Shown: one piece after another, positions 1 through 64,000 of the stretch
How the letters are laid out: the number at the start of each line of letters is the position of its first letter
How positions within the stretch are numbered: position 1 is the stretch's first letter
From: Phaseolus vulgaris
Lineage: Eukaryota > Streptophyta > Magnoliopsida > Fabales > Fabaceae
Length of the DNA: 64,000 nt
Assembly: GCF_000499845.2 (NCBI RefSeq)
Contig: NC_023753.2
Coordinates: 24,228,942 to 24,292,941 of the forward strand
Direction of reading: 5' to 3'
Position numbers and translations under genes: made by a program
Notes under the pieces: model-generated
The model's database searches: none
The model's input: only the letters and a program-made list of their open reading frames with translations
Told to the model about the DNA's origin: nothing

Positions 1-204
1 GTTCCAACCCTTATATAGAAAAAAATCCAAACAACATTTCTAAGTACCCTACCATAAAAGCAAATCTTTCAAAACAAAGCACAAAAATCCTCTACTCTCA
101 CAAAATAGCGCCATGCAAAACAAAAATCCACATCAAAAGAGAAATGTGTCTCTTAAACAAAAAAAAAAAAACAAAAACCAAAGCATGAGCAAGAAACAAA
201 ACGT

Positions 205-772
205 ACACCTGTCGGGCCAAGCAAAAGTTGCAAAAGACCAACCTCTCAAACCACCCGACGATCAACGTTTTGTTGCCATAATAATACAAGTAGATGACCT
301 TTGGGCCTAATCATAAAAAAAGTACACCCTTGGAACCTTGTTTTTTAACCAAGTCCACGACTGTACTTGAATCAAAGAGAAGATTTCAGTTGCATCCACT
401 TTTGCTTGGTTAAACCCTATCCCATTCCTATGTTTTCAAATGCACCAAATGATCCCAGACTCCTTTCCACAACTTATTACCTTCTTTGCTAAACCAAGTA
501 TAATGAAATTGTTCAAAGTGTTCCTTCATAGCAAAATGGTTTACAGAGCTGACCCTGATCCAATTGTGACATAAATTACGAATGAACAATATTCGTAATT
601 GGAAAAGATATCAGTAGGTGGGAAGTTGTTTCCTACTCACTTCCACATAAAACATAGAGAATCAACAATGTGAACTGACCTTCTAAGAAGATTTTGTTTT
701 GTAACTATCCTATCTTGTAGTGCCCTCCAAGCAAAGCATTGTGACGAGGGTGGAATCAACATACCCACATAA
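205..772 (-). repeat. LINE 3'-tail fragment, copy 1 of a direct duplication
   Basis: This stretch matches 1888-1992 joined to 5171-5640 almost base for base. Shared landmarks are the GACCAACCTCTCAAACCAC block, TTTGGGCC, and the run from CTTGGAACCTTG to GGTGGAATCAACATACC. Read on the minus strand it encodes the end of a plant LINE (zf-RVT region with a WxxWNHRN-like motif), but stops break it. Bases 1-204 to its left are A-rich and show nothing I can name. It is a dead fragment. The duplication is seen directly; the LINE assignment rests on the better-preserved second copy. Confidence 0.6.
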
Positions 773-777
773 CATAA

Positions 778-1882
778 TGTTGAACCAAGTGATGTTCAAG
801 CTTCGAAGAATCCAAACCCTTTGAATGATGTTGAAGGCTAGGCTGTGCTTGTTGTCGCTGAGCTGTCTTAGATACGATCTAGGGTAGATTGTTTATGTAA
901 TCCACTATTGATTGAATCCAAAGCATAAGCACTCTCAATCCTTTTAAAAGAAAAGTGTTTTTCAAGCTAAGTGAAAAACAACTGATTGTTTTGTCGAAAC
1001 AACCGATTGTTTTATACTTAGGTGTTTTTAGAAAAGGTTGAAAACTGTTTTTCAAATGGTTGAGCTGTCAAAACCAAAACAACTGATTGATTCGTGGAAA
1101 AAACTGATTGTTTGTTTTGGTACCATAACAGAAAAATGGTTTGTGCTTTGACTGAGCATTAAATGATTTTTTAAATTGTTTACGCTTCAGTTTTTAATGT
1201 TTTGACCAATCTTTAAATGCAATTAATAGTTTGTTAAGATTTGATAACAAACAACATCTTTGATATATACAGAAAAACAGATTTGAGTTTTTCACAGATT
1301 TTGAGTTTTTGAAAGAGTTGAGATTGCTTAGAAATTGAGATTGATCAAAGAGTGTGAGCTAGGATTTTCTCTTGTATTGATTTCAGATTTGTTCTGTAAA
1401 CAAGTGTAATCCTTGTATTTGTTGAAAGAAACCTTGTGTGTTTGCTGAGAAGTGTTGTGTGTTCTTGAGGGGATTAAGATCAACATTCTTAGTGTTGGTG
1501 TGTTGACCAAGAGGAGTGTGTGTCTTGAGGGGATCAAGGTCACTTCTTTGGTTGTGGTGTAAGTGATCTAGGTTTGATTGCTTAGTGAAGTTCCTCAGTG
1601 GTTTCTGAGAAGACTGGATGTAGCTCTGGGTTTAGAGTGAACCGGTATAAATCTTTGTGTGCATTTTCTCTATCCCTTAACTCTTTAAATTCAATTTTAA
1701 TATTTGCAAAATGGTATAAACAACCGATTGTTTTTCTGGTGCTGTGCTTTTTGCTTTGTGTTTTGAAAAACTGATTTCTTTATCAAGATATTCTCGAAAC
1801 AATTTCATTCAAGGCTTAAAAGTTTTCAAAAAACATCTTTAAACCATTCACCCCCTCTAGTTTAAAGCCATACATTCTAACA
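778..1882 (+). mobile_element. Solo LTR (1,105 bp) with 5-bp TSD CATAA
   Basis: The element starts TGTTGA and ends CTAACA, and is flanked by CATAA at 773-777 and 1883-1887, the 5-bp duplication expected of an LTR retrotransposon. No coding sequence lies inside. It contains several copies of an AACAACCGATTGTTTT-like motif and a U5-like end (CCATTCACCCCCTCTAG), a style I associate with Copia LTRs of Phaseolus and Vigna. Its shape is explained by LTR-LTR recombination that removed the internal region. Removing it and one TSD rejoins the two LINE-tail copies. Confidence 0.8.
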
Positions 1883-1887
1883 CATAA

Positions 1888-1992
1888 CACACACTTGCCG
1901 GACAAGCAAAAGGAGCAGAAGACCAACCTCTCAAACCACTCGACGATCAACATTTTGCTACCATAATAATACAAGTAAATGGGCTTTGGGCC
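1888..1992 (-). repeat. LINE-tail duplication, copy 2 (left part)
   Basis: Matches 205-310 and continues at 5171 after the Copia insertion. The last five bases (GGGCC) are the left target-site duplication of that Copia element. Confidence 0.6.
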
Positions 1993-2172
1993 TGTTAGAT
2001 ATTATTAGATATAATTATATGTTATTAGATATTATGAGATATTAAACATATTGTTATATATTTCATATTTATGTAATGGGCTTAGTCCATATGTTTATTT
2101 TCCTATATAAACATAACCCTATGTGTTCAATATACACAAGGGATTTACCTTATTCTTTATTTTCCTTTAATA
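1993..2172 (+). repeat. Copia 5' LTR
   Basis: 180-bp LTR with a TATATAAAC-like box near 2104. It pairs with 4991-5170; the two differ by scattered substitutions, so the insertion is not recent. Confidence 0.85.
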
Positions 2173-2349
2173 TGGTATCTAGAGCATAGGGCTAGGGTTA
2201 AAATTTTATTAGTGAACCCACTGTTCACTGAAGTTTTCTAGCCACCGTCCCACCGCCTCGTCAGAGTTACCGCCACCGCTACCTCGTTGGACCCTTCATC
2301 TTTGTTGTTGCCGCCAATTGACCAGTGACTAGATTTGTCCTTATCCTCT

Positions 2350-4923
2350 ATGGCTTCTTCCGCTTCTGCTGCCATTATGCCAGATCCGTCTATTTATACT
2401 AATTATGTCAATGTTCATCTCTCTATTGACAAATTGGATGGAACCAATTATGACATTTGGGCCTCATATATTAAATTATGGTTTAAGAGTCAAGGTTATC
2501 TTGATCATCTTACCTGTCCTAATGTTGTTGAAAATGAGATTTTTCATTGGTTGAAAATTGATGCTCAATTATGAATTGTTATCAAATCTACCATTCACTC
2601 ATCTTGAAAACAAATTTTTCGTACCTATGAGACATGTTTAGAAGTTTGGGAACAAGCAAAATTATTATACACCAATGATACTCAACGTCTTTATGGTGTG
2701 TGTCAAAATCTCCTCACTGTTGTTGCTCTCAAACGTCTTAATGGTACAATGGTAGAATATATGTGTAAACTTCATGCTTTTCTTCATGATTTTAATGAGT
2801 TATTACCTCTTACCCCCACTCTTTCTCAAGAACTAGAACAAAGACCCAAGTTCTTCATGTTATTGGGTTTACATGGACTTCTTGATTATTATTCTCATGT
2901 TCGTGATCAAATTTTGGGATCTCTTATCGTGCCCAATTTTACTTCCACTTGTTCTACCCTTCTGCGTGTGTCAGGTAAACACACAACTGATATAACGTCT
3001 CATGTTGATGACTCTTCTGCTTTAGTCTCTCAGCATAATGATCGTACTCATCCTCATAAGCTGAGCAAATGGCGTCACAAGTGTGACCATTGGTGGCAAA
3101 CTTGACCACAAAATTGACAGATGTTATGCCTTACATGGTCGTCCTCCTAAATCTATTGCAGTTGCTCAAACTGCTCTTGTGCAACCTTCTACTGTGAACC
3201 ATACTTCAATTGATACCCCAAGACAGCCTACTATTTTCTTTAATTTCTTAAATGGTCAGAACCCTAATTCCACGACTTCTGTTGCACATTCAAGTACATC
3301 TTTTGTTGGCCTCACTCACTCTATTTCCCTTGGCCCTTGGGTTCTAGATTCAGGTGCCACAAATCATATTACTGGTAATCAATCTTTTTTCTCTTCCCTA
3401 ACTACTACAGGTTATTTACCTTCGGTTACCATGACCAATGGATATAGGGTACCATCACACGGTGTTGGTACTATTAAATTTTTTTCTTCTTTATCTATTG
3501 ATAATGTTCTTTATGTCTTTGGTTCTCCATTTAACTTATTCCTTTACCATCTAGGAAATTTGTTGTTGGTTGCAGGTGGATTTTTGCTATCAAAGTCGGT
3601 CATGTTGGTACTATTGATCATCTCAAAGCTTGTCTTATGGCTAAGGGTTATACCCAAATTTTTGGTTTAGACTATGGTGATATTTTTTCTCCAGTGGCAA
3701 AGCTGGCTTATGTTCACTTATTCATAGCTATGGCTGCTCTTCAACAATGGCCTCTTTATCAACTGGATGTGAAAAATTCCTTTCTTAATGGGGATTTGCA
3801 GGAAGAAATTTATAGGGAGCAACCTCCCGATTTTGTTGCTCAAGGGGAGTCTTCTGAATTGGTATGTCATCTTCGCAAATCCTTATATGGCCTCAAGCAA
3901 TCTCCTAGGGCTTAATTTGGAAAATTTAGCAATGTTGTTCAACAGTTTGGTATGACACGCAGTGAAGTAGATCATTCAGTTTTTTATCGTCACTCGAGTG
4001 TTGGGTGTAACTATCTTGTAGTATATATTGATGACATTGTTCTTACAGGTAGTGATCACCATGACATCTCACAAGTGAAATAACACCTTTGTCAACACTT
4101 TCAGACCAAAGATTTTGGCAAAATCAAATATTTTTTGGGGATTGAGGTAGCACATTCCAGTACTGGTATTTTTATCTTATCTCTCAAAGAAAATATGCAT
4201 TGGATATTTTGGAGGAAATTGGATTGATGAATTCAAAATCTGTTGATACTCTCATGGATCCCAATGTCAAGATTCTACCTAATCAGGGGGAGCCTCTTTC
4301 AGATCCTGAGAAGTGCAGGAGATTAGTTGGAAAATTGAACTATCTCATTGTTACTCGTCCTGATATTTCCTTTGCAGTTAGTGTGGTGAGTCAATTTCTT
4401 AATTCTCCACGTGAGGATCATTGGAATGCACTCATTCGTATACTGAAGTACATTAAAGGCTCTACTGGAAAAGGTTTGTTATATGGTCATAATAACCATA
4501 CTAAAGTCGTTTGTTATTCAGATGATATTGGACAGGATCTCCATCTAATAGAAGATCAACTTCCGGTTATTGTGTCTCCATTGGTGATAACTTGATCTCT
4601 TGGAAGAGCAAGAAACAAAGTGTTGTGGTGATATCTAGTGCAGAAGCAGAATATAGAACTATGGCCTCGACTATTTGTGAGCTTATTTGACTTAAACAAT
4701 TACTTAAAGAATTGTAATTTGGAGAGGTCACTCAAATGACACTTATATGTGATAATTAGGCTGCTCTTCGTATTAGCTCAAATCCAGTTTTTCATGAAAG
4801 GACCAAACATATTGATATTAATTGTCATTTCATTCGAGAAAAAATTATATCGAGAGATATTAAAACTGAGTTTGTTAATTCAAATGATCAATTAGCAGAT
4901 ATTTTTACTAAACCCTTATGAGG
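2350..4923 (+). pseudogene. Copia gag-pol remnant lacking integrase
   Basis: The gag start at 2350 (MASSASAAIM) opens a UBN2/retrotran_gag-like region with DKLDGTNYDIWASY. The protease region carries WVLDSGATNHITGN near 3340-3380. The frame then jumps, near 3530-3570, to the start of reverse transcriptase (MAKGYTQIFGLDYGD, DVKNSFLNGDLQEE, SLYGLKQSPRA). The YIDDIVLTGSD catalytic motif lies near 4020-4060, and an RNase H-like stretch runs to about 4920. GAG-pre-integrase and integrase are deleted. Several stops and frameshifts follow (for example after residue 79 of gag and at 3913), so no protein can be made. Confidence 0.85.
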
Positions 4924-4990
4924 TCTATGATTGATTACATTTGTAACAAGCTAGGTACATATAATCTATATGCACCAGCTTGAGGGGGAG

Positions 4991-5170
4991 TGTTAGGTAT
5001 AACTATGTATAATTAGATATTATTAGATATTATGAGATATTATAGATATTGTTAGATATTTCATATTTATGTAATGGACTTAGCCCATATGTTTCTTTTC
5101 CTATATAAACATAACCCTATGTGTTCAATATACACAAGGGATTTACCATATTCTTTCTTTTCCTTTAATA
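4991..5170 (+). repeat. Copia 3' LTR
   Basis: 180 bp, preceded directly by the purine tract TGAGGGGGAG and followed by the TSD GGGCC. Confidence 0.85.
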
Positions 5171-5175
5171 GGGCC

Positions 5176-6700
5176 CAATCAGAAAAAGAAAAGTACACCT
5201 TGGAACCTTGTTTTTTAACCAAGTCCACGACTGTACTTGAACCAGAGAGAAGATTTCACTTGCGTCCACTTTTGCTTGGTTAAACACTATCCCATTCCTA
5301 TGGTTCCAAATGAACCAAATGATCTCACACTCTTTTCCACAACTTATTAATTTCGTTGCTAAATCAAGTACAATGAAATTGTTCAAAGTGATCCTTCATA
5401 GCAAAATGGTTTACAGAGCTGACCCCGATCCAATTGTGACAAATTCCAAACAGCATTCGCAATTGGAAAAGATATCAGTAGGTGGGAAGTTGTTTCCTCC
5501 TCACTTCCACATAAAACACAAAGAATCCACAACATGAATCGTCCTTTTAACCATATTTTGTTTTGTAACTATCCTGTCTTGTAATGCCCTCCAAGCAAAG
5601 CATTGTGTCGAGGGTGGAATCAACATACCCCACATAACTCTAAACAGATCATTAAAAGCATTTGTGGTAGAATTAGAAAGATATGCAGATTTGACAGAAT
5701 ACTTACAGTTTTGTGGATCTCTCCATAGCCATTTCTCGTCCTAGCCTGATTTCAAGGTTTGACCTTCCAGAATAGACATGAATTCATCTACCTGGTCCTT
5801 CTCTCATTCAAACCATTATCTTCACTTGAATTCCCAACTCCAAATGTCACTATGCCATTTCTCAAAGCCACACAGGAGCTGACAATGGTTAGGGGATCAT
5901 TAAACAACTTGGAAATTTGACTTTCAATTGACAGTTATCCACCCAGACATCTTCCCACAACTTGATTTTTTTCACTGGACCCTACTACCTATTCCATATT
6001 AGAATCTAACCAATTGAAATCCTGCCCATCCTCACACACTTTATTTAAGACACACCAACATCTAGATGCATGCCTTAAGGCTGTAAGATCAGATAGATTC
6101 CTCCATGAGCCTTATTTAGAGACAAAAACATCTTTCTATAAACCGTTCTCAAAACACCAAAGTCTCAATTTCCATTTGCCAAGAAGGGCTTGTTGAAAGA
6201 ATCTAATTGTTTTATGCCTAACCCTCCCTCCACTTTAGGTTTGCGTATATTATCCCATTTAATCCAAGCAATTTTCCTACCCTCAGAATCTCAATCCCAC
6301 AAAAAATTGCGTTGAAGCTTTGTAATCCTTTTGCAAATAGAGGATAGGGCTTTGAAGAATGAAAGTTAATGTAAAGGAATAACATTCAAAACAAAACGAA
6401 TCAAGCACACACGACCAACAAATGATAGATTTTTACCTTTCTAGGTTGAAAACCTCTTCTTCACCTTTGTAATCACCGATTCCCGAAAGTCAGCTTTAGA
6501 AGGATTTCCCCCAATAGGCAACTCAAGATAAACAAATGGTAAATTCATAATGTTGCAGTGAAATACCTCAGAGAACATTTCTAACACATTTGTATCCACT
6601 CCAATGACACTAATTTTGCTCTTAAAGAAGCTAATTGTGAGCCCAAAACAAATTTCAAAGAATCTAAGCACCGCTTTAAGACACGTATATTTTGGATACT
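5176..6700 (-). pseudogene. LINE (non-LTR retrotransposon) ORF2 3' part, broken
   Basis: On the minus strand, 6671-6441 reads GLTISFFKSKISVIGV followed by LPFVYLELPIGGNPS and KVKKRF. This is the C-terminal part of a plant LINE reverse transcriptase (canonical GLxINxxKS and LPxxYLGxPIGxNP). From about 5900 down to 5180 the zf-RVT region follows, with WGMLIPPS, FAWRAL and IIWFIWNHRNGIVF. Stops and frameshifts lie between the blocks. The endonuclease and the RT catalytic box are not in the window, so this is a 5'-truncated copy. Its last ~470 bp (5171-5640) are duplicated at 205-772. Confidence 0.8.
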
Positions 6701-7199
6701 CGAATCACATCAAAGAGAAAAGGTTTTTTGTTGGGATGGTATACAAACTAGATATGGACATTACTGCTTGGATAAAATGAACCGCCAAAATCTTTATACA
6801 AACACAAAGGAACATCTTACAACAGTATCACTAATTAGAGGAATAGAGCAAGTGGCCCCCTTTCCAATCTAACATTGAGCTAATAACTCAAATAAAGATC
6901 AATTACCTAGTCAGATAGTATTATAAGAAAAACCACAACAAAGGATGCTACAAGTGAAAACATTTTTCGGCTGGATTTTATTTCAAATACCTGAAAGATG
7001 ACACAAGATCATCAAAAGAGACATAGAAAAATAAATAAGTGATTCTGATAGGGAAAGACAACACCATACCCCTACCACATCTATATTGACATTGTCGTGA
7101 ATCACAAGGAATGGAAAAGACAACAAATGTACAGGGCAAAAAGTAAAGAAAAACAGTCCACATACCATTTTGAATTTATCCATAGTGCCTGAGAGGACT
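6701..7199. other. Spacer, no gene seen
   Basis: A+T-rich sequence between the LINE and the minus-strand Copia. The short reading frames have no family features. It may include the lost 3' LTR of the Copia element, but I could not pair it with the 10.55-10.75 kb region. Confidence 0.3.
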
Positions 7200-10100
7200 C
7201 TATTAGCTTTTTTCTACTAAAGAACTCTATTATATGATTATGTTTAATATCCCAACTTATTTGTTTATGTAAGGAGATCAAGTTCTTAGGGAGATAAAAA
7301 TCCCTTTTTTAAATAAACAACCTCTATTGCAAGGAAATATTTAAGTTTTCCTGAGTCTTTCATTTCAAATTAGATTTTTCCTTTAAAGCCAATTTCTATG
7401 TTTCATCATCTCCTGAAATAATCATGTCATCCACATAGACCAACAAAAGTAAGTTTAACTCTAAAAGAGTGTTTAATGGATAAGGTATGATCTTATTGCC
7501 TTTGCTTATATCGCAAGGAAACTATTCCTTTTGTAAATCTCCCAAACCATGCTCTAAGGGATTGTTTAAGATCATATAAGGCCTTCTTTAGGAGGCATTC
7601 CTTATTCCTTTCACCATGAGTTTTAAATCTGGAAGGAATCCCCATGACTTCTTTAAATCCCCATCAAAAAGACATTTTTTAGATCCAACTAATGTAATTC
7701 TCATCCAAAATGAGCTATTAGAGCAAGAATAACTCGCAGGAGAAAAATTCTCCTTACAGTCAATTCCATAAGTTTGAGTGTATAACTCGACATCTCGAAT
7801 AATTGGACCAAGTTCCTAAATTGGCATCTTAATGGAACCACATCCTCGACCTCTCGGCCAAGTGAGCCTGAGGAGTGCCATCAAACATCCTGTCTTGGGA
7901 ACCACATTCTTGGCATCTAGACTAGGTGAACCCGGGAGGCACCATCAAAACCCCATGTAGCTCGACCTCGTATCATAATCATTCATGGGTCAAATTCTCA
8001 AGACAAAGGTTGCTTAATCAAGGATCAAACCCCTAAGTAAGCCATAATCATAGGTAAACAAGGGGATTGGTCCTGGATGAGGCCCCCAATAACAAAAGCC
8101 TATCACAAAATAGTATAAATAGGTAACCAAGGGAGAGGTAAAGATTAGATTTGATAGCATTTTGACTCATTAATGTACAGTGAGCGTTAGAATGTCATTG
8201 CAAGTACAATACTCCCCATTGTTGAATATAAGAAAACGAGAAGACCAAGACCAAGAAGTAGAGGACACCAAGAGCAGCATGATAAGTGTGCAGGGAAGCA
8301 AGAGTTTTGTTTTGCGGCCTTGTAAGAATATTTTTGCCCATTTGCAACTATTCTAGCTTTCTACCTATCTATTGACCCATTTGCCTTGTGTTTCACTATA
8401 AATATCCATTTCATCCTATTGTCTTTTTGTCTCTTGATTTGTCAACAATCTTTTATGTTGAGTTTCTTTCTAATGCATCCATCTCTTCTCTCATAGCTTG
8501 AGTCCAATGTTCACTTTTCATTAGACTGAGGTAGGAATATTTATGACATGGCAACAATAAAGCTTTGATGTTTATTAAAGAGATTGTCATTTCCCCTTTC
8601 TCAACGCAAAGGCTAAATCACCAGTAACACTTACCTTCTCACTCTTCACTGCTTCCTTCAAAGATCCTTACCTCCAAGTCAAATAACTCTTCTTTCTTTA
8701 GAGTCAAAGTAGGTTGTCTTCTTTGATATATTTTGCCAAAGAATTTATCTTCTTCTTACTCATTATAGGTTGGATCGATCCTATTTTTGGTAGCATCATC
8801 ACTTGGATCTTAAGCATCCACCCTTCGCTTCAAGTGTTTTCTCCCCCTAAAGTGCGAGGGTGACAAAAAAGGATTTTATTTCATGAAATGTGACATCCAA
8901 GGTGATATAGACACTACAACTTTCACAATAATAACATTTGTACCTTTTCTTTTATTATGAGGATAACCAATAAATACACATTTAAGAACTCTAGGTTCTA
9001 ATTTATTAAGATTAGGATTATGAGAGTGAAAAAGAAAAGAACATCCAAATACTCCACAAGGTAGACTTGACACTAAAGGAGTATAGGGAACAAAGACAAA
9101 AAAAACACTCAATAGGACTAATATTATTTAAGATACAAGTGAGTAACTTGTTGATGAGGTATGCAGCAATTAACACATGTTCTCCCCAATAGGTTTTAGG
9201 AATAGACATAGAACATGAGGACTCTAGTTACCTTTAGAAGAGGATGATTTTTCCTTTCTGTAACTCTGTTTTGTTGTGGAGTGCTAACATATGTTATTTC
9301 ATGAACACACCATTATGTGACAAATTTGGAGAATTCTTACTTCACATATTTAGTATTATTATCCGACCTAATTCTTTTGATATTTTTTCCAAATTGATTT
9401 TGGACAAGACAGATTTAACAAAAATTTGAAAGACCTCAAATTTACTTTTCATAATGTATGTGCACGTGACACAAGTACAATCATCAATAAACGTAATAGA
9501 CAACTTTGTTCCAAAAATAGATTCTAAAACAAGTCCCAAACATCAAAGTGAATCAAGTCAAATGAAAAGATACTCCTTTTACCAATGAGATAAGATGCAC
9601 AATGATGCTTTTGACAGTTGACAAATATCACATTTGAAAGACTCAACAGACTTAGTAGTGAACAAATGAGGGAACATAGATCTCATAATATTGAAAGAGG
9701 AATGCCTAAGTCTTTAATGATGAAGCCATATTTGGAAATTTCCCATGTTTCTAATTTTACTTATTGGCTTATGACCTTTGTTTTGTTTTTGCTCTTGGAT
9801 TCCAATAGACACAACCCACTTTGCACCTTAGCAATTAAAACTGTCTTCCTCATGGCAATGTCCCGAAATACACAATAAGAAGAGAAAAGAGTTCCTAAAT
9901 AATTCAAATTCTTTTGTAAGCTTTTTAATAGAGATAAAGCTATTGGTCAGTTGTTGGACATTTAATATTCTTTAATACAATAGATGGTGCTAAAGTTATA
10001 TTCCCACATCTGCATATAAGTATACTATCACCATTTGCAGGTGTAATAAAATGTTCTCTGGTCATTTTGACAAACGAATCAAAGAACTTAAAAAAAGGAG

Positions 10101-10755
10101 TCATGTGATCAATTGCTCCTAAGTCAAGAATCCAAACACCCTAAGACAAAGGACTTGTACTCTTACCTTTCTTAGCTTTCATGAGTAGTGTATACGATCC
10201 AAAGGACTTATCCATTGAATCAACCATTCTTTACAAATGATCAAATTCCTCATTAAAAGCTTTCATACTAGACATTGGAAAACACAAAACAAAGAGATGA
10301 TAAAGATTTAGTCCTAATTGCTTTGATTCGTAACAAAAAAATACATGTTTGACAACAAAACCAAGTCATATTAGTCAAATGGCCACCCCTTGGTTCTTAA
10401 GAGGTCCCAACAATCTTATCTATTGCAACGCCGGGAGGGGCACACCTTTGAGGCCCACCACTGACCTCAACAATGATGGCGAACAATGGCAATGATGATG
10501 GTTAACGAGGCAGCGGAAACAAGTCTCCCAAGAATACCAAGTTGAAAACTAAAGAATTTCATTGATATTAATCACACAAAATTACATTGTTATCATCTCT
10601 ATTTGTAATAACCAAAACATTTTAAAAAGGAAATAAAAATATGCTGAAATAAATAGGAAGACTATGAAGATATTTTTTGCTAATTCCTATGGAGATATTT
10701 AGAACAACTTTTATCCTAATAATTTGCTAATTACAACAAATATTATAATACTCCA
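7200..10755 (-). mobile_element. Degraded Copia element, minus strand
   Basis: Domains appear in order on the minus strand. A protease-like DSGAIDHMTPF lies at about 10140-10100. The integrase core FGTKLSITFIDDCTCVT is near 9515. IPKTYWGEHVLIAAYLINKL lies near 9205-9150 and LEPRVLKCVFIGYPHNKRKG near 9020-8940. The RT start KHKANGSID is near 8395, and YTQTYGIDCKENF near 7790-7750 resumes after an insertion. LLKKALYDLKQS is near 7590-7550 and LVYVDDMIISGDDE near 7440-7400. Stops are frequent. A likely 5' LTR remnant (start TGGAGTATTATAATATTTG on the minus strand) occupies about 10545-10755. The matching 3' LTR was not found. Confidence 0.75.
7786..8343 (+). mobile_element. Solo Gypsy-type LTR inserted in Copia RT
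   Basis: This block interrupts the Copia reading frame between its ANG and YTQTYG codons. It is rich in CTCGACCTC/CTCGGCC motifs, has a TATAAATAG box near 8114, and contains GAGCGTTAGAATGTCATTGC near 8186. The last motif is alignable with GAGCGTCGGAGTGTCTTTGT in the LTR at 50134-50756, so I read it as an old solo LTR of a related Gypsy family. I could not identify a clean TSD, so the ends are accurate to about 10 bp. Confidence 0.5.
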
Positions 10756-11131
10756 CAAATGGAATGACATCCGTTACATAGAATAAGAAGTAATGAATAA
10801 TGTGGGTCAACAATGATTTGGTGGAAGAGTGGGAGACAACAACTAAAAAATTAAAATTAATTGAGGCAAGGAAAAAAAGAACACTTCTAAGCTATAATGT
10901 ATTATATATATACCAAAAGAAAAGGTTCAAATTCCAATCCAGAAGATTGCAATTCGTGCAATATAATTTACCTTTCACTAACATGAAATTAGAGAAAAAT
11001 TAGATTATAAACATTGAGATGTTTATCAATAGTTGAAACAAAATGAATAATTGATTATATGGTACATCAATTGTTAGTATAAAGGAGATAACCAGGAACC
11101 CAGGGCATGTTGCAAGTAATAGTAAGCTTAC
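10756..11131. other. Spacer or intron sequence, no exon seen
   Basis: I looked on the minus strand for the rest of the Bet1-like coding region (a GDIHEEVDTHN-like segment) and did not find it. The reading frames present show no family features. Confidence 0.4.
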
Positions 11132-11865
11132 TCTTTTCAGCAGATTGACTCCATCTTGCAATCCATCCAATGCTTGATCATTATCATGGGAAGAAGTTGA
11201 GTAAAGAGACGATGCTCTGATGCCACCCTCCTCAATACCATTAAAAAGTGCAACTCTGTTGTTACGGCCATCTCTGAAATAGAAAAAAATAATAATATAC
11301 AATACGGTGATATGACCCAGATGGTCAGATAATACACAATCAAGATAATTTTCAATTATTTGATGTTTCCATAAGCGCATAAACTATCAAGGATTCTAGA
11401 TATATAAATTGAATTAAATCATAAGGAAATTTGAAAGAAAGGCAGTCTCTGCATGCATTGCTCATATCGGGGGGAAAGATATCATACGCTTAAGCATTTC
11501 TAAAAAATAAGATTATAAACATAGACCAAATAACACTAACAACTGATAAAATAAAAGATAGAACTAGAGCAGCAGAAGTAATTTTCTACATATAATGAGG
11601 AAGAAAATCTTATATCACCTCACCTTATCCTCGGAAGTAAAAGGTCACTCAATATTTGCTAAACAAATATAACAGCAGAATGCCATTCTCTATTATGTTA
11701 CACACCCATATCCATTATTCACCACAACTTCATCATAGCCTTTTGAATACACATGAAAATGATAAGGAAGTAGTTCTAGGAATTGTAAAAACTCGAAGAA
11801 CTAAACGTACTAGGGAATCTTGAAGAAGACCAGGTTCAAAAAGAGATTTTTAATGATTCAGAGCA

Positions 11866-12027
11866 AAAGGGAAGAGTGTTTACAAAATTGAAAGAATATT
11901 ATTCCTATACAGAAAATGAGAAGTTTCCCTTTTATGCCCTCAACTAACTTATACACTTCACTGACAGCTCACCCATATCAGAAAACATGCATAAAACTCG
12001 TTTCCCTGTGAGCATCAACCAAGCCAA
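11866..12027 (-). repeat. LTR-like repeat, partner of 14324-14497
   Basis: About 160 bp starting GGGAAGAGTGTTTACA and ending GAGCATCAACC, repeated with small changes at 14324-14497. On the minus strand it has a CATAAAAGGGAAAC TATA-like box. The right copy abuts the gag start of a Gypsy remnant, so these look like U5-side pieces of its LTR. The left copy would be a solo fragment inside the Bet1-like intron. Confidence 0.5.
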
Positions 12028-12454
12028 GTTATAAAATATCTCCCCTCATATTTGTTACAGGAATCTACATGCCAGTGATAATTCAGTCATCGCCGATCCC
12101 AGGATCAAAACAATTCTTATTCCAATTTGAAGATGCAAGGAATCTTTCAACAGTGTAATTTGACATCAATGAAACTCATCCACAATTCACCAGTCCCCCA
12201 TCATCCTCCCACGCAACACCAATTCACAAAAAGAAAAAAAAATGTACCAAAAACCAAAGCCACGAAACAGCAATTCACCAATAAATCACACTCATCAATC
12301 GATTCAAACCAGCGTGAGATAGAAAATTCAAAGCCTCCTACACGCCGTATCCAGGGATCTAACAACATTTTCCCGCCTAACGGAATCGAGTAACGACCGA
12401 CACTCTTTTTCCAGAATATATTAACGAGAGAACATGAATTTAATCCACACTAAC
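12028..12454. other. Intron and upstream sequence of the Bet1-like fragment
   Basis: No exon or repeat recognised. A CA-rich reading frame at 12127-12393 on the plus strand has no family features. Confidence 0.3.
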
Positions 12455-12589
12455 CTTCTAGCATTCATGGCTCAGCAGATCACAAATGCCTAAAACCGTT
12501 TGGAAAGTTCTCCCAATCTGTTTCCTATTGAAAAAGCATAATTAGTTAAAGGAAAACGATAAGAAAAATACATGAAGAAAATTCAGATC

Positions 12590-14324
12590 TGAAAATGAAG
12601 GGAAGAGGAAGAAGATTCGAGAAGGTAGGCGAATTCTGTGATAATGATTAGGCCTGGAAGAAGGAAGTTGCGTGGGTTCTTGAAAAAGTCTTTAAATTCA
12701 TCCAAAAGCTGCGAAATTACTAGCGGAATAGGTTGTTGGGTAGCATGTGTAGCCATAGATTCAAGTAAAGAAGTATCTATATAACAAACTTGGAGCATAG
12801 TAAGATGGAGGACTCCTTTAGAAAGAGTTCTATGTAACTGCTGTTTTTTAACAGTACAAAGGCCTTTAGAAGAAGTTCCACGAAGGACATGTCTCCTACC
12901 TTGCACTGTAAATTCCATTATCAGTTTATCAAAATTTCCAAGTAATGTTACCCAATGTAACCTGCCATGCACCAAATCACAGCAACCCAACAGTATAAGC
13001 AACATATCTGAGGTGAAAGTAGCCTGCTGGATTGTCTATGAAAAATCCTTTACTACAGATGAAATCTGTAGCTTAGTACCATCTGCACTACCACATTTAA
13101 AGGATCCCACCCCATAATCTTCAACCAAATTTCTTGGCAACATTAATATCCAAGAAATTGTGTGTACTCCCACTATCTATTAAGACATGAATAGGCCTTT
13201 TGTTATGATAACCAGTAATTCGCATAGTGCTGAAATCAGCAACCCCTGTTAAAGCATTCATGGAAGTTTTTGATTCTTTCATGTCTGCATCTGTAGCATG
13301 CATCTCACTATCAGATGATTGGAGTTCCTCATCTTCATCATTCATTTCTAAAACATGTATTTGGAATTTCTTGCGAGTCAAACTATGAGTTTGAGTAAAA
13401 GGTTCATCACAAAAGTAACAAAGACCCTTAGCTCCTATTTTTGCCATATATTCAGGAGTAAGGTTCTTGACAATCTTGGGTGCTGTCTTGAAATAGTCCA
13501 GCCCTGAAAGTGCGAGAGAGACTGGTTTTTCTCCCAATAAGGATTTTGGAGGCAAAAGATTTGTATCTAGTTAGTTTATTGAAGGGAGCTGCTACCGAGG
13601 ATGGAGAACTAGCAGTTTCATACATTTAACCCAACGTAAAGCCCTTCCCACAAAATCCGGTTGAAACATTCTCACCATCATTTGAATGTCCTTCTTTAAT
13701 CCTCCTAAAAAACAACTCAAAGTATGCTCTTCTGATAACTGGATTCGAGAAACAAGAGCATCAAAATCCTCATGGTATTTTTGAACGGTGGTCGTTTGGA
13801 GAGCAACTTCATTAAGTCAGCCATGGGATCATCACATTCTTCACCGAATCGGTCAATCAACAATTTAGTGTATTCAACCCAATTATGAATAGGAAAATTA
13901 CAAGCAGTCCTGACAAATGCCGTAATTCATTGCAAGGCTTCCCCTTCAAGATGAATTATAGCTATCTTGACTGTAACATCGTCAGGTGTATTATCGATAG
14001 AAAAGTAATTCTCAGCCTGGTAGATCCATTGATGAACATTATCGCCAGAAAATTTTTGGAAAATCTATTTTGGCGAGTCTCGTGCCGCAAGAATACTGTG
14101 ATGTAAGGCCCCTATTTTGGTTCAGAGTTGTGTCCGCAGAATAACCATTACCATCCGTGCCTTCTTGTGACTTTCGAAATTGTTCTTGAATGTTGTTTGT
14201 TAAAGATGCATCAAGAGCCTTTTGAATGTTCGCCCTAAGTTCCATCAAACGCGTTTCCAGTCGTGTTGTGATACGATCCTCCATGTCCTTCATTGCTGTT
14301 TGTGTTCTTGTGTTTTCCACCATG
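12590..14324 (-). pseudogene. Ty3/Gypsy gag-protease remnant
   Basis: Gag starts at the CAT near 14324 (MVENTRTQTAMKDMEDRI). A CCHC-like knuckle is suggested near 13450-13410 (KGLCYFCDEPF). An aspartic protease with HVLIDSGSTHNFLD lies near 13180-13130. The protease-RT linker with PLVISQLLDEFKDFF and FLLPG lies near 12700-12640. The sequence stops just where reverse transcriptase should begin. Frameshifts separate the blocks. This is the 5' third of a Gypsy element on the minus strand; RT, RNase H and integrase are lost. Confidence 0.75.
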
Positions 14325-14497
14325 AAAAGGGAAGAGTGTTTACACAATTGAAAGAATATTATTCCTATACACAGAATGAGAAGTTTCCCTTTTATACTCT
14401 CAACATACACGTGCCTCAACTAAACATATACACGTCACTGACAGCTCATCCATATCAGAAAACATGCATAAAACTTGTTTTCCTTTGAGCATCAACC
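14324..14497 (-). repeat. LTR-like repeat at gag 5' end
   Basis: Right-hand partner of 11866-12027, directly upstream (minus strand) of the Gypsy gag start. Ends ten bases before the MULE target-site duplication, so the MULE inserted next to or inside this old LTR. Confidence 0.5.
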
Positions 14498-14506
14498 GCA
14501 TAGTCA

Positions 14507-14515
14507 TTTTCAGTA
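14507..14515. repeat. MULE target-site duplication, left
   Basis: TTTTCAGTA, identical to 41547-41555. Nine base pairs is the standard Mutator duplication. Confidence 0.9.
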
Positions 14516-14610
14516 GGAAAATGATTATTTGACACCTCCAAATCGTTTGCTCCAATTTACACCTGTGTGACGTGGAGGAATGGATGATGTGGCATGGGCA
14601 GTTTTGGTAT
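14516..14610 (+). repeat. MULE left terminal inverted repeat
   Basis: Starts GGAAAATGATTATTTGACAC. The reverse complement of the right end starts GGGAACCGATATTTTGACAC. Similarity is strong over the first 21 bases and patchy to about 95 bp (ATGATGTGGCATGGG here, ATTATGTGGGGCCAG there). Confidence 0.85.
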
Positions 14611-14659
14611 TTTTGTTAAAAGCAACGTGGCTTGTGATCTGAAAAGGGGGAAGAGTGTA

Positions 14660-14940
14660 TTAGGGTTTGAAATTCAAATTTCCAGCAAGCATAGGAACGT
14701 GTAGAGATAGACGAACGGTGACTTCGGTGACTGCGGAGAAGAAGTTGTGTACGGTGACGGCGGAGAGGGCAAAGGTGCTAACTAACGGTGACGGCGGAGT
14801 AGTGCTAACTTAGGGTGGTTTATTGCGAAGTGACGGCGGAGTAGTGCGAAGTGACGGTGGTGTGCGAAACGCTGCGAGGAAGGAGGAGAAGGTGGTTTGC
14901 GAAACGGTACGAGGAAGGAGGAGAAGGTAAGTTTGTTTAT
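14660..14940 (+). repeat. MULE left subterminal repeats, possible 5' leader exon
   Basis: Several imperfect copies of GGTGACGGCGGAG and of GTGCGAAACG-TGCGAGGAAGG lie between 14718 and 14925. The stretch is purine- and G-rich and is followed by AAGGTAAGTTTG, a strong splice-donor match, at about 14924-14935. It could be the non-coding first exon and promoter of the protease gene. That role is inference; the repeats are seen directly. Confidence 0.5.
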
Positions 14941-15218
14941 TTTGGTGTAGTGATTGACCAAATTTGACTGCTATAGTGGATGTATTTGAGATTGTGCATG
15001 CATAGGTAATCCTGGGAACTGAATCTGTATGGGGTGTGTGACTGTGAAGGATTATGGATTGATGTTCTATTTCGTTGGCTGACGTTCGAAATTGATTTTC
15101 TGAGAAGCAACAAATGTATCTTAGAAATTAACGTGGGTTCATTGCCTAAGTCCTGAAGGGCAGTTATAGGTTTTTGGTCTCCTAATCCTTCATATGAAAT
15201 TTCATGAAAATAAACGAA

Positions 15219-15702
15219 GTCAGTATAACACATTTGGTAAGTTGGAAAATCATGTGTTCATAAAAGTACTTGTAATTCCAAAAGCCTCCTTTAAGGTTAT
15301 TCTTTTTTGGACATTTTGTTAACAGCAAATAGGTACCATCATTTGGTGTACATATTATATTTAGTTTTTTACCCTTGAGTATGTATTTGTTGTCTAGAAT
15401 ACTGCAAATATTTTATGTTTCAGCCGACAAGAGGAATTGTCGCACACACCTAGAAACAAAGTCAGTATAACACATTTGGTAAGTTGAAAAATCATGTGTT
15501 CATAAAAGTACTTGTAATTCCAAAAGCCTCCTCTAAGGTTATTCTTTTTTGGACATTTTGTTAACAGCAAATAGGTACCATCATTTGGTGTACATATTAT
15601 ATTTAGTTTTTTACCCTTGAGTATGTATTTGTTGTCTACAATACTACAAATATTTTATGTTTCAGCCGACAAGAGGAATTGTCGCACACACCTAGAAACG
15701 AA
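15219..15702 (+). repeat. Two tandem copies of a 242-bp unit
   Basis: CAGTATAACACATTTGGTAA starts at 15221 and again at 15463, and CAGTAT recurs at 15705, giving a period of 242. The copies differ at only a few bases. Each contains CATTTTGTTAACAGCAAATA and ends with CAGCCGACAAGAGGAATTGT. No coding potential is seen. Confidence 0.9.
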
Positions 15703-15730
15703 GTCAGTATATTAAATTTGTATCTCATTT

Positions 15731-18700
15731 GTACCGTTATAGTGTAAGTGGGGACCCATGAATTACTTTTTGCTTGGTCATTGTCTTATATTTTGTTTTT
15801 GCATTCCTGTAAGTGGAACTGATTGTTGTATGTAGTTTAGACATATTTGGATGGTATCAATGTTAATTAGGTGGGTTTTAGCATGATTTGGTGGTCATTG
15901 GAACCGTTATACTGTAAGTGGGGACCCATGTGTTAATAAGTGGGGACCCATGAATTACTTTCTGCTTGGTCATTGTCTTAAATTTTGTTTTTGCATTCCT
16001 GTAAGTGGAAGTGATTGTTGTATGTAGTTTAGACATAGTTGGATGGTATGAATGTTAATTGGGTGGGTTTTAGCATGATTTGGTGGTCATTGGAACCGTT
16101 ATACTGTAAGTGGGGACCCATGTGTTAATAAGTGGGGACCCATGAATTACTTTCTGCTTGGTCATTGTCTTAAATTTTGTTTTTGCATTCCTGTAAGTGG
16201 AAGTGATTGTTGTATGTAGTTTAGACATATTTGGATGGTATCAATGTTAATTAGGTGGGTTTTAGCATGATTTGGTGGTCATTGGAACCGTTATACTGTA
16301 AGTGGGGACCCATGTGTTAATAAGTGGGGACCCATGAATTACTTTCTGCTTGGTCATTGTCTTAAATTTTGTTTTTGCATTCCTGTAAGTGGAAGTGATT
16401 GTTGTATGTAGTTTAGACATAGTTGGATGGTTTGAATGTTAATTGGGTGGGTTTTAGCATGATTTGGTGGTCATTGGAACCGTTATAGTGTAAGTGGGGA
16501 CCCATGTGTTAATAAGTGGGGACCCATGAATTACTTTCTGCTTGGTCATTGTCTTAAATTTTGTTTTTGCATTCCTGTAAGGGGAACTGATTGTTGTATG
16601 TAGTTTAGACATATTTGGATGGTATCAATGTTAATTAGGTGGGTTTTAGCATGATTTGGTGGTCATTGGAACCGTTATACTGTAAGTGGGGACCCATGTG
16701 TTAATAAGTGGGGACCCATGAATTACTTTCTGCTTGGTCATTGTCTTAAATTTTGTTTTTGCATTCCTGTAAGTGGAAGTGATTGTTGTATGTAGTTTAG
16801 ACATAGTTGGATGGTATGAATGTTAATTGGGTGGGTTTTAGCATGATTTGGTGGTCATTGGAACCGTTATACTGTAAGTGGGGACCCATGTGTTAATAAG
16901 TGGGGACCCATGAATTACTTTCTGCTTGGTCATTGTCTTAAATTTTGTTTTTGCATTCCTGTAAGTGGAAGTGATTGTTGTATGTAGTTTAGACATATTT
17001 GGATGGTATCAATGTTAATTAGGTGGGTTTTAGCATGATTTGGTGGTCATTGGAACTGTTATACTGTAAGTGGGGACCCATGTGTTAATAAGTGGGGACC
17101 CATGAATTACTTTCTGCTTGGTCATTGTCTTAAATTTTGTTTTTGCATTCCTGTAAGTGGAAGTGATTGTTGTATGTAGTTTAGACATAGTTGGATGGTT
17201 TGAATGTTAATTGGGTGGGTTTTAGCATGATTTGGTGGTCATTGGAACCGTTATAGTGTAAGTGGGGACCCATGTGTTAATAAGTGAGGACCCATGAATT
17301 ACTTTCTGCTTGGTCATTGTCTTAAATTTTGTTTTTGCATTCCTGTAAGGGGAACTGATTGTTGTATGTAGTTTAGACATATTTGGATGGTATCAATGTT
17401 AATTAGGTGGGTTTTAGCATGATTTGGTGGTCATTGGAACCGTTATACTGTAAGTGGGGACCCATGTGTTAATAAGTGGGGACCCATGAATTACTTTCTG
17501 CTTGGTCATTGTCTTAAATTTTGTTTTTGCATTCCTGTAAGTGGAAGTGATTGTTGTATGTAGTTTAGACATAGTTGGATGGTATGAATGTTAATTGGGT
17601 GGGTTTTAGCATGATTTGGTGGTCATTGGAACCGTTATACTGTAAGTGGGGACCCATGTGTTAATAAGTGGGGACCCATGAATTACTTTCTGCTTGGTCA
17701 TTGTCTTAAATTTTGTTTTTGCATTCCTGTAAGTGGAAGTGATTGTTGTATGTAGTTTAGACATATTTGGATGGTATCAATGTTAATTAGGTGGGTTTTA
17801 GCATGATTTGGTGGTCATTGGAACCGTTATACTGTAAGTGGGGACCCATGTGTTAATAAGTGGGGACCCATGAATTACTTTCTGCTTGGTCATTGTCTTA
17901 ATTTTTGTTTTTGCATTCCTGTAAGGGGAACTGATTGTTGTATGTAGTTTAGACATATTTGGATGGTATCAATGTTAATTAGGTGGGTTTTAGCATGATT
18001 TGGTGGTCATTGGAACCGTTATACTGTAAGTGGGGACCCATGTGTTAATAAGTGGGGACCCATGAATTACTTTCTGCTTGGTCATTGTCTTAAATTTTGT
18101 TTTTGCATTCCTGTAAGTGGAAGTGATTGTTGTATGTAGTTTAGACATAGTTGGATGGTATGAATGTTAATTGGGTGGGTTTTAGCATGATTTGGTGGTC
18201 ATTGGAACCGTTATACTGTAAGTGGGGACCCATGTGTTAATAAGTGGGGACCCATGAATTACTTTCTGCTTGGTCATTGTCTTAAATTTTGTTTTTGCAT
18301 TCCTGTAAGTGGAAGTGATTGTTGTATGTAGTTTAGACATAGTTGGATGGTTTGAATGTTAATTGGGTGGGTTTTAGCATGATTTGGTGGTCATTGGAAC
18401 CGTTATAGTGTAAGTGGGGACCCATGTGTTAATAAGTGGGGACCCATGAATTACTTTCTGCTTGGTCATTGTCTTAAATTTTGTTTTTGCATTCCTGTAA
18501 GGGGAACTGATTGTTGTATGTAGTTTAGACATATTTGGATGGTATCAATGTTAATTAGGTGGGTTTTAGCATGATTTGGTGGTCATTGGAACCGTTATAC
18601 TGTAAGTGGGGACCCATGTGTTAATAAGTGGGGACCCATGAATTACTTTCTGCTTGGTCATTGTCTTAAATTTTGTTTTTGCATTCCTGTAAGTGGAAGT

Positions 18701-19918
18701 GATTGTTGTATGTAGTTTAGACATAGTTGGATGGTATGAATGTTAATTGGGTGGGTTTTAGCATGATTTGGTGGTCATTGGAACCGTTATACTGTAAGTG
18801 GGGACCCATGTGTTAATAAGTGGGGACCCATGAATTACTTTCTGCTTGGTCATTGTCTTAAATTTTGTTTTTGCATTCCTGTAAGTGGAAGTGATTGTTG
18901 TATGTAGTTTAGACATATTTGGATGGTATCAATGTTAATTAGGTGGGTTTTAGCATGATTTGGTGGTCATTGGAACCGTTATACTGTAAGTGGGGACCCA
19001 TGTGTTAATAAGTGGGGACCCATGAATTACTTTCTGCTTGGTCATTGTCTTAATTTTTGTTTTTGCATTCCTGTAAGTGGAAGTGATTGTTGTATGTAGT
19101 TTAGACATAGTTGGATGGTTTGAATGTTAATTGGGTGGGTTTTAGCATGATTTGGTGGTCATTGGAACCGTTATAGTGTAAGTGGGGACCCATGTGTTAA
19201 TAAGTGGGGACCCATGAATTACTTTCTGCTTGGTCATTGTCTTAAATTTTGTTTTTGCATTCCTGTAAGTGGAAGTGATTGTTGTATGTAGTTTAGACAT
19301 ATTTGGATGGTATCAATGTTAATTAGGTGGGTTTTAGCATGATTTGGTGGTCATTGGAACCGTTATACTGTAAGTGGGGACCCATGTGTTAATAAGTGGG
19401 GACCCATGAATTACTTTCTGCTTGGTCATTGTCTTAAATTTTGTTTTTGCATTCCTGTAAGTGGAAGTGATTGTTGTATGTAGTTTAGACATAGTTGGAT
19501 GGTTTGAATGTTAATTGGGTGGGTTTTAGCATGATTTGGTGGTCATTGGAACCGTTATAGTGTAAGTGGGGACCCATGAATTACTTTCTGCTTGGTCATT
19601 GTCTTAAATTTTGTTTTTGCATTCCTGTATGGGGAACTGATTGTTGTATGTAGTTTAGACATATTTGGATGGTATCAATGTTAATTAGGTGGGTTTTAGC
19701 ATGATTTGGTGGTCATTGGAACCGTTATACTGTAAGTGGGGACCCATGTGTTAATAACTGGGGACCCCTGAAGTACTTTCTGCTTGGTCTTTGTCTTAAA
19801 TTTTGTTTTTGCATTCTTGTAAGTGGAACTGAATGTCATGTGTAAGTGACACATAGTTGGATTGTATTAATGTTAATTGAGTGGGTTTTAACTTGATGTG
19901 GTGGCCATTGGTTTTTTG
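15731..19918 (+). repeat. Tandem array 1: about 22 units of 192 bp
   Basis: The unit start GAACCGTTATA occurs at 15901, 16093, 16285, 16477 and so on to 19549, exactly 192 bp apart. The units at 15731 and 19549 are 170 bp because they lack the same 22-bp TGTGTTAATAAG-GGGACCCA segment. The last unit (from 19719) is diverged. Each unit has two GTGGGGACCCATG boxes. Variant types alternate (TATCAATG/TATGAATG/TTTGAATG; ATAGTTGG/ATATTTGG), making a higher-order pattern. The array ends about 12 bp before the first coding exon of the protease gene. Confidence 0.95.
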
Positions 19919-19930
19919 AAGTTTTAGAGA

Positions 19931-22708
19931 ATGGAAACTTCACGGTCCAAGAATTTTGTCCGTCATGCAAAAGCTGATATGAAGGTACTAATTTTACATT
20001 TTGTTCATAATAGTTGAATATTTTGTGAATTGACATGGTTGAATAAATAAAGTTGTTATTGGTTTATGTTCTGATGTTGCAGGTACGAGTTAGGCACAAT
20101 GTGCTGACTCAATATATTGTTGATGTCAACCGTAAACTTAGTAGGTTTCAACAAGAAAGGATTAAACAAACTCCATTTAAGTGGATGCTTGAAATGGACA
20201 AAGTGTTGGATATATCTAACAGCCTCATGATAGAACTATTAAGTAGATGGGCAGCCGATAAGGAAGCATTTAGGATTAGAAAAAGTATAGTTCCATTTTC
20301 AACTCTTGATGTGTGTTTTGCATTAGGATTGCCGGTTGTGGGGGAAGAGGTGAAAATGGAGAATGATGAGGGAGGTGTTGTGAATACATTGTTTGAAGAA
20401 GGGGAGGAAATGAATTTGTCAACAATTTTGAAAAAGTTGGAGGATAAAAATTTGAACAAAAATGTTGATGATTTTGTTAGGTTATACATATTGCTAGGGT
20501 TATATGTATTTTATGTTCCTAGAACTTCTAGAACCTTTACTTCTTTTGCTTTTAAGTGTTTAGACAATTTAGATGCATTACAATTATATAATTGGGGGGG
20601 GGGGGGGTGCAGTGTATAATGTCTTAGTTACAAGTTTGACGAGGGCATCCCAAGTTTACTACGAAGACAAGAATGTTAGTGAAATATATTTGGCAGGTTG
20701 TGTCGTTGTTTTGCAGGTTAGTTAAAATTTGTAAAATTATGTTGTCTTAAATTATTAGTGATTTTGTTTAATTGTTAATTAGTTACGTATTATATTTTTG
20801 GAAATAGGTGTGGGCGGTCCACCATGTGGGTGTTGGCGACCGTGCCCAGTGTATTGGTTTTCCACGATTTTTGCATTGGCCGAGTGTTAATAATCGTGGA
20901 AGAAGGTTACATGAAGTTTTTTTATCTACTGAGGTATATTTGCGAATTGTTTAGTTTTTTGTGCATGTTATTGGGGAAAATTAAAATTTACTCAAAAGTA
21001 ATTGTTTTTTCAGATTGTATGCGATTGGCCGGTAAGTGCTGAAGAGGAAGGAATCCAAATTTTGAAAGAAGCCTTAGCAGATTCTGATGATGGTGTTGGG
21101 GAAAATAGTGGTGGTAAAAGTGAGTGGGACGACTTAGTTTACCAGCACAAACTTTGTGAGAAGAAAGTTGCAGATAACGAATTAAAAATTGATCATTTGG
21201 ACAAGCAAATTAAAGAGGTCCGACAAATGCTTGTTAAAGAAAAGGAGTGGTCAGTTGGATTTGTGCGTGGAGCCAACCCAACCTCTCATGGAGCAAGCTG
21301 TGCTGGTCCAAGCTCATGCAGTTTGGATATGTCCAAAATTTATAAAACATTTTTTGCATTCAAGTTTGACATGAAACGGTAAGTACATATAATTGTAGGC
21401 ATTACTTCATTTGTTGTTATTGCTTGATTATTGAGTTGGTGTTAAATGTTGATGTAGTGTCATTGTGGATATACAAAACAACATGTTGACGAGGCTGAAT
21501 TTGCAATCATTAAGGCCGCGATCAAGAGTTGACAATATGGTAAAAATGTACATATTGTATTAGTTGTTCTATTTACTTGTAATATTTACTTAGTTATATT
21601 TAATGTGTTTGTAGGTTATGCTATCTGTAACCGGCTTCTTAAATATGAATCAAATTGTTCATTTTGGAGTGGTGAATCGGTTTTCATTCAATCCGTTTTT
21701 TGCGGTTAGTGTCGATTTAAATTCATTTTGATTTCTTATAAGTTTTTGTTATTACTAATAATAGAAATTGTTGTTGCAGACTCGTGTAATTGAGGAGATG
21801 ATCAACAAAAGGGTACAAAATTCATGGTCCAGTTTGGATTACATGTCATTTTATGAGAATGCTTTATTCCCATATCAGGGAATATCTTATTGTGATTATG
21901 TAAGTTAATATTATTCATGTTTTCTGTGAAATTTGTTGGTGTTTGTTAGAATGGTGATGTTGAGTGTGACTTTAAACTTTGCAACGTTTTGTAGGTGTTT
22001 GTCCCAACCGTGTTCCAGGAACACTGGTGGCTGTACGCACTCAATTGTCGAACCAAGCAATTGCATGTATTGGACTCCATTGGTCATGGAATTCAAGATC
22101 GATTCAAGATTGATAAAGCAATGGTAAATACCTGCATGTTGTTGAATACTTATGAATATATTTGGTTTGGATTTCTTCATCATTGTTGTTAAATTGCATG
22201 TGGTAGGTTGATCGTCTACAACACCTTTTTGAAATTCTTGACGAATTTTCTGGAAAGAGTGGTCGTCAAATTTTATTGGTAAAAGAAAATGTTCCCCTAC
22301 AACCGAATTGGTTAGTATTGACAGTAATATTCATATTTATTTTGATTTGATATTTTCTCTAATTTGGTTTGGAGTTAATATTTTGAATTCTTCTTTAGGG
22401 TTAAATTTATTTTGGTTGTATGCAGTTATGACTGTGGTATTTTAGTTGTGAAATATATGAAGTTGTGGGATGGTTCACAACACTTGGAAGGGTATACCTT
22501 TCCAAATTACACCACGGTAAGAGTTATTTTTGATAACTTAACACATTTTATTTATTTATAGTTTGGTGATTGCAAACTGATTCCATGATATATTATTTAG
22601 AAGGAGCTCCTACGCTTTCGTCAAGAGATGCTAACTTCGTGGGTGTTGCATGAGTTTAACGTTCAACGAAAAGCTGTATTGACAGATTTGGAAGTAGATT
22701 GCCCTTGA
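19931..22708 (+). CDS. Ulp1-like (C48) cysteine protease gene of the MULE
   Basis: Eleven exons can be traced: 19931-19984, 20083-20716, 20808-20933, 21014-21378, 21458-21539, 21615-21704, 21780-21899, 21995-22123, 22207-22310, 22426-22516 and 22601-22708, all with GT-AG introns. The start is ATG at 19931 (METSRSKNFVRHAK). Exon 2 is a DUF1985-like domain found with plant transposon-borne Ulp1 proteins. Exon 4 is a charged linker. Exon 8 has EHWWLYALNC (catalytic His) and HVLDSIG (Asp). Exons 9-10 have PLQPN and YDCGILVVKYM (oxyanion Gln and catalytic Cys). Ulp1 enzymes cleave SUMO-type conjugates; the role here is unknown. A run of 14 G at 20594-20607 puts exon 2 out of frame by one base, giving a stop at 20619. 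Without that, the gene reads through. It lies between 192-bp arrays 1 and 2. Confidence 0.8.
20594..20607 (+). other. G14 homopolymer with apparent +1 frameshift
   Basis: The run lies in the codons for NWGG; the minus-strand paralogue has MYNWGGLVYEIL at the same place. Ten or thirteen G would keep frame into AVYNVLV, but fourteen gives a stop three codons later. It could be a sequencing error, a real slippage mutation or a length-variable site. Confidence 0.8.
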
Positions 22709-22910
22709 TTTTTATTGGACACTTTCAATTGTAACAAAAAAAAATGTTACTTATTATGAGTTTATGTGAACAATGTAGATACTTTTATTTAATGAATGGA
22801 AGCATTCTCAATTTCATTTAAGTTATTTAATTTAAGAATTTTTTTATATCATATTTTGGGCAGAAAGTTGTCACTGGAGCACATGAATGTGAAGGTCTTT
22901 GTTAATAAAT

Positions 22911-23765
22911 TAATTGGAACCCTTATAGTGTAAGAGGGACCCTTGTGTTAATAAGTGGGGTCCCAAGAAAAACTTTGTGCATGGTCATTGTTTTCAAATA
23001 TTTTTTTGGATTCCTTTAAATGGAATTGAATGTTGTGTGTAAGTGAGACATACTTGCAGTGTATGGATGTTAATTGGGTGGGTTTTACCATGATGTGGTG
23101 GTCATACAAACCCTTATACTGTAAGTGGGGACCCATGTGTTAATAAGTGGGGACCCATGAATTACTTTCTGCATCGTCATTATTTTGAAATAATTTTTTG
23201 GATTCCTGTAAATGGAATTGAATCTTGTGCGCAAGTGAGACATACTTCCAGTGTATGGATGTTAATTTGGTGGGTTTTACCCTGATGTGGTGGTCATAGA
23301 AACCCTTGTACTGTAAGTGGGGACCCATGTGTTAATAAGTGGGGACCCAAGCATAACTTTGTGCATGGTCATTGTTTTCATAAATTTTTTTGGATTCCTG
23401 TAAATGGAATTGAATGTTGTGTGCAAGTGAGACATACTTGCAGTGTACGGATGTTAATTGGGTGGGTTTTACCCTGATGTGGTGGTCATTGGAACCCTTG
23501 TACTGTAAGTGGGGACCCATGTGTTAATAAGTGGGGACCCAACAATAACTTTGTGCATGGTCATTGATTTCAAAATAAATTTTGGATTCCTGTAAATGGA
23601 ATTGAATGTTGTGTGCAAGTGAGACATACTTCTAGTGTATGGATGTTAATTGGGTGGGTTTTACCCTGATGTGGTGGTCATAGAAACCCTTGTACTGTAA
23701 GTGGGGACCCATGTGTTAATAAGTGGGGACCCATTAATTACTTTCTGCATGGTTATGGTTTTCAT
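22911..23765 (+). repeat. Tandem array 2: four and a half units of 192 bp
   Basis: CCCTTATA/CCCTTGTA starts at about 22921, 23111, 23303, 23495 and 23687 (spacings 190, 192, 192, 192). It is the same family as array 1 (GTAAGTGGGGACCCATGTGT, GTTAATTGGGTGGGTTTTA, GATGTGGTGGTCAT) but clearly diverged from it. It lies between the 3' end of the protease gene and the 3' side of the transposase gene, which converge here. Because 192 is 64 codons, similar 62-codon frames recur on the minus strand; they are not genes. Confidence 0.95.
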
Positions 23766-24172
23766 GTTGCTTTATCTCACTGCAACTGCATGCATGCAAG
23801 GGAGGGGATTACAATAATTTTATGACCAACCTAATTGTCATTCAATTCAACGAAATTCAATGCAACAAATTTAAAATGATTGTATTTTGAAGACATCATG
23901 GTTATCATTTTGTTCAATACACAAGGTACAACCAAATGGTGCAAGAATGATTTTTATATAACCATCTGTTGAAACAAAGAAGACATGAAATTGATTTGTA
24001 ACTTAACATTGCAGTACAACAAGTATTATCAATATATATAGGAATTTATCCCATGTACGATGTTCAAATAGTGAGGAGTTGTGATGCACCAAAAATGATA
24101 AAGGTTCTCTTCTATGTCATATAAAACACTTCCTTGTGTGTAAAAAGTTTTGTGGATCCTTCATTACAACCT
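23766..24172. other. Spacer between array 2 and the transposase 3' end
   Basis: A+T-rich with no reading frame or repeat recognised. It probably holds the 3' UTR and polyadenylation sites of the transposase gene. Confidence 0.3.
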
Positions 24173-26868
24173 GCAACCAAATAATGAATTTAACTTACAT
24201 GAACAAATTGATATGTATAACATTTGTTGGGTTTAAGGTCACAAACCTAAACAACTCTGAAGCATTTGATTCTTGAGATATTGGTAAATTACTTTGGACT
24301 GAGTTCAACAATGAAAGAAAGCCAACAGACCTCGTACTTGACACCTACACTTTATTTCGTAGTAATTAAACAAAATAGGAAGTTCCAAACGTGAAAAATA
24401 GTGAAGAAGTACAACAAAAAATACAATAGACACGTACCCTTGCAATTGCATTAGTCATCCCATTGAATGTATTCATGTTTCCTTCAGTTTGATCAGGCAG
24501 ATTTGCTTGAACACCTCCCACATAACTTCCTTCCTCAATTCCCTAAGGCATTTAGTTTTGAATTAGATATAATATTTACATTTGACATATCAAAGTAAAC
24601 AAAAAAATGAAAAGAAATTGTTATACTAACCGTAGTTGGCTGACTAGGAAGTTGACGTCTAGTACATGTATTTTTTCTTCTCGGAGCCTTTTCACACCTG
24701 GATTTTTGTCGTGTTGATCGCGGCCGACCCTTTCTTTTCACAAGTATAGGGCTACGGATATCACCGTTCATGTTGATTGTTGTGGTAGGAGTACTTGGTG
24801 TTGGTTGTTCAGGAGCTCCACAAATGTTATGCTTTGTCCTATGTTGATCATGTCTTTGTTGACCATATTCCAACACAAATTTGTCAAGTTGTTTATGCAA
24901 GATTTCTGTTGTATTAATTTCCCCGCTGGCATGTTCAGCTATGTCATAAAACTTCTTGCACAATCCATCATACCTTTGAACTTGTGGATCCTTGTCTTTT
25001 GTGGCAAAGGATGATCTTATGTACGTGTGCTTTCGCCTTAGATTTTTACTCCACCTTTCCAATACATACTTTTTTGGGACTTTTGTCACTTTTTCTTGAG
25101 CAAGGACAACAAGGCAGTGCCGGCACAAAATTCCCCTAAATTCAAATAACAAGCAAGTGCAACATACATCTAGTTGTTCACGGTCAAAAAGAACTACTAC
25201 ATTGCGGTGTTCAGGTTTACCATTTTGGAAAGACTCCTCTACAACAGTGAAACGACATGCATGACCCTCAATATAGGCATTAGTAACAGCACAATTCATT
25301 TTTCCTCTAAACTCCCCTTGCACCTCATTCAATTTTGCATGTGTGTATTCCGATTGGAATTGTCTTTCAATGCCTGATTGAGATGTGCAGGGAATTATGG
25401 TGTTAAGAGAAGCAAAATCCGCTTCACACTCTAATTCGGCCTTATGTTGCAGAGCGTTCTCATACTGTTGCACAAATTGTTGGAGACTTGTGCTTGAATT
25501 AATGTACCCGTCAAAAAAAGCATTCATGCTTTCACTCCTTTGCGTTGTTGACATTCCGGCCCAAAAAAATGATTTTAGATAACAAGGAACCCAACGATGT
25601 CGTTCTTCAAATAATGTACTAAGCCAATCGTTTGTACTTAAGTTAAACGTATTTATCAAATTTGCCCACGAAGACAAGAAATCATCAACACTTGTGGACT
25701 CATACACTACTGTCTTCATTCCACGTTTCATTTCCTTGTACTGACTATATCCTTGAAGTTTTTCTAGTATTTTTTTCATAATGTGCCAAAGACACCACCT
25801 ATGACGTGCATTTGGGAACACAACTTCAACTGCAATTTTCATTGCCCTGCATTGATCGGTCACAATGCCTACGGGGGGTCTGTTTGACATGCAACGCAAC
25901 CAACTTTGAAAAAGCCACACAAAAGCATCAGTGTCCTCAGAAGATAGGAGTCCACATCCCAACAATATTGATTGACCGTGATGATTTACACCAACAAAAG
26001 GTGCAAACGGCATATCATACTTATTTGTTAGGTATGTGGTATCGAAACATAAAATGTCTCCAAAACTATCCCATGCTGCCCTACTTCTAGCATCAGCCCA
26101 AAATACATGTCGTATGCGGTTATCATCGCCCAAATGAATGTCAAAATAAAATTGTGGATTCAATTCCCTCATGCGACAGAAATGATTTAAGAGAGCTTTT
26201 CCATCACCTTCCTTCCCCAATGCTCTCCTACTTTGGGCAACATAATTACGCACATCTCGTTCAACAAAGTTGAGATTCTCGTAACCACCAGCAGCAGACA
26301 CAAAAGACCTAAAAGTCTTATTTATACGAACCTCAGCATTGTCATTAATATCCAACACTCTTTTTGTTTGCAAAGATATTTTCCTATTACCGTGAAACAA
26401 TCTAGAATTCGTCGGGCTCAATTGATGTGAGTGTTCCTCGTGTACCGACATAATATACCAATTGCCTTCTTTTATTCCAACAGTTATATGAGTCGGACAT
26501 TCAACCGTCTAAGTAGGGTGAGTGCTTAATTCTGGTGGAATCGCAGACATGTAATTTCCCGCCCTAGCACATACCAAGATAAAGTACCTTAATTCCTTGT
26601 CAGGTCCTTTTTTTGAACTTCGAGTTCTAATTGCAAAACCCTTTTTAATGCCATATTGTCGGTAATAACTTTTCACGGCATCTGCAGTGTCAAAACACAT
26701 TCCAACTGTAGGAGCTGATTCATCAACTACATTTGGAACAGACTCATCAATATTGATCTGGGAATCTGTATCAGGAAGTATATTTTCCACATAATCATTC
26801 CTAGCTAAATGATTCGAATGCTGAGATTCTTCTAAGAACGGAATGTCATCAAGTGACAAATCTGCCAT
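24173..26868 (-). CDS. FAR1/mudrA-type MULE transposase with one in-frame stop
   Basis: The start is ATG at 26868 (MADLSLDDIPFLEE). A FAR1-type DNA-binding domain follows (FDTADAVKSYYRQYGIKKGF, CARAG, then VECPTHITVG and HEEHSHQLSP). The MULE catalytic domain has DILCFDTTYLTNKYDMPFAP, LGCGLLSSEDTDAFVWLFQ and GIVTDQCRAMKIAV, then NARHRWCLWHIMKK. The SWIM finger CCTCLLFEFRGILCRHC comes near residue 570-590, then a basic tail (GRPRSTRQKSRCEKAPRRK). The main reading frame runs 26868 to about 24620. GT-AG exons at 24542-24438 and about 24340-24247 extend the C-terminus. A TAG at 26511-26509 interrupts the frame between the two halves of the DNA-binding domain; no frameshift accompanies it. The product would bind the TIRs and cut and join the element. 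The neighbouring HROB-like gene is divergent from it, 1.1 kb away. Confidence 0.85.
26509..26511 (-). other. Premature TAG in the transposase
   Basis: The codon between STHPT and TVECPTH is TAG. The same frame is open for about 120 codons before and about 630 after. A single substitution is the simplest explanation. Confidence 0.85.
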
Positions 26869-27964
26869 TACCTTAAACCTGTTGTGTGTACAATGCTTAG
26901 CTTAATTGACGTTCACAAAAAACATGAATGCACATGTATACAATTTTCTTTATATAACTTAACTTAAAAATTTAAAACAATGAACAAAATAACTCTACTG
27001 CATCATTAAAGAACTATGACTACTTTTATGCATTATTTAACAATTTGCACAAAGTTACAAATAAGCTATGTATTGAATGCAAGAGTACCTTCCAACAGAA
27101 CCTTTAATGGATGCTGACCGTGGTGGACGTTAACTGCTCTTGAATTTGTATTTAATGCAATGAAGAACAATGAAGAAGAACTGTTGTTATCAATGAATGC
27201 TGACAGTGCTGGACGTTATCTGCTCTTGAATTTGTAGTTAATGCAAGGAAGTAGAATGAAGAAGAACTGGTGCTATAATGAATGCTGACAGTGGTGGAGG
27301 GGATGCTGGACGTGGTAGAATGAAGGGCACACACTTTCTCTTTAATGTGTGAATGGAAAAATCAGCATTTGTGGCATTGAAGAATGAACCCCACGTGCAA
27401 AAAACTAAAGATAAAGTTGGAGCAAAACTATCTTTGCACGTAACATTCATGGCAAATTAGCATTTATTTCCATTTTAAGAAGAGTACCGTACTGCACCTC
27501 ACTTTAAAATATATTTTAAATAAAATTATTGATGCATTTATGCTAAGTTATTATTAGACAAGACATTTGCTTTTTCCTTGCTTGAAACGTGAACATGTGC
27601 CCAAAGTTCATCTTTAAATGCCACTCACCTAAACTGTACCACACCTAAACTGCACCTCATCTTAAAAATTATTTAAAAAAACAAATTATTGTTGCATTTA
27701 TGATATGTTATTAAGGGTTATTAATTAGACAATACATCTGCTTTTTCCTTGCTTGAAACGTGAACATGTGCCAAACATTCATCTTTATATGGCACCCACC
27801 TAAACCGCACCACACTTAAACTGCACCTAACCTTTAAAAATATTTTAAAAAACAAATTCTTCCATTTTCGTCCCTTTTCCTTCCTTCAATAACATGTGCC
27901 CAACGTTCATCTATATATAGGGCATGCGATAGGATGAATTTGTTGAACTATACATCCATTCCAA
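26869..27964. promoter_or_regulatory. Divergent intergenic region with tandem repeats
   Basis: This 1.1-kb region separates the transposase (leftward) from the HROB-like gene (rightward), so both promoters must be here. At 27110-27310, GAATGCTGACAGTG-TGGACG is repeated three times. At about 27490-27880 a 171-bp unit is repeated about two and a half times (CTTGAAACGTGAACATGTGC at 27581, 27752 and partly later). A TATATATAGGGC box at 27911-27922 lies about 45 bp upstream of the HROB-like start. Confidence 0.6.
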
Positions 27965-29071
27965 ATGGAGTCATGGGAAGGGCTTGATATCGACGACAAT
28001 GACATTGGTAGTTATGTACGACGTTGCAACTCTACTACCAATGTCATTCCGGGACCAGCTGGTAATGTGCAAGCCATGATCCTTAATCGGAACTCTGACC
28101 AGCCAGTGAACACTCAAGAATTTATAAACCGTATAGGTCAACAAACTTATGATCGTGATTTTACATCCAACCAATGGAAATGGGCAGAAAAATTCCTTCA
28201 ATTCCAAGGTAATACTCAATCACCTTTTTTAGAATGGAACAACAAAAGTTTATGTCTAATGATGTTCTCATTTTATTACGAAGGAGAAATTGAAGGACGT
28301 GGTTCTGAACAGAGATCATTCCTGGGAAGTTTGAAAGAATTAGATGTTTTCCCACTCTTAAGTTGTCTAATCAAATCATGCAAGCACAATGGTCTAGGAG
28401 ACATGTTAATAACAATTAAGGTAATATACCTATTATGTAATCTTTTTTACATTTTGCAAAAGAAGTTGTATATTAAATTTCTTGCTTTACAGGATCCGAC
28501 GGGGACTGCAAGTGCAAGTGTTCATGGGAAGGTTTTAAAGAATGAAGAATTTGGTTCTGTAATTGAAGTTGGCTCTGTCTTAGTCTTAAAGAATGTATTA
28601 ACCTGGTGAAAAACAAACTTTTCTTTTACAATTCCATATGTCATGTCATTCATACAAGTATTTTTGTGTGTTTTTTAGGTGGGCATTTTCACTCCAAATC
28701 GAAGGAACTTCTACCTTAATATCACTCTTAACAACATTGTCAAGGTATGTAGTCAATCAACATAAATGTAATACAACTGTGCAAGTTAAAATAATAATCG
28801 TCTTCTTTACATTACATTACATGGTTGAAATTAAATTGTCATTCATGTAGGTTTTCAATTCTGACATATGTCCACCCACTGATGACTTAGTTCGTGCTTG
28901 TCATCCAGTAGTAAGACTTCCACCCACGACTCTAGGTACAATACAAGAAATGAACAACACTTTAAAAACTATAATGAAAGTTGCCAATGTATATTGTCTA
29001 ACATTTGCCTTCCTCATCAATTTTCAGATGCAGAAAAGATGGAGTTATTATTCAAGGCCATCAAAAAATAA
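27965..29071 (+). CDS. HROB-like OB-fold protein carried by the MULE
   Basis: Five exons: 27965-28420, 28493-28594, 28679-28744, 28851-28935 and 29028-29071, about 251 aa, with GT-AG introns and frame kept throughout. The first intron is only 72 bp and in frame. Motifs match the plant HROB/C17orf53 (DUF4539) family: NVIPGPAGNVQAMIL near residue 26, then LLSCLIKSCKHNGLGDMLIT and IKDPTGTASASVHGKVL. EEFGSVIEVGSVLVLKN and FYLNITLNNIVKVFNSD follow. In animals and plants HROB helps load the MCM8-MCM9 helicase during homologous recombination. This copy is shorter than cellular HROB and keeps mainly the OB-fold region. It lies between the transposase and array 3, well inside the MULE. Function in the element is unknown. 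Confidence 0.75.
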
Positions 29072-29164
29072 GGAATTAGACAATCTTGAATATTATGTAG
29101 TGCGAACTTGTATGTGACGTCAAATAATGTTAAATGACGATTATTAACATCTCAGTTTTTTTGC

Positions 29165-29935
29165 TGTTTTTATGTAAGTATGGACCCCATTTATTTTAAC
29201 TGGGGACCTATGTTGTAGTTTGTGAACAGTAATTTAATCCTGCAACTGGGTGATTAGTTTTGGATTTTTTGGCTGCAAAGAGGGTTGAGATGGGAGTCCA
29301 GGGACCTCATTGGAGGTTCAGGCCATTCATTGGTGAAAGTCTACCTCAAATTTTGGTGTATTTATATAAGTGGGGACCCCTGTTATTTTAACTGGGGACC
29401 TATGTTGTAGTTTTTGCACAGTCACTTAATCCTGCAACTGGGTCATTAGTTTTGGATTTTTCGTCTGCAAAGAGGGTTGAGATGGGAGTCCAGGGACCTC
29501 ATTGGAGGTTCAGGCCATTCATTGGTGAAAGTCTACCTCAAATTCTGGTGTATTTATATAAGTGGGGACCCCTGTTATTTTAACTGGGGACCTATGTTGT
29601 AGTTTTTGCACAGTCACTTAATCCTGCAACTGGGTCATTAGTTTTGGATTTTTTGGCTGCAAAGAGGGTTGAGATGGGAGTCCAGGGACCTCATTGGAGG
29701 TTCAGGCCATTCATTGGTGAAAGTCTACCTCAATTTCTGGTGTATTTATATAAGTGGGGACCCCTGTTATTTTAACTGGGGACCTATGTTGTAGTTTTTG
29801 CACAGTCACTTAATCCTGCAACTGAGTCATTAGTTTTGGATTTTTCGTCTGCAAAGAGGGTTGAGATGGGAGTCCAGGGACCTCATTGGAGGTTCAGGCA
29901 ATCCATTGCTGAAAGACTACCTCATTGGGTTTTTC
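29165..29935 (+). repeat. Tandem array 3: four units of 192 bp
   Basis: AACTGGGGACCTATGTTGTA starts at 29199, 29390, 29582 and 29774 (191, 192, 192). The rest of the unit (GCAAAGAGGGTTGAGATGGG, CCAGGGACCTCATTGGAGG) differs from arrays 1 and 2. The paired GTGGGGACC boxes about 20 bp apart and the 192-bp length are the same. It separates the 3' ends of the HROB-like gene and the minus-strand gene at 30173. Confidence 0.95.
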
Positions 29936-30567
29936 AATATTCAGAACAAAGTTCATTAATAAAAACAATACTACAAAATTAATGAATAACAATATTGTTG
30001 ATGAATAACAAAATTAATCCACTTACACATTCAGAGTTTCCACAATAATTACTCCTCAACAAAATTATTGGTGCAATACTACAAATTACAATGGTTTCAA
30101 CAATGTCAGCAAAGCATACATCCACTAACTTAAAAACAAAAAGCACCTAAAAACATATCCATTAATGAAGCATCATTTTTTGGGTTTTTTTGGCTTCCTC
30201 TTTGAATATGTGGTCCAAGGTGTTTTCAAAACAGCACTCTTGAAACGTTTCCTCGGTTCAACGTTCATTTTAGGAAACATGTTGACTTCTTCATTAGGTT
30301 GGACTTCATCTACATCTTCATGACTGTTAAATTCTTCATTTGGTTCTACTTCATCTACATCTTCATGACTGCTTTCTGCCTTTTTCAAGTATGTGCAATC
30401 CATTGCAAGAGGTTCAACTTCAACTACTTCTGACTGAGTATCACGACGAAGACAATTTCTCCTTGCAATTAACTCAACTATGTCATTAACCTCTTTCTCC
30501 ATACTTGTGATTAATAATTCCTGCTCCTCAGATTTCCGCATCAGTTGAAGAACTTTCACCCTCATTG

Positions 30568-30572
30568 CACGG
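30568..30572. repeat. Gypsy target-site duplication, left
   Basis: CACGG, matching 38347-38351. Confidence 0.9.
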
Positions 30573-31559
30573 TGATGGAGATCAAGCCCAAGAGAACATG
30601 GAGGCCACTCATCAAGCTCAAGAAGAGGTGGAGGCACAAATGGAGGACGCCCATGGAGGTCAAAGTCCACCTCAAAGGATTACAAGAAGCATGTTCAAAG
30701 CCTTGGGAGCTAGAGGACATTTATTTTCTCTTTTTGTAGTGTCTTTAGTTGAAGGTGCTTAGAGGGAAACCTTAGAAACCTCTTTTGTTATAGCATCTTT
30801 TAGGTTTTAGTTAGGAGCTTTAGGGGGGTGTATTAGTAGATAGGTGTAGGAGTAGAATAGGGGGTGCCAAAGTGAAGGAAAGGATCACACCTTCCTTGCC
30901 TTGCTTTTGAGCGCCGGTTCTAGCTTGTTTTGGAGGGAATTTTGATTTGTTTTAGCTTTCATTTTTCAGCACCTTAGGCTATAAATAGAGGTGCCTTCCT
31001 TGTAAATTTCAGATTTGAATTTTATCTAAGGAAACTATACTCAAAATTGGAGTGAGCATTTGGAGAGCTTTGAGCTTCTTCTCTAGTCTTATCTTGAAGG
31101 ACCATGGTTTCCTCAAGTGGCGGCTTCCACACTCATCTAGGAGCATCCATTCTTCTAGTGGCGTGATCATCCAACCATTCCTCCATCTTCATGAGCATTC
31201 TCTTCTCCTTCCTTTCTTCTTCTTCAATTTGTTCTTGTTGCCTTGAGTTTTGAGTTGTTTTTGTTTCGGTTCCTTTAATTTTCCAGCACCTTTATTCTGT
31301 TTAGTTTTTAAATTCTGTTCGGTTCTTTTGTTTTTAAGTTCAATTCTGTTCGGTTTATTCTTTTCCTTCTCCTTTGTTGATTCAATTTGACAATATTTGG
31401 TTCATCCAAATGAGTTTGGGATTTGGTACTTGTTTTGGTGAGTTCTTGATCTTAGAACCATGATCCAACTTCTAAGAAAGTGCCTCTACATTTTCCAGCT
31501 CAAGGTGATTCCTCAAAGTGTCAAGAATCTTGTTCTATGTGGCTATTGGAATCACATCA
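30573..31559 (+). repeat. Gypsy 5' LTR
   Basis: 987 bp with a TATAAATAG box at about 30980-30988. The first ~190 bp encode the same C-terminal codons that the gag-pol ORF uses in the 3' LTR; here they have no upstream frame. Confidence 0.95.
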
Positions 31560-32911
31560 TGTGGTATCATGAGTCTTAGGTTCATTCTTGTTAATTGTTG
31601 AGTTGTGTGCACTTTAATTTCAAGAGCTCTTTAATTTCTTGCAATTTTAGTTGCTGTTTTAGAATTTTAATTGAGTATTCTTGCTGTTTTTCTTTTGCTC
31701 CAAGTGTTTGTGGAAAGGTTTATGGCACTCATAATTCTTATAAGTATGGTTGCTCTTTTGGAATGGCATTATCCTTCCTAGAGTTTACCTTAAGCTTCCT
31801 TTCATTTGTTACAATTTGTGTTGTGTCTTTTAATTTTTGAATCATGTCAAGTTGTGTCTTAGTCATGTTATTCCATATATGTCATTACTTCTAGTAGTAC
31901 TTTTATTGTTTTGATTGTTTCTTGCTTTGGTGTCATATAATTTTCTGAATTGATGTTGATCCTTTGTGCATTTTCTTTTTAGAATTGAGTTCATACTTGT
32001 ATTCTAGACCTATACAAGTTCCACTACATCATTTTCTATTATGTCTTTGCTAGTTCATCATTCTGTTTTTTATTCCTATTAGGATTCCTCTGTTTCTGAA
32101 AAGAGTGCTTACTGTTTTTCCTTATTTCAACTGATTTACGTACTGTAAAATTCTGAAATTCTGGATTTGAGATATTCAAAGTGTTAGAAAAGAATAGAAA
32201 AAAGAATCATTCAAAAATATGAAGTACACAAAAAATGATAAATAAAATAAAAAAAGTGTACATTCCTGCCGAAAAAAATACGGTAATCTGGCAGTGATTT
32301 TAAAAAATTTATTTCTCTCAATTGGCTTACTGTTTTTAATTGATTCCAGTGCCATTTTTGAGTTAACATCTTGAAGTTTCTGTGGTATAAATTTCATAAT
32401 CCAGTTCGCTCTACAACGTTCCAGTTAAATCAGTGAATATCAAACACAGTTTGCATAAAAAAAAAATTTCCAGTAGCTAAATTTTTTTGTTTTCTTCATC
32501 TACTCTAGTGCTTTTCCTTAGGTATTCTTTTGTGTGCCTACTTTTCTCATTGAGTTCTTTATTTTCTTGATTGTCTTTCATTCTTACTCTTTGAGTTTGT
32601 CTCACATATAGTTTTCCTTTTGCAATTACCTTTCTTTGCTTATACCTTTTCTTGTTTGTCTTTATTGTTTCATTGGTTTTGTGGTGGTTGCTTTTGAGAT
32701 TGGTGTGCTTGCTTTGACATATTTCATTTGAGGATTCCAAGGCCTCAAGATCAGATTGGAGCAAGAACATTATTTCTTTGAGAGTGATATCTTTTTCAGC
32801 CTTAAATTCACTTCGGCAGTTTCAATTGCAAAGCTCACTGTTTTTGCTAATTTTTTAACTTGTTTGCTGTTTTGTGTGTTTGCTGTTTTTTTTTTTTTTT
32901 TTTAATTACAA
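31560..32911 (+). other. Gypsy leader between PBS and gag
   Basis: 1.35 kb with no long reading frame. It starts with a PBS-like TGGTATCATGAGTC and ends with a long T tract (about 32888-32903) just before the gag start. Packaging and regulatory functions would be expected here; no specific motif was recognised. Confidence 0.6.
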
Positions 32912-35900
32912 ATGGCTGGATCTTCAAGTGATGCATCCTACAAGCAGAATTCTCCTTCCAAAGCTTCCATTCTTGGTGAATTACATGAAGCTCAAAGAAC
33001 AATTAGAAGGTTGGAGGAAAAAATGCAAAAGATGGAGGTCCAACAATCTAGACCATCTCCTTCTATCCATGATGGACATCATTCTCATAGACCATCTTCA
33101 AGAGCTTCTTCAAATGATGTTGGCCGTGAAGATGAGCATAGGAGAAGGAGACCTCCACCCCAAGTCCATGGACAAAGACATCATCACCAAGGGGAAAGAA
33201 TTCACTACGGCAATGGCTTCTACCATGATGCAAAGTCCAAGCTTCCTTCGGTCAAACTACCTTGTTTTAATGGTTCTAGTGATCCAAATGTGTATTTAGA
33301 TTGGGAGGCTAAGTGTGAACAAATTTTTGAGATCCATGAGATCCAAGATGAGCATAAGCTCAAGCTAGCCACCCTAGAGTTTAGTGATTATGCCATGAAA
33401 TGGTGGCATGGGATTGTAAAGGACATTATCTATCACAAGGGTCCTCCCGTGGACTCTTGGAACTCTTTAAAGGATCATATGCGCGCTAGGTTTGTACCCC
33501 CACATTTTAGGAAAGACCTCATGTTGAGACTCCAACGGTTTCAACAAGGCACGCTAAATGTGGATGAATATTATAAGGAGCTTGAGACGCTTGTGCTTAA
33601 AATTGAATTAGAAGAAAGTGAAGAAGCCATGGTTGCTAGGTTTGTGAGTGGTCTTAGGAAGGATATCCAAGACATTGTTGAGTTACAAGAGTATTCATCA
33701 TTGGGCTCTTTAGTTCATCTTGCAATGAAGGTGGAAGCCCAACTTGCTAAGAAAAACTCTTTTAAAAATGCTTCCAATAATGGATACTACTCCAAGTCTT
33801 GGAGAAACAAAACTTCTTTTTCTAAACATCCTTCCAAAGATTCTTCTTTCAAACCCAAGGAATCTAAGCCATCAACATCTAGACCTAAGTCTCCCACTAG
33901 AACATCTAACACTAAATGCTTTAAATGTATGGGTTATGGTCATATTGCTGCAAATTGTCCTTCCAAACGAAGTATGTACATGCATGAGGGCATTGTAGTT
34001 AGTGAGCATGATTCGGATTCTTCAAAGCATTCATTGCATTCTCATGCATCTAGTGAGGAAGAGAGCGAATGTCCACTTGAAGGGGACTTGTTAGTTGTGA
34101 GAAGACTTCTTGGACAAGTTTCACAACCTTTTGATGAAAGTCAAAGGGAAAATATTTTCCATACAAGATGTCTTATTCAAAACAACATTTGTTCCTTGAT
34201 AGTGGATGGGGGTAGTTGTGCAAATGTGGCTAGTACAAGAGTAGTAGATAAACTTGGATTGCCTACTATCTCTCATACAAAGCCCTACAAGTTACAATGG
34301 CTTAGTGAAGTAGGAGAAATAATTGTTAATAAACAAGTCCTCATCCATTTCTCCATTGGAAAATACAAAGATGAGGTATTATGTGATGTTGTGCCCATGG
34401 AAGCCACTCATGTTCTTTTGGGAAGGCCTTGGCAATTTGATAGAAAAGTTTTACATGATGGCTTTACCAACAAATTATCTTTTGAATTCCATGGTCACAA
34501 GGTTACTTTAAAATCTCTCTCTCCAAGAGAAGTCCATGAGGACCAAGTTATCATGAAGGAAAAGAGGGAGAGTGAAAAAGATAAAAAAGATAAAAAAGAT
34601 AAGAGTTCTAAGCCTACACTCCTTGTGTCTAGGCGTGACATTGAAAGGGAAATAGTGGCTCATCATCCTCTTTTTTTAGCCATCCCTAGAACTCTTAGCA
34701 TAGAATCACTTGTTGATAGTCCTCATTGCTTGGAAAATTTGGTAGAAGAGTTCAAAGATGTGTTTCAAAATCCTCCAAATGGACTTCCACCTTTGAGAGG
34801 GATTGAACACCAAATTGATTTGATACCGGGCTCTTCTTTACCAAATCGTCCCGCATATAGGACCAATCCAAGTGAAACCAAGGAAATTCGCCAACAAGTT
34901 GAGGCTTTGATTGAGAAAGGGTGGGTGCAAGATAGCATGAGTCCTTGTGCTATGCCTATCATCTTAGTGCCAAAAAAGGATGGCACATGGCGAATGTGTT
35001 CGGATTGTAGGGCCATAAATAACATAACCATTAAGTATAGGCATCCCATACCTAGACTAGATGATTTGTTGGATGAATTACATGGTTCTAAAATCTTTTC
35101 AAAGATTGATCTTAAAAGCGGCTACAATCAAATCCGTATCAAACCGGGTGATGAATGGAAGACGGCTTTTAAGACCAACTTTGGTTTATATGAGTGGTTA
35201 GTTATGCCTTTTGGTTTAACTAATGCACCAAGTACCTTCATGCGCCTCATGCATCATGTTCTTAGACCTTTCATTGGTAAGTTTGTTGTGGTTTACTTTG
35301 ATGACATTCTCATTTATAGCTTATCTTTGAATGATCATAGGTTGCATGTTAGGCAAGTTTTGGAAACCCTTAGGAAGGAACATTTGTATGCTAACCTTGC
35401 TAAATGTATGTTTGCTCTTGATCATATAGAATTCCTAGGGTTTGTTGTGAGTTGTAAAGGGGTCCATGTGGACAAAACAAAGGTGGTGGCCATTCAAAAT
35501 TGGCCTACACCGAAATCTTTGAATGAGGTCCGAAGTTTTCATGGGCTTGCTTCTTTCTATAGAAGATTTGTCCCAAACTTTGGTACCATTGCCGCACCAC
35601 TCAATGACATAGTGAAAAAGGATGTGGTCTTTCATTGGGGAGAAGCACAACAAAATGCTTTTGATACTTTGAAAGAAAAATTGACTAATGCTCCCATCTT
35701 GGCCCTTCCTAATTTCACTAAGACATTTGAGATTGAGTGTGATGCTTCAAGCATAGGTATTGGGGCTGTTCTCCTTCAAGAGGGCCACCCCATCGCCTAT
35801 TTTAGTGAGAAATTGAAGGGAAGTCATCTCAACTATTCCACCTATGATAAGGAATTATATGCACTTGTTAGGGCTTTGTTTACTTGGCAACACTATCTTT

Positions 35901-37549
35901 TTCCCAAAGAGTTTGTGATACATAGTGATCATGAATCTCTTAAATATTTGAAAAGCCAAAACAAACTTAACAAGAGGCATGCTAAGTGGGTGGAATTCAT
36001 TGAGCAATTTCCTTATGTGATCAAACACAAGCAAGGCAAAATAAATATTGTGGCGGATGCTCTTTCTAGAAGATACACCTTGCTAAATCTTTTAACCTCT
36101 CAATATCTTGGTTTTGATCACATTAAGGAACTTTATCATGATGACCTTGATTTTTCTCTCCTCTATCAAGAGTGTCTTAAGGGAGGACACAAAGATTTTT
36201 TTATTCAAGATGGCTTTCTTTTTAAAGGAAAACGTCTTTGTGTTCCCCAATGCTCTATTAGATTATCTCTTGTTAGAGAAGCTCATGAGGGGGGCTTAAT
36301 GGGTCATTTTGGGGTTGCTAAAACTTTGGATGTGTTGCATGAACATTTCTTTTGGCCTCATATGCATAAGCATGTTCATAGTTTGTGTGATAAATGCATA
36401 GCTTGCCGCAAAGCTAAATCTAAAATGCATCCCCATGGTCTTTATACTCCTCTTCCTATCCCTTCAATGCCTTGGGTAGATATATCTATGGATTTCATCT
36501 TAGGCTTACCCAAGACATCAAAGGGAAAGGACTCCATTTTTGTGGTAGTGGATCGTTTTTCAAAGATGGCTCACTTTATTCCTTGCCACAAAGTGGATGA
36601 TGCATGCCACATTGCAAACCTCTTCTTTCAAGAAGTGGTTCGCTTGCATGGGATTCCTAGGTCTATAGTGTCCGATAGAGATCCTAAGTTCTTGAGTCAC
36701 TTTTGGAAGACCTTGTGGGGTAAGCTTGGAACTAAGCTTTTATTTTCTACCACTTGCCACCCACAAACTGATGGTCAAACCGAGGTGGTGAATAGAACTT
36801 TAGGACAACTATTGAGATGCTTTATTTCGGGGAATCCTAGAGTGTGGGAGAATTTACTACCCCATGTTGAGTTTGCATATAACCGAGTAGTAAATTCTAC
36901 CACCTCCCATTCTCCTTTTGAGGTGGTCTATGGGTTTAATCCCCTAACACCTCTTGATCTTCTTCCTATTCCCCTTCTTGACGATGTCTTGTGCAAAGAT
37001 GGGGATGACAAGGCTTCTTTTGTGAAAACTTTGCATAAAGACATCAAGAAGAGAATTGAGAAGAAGGTTGGCAAGTATGTTGAACTTGCCAATAAAAGGA
37101 GAAAAGCATTGTTGTTTGATGAGGGCGATTGGGTTTGGCTTCACTTGAGGAAGGATCGTTTTCCTACTCAAAGGAAGTCCAAACTAATGCCTCGAGGGGA
37201 TGGACCTTTCCAAGTCCTTAAGAGGATTAATGACAATGCTTATGAGTTAGATATGCCTGATACATTCTTAGGTAGTCATACTTTTAATGTCAGCGATCTA
37301 ACTCCTTTTTCTGTAGGTCTCCAGAATTCGTGGTCGAATTCTCTCCAACTCGGGGAGTATGATGGAGATCAAGCCCAAGAGAACATGGAGGCCACTCATC
37401 AAGCTCAAGAAGAGGTGGAGGCACAAATGGAGGACGCCCATGGAGGTCAAAGTCCACCTCAAAGGATTACAAGAAGCATGTTCAAAGCCTTGGGAGCTAG
37501 AGGACATTTATTTTCTCTTTTTGTAGTGTCTTTAGTTGAAGGTGCTTAG
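32912..37549 (+). CDS. Gypsy gag-pol polyprotein, 1,545 aa, intact
   Basis: Starts [14 protein letters not shown]. The gag domain spans about residues 100-280 ([28 protein letters not shown]). The CCHC knuckle [14 protein letters not shown] is near 337. The protease region has [13 protein letters not shown] near 430 and [13 protein letters not shown] near 500. RT has [19 protein letters not shown] near 690, then [13 protein letters not shown] and [10 protein letters not shown] near 795. RNase H has [20 protein letters not shown], and the HHCC zinc finger of integrase starts near 1130 ([25 protein letters not shown]). The integrase core has [23 protein letters not shown] and [16 protein letters not shown]. 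The C-terminus (FNVSDLTPF, then [10 protein letters not shown]) runs 63 codons into the 3' LTR. No stop or frameshift is seen. The protease-linker style and the LTR overlap suggest the CRM/Reina side of the chromoviruses; that placement is inference. Confidence 0.95.
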
Positions 37550-38346
37550 AGGGAAACCTTAGAAACCTCTTTTGTTATAGCATCTTTTAGGTTTTAGTTA
37601 GGAGCTTTAGGGGGGTGTATTAGTAGATAGGTGTAGGAGTAGAATAGGGGGTGCCAAAGTGAAGGAAAGGATCACACCTTCCTTGCCTTGCTTTTGAGCG
37701 CCGGTTCTAGCTTGTTTTGGAGGGAATTTTGATTTGTTTTAGCTTTCATTTTTCAGCACCTTAGGCTATAAATAGAGGTGCCTTCCTTGTAAATTTCAGA
37801 TTTGAATTTTATCTAAGGAAACTATACTCAAAATTGGAGTGAGCATTTGGAGAGCTTTGAGCTTCTTCTCTAGTCTTATCTTGAAGGACCATGGTTTCCT
37901 CAAGTGGCGGCTTCCACACTCATCTAGGAGCATCCATTCTTCTAGTGGCGTGATCATCCAACCATTCCTCCATCTTCATGAGCATTCTCTTCTCCTTCCT
38001 TTCTTCTTCTTCAATTTGTTCTTGTTGCCTTGAGTTTTGAGTTGTTTTTGTTTCGGTTCCTTTAATTTTCCAGCACCTTTATTCTGTTTAGTTTTTAAAT
38101 TCTGTTCGGTTCTTTTGTTTTTAAGTTCAATTCTGTTCGGTTTATTCTTTTCCTTCTCCTTTGTTGATTCAATTTGACAATATTTGGTTCATCCAAATGA
38201 GTTTGGGATTTGGTACTTGTTTTGGTGAGTTCTTGATCTTAGAACCATGATCCAACTTCTAAGAAAGTGCCTCTACATTTTCCAGCTCAAGGTGATTCCT
38301 CAAAGTGTCAAGAATCTTGTTCTATGTGGCTATTGGAATCACATCA
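37360..38346 (+). repeat. Gypsy 3' LTR
   Basis: 987 bp, same length and apparently same sequence as the 5' LTR. Its first 190 bp are read as the C-terminal 63 codons of gag-pol. Confidence 0.95.
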
Positions 38347-38351
38347 CACGG
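38347..38351. repeat. Gypsy target-site duplication, right
   Basis: CACGG, matching 30568-30572. In the minus-strand gene these bases are coding. Confidence 0.9.
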
Positions 38352-39630
38352 ACTTCATCCTTTGTTGGTTTCTTCTTCGTAATTGGACACCCAATTTGGT
38401 CAAAAGCTTCTTCAACAAATTTACTGCAAACTTCTTCATTGGAAGCACATAATTCAACAACAACCTGTTTGTTGACATATATAATTCCAAAAATAATTAT
38501 CTACATTCAAAACAACATTAAGGTAATACAAATTACAAAAAAAGAAAAAATACCTTATTCTTACGCAGACCACGTTCAAGTTCATGGTCACCAACTCTAA
38601 CATTCATCCAATGCATGATACGGGGATATTTATTCCCACTAGTAGGTACTTGACGCTTATAAGAGAACAAATGTTCCATCGTCCATATCTGAACAATGAA
38701 TACAAAAAAGGCATTTATTAAAAGGTCAACACAGATGCACAATTATTACAAACATTTACCAATAACAAAAATGTTTCATTTTACCTGCAAGAGGTAAACG
38801 CAACCATCCACATGGATATACGACATATTTCCCCGCGTAATCCATTTTGAAGCTGAACACAAACTATCAACCAAAATCTCATACACTAAACCCCCCCAAT
38901 TATACATATCAAGTTTGTCTAAATCATCAACAAGGTTAAATAACCCATCATGAACTAAACCCAATCTAGTAGGGAGAATAAACTCCGACAAACCTAACAA
39001 GACATACAACTTACAAAAGTCCTCTGAGGAAATATCATTCCCAAGTTTCAAAATAACAGAATATATCATTTCCACAGTTACATGACCTTCTTCAAAAAAA
39101 CTCCTTATGTGAGATATAATACTACTTTTCCTTAAATCAATTTTTCTACCACCTACTCTAAGACCTACACCTAAACACACATCTACCAAACTAAACGACA
39201 CAAATTGATACTGAGTTAAAAAACATTGCTTCCTCTCCACCCAAGAACTACATAACTTACTTAAAAGTCCACGGCTCAATTTGATGTCCTCACGAACAAA
39301 CAAAAGCCATCCAAATGGGGTGGACTGTATAATACTCTTTTGTTCCAAAGTTATAACCATGTTCACAACAGCCAAACGCTTTGACCTGCAATTATGCCTA
39401 AACACCTGTATATCAAAATCAAATACAAATACAGTATAATAATTAAAATTAAAGATAAATAAATGTAATTGTCATGTCTACTTAAAAACAAAAAACATCA
39501 TTTCAAACAAACCTTAGCTTGACCCTCAGGATAACGATCAATCGTAAGAACCTCCTCATCTGAACATCCGCTAATTGACATTATATCCTCAAACAATTTT
39601 GTGAATGTTTCCTCTTGAGAACGAAACCAA

Positions 39631-40095
39631 CATACACTCTTATAACATCAGTATGCTTATGCTTCAATAATAGAACATTCAGTTAATTTAGAGCAACATG
39701 AATTGTTGTGCAGTTCTATTAATACCTCAATTCTTAAATATATGTACAGTTCTATTAATAAATAAGTTTTTTCATTTGAAAGGGGCAACATACACTTACA
39801 AATGGGAGCAATCAGATTTTCATTTAACCAAGCCTTTTCCATCACCACCTGGCGCCACATCATTAGCAACTACAAAGGGATTTAGAGAGAACATAAAACA
39901 ATATTGTCCCACAATTTCATCAATAACTAACATAAAAGAATACTGCCCTATAGTTGTTTGTTACATTAGTGTCTCACAACCCATCCATTGCAAATTGAGG
40001 AACCAAATAGCAATTTCAACATAGTTGCAAATTTTAAAACTAAATAACTATTTCAACAAATTTACAATTTAAGAACCAAAGAACAGAATAATTTA
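39631..40095. other. Spacer inside the MULE, no exon seen
   Basis: A+T-rich. AGTTCTATTAATA occurs twice (about 39711 and 39747). It may be the 5' part or promoter of the DUF1985-like gene. Confidence 0.3.
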
Positions 40096-40835
40096 AAACT
40101 AATTTAGAAGGTACATGGTGGAATCTTCACTCTAACAGGAAGGCTTGTAACATCAATGACGTAAGGCTTTTCAAGACACCAATAACTAAATTGGGGAAAC
40201 AAAGGTTTAATGATATTTTCAAAAAAAATTCACAACGAATGTAGAATGCAAATGAGTCCAATGTAGACCAAATTTACTCAGCTAACTAAACTGCCAAGAA
40301 ATTAGATGAAAATAAAATAACATTTTAACCAAAATTGATTCTACTAACCTCATCTTCATCTTTGGTCGGATCCAATATAATACAATAACTATCTGTTACA
40401 GAACGACATATTGGAACCAAACAGACAAGGATGACAATTAATTACTATTAATAGAATTAAAATGTAGAAACAAACCAACAGACAAACTAACTAGTGTACA
40501 TTACCAGGAACATGCTTTGACGAATTCCAGTCTCTATAGGTGCATCACATGCTGCATAAACTGTACATGGAAGAAGATATATGTTAAGTTAAGTTAACAA
40601 AAAGAAGCAAAAATACAGAAGCATATATTTTAAATATTAAGTTAGGATAGGATTACGTTTTGGAAGCAAGCCTGGTTAGCCAACAAGAACTCATTGGCTT
40701 GAGATGCAGCTGCAGCTTCAGACACCAACGCCTTTATGACCAAAGTCTTAACCTCCCGGGATTTGTAAGGAAAACCCTCTCTCTCATACGAGTTAACCAA
40801 CACTGCACTTCCCTCCGTCACCAATTGCTAGGAAA
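40095..40835 (-). pseudogene. Exon-like segments of an unrecognised gene near the MULE right end
   Basis: Four minus-strand segments have protein-like character and splice-like borders. 40835-40665 has a CCTAG acceptor and reads QLVTEGSAVLVNSYEREGF, ALVSEAAAASQANEFLLANQ. About 40552-40507 reads YAACDAPIETGIRQSMFL and is followed by GTAATG. About 40408-40352 reads RSVTDSYCIILDPTKDEDE and is followed by GTTAGT. About 40180-40106 reads WCLEKPYVIDVTSLPVRV and ends in TAA. I do not recognise the family. They could be a host gene fragment captured by the MULE or 5' exons of the neighbouring gene. Exon joining phases were not all consistent. Confidence 0.35.
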
Positions 40836-41039
40836 CCCTAAAAAGTCAAATCCAAACCAATACAAAGGTCATTCAACATATAGAAAATCAAAACACCAAT
40901 AAACCCCAGTGTCCAACAATCCAAAACCCCAACATCCAACAAATAAACGAAATCGAAAAACCCTAAGTCCTAAAAAATCAAAACGAAACCAATGAAAACT
41001 TGACGAAAAATTATATGAAAATAGATGCTAAATCAAAGA

Positions 41040-41385
41040 GCTCACCGGAATCAGAATCGCAGACGTTACCGGAATCAGAATCGCACACGTTACCAGAATC
41101 GGAATCGCAATTTCAGAAATATCCAAACAAAAACGAAATCCAATGTAATGCGGTACCGATATCGCACTACAAATGGTGTTGATCGTAGACTTCACCGGAA
41201 TCGGAATGAGAATCGCTACCACTCCAAATCGCACTCCAAATCGCACTGAGAAAATGGGGCTGAAAACGAATTCCAATGTAATGCGGTACTGATATCGCAC
41301 TACAAATCGTGCTGATCATAGACTTCACCGAAATCGGAATGAGAATCGCTACCACTCCAAATCGCACTGAGAAAATGGGGCTGAT
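41040..41385 (-). repeat. MULE right subterminal repeats
   Basis: A 20-21-bp minisatellite (CGGAATCAGAATCGCA-ACGTTAC, three copies) lies at about 41045-41112. It is followed by two tandem copies, about 120-130 bp each, of a unit running from AATCCAATGTAATGCGGTAC to ATCGCACTGAGAAAATGGGG (about 41138 and 41268). It mirrors the repeats inside the left end in position but not in sequence. Confidence 0.8.
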
Positions 41386-41449
41386 TTTGCCTTTCTAAAA
41401 CCTAATTTTTTACTACAGAACCCTAAATTTTAAAATTTTGCCACCTCAA

Positions 41450-41546
41450 CAATACTGGCCCCACATAATACTTTATTATATTTTAATCCACATCAGCAGG
41501 CGTAATCTGGCGCAACACTTAATTGGGTGTCAAAATATCGGTTCCC
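41450..41546 (-). repeat. MULE right terminal inverted repeat
   Basis: Its reverse complement starts GGGAACCGATATTTTGACAC and aligns with the left end. See 14516-14610. Confidence 0.85.
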
Positions 41547-41555
41547 TTTTCAGTA
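41547..41555. repeat. MULE target-site duplication, right
   Basis: TTTTCAGTA, identical to 14507-14515. Confidence 0.9.
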
Positions 41556-41739
41556 TCCATGGTAATGGATATGTTACCCAATCTAACTTTTCTCTCACAT
41601 TCAATTCGACTCAAACAAAAATGTGCTCTCGAAGGCTCCAATACATATGATGACTTAGATAGGCCATAAAAAAAAACGGAGCTCATCTAAAACAAATAAA
41701 ATACTGCGTAGCATTGGTAACTCGTTCGAGAAAATATAT

Positions 41740-43360
41740 TTTCATTTTCATTTCTCAAAAGCATTTTTATTTCTTTGGTTTTTTTTTATTTTTTATCTTG
41801 CCCTTTCTTGGATTTTTTCTTCTCTGGGTTTGTTCTATGCTTTTTCTCACATTTCGCCTTTTTCTTTTGTCTGTGCAGCAACCGGTAGTGGAATAGATTT
41901 TCCTTCATATCCATCATATGTCAAACACCAAGGTGAAATATTTTCCTTCTTTTGTCCGCATGGTTGTTTTCATTATTGATTTTTTTTGCTGATTTAATGG
42001 TTAATGGAGAATTTTTTTTTTCTACTTAGGGTTTGGACTTCCTCTCAAAGACATCTCCTTTTTGTTGTTAAACTTTCTTTTTAAAATTTTTTTAAACCTT
42101 TTTTTCATCTATATTTCATTCTGAAACCAATGGTGAAGTTATTTTGTTAAAGATGTCTGCTTTTTCCTTCTTCAGTATGCATGGTTGTTTTCATTATTGA
42201 TTTTTTGTTTATTTAATCGCTAATGGAGATTTCTTCTTCTTTGGGTTTGCTGTATGTTTTTTCGCACATTTCGCCTTTTCTTTTGTCTGTGCAGCACCCG
42301 CTAAGGGAATAGATTTTCTTCATATTCATCGTATATTCAAGCACTGAGGTGAAATATTTTCCTTCTTCTCTCCACATGGTTGTTTTCATTATTGTTTTTT
42401 GCTTTTTTAATCGTTTATGAAGAATTTTTTTTCGGTACTTAGGGTTTGGACTTCCTCTCAAAGACATCTCCTTTTTGTTGTTAAACTTTCTTTTTTAAAC
42501 CTTTTTTCACCTTTTTCCATCTATATTTCATTCTGAAACCAATGTTGAAGTTGTTTTGTTAAAGATGTGTGTTTTTTCCTTCTTCTGTCTGCATGGTTGT
42601 TTTCATTATTGGTTTAGGGTGTTTTAATCGTTAATGGAGAAATTTTTATTTCGCTACTTACGGTTTGGACTTCCTCTCAAAGACATCTCCTTTTGTTGTT
42701 AAACTTTCTTTTTAAACTTTTTTTCACCTTTTTTCCACCTATTTTTCATTCTGATACAAATGTTGAAGTTCTTTTGTTAAATATGTTTGCTTCTCATGCT
42801 TAATGTTTGTTTTTATACGTTTTTAATGGAGTTATTTTTTACACTTATATTTTTTTAATCTGAATCTAATGTTCAAGTTCTTTTCTTAAAGATGTTTGCT
42901 TTTCATCCTTAATGTTTTTCTTTATACTTTTTTGAGACATTTGTCTTTGGTTTCAATTCTTTCTTCTGAAAAACACTCCCAAGACTTAGTAAAATGGCAT
43001 CACAGTTTCAAGTTGCTATTATTTTGTCTATTTTATTATGTCCATTATTGATTCTATTGGAAATAACTCTTTTAAGTTTACTTTGTTTAAGGAAGAATCG
43101 ACTTCTTCATCCGTAGACAAATTTTATGATCATTTCCAAAATCGTGGTCCTCTCATTGAGGGTTCTTATGTTCATTTCACTATAGTACTATCACATTATT
43201 TGTGTCATTCCAGTCATCTAGGCATAATTTAAAAAAAAAAAATCTTACTTCATATTACTTTATTACTGTATTTATACATGTGTTTATTTGCTTGAAGGAT
43301 CTTCCTTTTGCTTTTGCCAATTACATTCAAGAAAGCAAGTTAAAGTATGTTGTCCTTCAA
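41740..43360 (+). mobile_element. B3-exon repeat family, copy 1 (plus strand, truncated)
   Basis: This matches, in the opposite orientation, 47480-49270. Its 5' part (TTCATTTCTC-AAGCATTTT, CTGTGCAGCAACCGGTAGTG) is also repeated at 43640-43830. A block with GGGTTTGGACTTCCTCTCAA and AAAGACATCTCC recurs at about 42030, 42440 and 42665. An ATG at 42994 (MASQFQ) precedes B3-like coding remnants at 43045-43190 (GNNSFKFTLF, SSSVDKFYDHFQNRGPLIEG) and 43298-43358 (DLPFAFANYIQESKLKYVVL). Copy 2 interrupts it at 43361, inside that last exon. Confidence 0.55.
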
Positions 43361-43912
43361 TCTATAATACAAATAGAAGGCACTTCCAGGATAAGTTCTA
43401 AAAAAAATTCAAAAAGAAAATATTTCAAATTTTAACTCAAAATAGCAATCTCAAACTCATTCTGGGAGTGACAAGTGGCACGTTGTAAAACTTACATGTG
43501 TCACAAAACTCTCATTTTATTATCATCCACATTTCCCTTTCTCCTCTCATTTACGCCTTTCTCTTTCTTTTATTTTGGTTTCTTTCATTCTCTCCTCTCA
43601 TTTACTTTCTCTCTTCTATTCTGCCTTTTATTCCGTTGCCTTTTCATTTCTCTCAAGCATTTTCATTTCTTGGGTTTCTTCTTCTTTGGGCACATTTCGC
43701 CCTTTCTTGGATTTCTTCTTCTCTGGGTTTGCTTTATGTTTTTTCTCACATTTCGTCTTTTTCTTTTGTGTGTGCAGCAACCGGTAGTGGAATAGATTTT
43801 CCTTCATATCCATCGTATGTTCAAGCACCAAGGTGAAATATTTTCCTTCTTTTGTCTACATTGTTGTTTTAATTATTGATTTTTTTGCTAATTTAGGGTT
43901 TAGGGTTTAGGG
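43361..43912 (+). mobile_element. B3-exon repeat family, copy 2 (plus strand), Helitron-like 5' end
   Basis: Starts TCTATAATAC preceded by A, inside the VVL codons of copy 1, as expected for Helitron insertion between A and T. The same terminus (TCTATAATATAAACAG) begins the minus-strand copy at 49587. The next 500 bp (CTCAAACTCATTCTGG, ACATGTGTCACAAAACTCTC, pyrimidine-rich leader, GTGTGCAGCAACCGG) match it. The copy breaks off at a (TTTAGGG)3 tract, 43892-43912. I found no CTRR 3' end or hairpin, so Helitron identity is tentative. Confidence 0.45.
43892..43912 (+). repeat. Interstitial telomere-type repeat (TTTAGGG)3
   Basis: Three perfect TTTAGGG units followed by T7, at the break point of repeat copy 2. 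Too short to be a former telomere. Confidence 0.9.
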
Positions 43913-45060
43913 TTTTTTTGCACCATGAGAGTATTGTCAAACAAAGAAACTATTCCCATTTTCCAGATGAACAAATTGTAATAAAACAACCATGTGTACA
44001 GAAGAACTAAAATATAAAAGAATGGAATCCATAACCGGGAAATCTTACCAATTTCATTTAACCATACACTCTTGATTTTCAATGCGGACAAAAGAAGGAA
44101 AAAAATCTTTCTTTGGTGCTTTATATATTGGGGAATCAGTTTGAAAACATGAAAATTAAGCAACAAAGCTATAAAAGTAGCGGTGGCGTTCATAGATTAC
44201 TGAAAACGTAAAGAAATCAAAGAGGAGAAAAAGTGAGATAGAAAGCGCAGAAATCAACATTAAGGACTTAACATAATCAGGTAATAAAAACAAAAGAACC
44301 AAATGAAAGAAAGTCGGTAGAAGTATAAAATCATATCTAACATTACTGAAAGTACAAAATGATATTTGAAAAAATGATAACTTTTTAATACTTCCTTTGC
44401 AAAACATGAAAATGAAGATACAAACCTATGAAAGTAACGGTGACGTTGACAAATTACTAAAAAACGCAAAGAAATCAAAGAAGAGAAAAACTTTGATACA
44501 AAAAGCACAAAACAACATTAATGACTTAAGCCAATAAGGTAATAGAACAAAAAAGGCAATGCAATGCACGCGGGTAAAGGCTTAAAATCATATCTAAGTT
44601 TACTGAAAGTAGAAAATGGGAATGTCAGATCCAAAAATTTTAGAGAAAGTATTTTGAACCAAATGGGATATCTGTGTAAAAATAAAAACTTTATCAACAC
44701 ATCCTGTGCAAACATGAAAATGAAGAAACAAACATATCTTTGACTTGAATACATTAAAAATACAAACTTTCTTAACACTTTCTTTGAAAGATGACAAAAG
44801 ATGAAACCTTTATCTCCTTTTCGCCTCATTGTTAACCACACATTTCCTGTGGTCCTAGCTCTACTATTAACAACACAAACCAAAAAAAAAATAAAAATAA
44901 AGGTCTTATGCTGTAGACAATTATCATAAAACATGTTCTTTATCCAACAAAAAAAATCACTTCCATTCAATGGACTGTTTTGAGAATATAAAAAATGAGA
45001 ATGAAAGAACTTTACATGAAGCTGAAAAGAAGAACAATAAATGAAGTACTTTAGGAGCTG
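43913..45060 (-). repeat. Degenerate tandem repeats, 260-310-bp period
   Basis: AAACATGAAAATTAAGCAAC at 44141 recurs at about 44402 and 44706 with the following CTATGAAAGTAACGGTGACG and CGCAAAGAAATCAAAGA-GAG segments. The end GTATTGTCAAACAAAGAAAC at about 43929 recurs near 45753. Minus-strand reading frames rich in F, L and Y have no family features. Confidence 0.6.
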
Positions 45061-45099
45061 AAAAAGGACAATAGTTTACTCATAAATGTGAAAAGAAAA

Positions 45100-45720
45100 A
45101 CCAAAATGAATGAAAAAATACATTTATTTAATGGTATTTGGTATTTATAAATTTTAAACTAACTTTTATAAATTAAAATAACTTTTATTTGTGTAAAACA
45201 TTAAATCATTTAAATTTTGTATTTATTTAGGATTTTGAAAGCTTTAGAAATATTGTTTATTTTAGATTATTATTTAAGTGGGAAATAAAATTATTTAAGA
45301 TTTGTATTTATTTAGAACTTTGAAAAACATAAAAATTTAATTAATTTAGAAATTATATTGATTTTGAATTTTTATTTAAGAATGACATTACATATCTTTG
45401 GACTTATATTTATTTATGATTTTGAAAAAACTATAAACTTCATATATTTTAGATTTTTATTTAAGTTAGAAATAAAATAATTTAAGATATTGTGTTTATT
45501 TAGGATTTTGAAAAACTTAGAAAAAATTATTTATTTGAGATTTTTATTTAAGAATGACATCAAATTATTTAAAATAGGTATTTATTTAGAATTTTGAATA
45601 ATTTAGTATCTTTATTCATTTTTTTTATTTTATTTAAGAATGACATTAAAATTGAGTGAATTTATATTTATTTAGGATTTTGAAAAACTTATAATTTTTT
45701 TTAAGTAGAAAATAAATAAA
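45100..45720 (+). repeat. AT-rich tandem repeats
   Basis: TTTATTTAGGATTTTGAAAA and ATTTTTATTTAAGAATGACAT alternate about six times with a period near 90-120 bp. No genes. Confidence 0.7.
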
Positions 45721-45859
45721 AGGACCAATAATATTAAGAAAAATATAATGAGTATTGTCAGGCAAAGAAACTATTTCCATTTTGCAAATGAACAGATTGC
45801 AACAAATATGAGATGAATAGAAGAAAATGAAAGTTAAATATTTATACAAACAAAGAAAA

Positions 45860-46644
45860 TGCTAAATAATAGTAATAATAATAGTAATAATTGACATTTT
45901 ATATAAATCAAAGAGGTAATTAATGATATTGAAATTGTAAATTTTGAAAATCTGAAAGAATAAATAATAATAATAATAATAATAATAAATAATAATAATA
46001 AAACGAAAGCTAATCATACACAAACATAATTACCTCTTAAACCATTTCAAACTTGAATCAAATGCTAAATAATAATAATGATGGACATTTTATATGAATC
46101 AAAAGGTAATTAATGATCTTGGAATTGTAAATTTTGAAAATCTGAAAAATTAAATATTTGAAGAGTAATAATAATAATAATTATAATAATAATATAATTA
46201 TTATTATTATAATAATAATATAATAATTATTATTATAATAATAATATAATAATAATAATTATAATAATAATAATATAATAATAATAATAATAATAATATA
46301 ATAATAATAATAATAATAATAATTTTGTTATTTGAAATAAGTGTGTAGCAGAAGTCAGAAAAAGAAGATATGAATCAGAAAGGTAATTAATGATCTTGGA
46401 ATTATAAATTTTGAAAATATGAAAGAATAAATAATAATAATTAATAAAAATAAATAATAATAATAAACAATAATAATAATAAAATTAAAGTTAATAATAC
46501 ACGAACATAATTACCTCTTAAACCATTTCAAACTTGAATCAAATGCTAAATAATAATAATAATGAACATTTTATATTAATCAGAAAGATAATTAATGATC
46601 TTGGAATTGTAAATTTTGAAAATATGAAAGAATAAATAATAATA

Positions 46645-46675
<31 letters not shown>

Positions 46676-46800
46676 TGAAAGTTAATAATCCACAAACACA
46701 ATTACCTCTTAAACCTTTTCAAACTTGAATCAAATGCTAAATAATAATAATAATGAACATTTTATATGAATCAAAAAGATAATTAATGATCTTGAAATTG
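45860..46800 (+). repeat. Satellite with embedded (AAT)n microsatellites
   Basis: A module (CACAAACATAATTACCTCTT, CAAACTTGAATCAAATGCTA, GACATTTTATATGAATC, TAATTAATGATCTTGGAATT) recurs at about 46020, 46505 and 46690. The copies are separated by (AAT)n/(ATA)n runs, the longest at about 46160-46322, where ATTATTATA palindromes occur. The array has probably grown by unequal exchange and slippage. Confidence 0.8.
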
Positions 46801-47249
46801 TAAATTCTGAATATTAATATGGATATATTATGAAATATTAATATTAATAATATAGATTATAATAATTATTCACAAATCTTAAAACAAAATTGAATTTGAA
46901 AATTGAAATATAATATAATGCGAATAATATTAACGTAAATTTTTTTATGAAGAATACATTAATGCGAATAATAAAATTAAATACATTAAATTGAAGAATA
47001 ACTTTTTATTAAGTTTAATTTATTTATGCCAACACATTATTATAAAATAATAACACATATTTCATGTCTTCAAAGTAAACTATAAAGTAATAAATTGAAA
47101 TAAAAAATATAAAATAACAACTTTACCATTTATGTAAACAAAACTTGATAACTAAACTAAAGTAAACCGAATTATTTTTCTCTAGTGGACATTACAACAA
47201 TTTGCAAATTACATATCTCTATAATACAAATTGAATTTCTATAATCAGA
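46801..47249. other. AT-rich spacer
   Basis: Very A+T-rich with no gene. It may be the inner end of the minus-strand B3-exon element, but I found no terminus. Confidence 0.3.
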
Positions 47250-49587
47250 AAATTGTCGTTGGCAAATTAAATTTAGAAGAACATAATCTTGACTTTTCAT
47301 AGCACTAACAACACCATCATATGAATTGGGGTTACTCCACTATCAAAGATCAATTTGTCACCTTCAAAAAGTGTATGGATCTGACAAAATTCCCTCCATC
47401 CAGAACCAAATTAATAGAAGCTTTCGGATGTGGCCTTATCAGAATTTTGCAATTTACTTTACTCTTATGTCGATGAAGGACAACATACTTTAATCTGCTT
47501 TCCTGAATGTAATTGACAAAAGCAAAAGGAAGATCCTAAAAGCAAATAAACACATGTATAAATACAATAATGAAGTAATATGAAGTAAGAAAAATAATTA
47601 CGAAATTATGCAATTAAAAATTACCAGATGACTGGAATGACACAGATAGTGTGATAGTACTATAATGAAATGAACATAAGAACCCTCAATGAGAGGACCA
47701 CGATTTTGGAGACGATCATAAAATTTGTCTATAGATGAAGAAGTCGATTCTCCCTTAAACCAAGTAAACTTAAAAGAGTTATTTCCAACATAATCAAAAT
47801 ATACAACGTGATCACCTGAAAGGGCATAAAATTCACATATTTGAGTCCATCCTCCATTGACCATAGGATAGGAAAAATCCATATTATACTTAAGAATGAG
47901 TCTGTGACTTTCGATATCCACCCAAAACCAAAACGTCTTCCAAATTTGGTATGGGTGGTACTATAACAGAGAGTGGTACTATAACAGATAGAAAATCGTA
48001 AATAATAATAATAATGGACATGATAAAATAGACAAAATAATACCAGCTTGAAACTGTGATGCCATTTTACTAAGTCTTGGGAGTGTTTTTCAGGAGAAAG
48101 AATTGAAACCAAAGACAAATGTCTCAGAAAATGTATAAAGAAAAACATTAAGGATGAAAAGCAAACATCTTTAAGAAAAGAACTTGAACATTCGCTTCAG
48201 ATTAAAAAAAATAACTCCACTAAAAATGTATAAAAACAAACATCAAGCAGGAAAAGCAAACATCTTTAACAAAAGAACTTCAACATTTGTATCGGAATGA
48301 AAAATAGGTGGAAAAAAGGTGAAATAAAATTTAAAAAGAAAGTTTAACAACAAAAGGAGATGTCTTTGAAAGGAAGTCCAAACAGTAAGAAGCCAAAATA
48401 AAAATTTCTCCATTAACGATTAAAACACCCTAAACCAATAATGAAAACAACCATGCGGGCAAGAGAAGGAAAAAGCACACATCTTTAAGAAAACAACGGA
48501 GAGAAGAAGGAAAAAACAAACATCTTTAACAAAAAAACTTCAACATTGGTTTCAGAATGAAATATAGATGGAAAAAGGTGAAAAAAAGTTTAAAAAGAAA
48601 GTTTAACAACAAAAAGAAGATGTCTTTGAGAGGAAGTCCAAACCCTAAGTACCAAAAAAATAAATCTTCATTAACGATTAAAACAACAAAAACAAATAAT
48701 GAAAACAACCATACAGAGAGAAGAAGAAAAATATTTCACCTCGGTGCTTGAACATACGATGGATATGAAGAAAATCTATTGCACTATCGGTTGCTACACA
48801 GACAAAAGAAAAAGGCAAAATGTGAAAAAAAGCATAGAGCAAACCTAGAGAAGAAGAAATTGAAAAAAAAAAATCTCCAACAGAAGAAGGAAAAAGCGGA
48901 TATCTTTAACAAAACAACTTCAACAATGGTTTCAAATTGAAATATAGATGGAAAAAGGAGTAAAAAAGTTTAAAAAGCAAGTTTAACAACAAAAAGGAGA
49001 TGTCTTTGAGAGGAAGTCCAAACCCTAAGTAGCAAAAAAAAATCTCCATTAACAATTAAATCAGCAAAAAAATAAAAAATGAAATTAACCATGCGAACAG
49101 AAGAAGGAAAATATTTCACCTTGAACATACGATGGATATGAAGAAAAATCTATTAGTTGCTGCACAAACAAAAGAAAAATACGAAATGTGAGAAAAAGCA
49201 TAGAGCAAACCCAGAGAAGAAGAAATCCAAGAAAGGGAAAATTGTGCCCAGAGAAGAAGAAACCCAAGAAATGAAAATGCTTGAGAGAAAAACGAAAGCG
49301 GAATAAAAGAGAGAGAGTAAACGAGAGAAACCAAAATAAAAGAAAGAGAAATGCGTAAATGAGAGGAGAGAGAGTAAATCAGAGGAAAATGTGAGTAATA
49401 ATAAGATGAAAGAGAAAAATGTGGGTGATAATAAAATGAGAGTTTTGTGACATGTGTAAGTTTTACCGCGTCACTTGTTACTTCCAGAATGAGTTTGAGA
49501 TTACTATTTTGAGTTAAAATTTAAAATTTTTCTTTTTTATTTTTTTTAAAAACTTATCACGAAAGTGTCTTCTGTTTATATTATAGA
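47250..49587 (-). mobile_element. B3-exon repeat family, copy 3 (minus strand), Helitron-like 5' end
   Basis: The 5' end TCTATAATATAAACAG is at 49587-49572 and is preceded by A. The long pyrimidine-rich leader and the exon ending CAGCAACCGATAGTG are at about 49270-48770. Repeated GGGTTTGGACTTCCTC blocks follow at about 49020, 48645 and 48380. MASQFQAG with a GT donor is at about 48074-48050. The B3-like exon at 47950-47640 reads FWFWVDIESHRLILKYN, NGGWTQICEFYALSGDHVV and YVGNNSFKFTWFKGE. The next exon (DLPFAFVNYIQESRLKYVVL, then ILIRPHPKA) spans about 47535-47400. This is the most complete copy. B3 domains bind DNA; whether this one serves the element is unknown. Nearby stops suggest it is not functional. 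Confidence 0.5.
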
Positions 49588-50133
49588 TTAATTGATAATG
49601 TTCCTGCTACAAAAAGAGGAAGAACACGAAGACTTTTTGGACTGAGGAGGGCGATCGACAGGGGAGGACGGGTGACCCAAAGAATAAGAGGTAGGGCGAG
49701 ACTCCAACGACATGACTAACCTTTGTTAAAATAAGGGTAGGCGAGGGCGAAGCCTTGTAAAGAGGCCGAAAGGTCACTCGGTTCTCAAAGCAGTGGACGA
49801 AAGAAGGCTTGGCTTTCAGACATACTCACTAAGAAAAATGCAAGGTCTCGACACTGTTGGGGATCCCTATTTATAAGGCCCATGGGCCTCGGATTCTGAA
49901 CCGATGCACAAATCTCAACCGTTGGATCCAACGGTTCACAACACTTCCCGCCCGAAAAACCCCTCATTAATGGCAGTCGCGTCACGCCACCTAGGGTCGC
50001 GTCACGCCGCCTAAGGTCACATCATACCTCGAGAAACAAAACAGCCACACAACCAAGGGAGACCGACCGACACACCATCATTAAAAACTCATCGGGCACA
50101 TCTAGCATATCTGCCCTCGAGCCTGGGGGCAAG
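49588..50133 (+). mobile_element. 3' internal fragment of a GC-rich Gypsy element
   Basis: Much more G+C-rich than its surroundings (ACCGACCGACAC, CGCGTCACGCC twice). It ends with the purine tract GCCTGGGGGCAAG directly before the LTR at 50134. No polymerase domain is visible. The left boundary with the B3-exon copy is taken as 49588 but is uncertain. Confidence 0.5.
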
Positions 50134-50756
50134 TGTACCGGTATGGGTGAGGCTGACCTCCGGTCTCCCTGCCCGAGACCCACCTGGCTGGCCGAGACCT
50201 GGTCAACCTGACCAAGACCAAGGGAAGGCTGGCCGAGACCTGAGAGACTTGGCCGAGACGACGAGGCCGACGACCTACCTGGCCGAGACCTTAGAAGACC
50301 TGGCCGAGATGACCGAGACCAGGGAAATTTGGCTGATGGCCGACCCATACCAGGGGAACTTGGCCGACGGCCGACCCCTATTACCGTTAACGCTCAAACC
50401 AAGATCAGTGAAGTTAATCCATCATTAAGAATTAGGTAATACAACCCTAAGCGATATCCACTCCGATAAGCGGGCCCAACAAGGTAGGCCCATTAGAATA
50501 ATATAAATAGCACGCATTCCAAGGAGTAAGGTATGTCATTTATTACTGTTCACCTACCTGAGAGCTGACCACCCGCTTTACTGACTTGAGCGTCGGAGTG
50601 TCTTTGTAGGTACCCCCACCATCCGGTGTTCAGCCGAGAGTGAGTGTCGAAGGAGAAGCAGGAGGACGAGAGGAATCTCAGCTCATCACCTAGTAACCTG
50701 ACCGACCGAAGGAAGGAGAAGACTTCGATAGTTCTTTAGATCTCATCTTCCTAACA
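50134..50756 (+). repeat. Gypsy 3' LTR (623 bp)
   Basis: Starts TGTACCGG, ends CTAACA, and follows a polypurine tract. It contains repeated CTGGCCGAGACC units (50170-50370), a TATAAATAGC box near 50501, and GAGCGTCGGAGTGTCTTTG plus GGTACCCCCACC, a conserved U5-like stretch of legume Gypsy LTRs that also appears near 8186. No 5' LTR or matching TSD was found, so the element is truncated. Confidence 0.6.
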
Positions 50757-52235
50757 GGAATAGGTAGAACACCCATTCATGAATATAGTTTGGAAAAGGG
50801 AGGGGCAATTACAAGCTCAAAATAGAGATAAATGAAGGCTGCTACGAGGTTTGCTTTAATGCATAGGAGGTGTTGTCTGTCAGATTGACTACTGACTCTT
50901 TTCTTTCCTATCCTCCTAAGGTTAAGCTCTATTTCTTATATATTGCAAATAATGGGTATGTACCTAAATGCTACTATTTTCCAATAATATTAATTAAAAG
51001 AGATAATATTATTTTCTTTATCTAAAGGCATTCGTTGGTAGAGTATTTAATTATCTCTTTCTTTACTAAAACATATAATCTCTCACGTCTTTTCTGCAAT
51101 TTAATTTTAAAACTTGATACAGAATATCGAATTAAAGGTTTTTACGTAGTGGTTAGTTAATCCGCCATATTTTTTTTATTATTATTTTTAACAAATTAAA
51201 ATTTAAGAAACCCTTGCGCAATGGTCATTAGATTATTGTCCTTATTTTATAGAAGGCGTATTGTAAACAAATTTTGATATAGGAACAATTGTTTCTGGCA
51301 TTTTTTTCAATAACACAATTATAGTTATGTGAGCCACCATTTTTCACGCGTTTTTAAGCTTGGTTAGGTTATGGAATATTTTTTTACATAAACTTTTTAT
51401 CAAGGTTAAAATAAGTATTCCGAACAAGCAAAAACGTCTCAGCAGTCTTTGTCGGACAGAAAAAAAATAATAAATGTACTTTTATAAATATGTAATAAAT
51501 ATAGGATATCTAATAAATGAAAAATCACGTGATCTTTATCAATTTGATAAAAATCAATAGAATTCCCATTGGATAATTTTATTGAAGAGTTATTTTAATA
51601 CGGAACTAAACTCAACATGTATTAATATGAATGATACTGAGTAAAAAAAATTCTATACAATGTTTTGGGATAAGTCAATTAATGATTTTGACATGAAAAT
51701 AAATTACTTCAAGTGTCAACCTATGCTACCAAATACAAAAAAAATCACCATATAATCAGGTAAATAGTAAACATTGTTTCTTCAATAGGAATATAGAATA
51801 TAAAACTAATCAATTCGCAGTTAAAATATTACAAAAAAGAAATCATTAGTTCTATTTATTTTTTATCAAACTTCATATTTGTAATTTTTTTGCTAACTCT
51901 TACAATTTTAAATGTTCACTGATTATTTCAAATCTTATAAATCTATAATAATGTTATTTCAAATAATATAAATTCTAATATTATAAATTTATTAAAATCT
52001 AATCTACAAAATCTTTGATTATAAAGTTTTTTGTAAAAAAATATGATAAGTAATTATATTTCAACATAGTTTTTTTAAATTCATAAAATTTGGTATCTTT
52101 TAAAACTTCAGTACAATACATTCTTAAATATACAATTACGCAGAAGTTGCCAAATAACAGAATTTTGCCTGTTGATGTAATTCAAGAAAATTAATCGTCT
52201 CTAATATTCTTTGTTCAGGCTAACTAATATGCATT
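50757..52235. other. AT-rich intergenic spacer, no gene seen
   Basis: No reading frame, repeat or RNA gene recognised. It holds the 3' flank of OEP16-4. Confidence 0.5.
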
Positions 52236-55200
52236 TTAAGATGTTCTGGAATAGTCAGCTGCAGCACAGAAAATAGAAACCAAACCAGCCATCCCAATCA
52301 CCTGTGCCCAATTTCGCGTTCCAGCAGCAGCAGCGCCGCCAGCAACAGCACCCCCGATCAAACCGTTGACCTGTCAGGGAAAAATTTAAAATTAATTTCC
52401 GGCAAATTATTGAACCATGTTCCTTTTATAGTGTTACTAACATCACAGTTGTTTAAAGCCTACATATGCAACCATGCTAATAGTCCAGCATGCTTGGTAC
52501 GCCTGAAAAACTACAATATATCGATGATAAGGTACACAATCATGCAAAAAATGCAATATTAACTTCCATTTGGTCAGAACAACTGATCATATGCAGTCTT
52601 TTGTTTGGTTAGAGAATTTAACAGCAGAATAAGAATTCAAAGTTCCCAGAGAAATATATTACCGAGAACCTATCACCTACCGACCTGTCACTGATCACCG
52701 CGGAATGTATAATTGCTTTGCAGTGCTCAAGCAGGAATTCACTATACTCACGGCTGATTGAAGTTTGTAAGAGTATTAGAAAAAAAACCTTTACAAAATT
52801 AGATAATTTTATAAGTGTAATTTTAGAAGGATTGTGTGAAACAATAAAAAGATTTAATGGTATAAGAGAATTATATTCACTTATGAGTTATTCAATGTTT
52901 GTGATGATTATTTTTGAATGGATAGATTATGTAATTACTTTTGGGTAAAAAACTGTGTAGTTACATATATCAAATAGTAAAATTATTTTTATTTGATAAA
53001 AGATAAAATTGTACAATTAAAAATGATATAAAAAGTAATTTATATTGTAAAACTTTTTCTGAAGGTAGAAACCATTATTTGTTTAGTTACAATTATGAAA
53101 AACACACCTTATTTCAAAAGTTAGCTATGATTATAGCCTTCTTCAAATAGCTACTCAAAATAATAAGAAATCTGATTTATTTTAGATTCTTGCTTTTTCT
53201 TTCAAAAACTAAGCAAACACACTAAAAATCTTCAAAAATGAATTTTGAAAATGAAAAGAAATTGAAACAAATGAGCTCTACAAGTCCAGATTGCCTCTCA
53301 CGGAGGCACATAAATTGACACATTTGCACAAAATGGACAGTGCCGTCGAAAGCCTGAGTAAGTATGTGCTTGGACATTACAGCATCCCAAAAGCTCTTTT
53401 ATTAAACTAAATACAAAGTGAACTACATGTATCTGGCTAGTTTCACGCAATCAGAGGGACATAGTGCCTTGGGACTATGAGTAGTCGAGCTTATAGTTGG
53501 AACATCCTATATTGAAATTGATGTGGTATGATTTTACCTGGCAAGCAAAATATTTGTAAAGAGACTAGAGCCACGGCCGATTTTTGTTTTGATGATCAGG
53601 GAAGATCGTACTTGAACAATCGATGAAGAGGATGTTAACAGATGTAATGTGAGACCAGAGATATAGGCAATGTGAGACCCAAAACAAAAAATAGCTGTGC
53701 AAAAGCAGCAGAATATGAAATGTGAGACCTAAATTAGTATTACCAGCCTAGTTCTTGTCGATTTAGCTATTAAAGTATTATGTGTAAGACAGTAACAGAA
53801 GCATTGGAGTAATATTGAACACAACCATTTCAATTAAAAAATACCATGGCACTGCATCTTCGGAAAATTATATATTTGGGAGGCAAGTTGTATCAAAGCA
53901 GTACCCCAAATGTATCTATCAACTAATTTTTAAAAATCAAACTCCAGATACTCAGAGGATATGTTATCTAGGAATATTGCACATGTGCGATATTAATATT
54001 TTTTGCCAATTTTGGACTACCTGGGCTGAATAGGTATATTCATTTGGTTGCCTATACTTGTTCATCTTTGCTTACATGAGTGGAGTGTCTTTCCAAGTAT
54101 ACACCCGTCCCCTTCATTGCTAACCTTGCAAGAAGCTCTCCGACACCATGAAGCAGTAATGCGGTCACCAACCAAGTACAGCCAAGGATAACAAATTATA
54201 GATATCTAAACACCTGACAAGACTGCAGGAATGTCTAAACCAATCCGAACCCTTTTATTGGCATTTTTAGAAGCACACCAACTGCTTCTTTGTACTATCC
54301 TTAAAGGGCAAAGTCCAAGCTACATTACAGGTCATGAATTGTCGGAAAAATAACAGGTCTAAGCTTCATTATGGATGAGAAGAGAGCACTTTACTCTCTC
54401 GGGTGTTTAAAATATGTATCTGGGCATATTGTACATGTGCAACCTTAATCTCTCTGCCTATACTCATTTCGCCTTTGGTTACTAAAGTGGAGTGCCTTTG
54501 CAGAGATCACAGTGCATCTGAATCCTAAACAAAAATCCTAAGATTTATAAACCGTGAGAAAGCTCTCGGTCATCACCATGCAGTGTTGAGATCACAGACC
54601 AGGTATAGCAAAGAATAACTAAAGATATCTACACATCTGGCATGACTGAAGGAACGCATTAACAATCCAGGAAGAGAAGCAAAAAATCATCATTCATTGT
54701 CGTTACAAGAAGGATACACTCTATTTCCTGACACTATCTTTAAAGAGCAAAATCTAAGCTTCATTACAGGTCTAGAATGTTCAAAAAACGACTACGTTGT
54801 AGTGTTGTAGCACCACTTGCATTGCACAGTTGCAAAATCTTTATTTCGTCAAATGACGATTGAATATTTTCTTGATCATTTGGAAACTAAGGCAAAAGGC
54901 ATAAGAGAAAGAATGAGTGAACTAACCCAATCATTCCGCCCCCTGTATTTCTGAACCCCGCATCGCGTAATGCTGAAAACGCCGGCTACAAACCCTAAAA
55001 CCCCAAATCAAGCAACGTTAACGCCACAAAAGATTATTACACAGCCCAAACACCATCTTGAGCATAGATAGATTACCGCATCGAATCCCAAAACTGCGAA
55101 CGGTGTTAGCCTGATAATGGCAACCCAAAATATGTCATCAACTCACAGAAAAACCCTACCACCAGCTTTGCAAAATTTGATAAACAAAAAATAATAATTT

Positions 55201-55539
55201 ACCACAAAAGAAGCTTTAGCAATGCCTGTTAGTCCTGCACACATAAATGGATGATCACGAATTAGCAATTGAAAATCATAGGAGAATCCATAGTTGGAAA
55301 AATCCGCACTAGGAGTCCCCACATATTAAAGAAAATTACCCTGTTGACGAGCGTCGTATGGACCAGCGCACAAGCCCCAGATTGCACCGGCCTGAAGAAC
55401 AATTCAGAGTTTCTTTCATTAGGTCTATTATTTTGCGATTGAAGCAAAGAGGAATAAACAATGTTACCGCTCCGACACGAATAATAGCCTCAACGGCGAG
55501 GGAGGAGCACGGAGCGACGCCGTCCAGGTTTTCTTCCAT
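52236..55539 (-). CDS. OEP16-4: OEP16-4-like outer envelope pore protein (Tim17/22/23 family)
   Basis: Six exons on the minus strand: 55539-55468, 55391-55340, 55234-55203, 55110-55077, 54994-54927 and 52370-52236, with frame kept, giving 130 aa. The protein starts MEENLDGVAPCSSLAVEAII, continues IWGLCAGPYDARQQGLTGIA, SFGIRCGFVAGVFSITRCG and YRGRNDWVNGLIGGAVAGGA, and ends near NWAQVIGMAGLVSIF. These match plant OEP16-4 (about 136 aa), a PRAT-family four-helix channel of the chloroplast outer envelope. The Gly-rich helices are visible. The last intron is unusually long (2.56 kb) and holds an internal duplication. It is head-to-head with RPL22. All key regions are present, so I expect a functional gene. 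Confidence 0.9.
54050..54800 (-). repeat. Direct duplication inside the OEP16-4 last intron
   Basis: The block at about 54050-54300 (TGCCTATACTTGTTCATC, GTGGAGTGTCTTTCCA, AGCCAAGGATAACAAATTAT, GATATCTAAACACCTGACA) recurs diverged at about 54460-54670. The second copy reads TGCCTATACTCATTTCGC, GTGGAGTGCCTTTGCA, AGCAAAGAATAACTAAAG and GATATCTACACATCTGGCA. No function is apparent. Confidence 0.6.
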
Positions 55540-55804
55540 TTTCTCTCCGTCGCCACGTAGGCGCGTAGAATAGAACAGCATGGGAGAGGAACGTTTTGGG
55601 CCTACTTTGTTGGGTCTCGGCCCATAATAATTTTTTTCTGCCCAAGTATTTTGGGCTGGGCTTATAATAAACAGTTGAAACGGCAGGTGTTGCTGCAGTT
55701 TTACAAGACAGAAACCCTAGTTTATATTGGTCTCTCTGTTAGTGCCCCTGCTGCTTATCACCGTCACGAGGGAGAGAGTGTGTGTTAGAGAGAGAGGCGC
55801 GAAA
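55540..55804. promoter_or_regulatory. Bidirectional promoter of OEP16-4 and RPL22
   Basis: Only 265 bp separate the two start codons. The interval has TGGGCC at 55597-55602, its complement GGCCCA at 55619-55624, and two TGGGCT at 55652-55662. A telo-box AAACCCTA lies at 55712-55719. TGGGCY (site II, bound by TCP factors) plus telo-box is the usual promoter of plant ribosomal protein genes. A pyrimidine-rich GGTCTCTCTG follows, as expected near a ribosomal-protein transcription start. Confidence 0.75.
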
Positions 55805-56896
<1,092 letters not shown>

Positions 56897-58550
56897 GGAT
56901 CTAATTCTGTCTTCTGCATTTCCCTTAGGTCTAGTAGTTGAGGAGTCTCTTTTATCATGTCTTGTTTATTGACTTGTTACTGGTTGTTTAAATATTCCTG
57001 TGTTTAATTTGGAATCGACTTTATTATGCCTTCATATGAAGTTTTATAGTGATTATTTGAGAGATTATCATAAAAATCAGATTTTTATTTTGGGATACCA
57101 TTTACTATTACTGTGTGAGCGGTGTTTTAGTTTTTCGTCCTCCTATGGGCAAAAAATGGCTACTCATATAGATGATAATCACCTTAAGAAGGTTCAATTT
57201 TTTTGGTCCATCTTAAGCTTTGTACTTGCCTCGAGTCTGGGTGTAACTGCTGGATAACATTCAATTTATCAACATCCCAGTTACATCATGAGAAAGTAGA
57301 AATAGCTGGTAGTATCGGTGCATACGGATATCATTAAAAAAGCTGGAAAGGAGAAGGAATCATTAGATGGATAGCTTTTGTACTGCTGGACTATAATTTA
57401 GTGCTAATCTTTATATCATCTAGTTTTACTCCTCTTTGTAACATTGCAAAAGTTGAAGATCCTATAAACATGGTTGAAAATTATTTGTTATAAAAATAGT
57501 GTAACAGAGGGAGTAAAGGAGATTTCTGATACAGATGTGTTTTAATAGTACCTAATTATTTCTCAAAATATAGTAGAAAGTATTAAGGATGGATTTGGTT
57601 AGAGGATCTTTTTGTAAGATTTAGATGAAAAAGGAACGATTCGGACAATGTTATCTAGACTCTTTTTTCTTAGATTTAACTTCTTTTGGTATCTATTATT
57701 TTTTATATAAACAAGTTATAGGTTTTTTTTCTCATTAAAATACAGTCGCATTTTGATTGAATTGGCTTTTTTATCATTATTTATTGTAGTCCAAAATATT
57801 TTTTATAGTCTTTATCAATTAATTTAAATATATTAATTCAAAATGAGCAGGATACATATTTATATTTTATAAGAATAGTATTTTTGTGGTAATAAATTGG
57901 TTTGGAAAATGATACATTGTTTGTTTCACTATACAACTCTTTTTCTTTATCTTCAATTTTTACAACTGATAATCAATTAAAAGTTGGAAATAAAACATCT
58001 TAATATATCATTCCTCAATTTTGGTTTTGTATGGAATGAATGAGCAGTCCTTGTTTGCTTCTATCGAAGAATCTGACAAATGTGTTGTATTTGCTTCTAA
58101 TAATTTGCGTTGCTATATGGGCTGAAAGGTGCAAATATTTCTGAAATGGTTTCCTCTTATATAAAAGAACGTTGAGGAAATACAAGCTTTGTTTGGATTA
58201 GGAATTTGTTTGGATTAGGAAGTTGAAATGAGGGAATGAATTTGATATGATTTAAAGAGAAAGTATAAAGAAATTTAGTGTGTTTGGGTTTAGGGTTTAG
58301 GGTTTAGTGTGTTTGCATTAAGGTAAATATAGTGGAAAGTGTAGAAAAAATTTATAAAAGTTTATAAGTCATGTGATGAGTGTGATAGAAATTGTATTTT
58401 TTTTAATTAACAAAAATGTAACTTTATACATTTGCCTTACATTTAAAAATTGATAAAAACAAATAATTTGATTGATTATTTGTTAATTATAATTTTTTTT
58501 AATTAAAATTATTTTTTCGGCAATTGAAATGAAGCTCAGACACTTCTCTT
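56897..58550. other. RPL22 3' flank and AT-rich spacer
   Basis: The first 150 bp probably hold the 3' UTR and poly(A) signal. No further gene seen. A short telomere-type tract (TTTAGGG)2TTTAG lies at 58289-58307. Confidence 0.5.
58289..58307 (+). repeat. Short interstitial telomere-type tract
   Basis: Two full TTTAGGG units and a partial third, within AT-rich spacer. Confidence 0.8.
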
Positions 58551-58557
58551 AAATGGC

Positions 58558-58592
58558 GTGTCGGTGTCCGATTTCGTATCGGACACCGACAC
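58558..58592. repeat. Perfect 14-bp inverted repeat with 7-nt loop
   Basis: GTGTCGGTGTCCGA (58558-58571), loop TTTCGTA, then TCGGACACCGACAC (58579-58592). The flank repeats GACACG and GTGTCC motifs, and a related CGTGTCCGTGTCGTATC occurs at about 58953. It resembles the GTGTCCG-rich dispersed repeats common in legumes; no gene is nearby. Confidence 0.8.
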
Positions 58593-59590
58593 TCGTATGA
58601 CACCTGTAGGACACGTATCCGTGAAGTGTCCATTTTAAAAAGTATTTGTTATATTTTTGACAATTCTAGTAGGGTTCTAACACAATTTTAAAAAAGAAAA
58701 ATACATTAATTTTCTAAAAATTCAAACTTTATGGTATAAATTGTTAGTAATGCACATAAATGATTATAAAAATAAGAAACAAATCCTTGTGAACAATTCA
58801 TGAAAAACATCTTTTTGCTCCAAAAAATAATCTGGAACATACTTGTGCACATAAATCTTAATTGTCAATTTATATAATTCATCATTATATAATATATATA
58901 TGTGTGTGTCCCCGTGTTCAACATTTTAGAAATTTTACGTATCTCTATGTCCGTGTCCGTGTCGTATCAGTGTTTGTGTCAGTGTCTTTCGATATTGTGT
59001 TCGAGCTAACTTCGAAAAAATATAAATTATATAAATTTTTTGAATCATATTCATAAACTTTATTTAGAACAAAGTTGTAATTGTGAATTATTTATTTTTT
59101 AATTATAGTTGTGTGCAATTAAAAGATTATTTTTAGTATGGAAGAAATTATTTATAATAATATGTTATAGTTATAATTCGATAAAGGAAATGCTTTTTTT
59201 ATGAAATAAATATTAATGTGTATTAATGCAGTATTTTAGTTTATTAAAGCAAAATTCATTTATAAATTTTGTGCATAATAATAATAATAATAATGTTTTG
59301 AAAAATCATATGAATTATGTATCATTCAAAACAGCCATGGAAGTCCTTAATTTGTTTAGGGGATTCGTGTCATAAATAAGATTACAGATTCGAAAAGAAA
59401 AACACATGCATAATAAAATACACCCAAATTTTTACGTAGTTTAGGGATTTGTAGTCATTATCTTGATTAGCTTTCTCATTCTTCGCTCGAGAGGCAGATC
59501 AAAGAGTTGTTTTACCGCATTAGGATGACTACACAAGAAGTCGTAACAGTTATCCAACAAATTTCCATCATGTATGTTCATCTCCACTAA
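58593..59590. other. AT-rich spacer
   Basis: Contains an (AAT)n run near 59278-59294 and GTGTCCGTGTC-type repeats near 58950-58990. No gene seen. The left end of the Harbinger element may lie here, but I could not identify its TIR. Confidence 0.4.
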
Positions 59591-59599
59591 CATTTCCTA

Positions 59600-60676
59600 G
59601 ATATCATTCAGAGTACTGGAAAGTCGATGTACGACGGAGTGTGCGCTTGTGTTCACGAGATATGGAGTTTCGTTCTTCTTCTGCAACAACATGGTGTCTG
59701 TTATATTGCAAATTTTCTTCTGTAGCATTAGCCACTTGCTGTGATGACAAAGCGACAACCTCAGATGAAATGGCTTGTTGTTCAGCAATATGACATAACT
59801 TATCTGACTGATCACTACCCCTCCCAAGGATATCAGTTAATCCTTCAAACCTTGTGTTAAGCCTTTCCAGTTGCAGATCAATGACGTCCACCATGGGGGT
59901 TTTTCTTTTTTAGCCTCTAGAAGAAGAAGTACCACCTGATGGTTAGGATGGTTGAGGTGGCACCAATGGGTGTGTTAGATTAGGGCCAGGGCTGTATGAA
60001 TCAACATTAGGATCAGCCAAGTGAGGAGTTTCACATTGAGTAGCATCCAATTTTGGCTCCTCTAGGATGTCCTCCATATTGTGATCATTAAGATCTACAT
60101 TAAAATGATGAGACTGAGTTCGACTTGATGATTGCAGTGTTGTTCTCCCACCGTGGCCGGTAGCACGATCAAGCCCCCATAAGTCTTCCATCAACTTGTA
60201 GTGCCTGATGAGATTAACACGCCACTTTGCGGCCGAGGGCTTTGCCTGTTCAATAATGAAAAGAAATACACTCACATTTATAATTAGTGGTTAATGTATG
60301 CGATAAGTGAACATAAAGTTGAATACGTTCCCTTTATCAACATATCCCACACTTCATCCTCAGTCTCGAAAATTTTCGTGTTTGGATTCCAAGCGAAACC
60401 ACTAAGTCCACTAAATAGATCATGGATCTCACGCCATTTGTCCTTAAGGCTTTTCTGCCTGTTCTTCACATTATTTTTTGTAATCCCTACCAATCCACTA
60501 TGATGTAAGGATTTAACGATGTTTGTGTAACCCTGCGTTGTCCAACTACCATCAATGCGGTTACCCATAGATGTCTCATCGATCATGGCATTCAGTAGTC
60601 GGAAATCCATGTCGGTGGTCCATTTTTTTGTGTTCACGGACACCTGCAGATGACTCTGAAGCAATACCCTTCCCAT
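59600..60676 (-). pseudogene. PIF/Harbinger ORF1 (Myb/SANT-like DNA-binding protein), broken
   Basis: Starts MGRVLLQSHLQ at 60676. KWTTDMDFRLLNAMIDE, GSWTTQGYTNIVKSL, KNRQKSLKDKWREIHDLF and GFAWNPNTKIFE make up a Myb_DNA-bind_3 domain. After an intron, AAKWRVNLIRHYKLMEDLWG and an acidic linker follow, then a coiled C-terminal region (VDVIDLQLERLNTRFEGLTD). Two in-frame stops (TAA near 59942, TAG-type TAA near 59911) break the linker. In PIF/Harbinger elements this protein carries the transposase to the nucleus and the element ends. It is paired with the transposase at 60829-62261. Confidence 0.75.
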
Positions 60677-60828
60677 GATCCATGATAAAACCTAATAAAA
60701 AATGTTAAACTTTTGTAATAACATAAATATTTTCATTCATAAATATTAATAAAGGTGGAATGTCAACAATAAACCATGAAATTGTTCTTACAAAAATATA
60801 AATATAAGTTCACGGATGTTACATAAAA

Positions 60829-62261
60829 TTAATTATTACAATAACATGTCCACATTTCATTCGCTATAGTATCCCTAATTTGTGACCTGAGCTTGTAGTC
60901 ATCCCCACGAGTTTGTGAGTGTGACGCATCTATATCTTCTTGCATCAACTCACGGTCAACTTCTTCCAACAAAGAGTCATCAGTCATACTAAAACATACT
61001 AAAACACACTAAAACAATATCGATCATAGTGTCCACAAAGTAATGAGGCTTTTTTCCGCTAGCGATAATTGGAAATTGCTTTTTGAGGACACCAAATGTT
61101 CTTTCGATAACATTTCTTAGTGAGGAATGACAATGATTAAACAACTCACGGGCATTTTGTGGACCTCTTCGGGAATACTCTTTTAAATGGTATCGAACTT
61201 CGCGATATGGAGTTATAACTTGGGCTTTGAGCATAAAATCTGCATCTCCAAGGTAGTATTTGCCTACAACCATCCATTAATAATTATTACTTATAATTCA
61301 TGTGACCAAATAAATATTTATTGCACTTGAAAACACACTCAACTAACCTTCCAGAATGACCAATGGATCCTCTCGTACAAACGCATCCTTCAATATCCTG
61401 GAATCAGAGGTTGTTCCTTTCCACCCGGCAAGAACATATGTGAATTTCATGTCAAAATCAGAAGCAGCAAATACATTTTGCGTTGGCCAGTCTTTTCTTC
61501 AACGAAAACGAGGAGCATCAGCTCGGGGGACTTTAACACGGACGTGAGTGCCGTCTATGACACCCAAACAATCCTAATACACAACAACTTCACATTTATA
61601 AATAACTTGCATTGCATACAACATGAATTAAATATTTAACTATTGTTTCTCATATTCATACCTTAAAGTATGGAAAAAATCGATTGTTGTTTAAGATATG
61701 AGGTTCAAGCTCAGTCCCAACTGGTCGAATTAAGAACTCTCCATGCAACATCAATATTGCCTTAAAAACATTATGAAAGTGACGAGACATTGTTTCCCCG
61801 GACTGATGAAAGAAGAACGATTTGATTCTTGCGTTATGACCAATGATGTGCAAAAATTTAGCCACTTGTTCTTCAACTGTAGATCGGAATGCATCTTTTA
61901 CCATCTTCGTTCCTCTTATTCGTTGACATAAATTAATAAATGCTTCCAGACTCATGCAAATAATGTCACGACATCTTTCAGTATGGACAAAGTATGACAT
62001 CAATTCTTGCCGACAATGCTCTTTTTGTGGAATAAACTCTGGTATTGCATTATTTGTCTCGGTTAACACACGCAACACATTCAATCCATATCCAATCATG
62101 CAAAGAATTGTCATTGCTGCTACTTGTGTCCGCAAATTGATTTGCTCTTGTATTTGTGAAATTAGTGTGAAATCAACACCAACTACATCAAGATTCATAT
62201 CATTCGTGCTAGACATCTCGACATTTTCAAAATACATAGACCAATGATTATCGTTATCCAT
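60829..62261 (-). pseudogene. PIF/Harbinger transposase (DDE, HARBI1-like), broken
   Basis: ATG at 62261 (MDNDNHWSMYFENVEM). Exon 1 ends at 61662 (NNRFFPYFK). Exon 2 is 61573-61348 with DCLGVIDGTHVRVKVPRADA (first Asp) and GTTSDSRILKDAFV (second Asp). Exon 3 starts at 61263 with GKYYLGDADF, RELFNHCHSSLRNVIERTFG (Glu) and VLKKQFPII. The C-terminal tail (TDDSLLEEVDRELMQEDIDA, RDTIANEMW) follows to 60829. A TGA replaces a codon in PRFR*RKDWP near 61500. An 11-bp GTTTTAGTATG tandem duplication near 61000 shifts the frame before the tail, and the LHN segment is missing. The DDE residues are present, but the gene is dead. Confidence 0.8.
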
Positions 62262-62359
62262 GGTCACAAATCTTTGATAATAATAGAACTTTAACTATTA
62301 GGTCTAAAGAACCACATTTTAGAGAAACAATAGTACCCAAATTGTTTTACTTTTTTTAA

Positions 62360-63060
62360 AATAAAATAAATATTATATATAAAACCTGTAAAGTTATAGT
62401 TGTATTACAAATTCAAAATAATATTTATAATTTTTTTACTTGATTTTAGAAAAAAATAAATAGTATATGTAGACTATTGTAGTATTTTAAAATATTTAAA
62501 TATTTTGTATAGTTATAATTATTTTATAAATTCAAAATAATGTTTATAAAATTCTTTTACTTGATTTTAGAAAAAATAAAATATTATATGTAGACTATGT
62601 ATTTTAAAATATTATATACTTATAATTATTTTATAAATTCAGAATAATATTTATAAAATTCTTTTACTTGATTTTAGAAAAAATAAAATCTTATATGTAT
62701 ACTATCTATAAAGTAATATTTTAAAATATTTAAATGCTTGTAATTATTTTACAAATTCAAAATAAGATTTATAATGTTCTTTTAGTTGATTTTGGAAAAA
62801 AATAAATATTATATGTAAACTATCTCTAAAGTAGTATTTTAAAATATTTTGTATACTTATAATTATTTTAAACCTGTTCAAAATAATATTTATAAAGTTT
62901 TTTACTTCATTTTAGAAAAAATTAAATATTTAAATATTTTGTGTACTTATAATTATTTTATAAATTTAAAATAATATTGATAAAGTTTTTTACTTTATTT
63001 TTAAAAAAATATATATTATACATAAACTCTATGTATTTTCAAATACCATAAAAAATTTAA
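62360..63060 (+). repeat. AT-rich tandem array, 90-121-bp period
   Basis: TTTTACTTGATTTTAGAAAA occurs at about 62445, 62566, 62663, 62781, 62901 and 62990 with TATATGTA-ACTAT and TTATAATTATTTTATAAATT between. About six degenerate units. No genes. It lies just upstream of the Harbinger transposase. Confidence 0.8.
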
Positions 63061-63201
63061 ATATTAATAAAAAAAATTTAACTAGCAGAAAACTCATTCA
63101 AAATTTCATTAATGCTTATTAATGTCATTAATATACTCATTAATGTGTTTAAGCAAAGAAGTTGAAAAATCAAAGGGCAGCCACATACATCTTTTAACAT
63201 A

Positions 63202-63224
63202 AATAATAAATAAATAAATAAATA
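63202..63224 (+). repeat. (AATA)n microsatellite
   Basis: About five AATA units after AACATAAAT; simple sequence repeat. Confidence 0.8.
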
Positions 63225-63332
63225 AGTAAACGTTAAAATTTCTTCTCCTCCTGATTTCATTCTCCAAATTCCAAATCTATCTATGAAATTTACCTGCAGA
63301 AACGTAGAGAATAATAATGTCATAGCCACCAA

Positions 63333-63796
63333 TAGGGGTGGCAATGCAGGTTGGCCCAACCCGCATAGGCCCGCCCAGCATAGAATTTGTGGGCTGATTT
63401 TTCGACCCGCCCCGCATAAGGGTTGGCCCGCGAGCCTGCGAGCCAGCCTGCATAAGAAATATTTATTAAAAAAATAAAAAAATTATTTATTTAGATACAT
63501 TAGGTAGATGGTCTCATAATATTATTTTCATGAAACATGCATAGTAAGATGTTATTAAAATTTTGGGATGTAAAATATAAGGCTACATGAAGAAAATATA
63601 GGGGGTGTAAAAAAAAATTATACATTTTAAAGTTATGTGGGCCAACCCGCCCCACCCCGCACTTGGCTCGCACGGGCTGCGGCTTATGCGAGGTGGGCCT
63701 AAGCAGGCTAACGGGTTGAAATAAGCAACTCAACCCGCGTTTTTTTCAGCGGGCTACGGGCCGGCCCGCACAGCCCTTCCCACTTTGCCACCCCCA
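63333..63796. mobile_element. hAT-type MITE
   Basis: 464 bp with ends TAGGGGTGGCAATG and, reversed, TGGGGGTGGCAAAG (12 of 14 matching). It is flanked by near-identical 8-bp sites GCCACCAA (63325-63332) and ACCACCAA (63797-63804). The body is rich in GGCCCGC/GCGGGCC in inverted arrangement and has no coding capacity. The GGGGTGGCAA terminus is typical of plant hAT MITEs. Confidence 0.75.
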
Positions 63797-64000
63797 ACCA
63801 CCAACGACCACCGCGAACTACAACCGTCCACCGAACACCACCAGCGGAACCACCACCCACCACCACCAGCGAAACCATCCACCGTCCAACGATCACCAAC
63901 AACGCCACCTACGGAACCCCACCCACACCTTGCACCTCTGACAACCGCACACCTCCAAAACTTGCGAACCTCCGACAACTGCGCACCTCCAACGCTTGTG
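63797..64000. other. CCACC-rich sequence at window end
   Basis: Pyrimidine-rich, with ACCACC and CACCTCCGACAACTGCG-type repeats. Minus-strand frames rich in G, V and W reflect this composition. It could be the edge of a gene or a minisatellite; I cannot tell. Confidence 0.3.

Follow-up and report, generated by a model that had tools for sequence, protein, structure and literature searches.

The window, a 64,000-nucleotide stretch of Phaseolus vulgaris DNA, contains one copy of a family of FAR1-type Mutator-like transposons (MULEs). Four genes are aboard: a transposase, a plant mobile domain (PMD)-like Ulp1 protease, a second PMD protein and an HROB-like gene. Three of the four are damaged in this copy. 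The genes, ends and repeats are collected in Table 1.

Table 1. Features of the element and its flanks, in window coordinates.
Feature	Position	Strand	Basis or remark
Left target-site duplication TTTTCAGTA, 9 bp	14507..14515	.	sequence match
Left terminal inverted repeat	14516..14576	+	alignment to right end; terminus recurs in other copies
Subterminal direct repeat, 242-bp period, ~2 copies	15212..15711	.	
Array A, 192-bp units, ~20 copies	15745..19911	.	TAAGTGGGGACCC doublet 22 bp apart in consensus unit
PMD/DUF1985-like and Ulp1 (C48) gene	20074..22519	+	frames; C4b exon domain scores; exons placed in part
Its N-terminal exon	20074-20716	+	
Its C48 exon with His, Asp	22001-22123	+	
Its C48 exon with Cys	22421-22519	+	
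Array C, 192-bp units, 4.4 copies	22918..23764	.	~82% identical to array A
Transposase gene, FAR1, MULE and SWIM domains	24535..26868	-	profile scores
HROB-like gene, five predicted exon blocks	27965..28943	+	domain match; block order as in candidate host gene
HROB-like blocks	27965-28210, 28280-28420, 28478-28594, 28679-28747, 28851-28943	+	predicted splice sites
Array D, 192-bp units, 4 copies	29165..29924	.	aligns with A/C over ~58-bp doublet region only
CACGG target duplication of retrotransposon	30568..30572 and 38347..38351	.	
Nested Ty3 LTR retrotransposon, not MULE part	30573..38346	+	LTRs, target duplication, absence in other copies
Second PMD gene, later exon cut by retrotransposon	38347..38464, continuing 30572-30176	-	
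Second PMD gene, N-terminal exon	38776..39405	-	
Right terminal inverted repeat	41487..41546	-	alignment to left end; terminus recurs in four other copies
Right target-site duplication TTTTCAGTA, 9 bp	41547..41555	.	sequence match

Ends and size of the element

The element is flanked by an exact 9-bp target-site duplication, TTTTCAGTA, and 9 bp is the usual length for a MULE. On the forward strand of the window this word occurs at those two sites only, with one more occurrence on the reverse strand (at 44198). The probability that one named pair of 9-bp words matches by chance is about 4^-9. Terminal inverted repeats (TIRs) are not universal among MULEs. Here the left and right TIRs are identical at 45 of 63 alignment columns and score 21, whereas 1000 single-base shuffles of the end reached at most 17.5. 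The perfect duplication and the matching TIRs of the original prediction are therefore both borne out. A search inside the window for an empty target site found only a repeat that ends short of the junction.

The original prediction also took everything between the ends to be one 27-kb unit, and this holds only in part. MULE genes with common ends do lie there. However, the gross span of 27,031 bp includes a nested Ty3 LTR retrotransposon of 7,774 bp, which has identical LTRs of 987 bp each (30573-31559 and 37360-38346) and one open frame (32912-37549). It is missing from all four of the other copies that span its insertion point, and it was inserted later than the MULE. Therefore, not all of the DNA between the ends moved together and a moved unit of 27 kb is ruled out. 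Setting the retrotransposon aside leaves an element of 19,252 bp.

Genes of the element

The MULE and SWIM domains and the HROB-like gene were scored directly on the window's own frames, whereas FAR1 and Ulp1 (Peptidase_C48) were scored on the exons of another copy, C4b, to which the matching window exons are at least 96% identical. On this footing the predicted FAR1-type transposase is confirmed. The MULE transposase domain (PF10551) matches at 2.7e-35 in the window's own frame and 1.9e-34 in C4b, and the C4b exons also match FAR1 (PF03101, 3.7e-10) and SWIM (PF04434, 9e-06). No MuDR-type DNA-binding family is among the seven domain matches of C4b. In the window copy the transposase gene is broken by an in-frame stop (26509-26511).

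An Ulp1-like protease had likewise been called correctly. The joined C4b exons match C48 at 7.9e-10, the Cys block aligns with SENP8, and the catalytic His and Asp were assigned by eye. The N-terminal exon of this gene is 7 bp longer in the window than in C4b, which shifts the frame. What had been read as a second protease gene, a protease-domain paralogue on the right, is something else: a profile search did not detect a C48 domain in it, and that candidate was rejected. It matches PMD instead (49.1 bits, cut-off 34.9). The left gene falls just under the same cut-off at 34.2 bits. DUF1985 matches are well under the cut-off in both genes (9.3e-05 for the left gene in C4b, 0.0013-0.0014 for the right).

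The predicted HROB-like OB-fold gene is found in the window's own frames, and it lies head-to-head with the transposase. On the joined C4b exons the OB-fold family PF15072 scores 82.2 bits (2.6e-23) against a cut-off of 30.8, and the match covers profile positions 4-84 of 85. The unspliced frame in the window gives 38.5 bits. A search of solved structures gave no match to HROB at E up to 1. A plasmid collection, also searched, returned no match.

The 192-bp arrays

Three phased satellite arrays had been described, and A, C and D indeed all have a 192-bp period. Could they be ordinary satellites, or transposase sites, with no part in anti-silencing? Tandem repeats arise freely, and within array D the doublet is not specially conserved (rank 116 of 151), although in the A/C units nothing varies less than the doublet (rank 0 of 151). 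On the other hand, the otherwise dissimilar D unit keeps both the period and the doublet. Across seven copies there are 191 GTGGGGACC sites in a single orientation, with 0 on the opposite strand, and their spacing is mostly 22, 170 and 192. The doublet is also present in a relative on C5, of which 3.5 kb was inspected for Ulp1 and arrays. All told, the plain-satellite explanation stands at not far short of an even chance.

HROB as a probable gene of the transposon lineage

The original prediction singled out a recombination gene as an unusual cargo. Such a gene is aboard, but it is not peculiar to this element, as HROB-like exons adjoin diverged transposases at many genomic places. The HROB and transposase searches each scored part of the candidates, so the following counts apply among the matches listed. 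A divergently oriented transposase (at least 50% identity) lies 1.1-3.1 kb upstream at 29 of 53 HROB exon-1 places, and at 18 of the 30 HROB places below 80% identity. Another arrangement of the two genes within 5 kb was seen at one place, and for 24 of the 53 no transposase is listed within 5 kb. The transposases paired head-to-head with HROB have identities of 54-100%. Of the 18 tested FAR1-like matches under 50% identity, none has HROB within 20 kb.

Has HROB been kept because it works? For the selection analysis 15 copies were fetched, all of them picked to be stop-free, a choice that favours constraint. In exon 1 the median dN/dS is 0.31 over the 65 of 120 pairs with 0.1<dS<1.5; the other 55 are outside these limits and the pairs are not independent. 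The ratio is below 1 in 64 of the 65, although single pairs reach 0.54, 0.78 and 1.04. Between the window and the C4 and C6 subfamilies it is 0.12-0.13. For the OB-fold exon, comparison of the window with four diverged stop-free copies of two subfamilies gives a pN/pS of 0.26-0.30. As a yardstick, the transposase gives 0.09-0.11 in three pairs. These values support purifying selection on stop-free HROB copies between subfamilies. They suggest that related transposons have kept HROB working for a long time, and so may use the gene rather than just drag it along.

One alternative is that HROB is passive cargo of the Pack-MULE kind, carried by chance and neutral. Capture of gene pieces is common in MULEs (PMC2528002). 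Changes within the young family also look neutral, with 19 nonsynonymous versus 11 synonymous in HROB (p=0.31) and 74 versus 27 in the transposase (p=1.0). Changes in every gene of the young family are consistent with neutral drift, and this comparison is uninformative for history. Recurrence of the head-to-head arrangement with such diverged transposases, and low ratios between subfamilies in two exons of the stop-free copies, make passive carriage improbable.

A second alternative is that host HROB was captured afresh, repeatedly, and that the constraint arose under selection on the host gene rather than on the transposon copies. A candidate host gene does exist (C2:49464964-49466715, near 49.47 Mb), and its blocks correspond, in order, to those of the element gene. 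Moreover, the most diverged element copies (49-52% identity) are about as far from the window HROB as is this host gene (48%). Against this, the element HROBs have stretches in common that are absent from the host candidate (in the alignment, a block after PGPAG and an SNPW-W-A block), and the same position beside the transposase recurs. Repeated capture is judged unlikely. Nevertheless, because some copies are no closer than the host gene and the selection set is entirely stop-free, its probability is set slightly higher, and that of the preferred reading slightly lower, than they would otherwise be.

The preferred reading is that HROB, rather than being neutral cargo, belongs to the standing gene set of this MULE lineage. 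It is supported by the diverged relatives, because in several subfamilies HROB neighbours a related transposase and its stop-free copies show signs of purifying selection. Since the exon blocks correspond to those of the candidate host gene, HROB was most likely captured from a host gene as genomic DNA, once or rarely.

Other copies of the family

Counting left ends that are at least 85% identical gives 19 different ones in the genome. By the search lists, at least 12 of them have an HROB match in the expected orientation no more than 25 kb away. In six other fetched copies the ends and segments are common and the segment order is unchanged; four of these copies, C3a, C6, C1 and C4b, contain HROB. 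Four other copies were read at both ends. They have the same termini and their own 9-bp duplications (three exact, one 8/9), so that counting the window the duplication is exact in four of five copies, the fifth being 8/9. This search, which had been proposed along with the original prediction, thus found the same ends around the same genes and upholds a single multi-gene MULE. The idea that each end comes from a separate element, with a 9-bp word in common by accident, could appeal to TIRs identical at only 45 of 63 columns, but it is refuted because elsewhere the same ends bound the same genes with different 9-bp duplications.

A possible mechanism

DNA transposons are thought to rely on host repair both for closing their sites and for copying them. 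What if this family brings a helper for that step? The transposase would cut at the element ends, producing the 9-bp duplications. The element HROB might then recruit the host MCM8-9 helicase, which could aid repair of, or copying through, the transposition breaks. Meanwhile, the PMD-like proteins may counter silencing in the manner of VANC, and the doublets in the 192-bp arrays would be the sites that they bind. A FAR1-type MULE family with HROB as a standing lineage gene, and with PMD and HROB roles of this general sort, is probable. The specific version is a good deal more tentative, and is on balance doubtful: HROB would load MCM8-9 at breaks or gaps, leading to copying repair and more copies, and PMD-Ulp1 reading the doublet satellites would prevent silencing.

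A transposon with its own helicase mediator would offer a testable gene for the idea of host-repair dependence. The diverged HROB proteins form a natural set for mapping which parts of HROB matter, and the doublet provides, beyond Arabidopsis, a candidate motif for anti-silencing factors to target. Should other legumes show the constraint too, HROB would be, like Ulp1, a host gene that MULEs have put to their own use.

Comparison with known systems

VANDAL-type MULEs make 9-bp duplications. Those that carry KIU in Arabidopsis are described as having an Ulp1 gene within the transposon and several genes (PMC13317346, PMC10398659, PMC5735166). VANDALs have degenerate TIRs, and the noncoding targets of VANC are short motifs repeated in tandem (PMC5735166, PMC10398659). 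KI-MULEs have been described as non-TIR elements that carry mudrA (PMC2528002). The bean element resembles KAONASHI/KIU VANDAL elements in its transposon Ulp1 gene, multiple genes, degenerate TIRs and noncoding tandem repeats, and differs in its recognisable TIRs, FAR1-type transposase and HROB. KAONASHI, named in the original prediction for its Ulp1-like genes, is thus a match only in part: an Ulp1 gene with His, Asp and Cys is present, but so are TIRs, and the transposase is of FAR1 and not mudrA type.

ULP sequences have also been reported in TIR-MULEs and Jittery-like MULEs, and in some Jittery-like families (grapevine, melon) the ULP coding sequence is downstream of the transposase; FAR1/FHY3 domains in Jittery-group proteins are stated for the single-copy Jithouse genes (PMC2528002). 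The bean element shares with Jittery-like MULEs a transposase distant from MuDR and, with some families, an ULP sequence. In contrast, an HROB-like gene, a second PMD gene and doublet arrays go unmentioned in the available part of their description (PMC2528002). The consulted part of a common bean transposon survey lists 45 MULEs and mentions no such gene (PMC4093653).

In openly licensed literature, a search for HROB, DUF4539 or PF15072 with transposon returned the human MCM8IP study only; none tied transposon capture or Pack-MULE to MCM8, and none concerned Phaseolus Mutator-like anti-silencing. Like Pack-MULEs, the bean element has host gene sequence between MULE ends. Unlike them, its host-derived gene is multi-exon, lies beside the transposase, recurs by diverged transposases and has signs of constraint. 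With HROB/MCM8IP (C17orf53) the element gene has in common the OB-fold domain PF15072 and the N-terminal PGPAG motif block. The difference is that the bean version is encoded by a transposon.

Ends and size of the element

The genome searched is a 537.7-Mb assembly of 467 contigs, in which the window lies at C7:24228942-24292941. The MULE was predicted to be bounded by a perfect 9-bp target duplication, which is present (see Table), and by matching terminal inverted repeats. The latter are also upheld: the two ends are identical at 45 of 63 alignment columns, a score exceeding 1000 of 1000 shuffles. The original prediction further took the whole 27 kb to be a single unit. The ends and genes shared with other copies favor a single multi-gene MULE, but the interval contains a nested Ty3 LTR retrotransposon, one frame of which encodes gag, reverse transcriptase, and integrase domains. 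No retrotransposon was found at that point in any of the four copies covering the site (C3a, C6, C1, and C4b, among six other copies fetched and named by chromosome). Therefore, the element proper has a net length of 19,252 bp. The repeat pair on the left of the element is probably LTR-like, and the inverted repeat on its right is perhaps another foldback or long-TIR element.

Table. Features at and around the element (window positions)
Feature	Position	Description
Target duplication	14507-14515 and 41547-41555	TTTTCAGTA
Nested Ty3 LTR retrotransposon	30573-38346	two identical 987-bp LTRs; CACGG on each side
Repeat pair	11865-12020 and 14325-14497	84% alike; stops 18 bp left of element
Large inverted repeat	41745-49589	directly right of element; arms, e.g., 41751-43049 vs. 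49290-48010, 84% identical; internal tandem repeats

Genes of the element

Gene models were built from C4b exons, spliced by eye and scored against Pfam. The C4b transposase is open (777 aa) and matches FAR1, MULE, and SWIM. The left gene matches C48 (7.9e-10), with PMD slightly under the cut-off and DUF1985 far under it in the N-terminal exon, and the HROB model matches HROB (2.6e-23). The right gene had been described as a protease-domain paralogue. This description is not confirmed: the gene matches PMD above the cut-off and a protease was not found in it. In the window copy, an in-frame stop interrupts the transposase, the N-terminal exon of the left gene is frame-shifted and the right gene is divided by the retrotransposon. 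No stops were seen across the five HROB blocks of the window, and the single HROB stop in the young-family count is consistent with the first-exon stop of C1.

Other copies in the genome

A genome search with both TIRs was suggested alongside the original prediction; a search with the left end did recover other copies. The first 21 bases have 17 exact occurrences in the genome (window included). The first 285 bases have 34 matches, among which 19 distinct left ends reach 85% identity or more and eleven places fall at 70-80%. All six fetched loci share the segment order of the window, although not every copy is whole: C3a has a duplicated left part and an internal deletion, of C4a only pieces of the left half survive, and matching in C3b stops at the transposase within the 30 kb examined. 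HROB is present in four of the six. Right ends were examined in four of the six loci (C3a, C6, C4b, and C1). The target duplications of C3a, C6, and C1 are exact (TTAAAAATA, TAAAACTAA, and TTTTTTTAA), and that of C4b is an A-run matching at 8 of 9 positions. When coordinates are compared, HROB is matched within 25 kb, and on the strand expected, for at least 12 of these 19 ends, with none near the other seven among the matches listed.

Two further observations concern these relatives. In the copy at C3:14794208-14834207 the left part is repeated at a distance of 19,494 bp, with 7,393 identical bases, which is either a recent tandem duplication or an assembly artefact. A relative at C5:31870000-31873499 has an end only 73% like that of the window element and an Ulp1 region 92% alike. 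Parts seem to have been exchanged between families of these elements.

HROB beside transposases

A 201-aa HROB model gave at least 238 matches (150 of 192 candidates scored), and 53 first-exon places among the matches listed were analysed. For the transposase, a 368-aa piece gave 119 matches with 111 of 426 candidates scored, and 67 of these matches were used. Among the matches listed, 29 of the 53 HROB places have a transposase (50% identity or more) upstream on the opposite strand, 1.1-3.1 kb away, as do 18 of the 30 places below 80% identity; just one place has another transposase arrangement within 5 kb. None of 18 FAR1-like matches below 50% identity has HROB within 20 kb among the matches listed (22 more such matches lay outside the test). 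At two diverged loci checked in sequence, the transposase frame is at the expected place and strand (76% over 576 residues and 70% over 409). HROB is probably a standing gene of this transposon lineage.

HROB also occurs in other settings. Four consecutive first-exon matches spaced by about 1.38 kb at C2:12151505-12155857, with no transposase within 5 kb among the matches listed, form a tandem array of HROB copies. The OB-fold part is matched alone at C1:47210901, C8:33640809, C11:6094117, C7:23637759, C8:57017213, and C18:307567, with open frames of 153 aa. These look like a separate repeated family retaining that exon.

Likely origin of, and apparent selection on, the element's HROB

We take the HROB gene at C2:49464964-49466715, with no transposase match nearby among the matches listed, as the candidate host gene. 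Its exon blocks are ordered as in the element, and this correspondence points to capture as genomic DNA, introns included. Was the gene captured only once? Identities to the window's HROB argue against one event: at 49-52%, the most diverged element copies are no nearer to it than is the C2 gene (48%), even though blocks missing from the C2 gene are common to element copies.

Sixteen exon-1 sequences were compared: that of the window plus 15 fetched from elsewhere, which were picked as stop-free and include the candidate host gene. In the 65 of 120 pairs with dS of 0.1-1.5 the median dN/dS is 0.31 (range 0.12 to 1.04), values that the choice of open frames biases downwards. The ratio is below 1 in 64 of these 65 non-independent pairs; the window gives 0.78 against C3:30.2 Mb and 0.54 against C8:49.4 Mb. 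For the OB-fold exon, comparing the window with four diverged copies yields a pN/pS of 0.26-0.30 at high dS; three of the four are near-identical to one another and thus only two subfamilies are represented. The remaining diverged pairs give 0.35-0.50 and a close pair with C3:26.0 Mb gives 0.31. The three near-identical pairs give 0.63, 0.94, and, in one case, no synonymous changes at all. The transposase, as a yardstick, gives 0.09-0.11 in three pairs. Because the HROB ratios are low and those of the transposase lower still, HROB looks to be under constraint, but looser than that on the transposase. In every gene, the changes seen among members of the young family are neutral, as expected of copies after insertion.

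What might HROB do for the element? Human HROB is reported to stimulate MCM8-9, using the OB-fold together with a region upstream of it (PMC11055865, PMC7290032). The element's HROB sequence retains the OB-fold and a conserved block upstream, and its product might recruit MCM8-9 during transposition.

The 192-bp arrays

The three predicted phased satellite arrays (A, C, and D) are confirmed, all with a 192-bp period. In each, two TAAGTGGGGACCC-like motifs with a 22-bp spacing form a doublet. The seven copies, with C3a taken a single time, hold 191 GTGGGGACC sites, all in one orientation. In the four stretches whose ends are defined (the window, C3a, C6, and C4b), every such site lies within the element. 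Alignment of array D to A and C is confined to the first ~58 bp, which surround the doublet. Over the remainder of its unit, the global score was reached by 172 of 500 shuffles against A and 26 of 500 against C. The doublet is the least variable stretch within A/C units (rank 0 of 151), but is not specially conserved within D units (rank 116 of 151). Array copy number differs among element copies, and the doublet is kept in the C5 relative despite its diverged left end. PMC5735166 and PMC10398659 describe VANC targets as tandem repeats of short motifs in noncoding regions, and VANC genes carrying Ulp1 are reported in PMC13317346. The arrays with their doublet resemble such targets and, by analogy, may be linked to VANC-type targeting.
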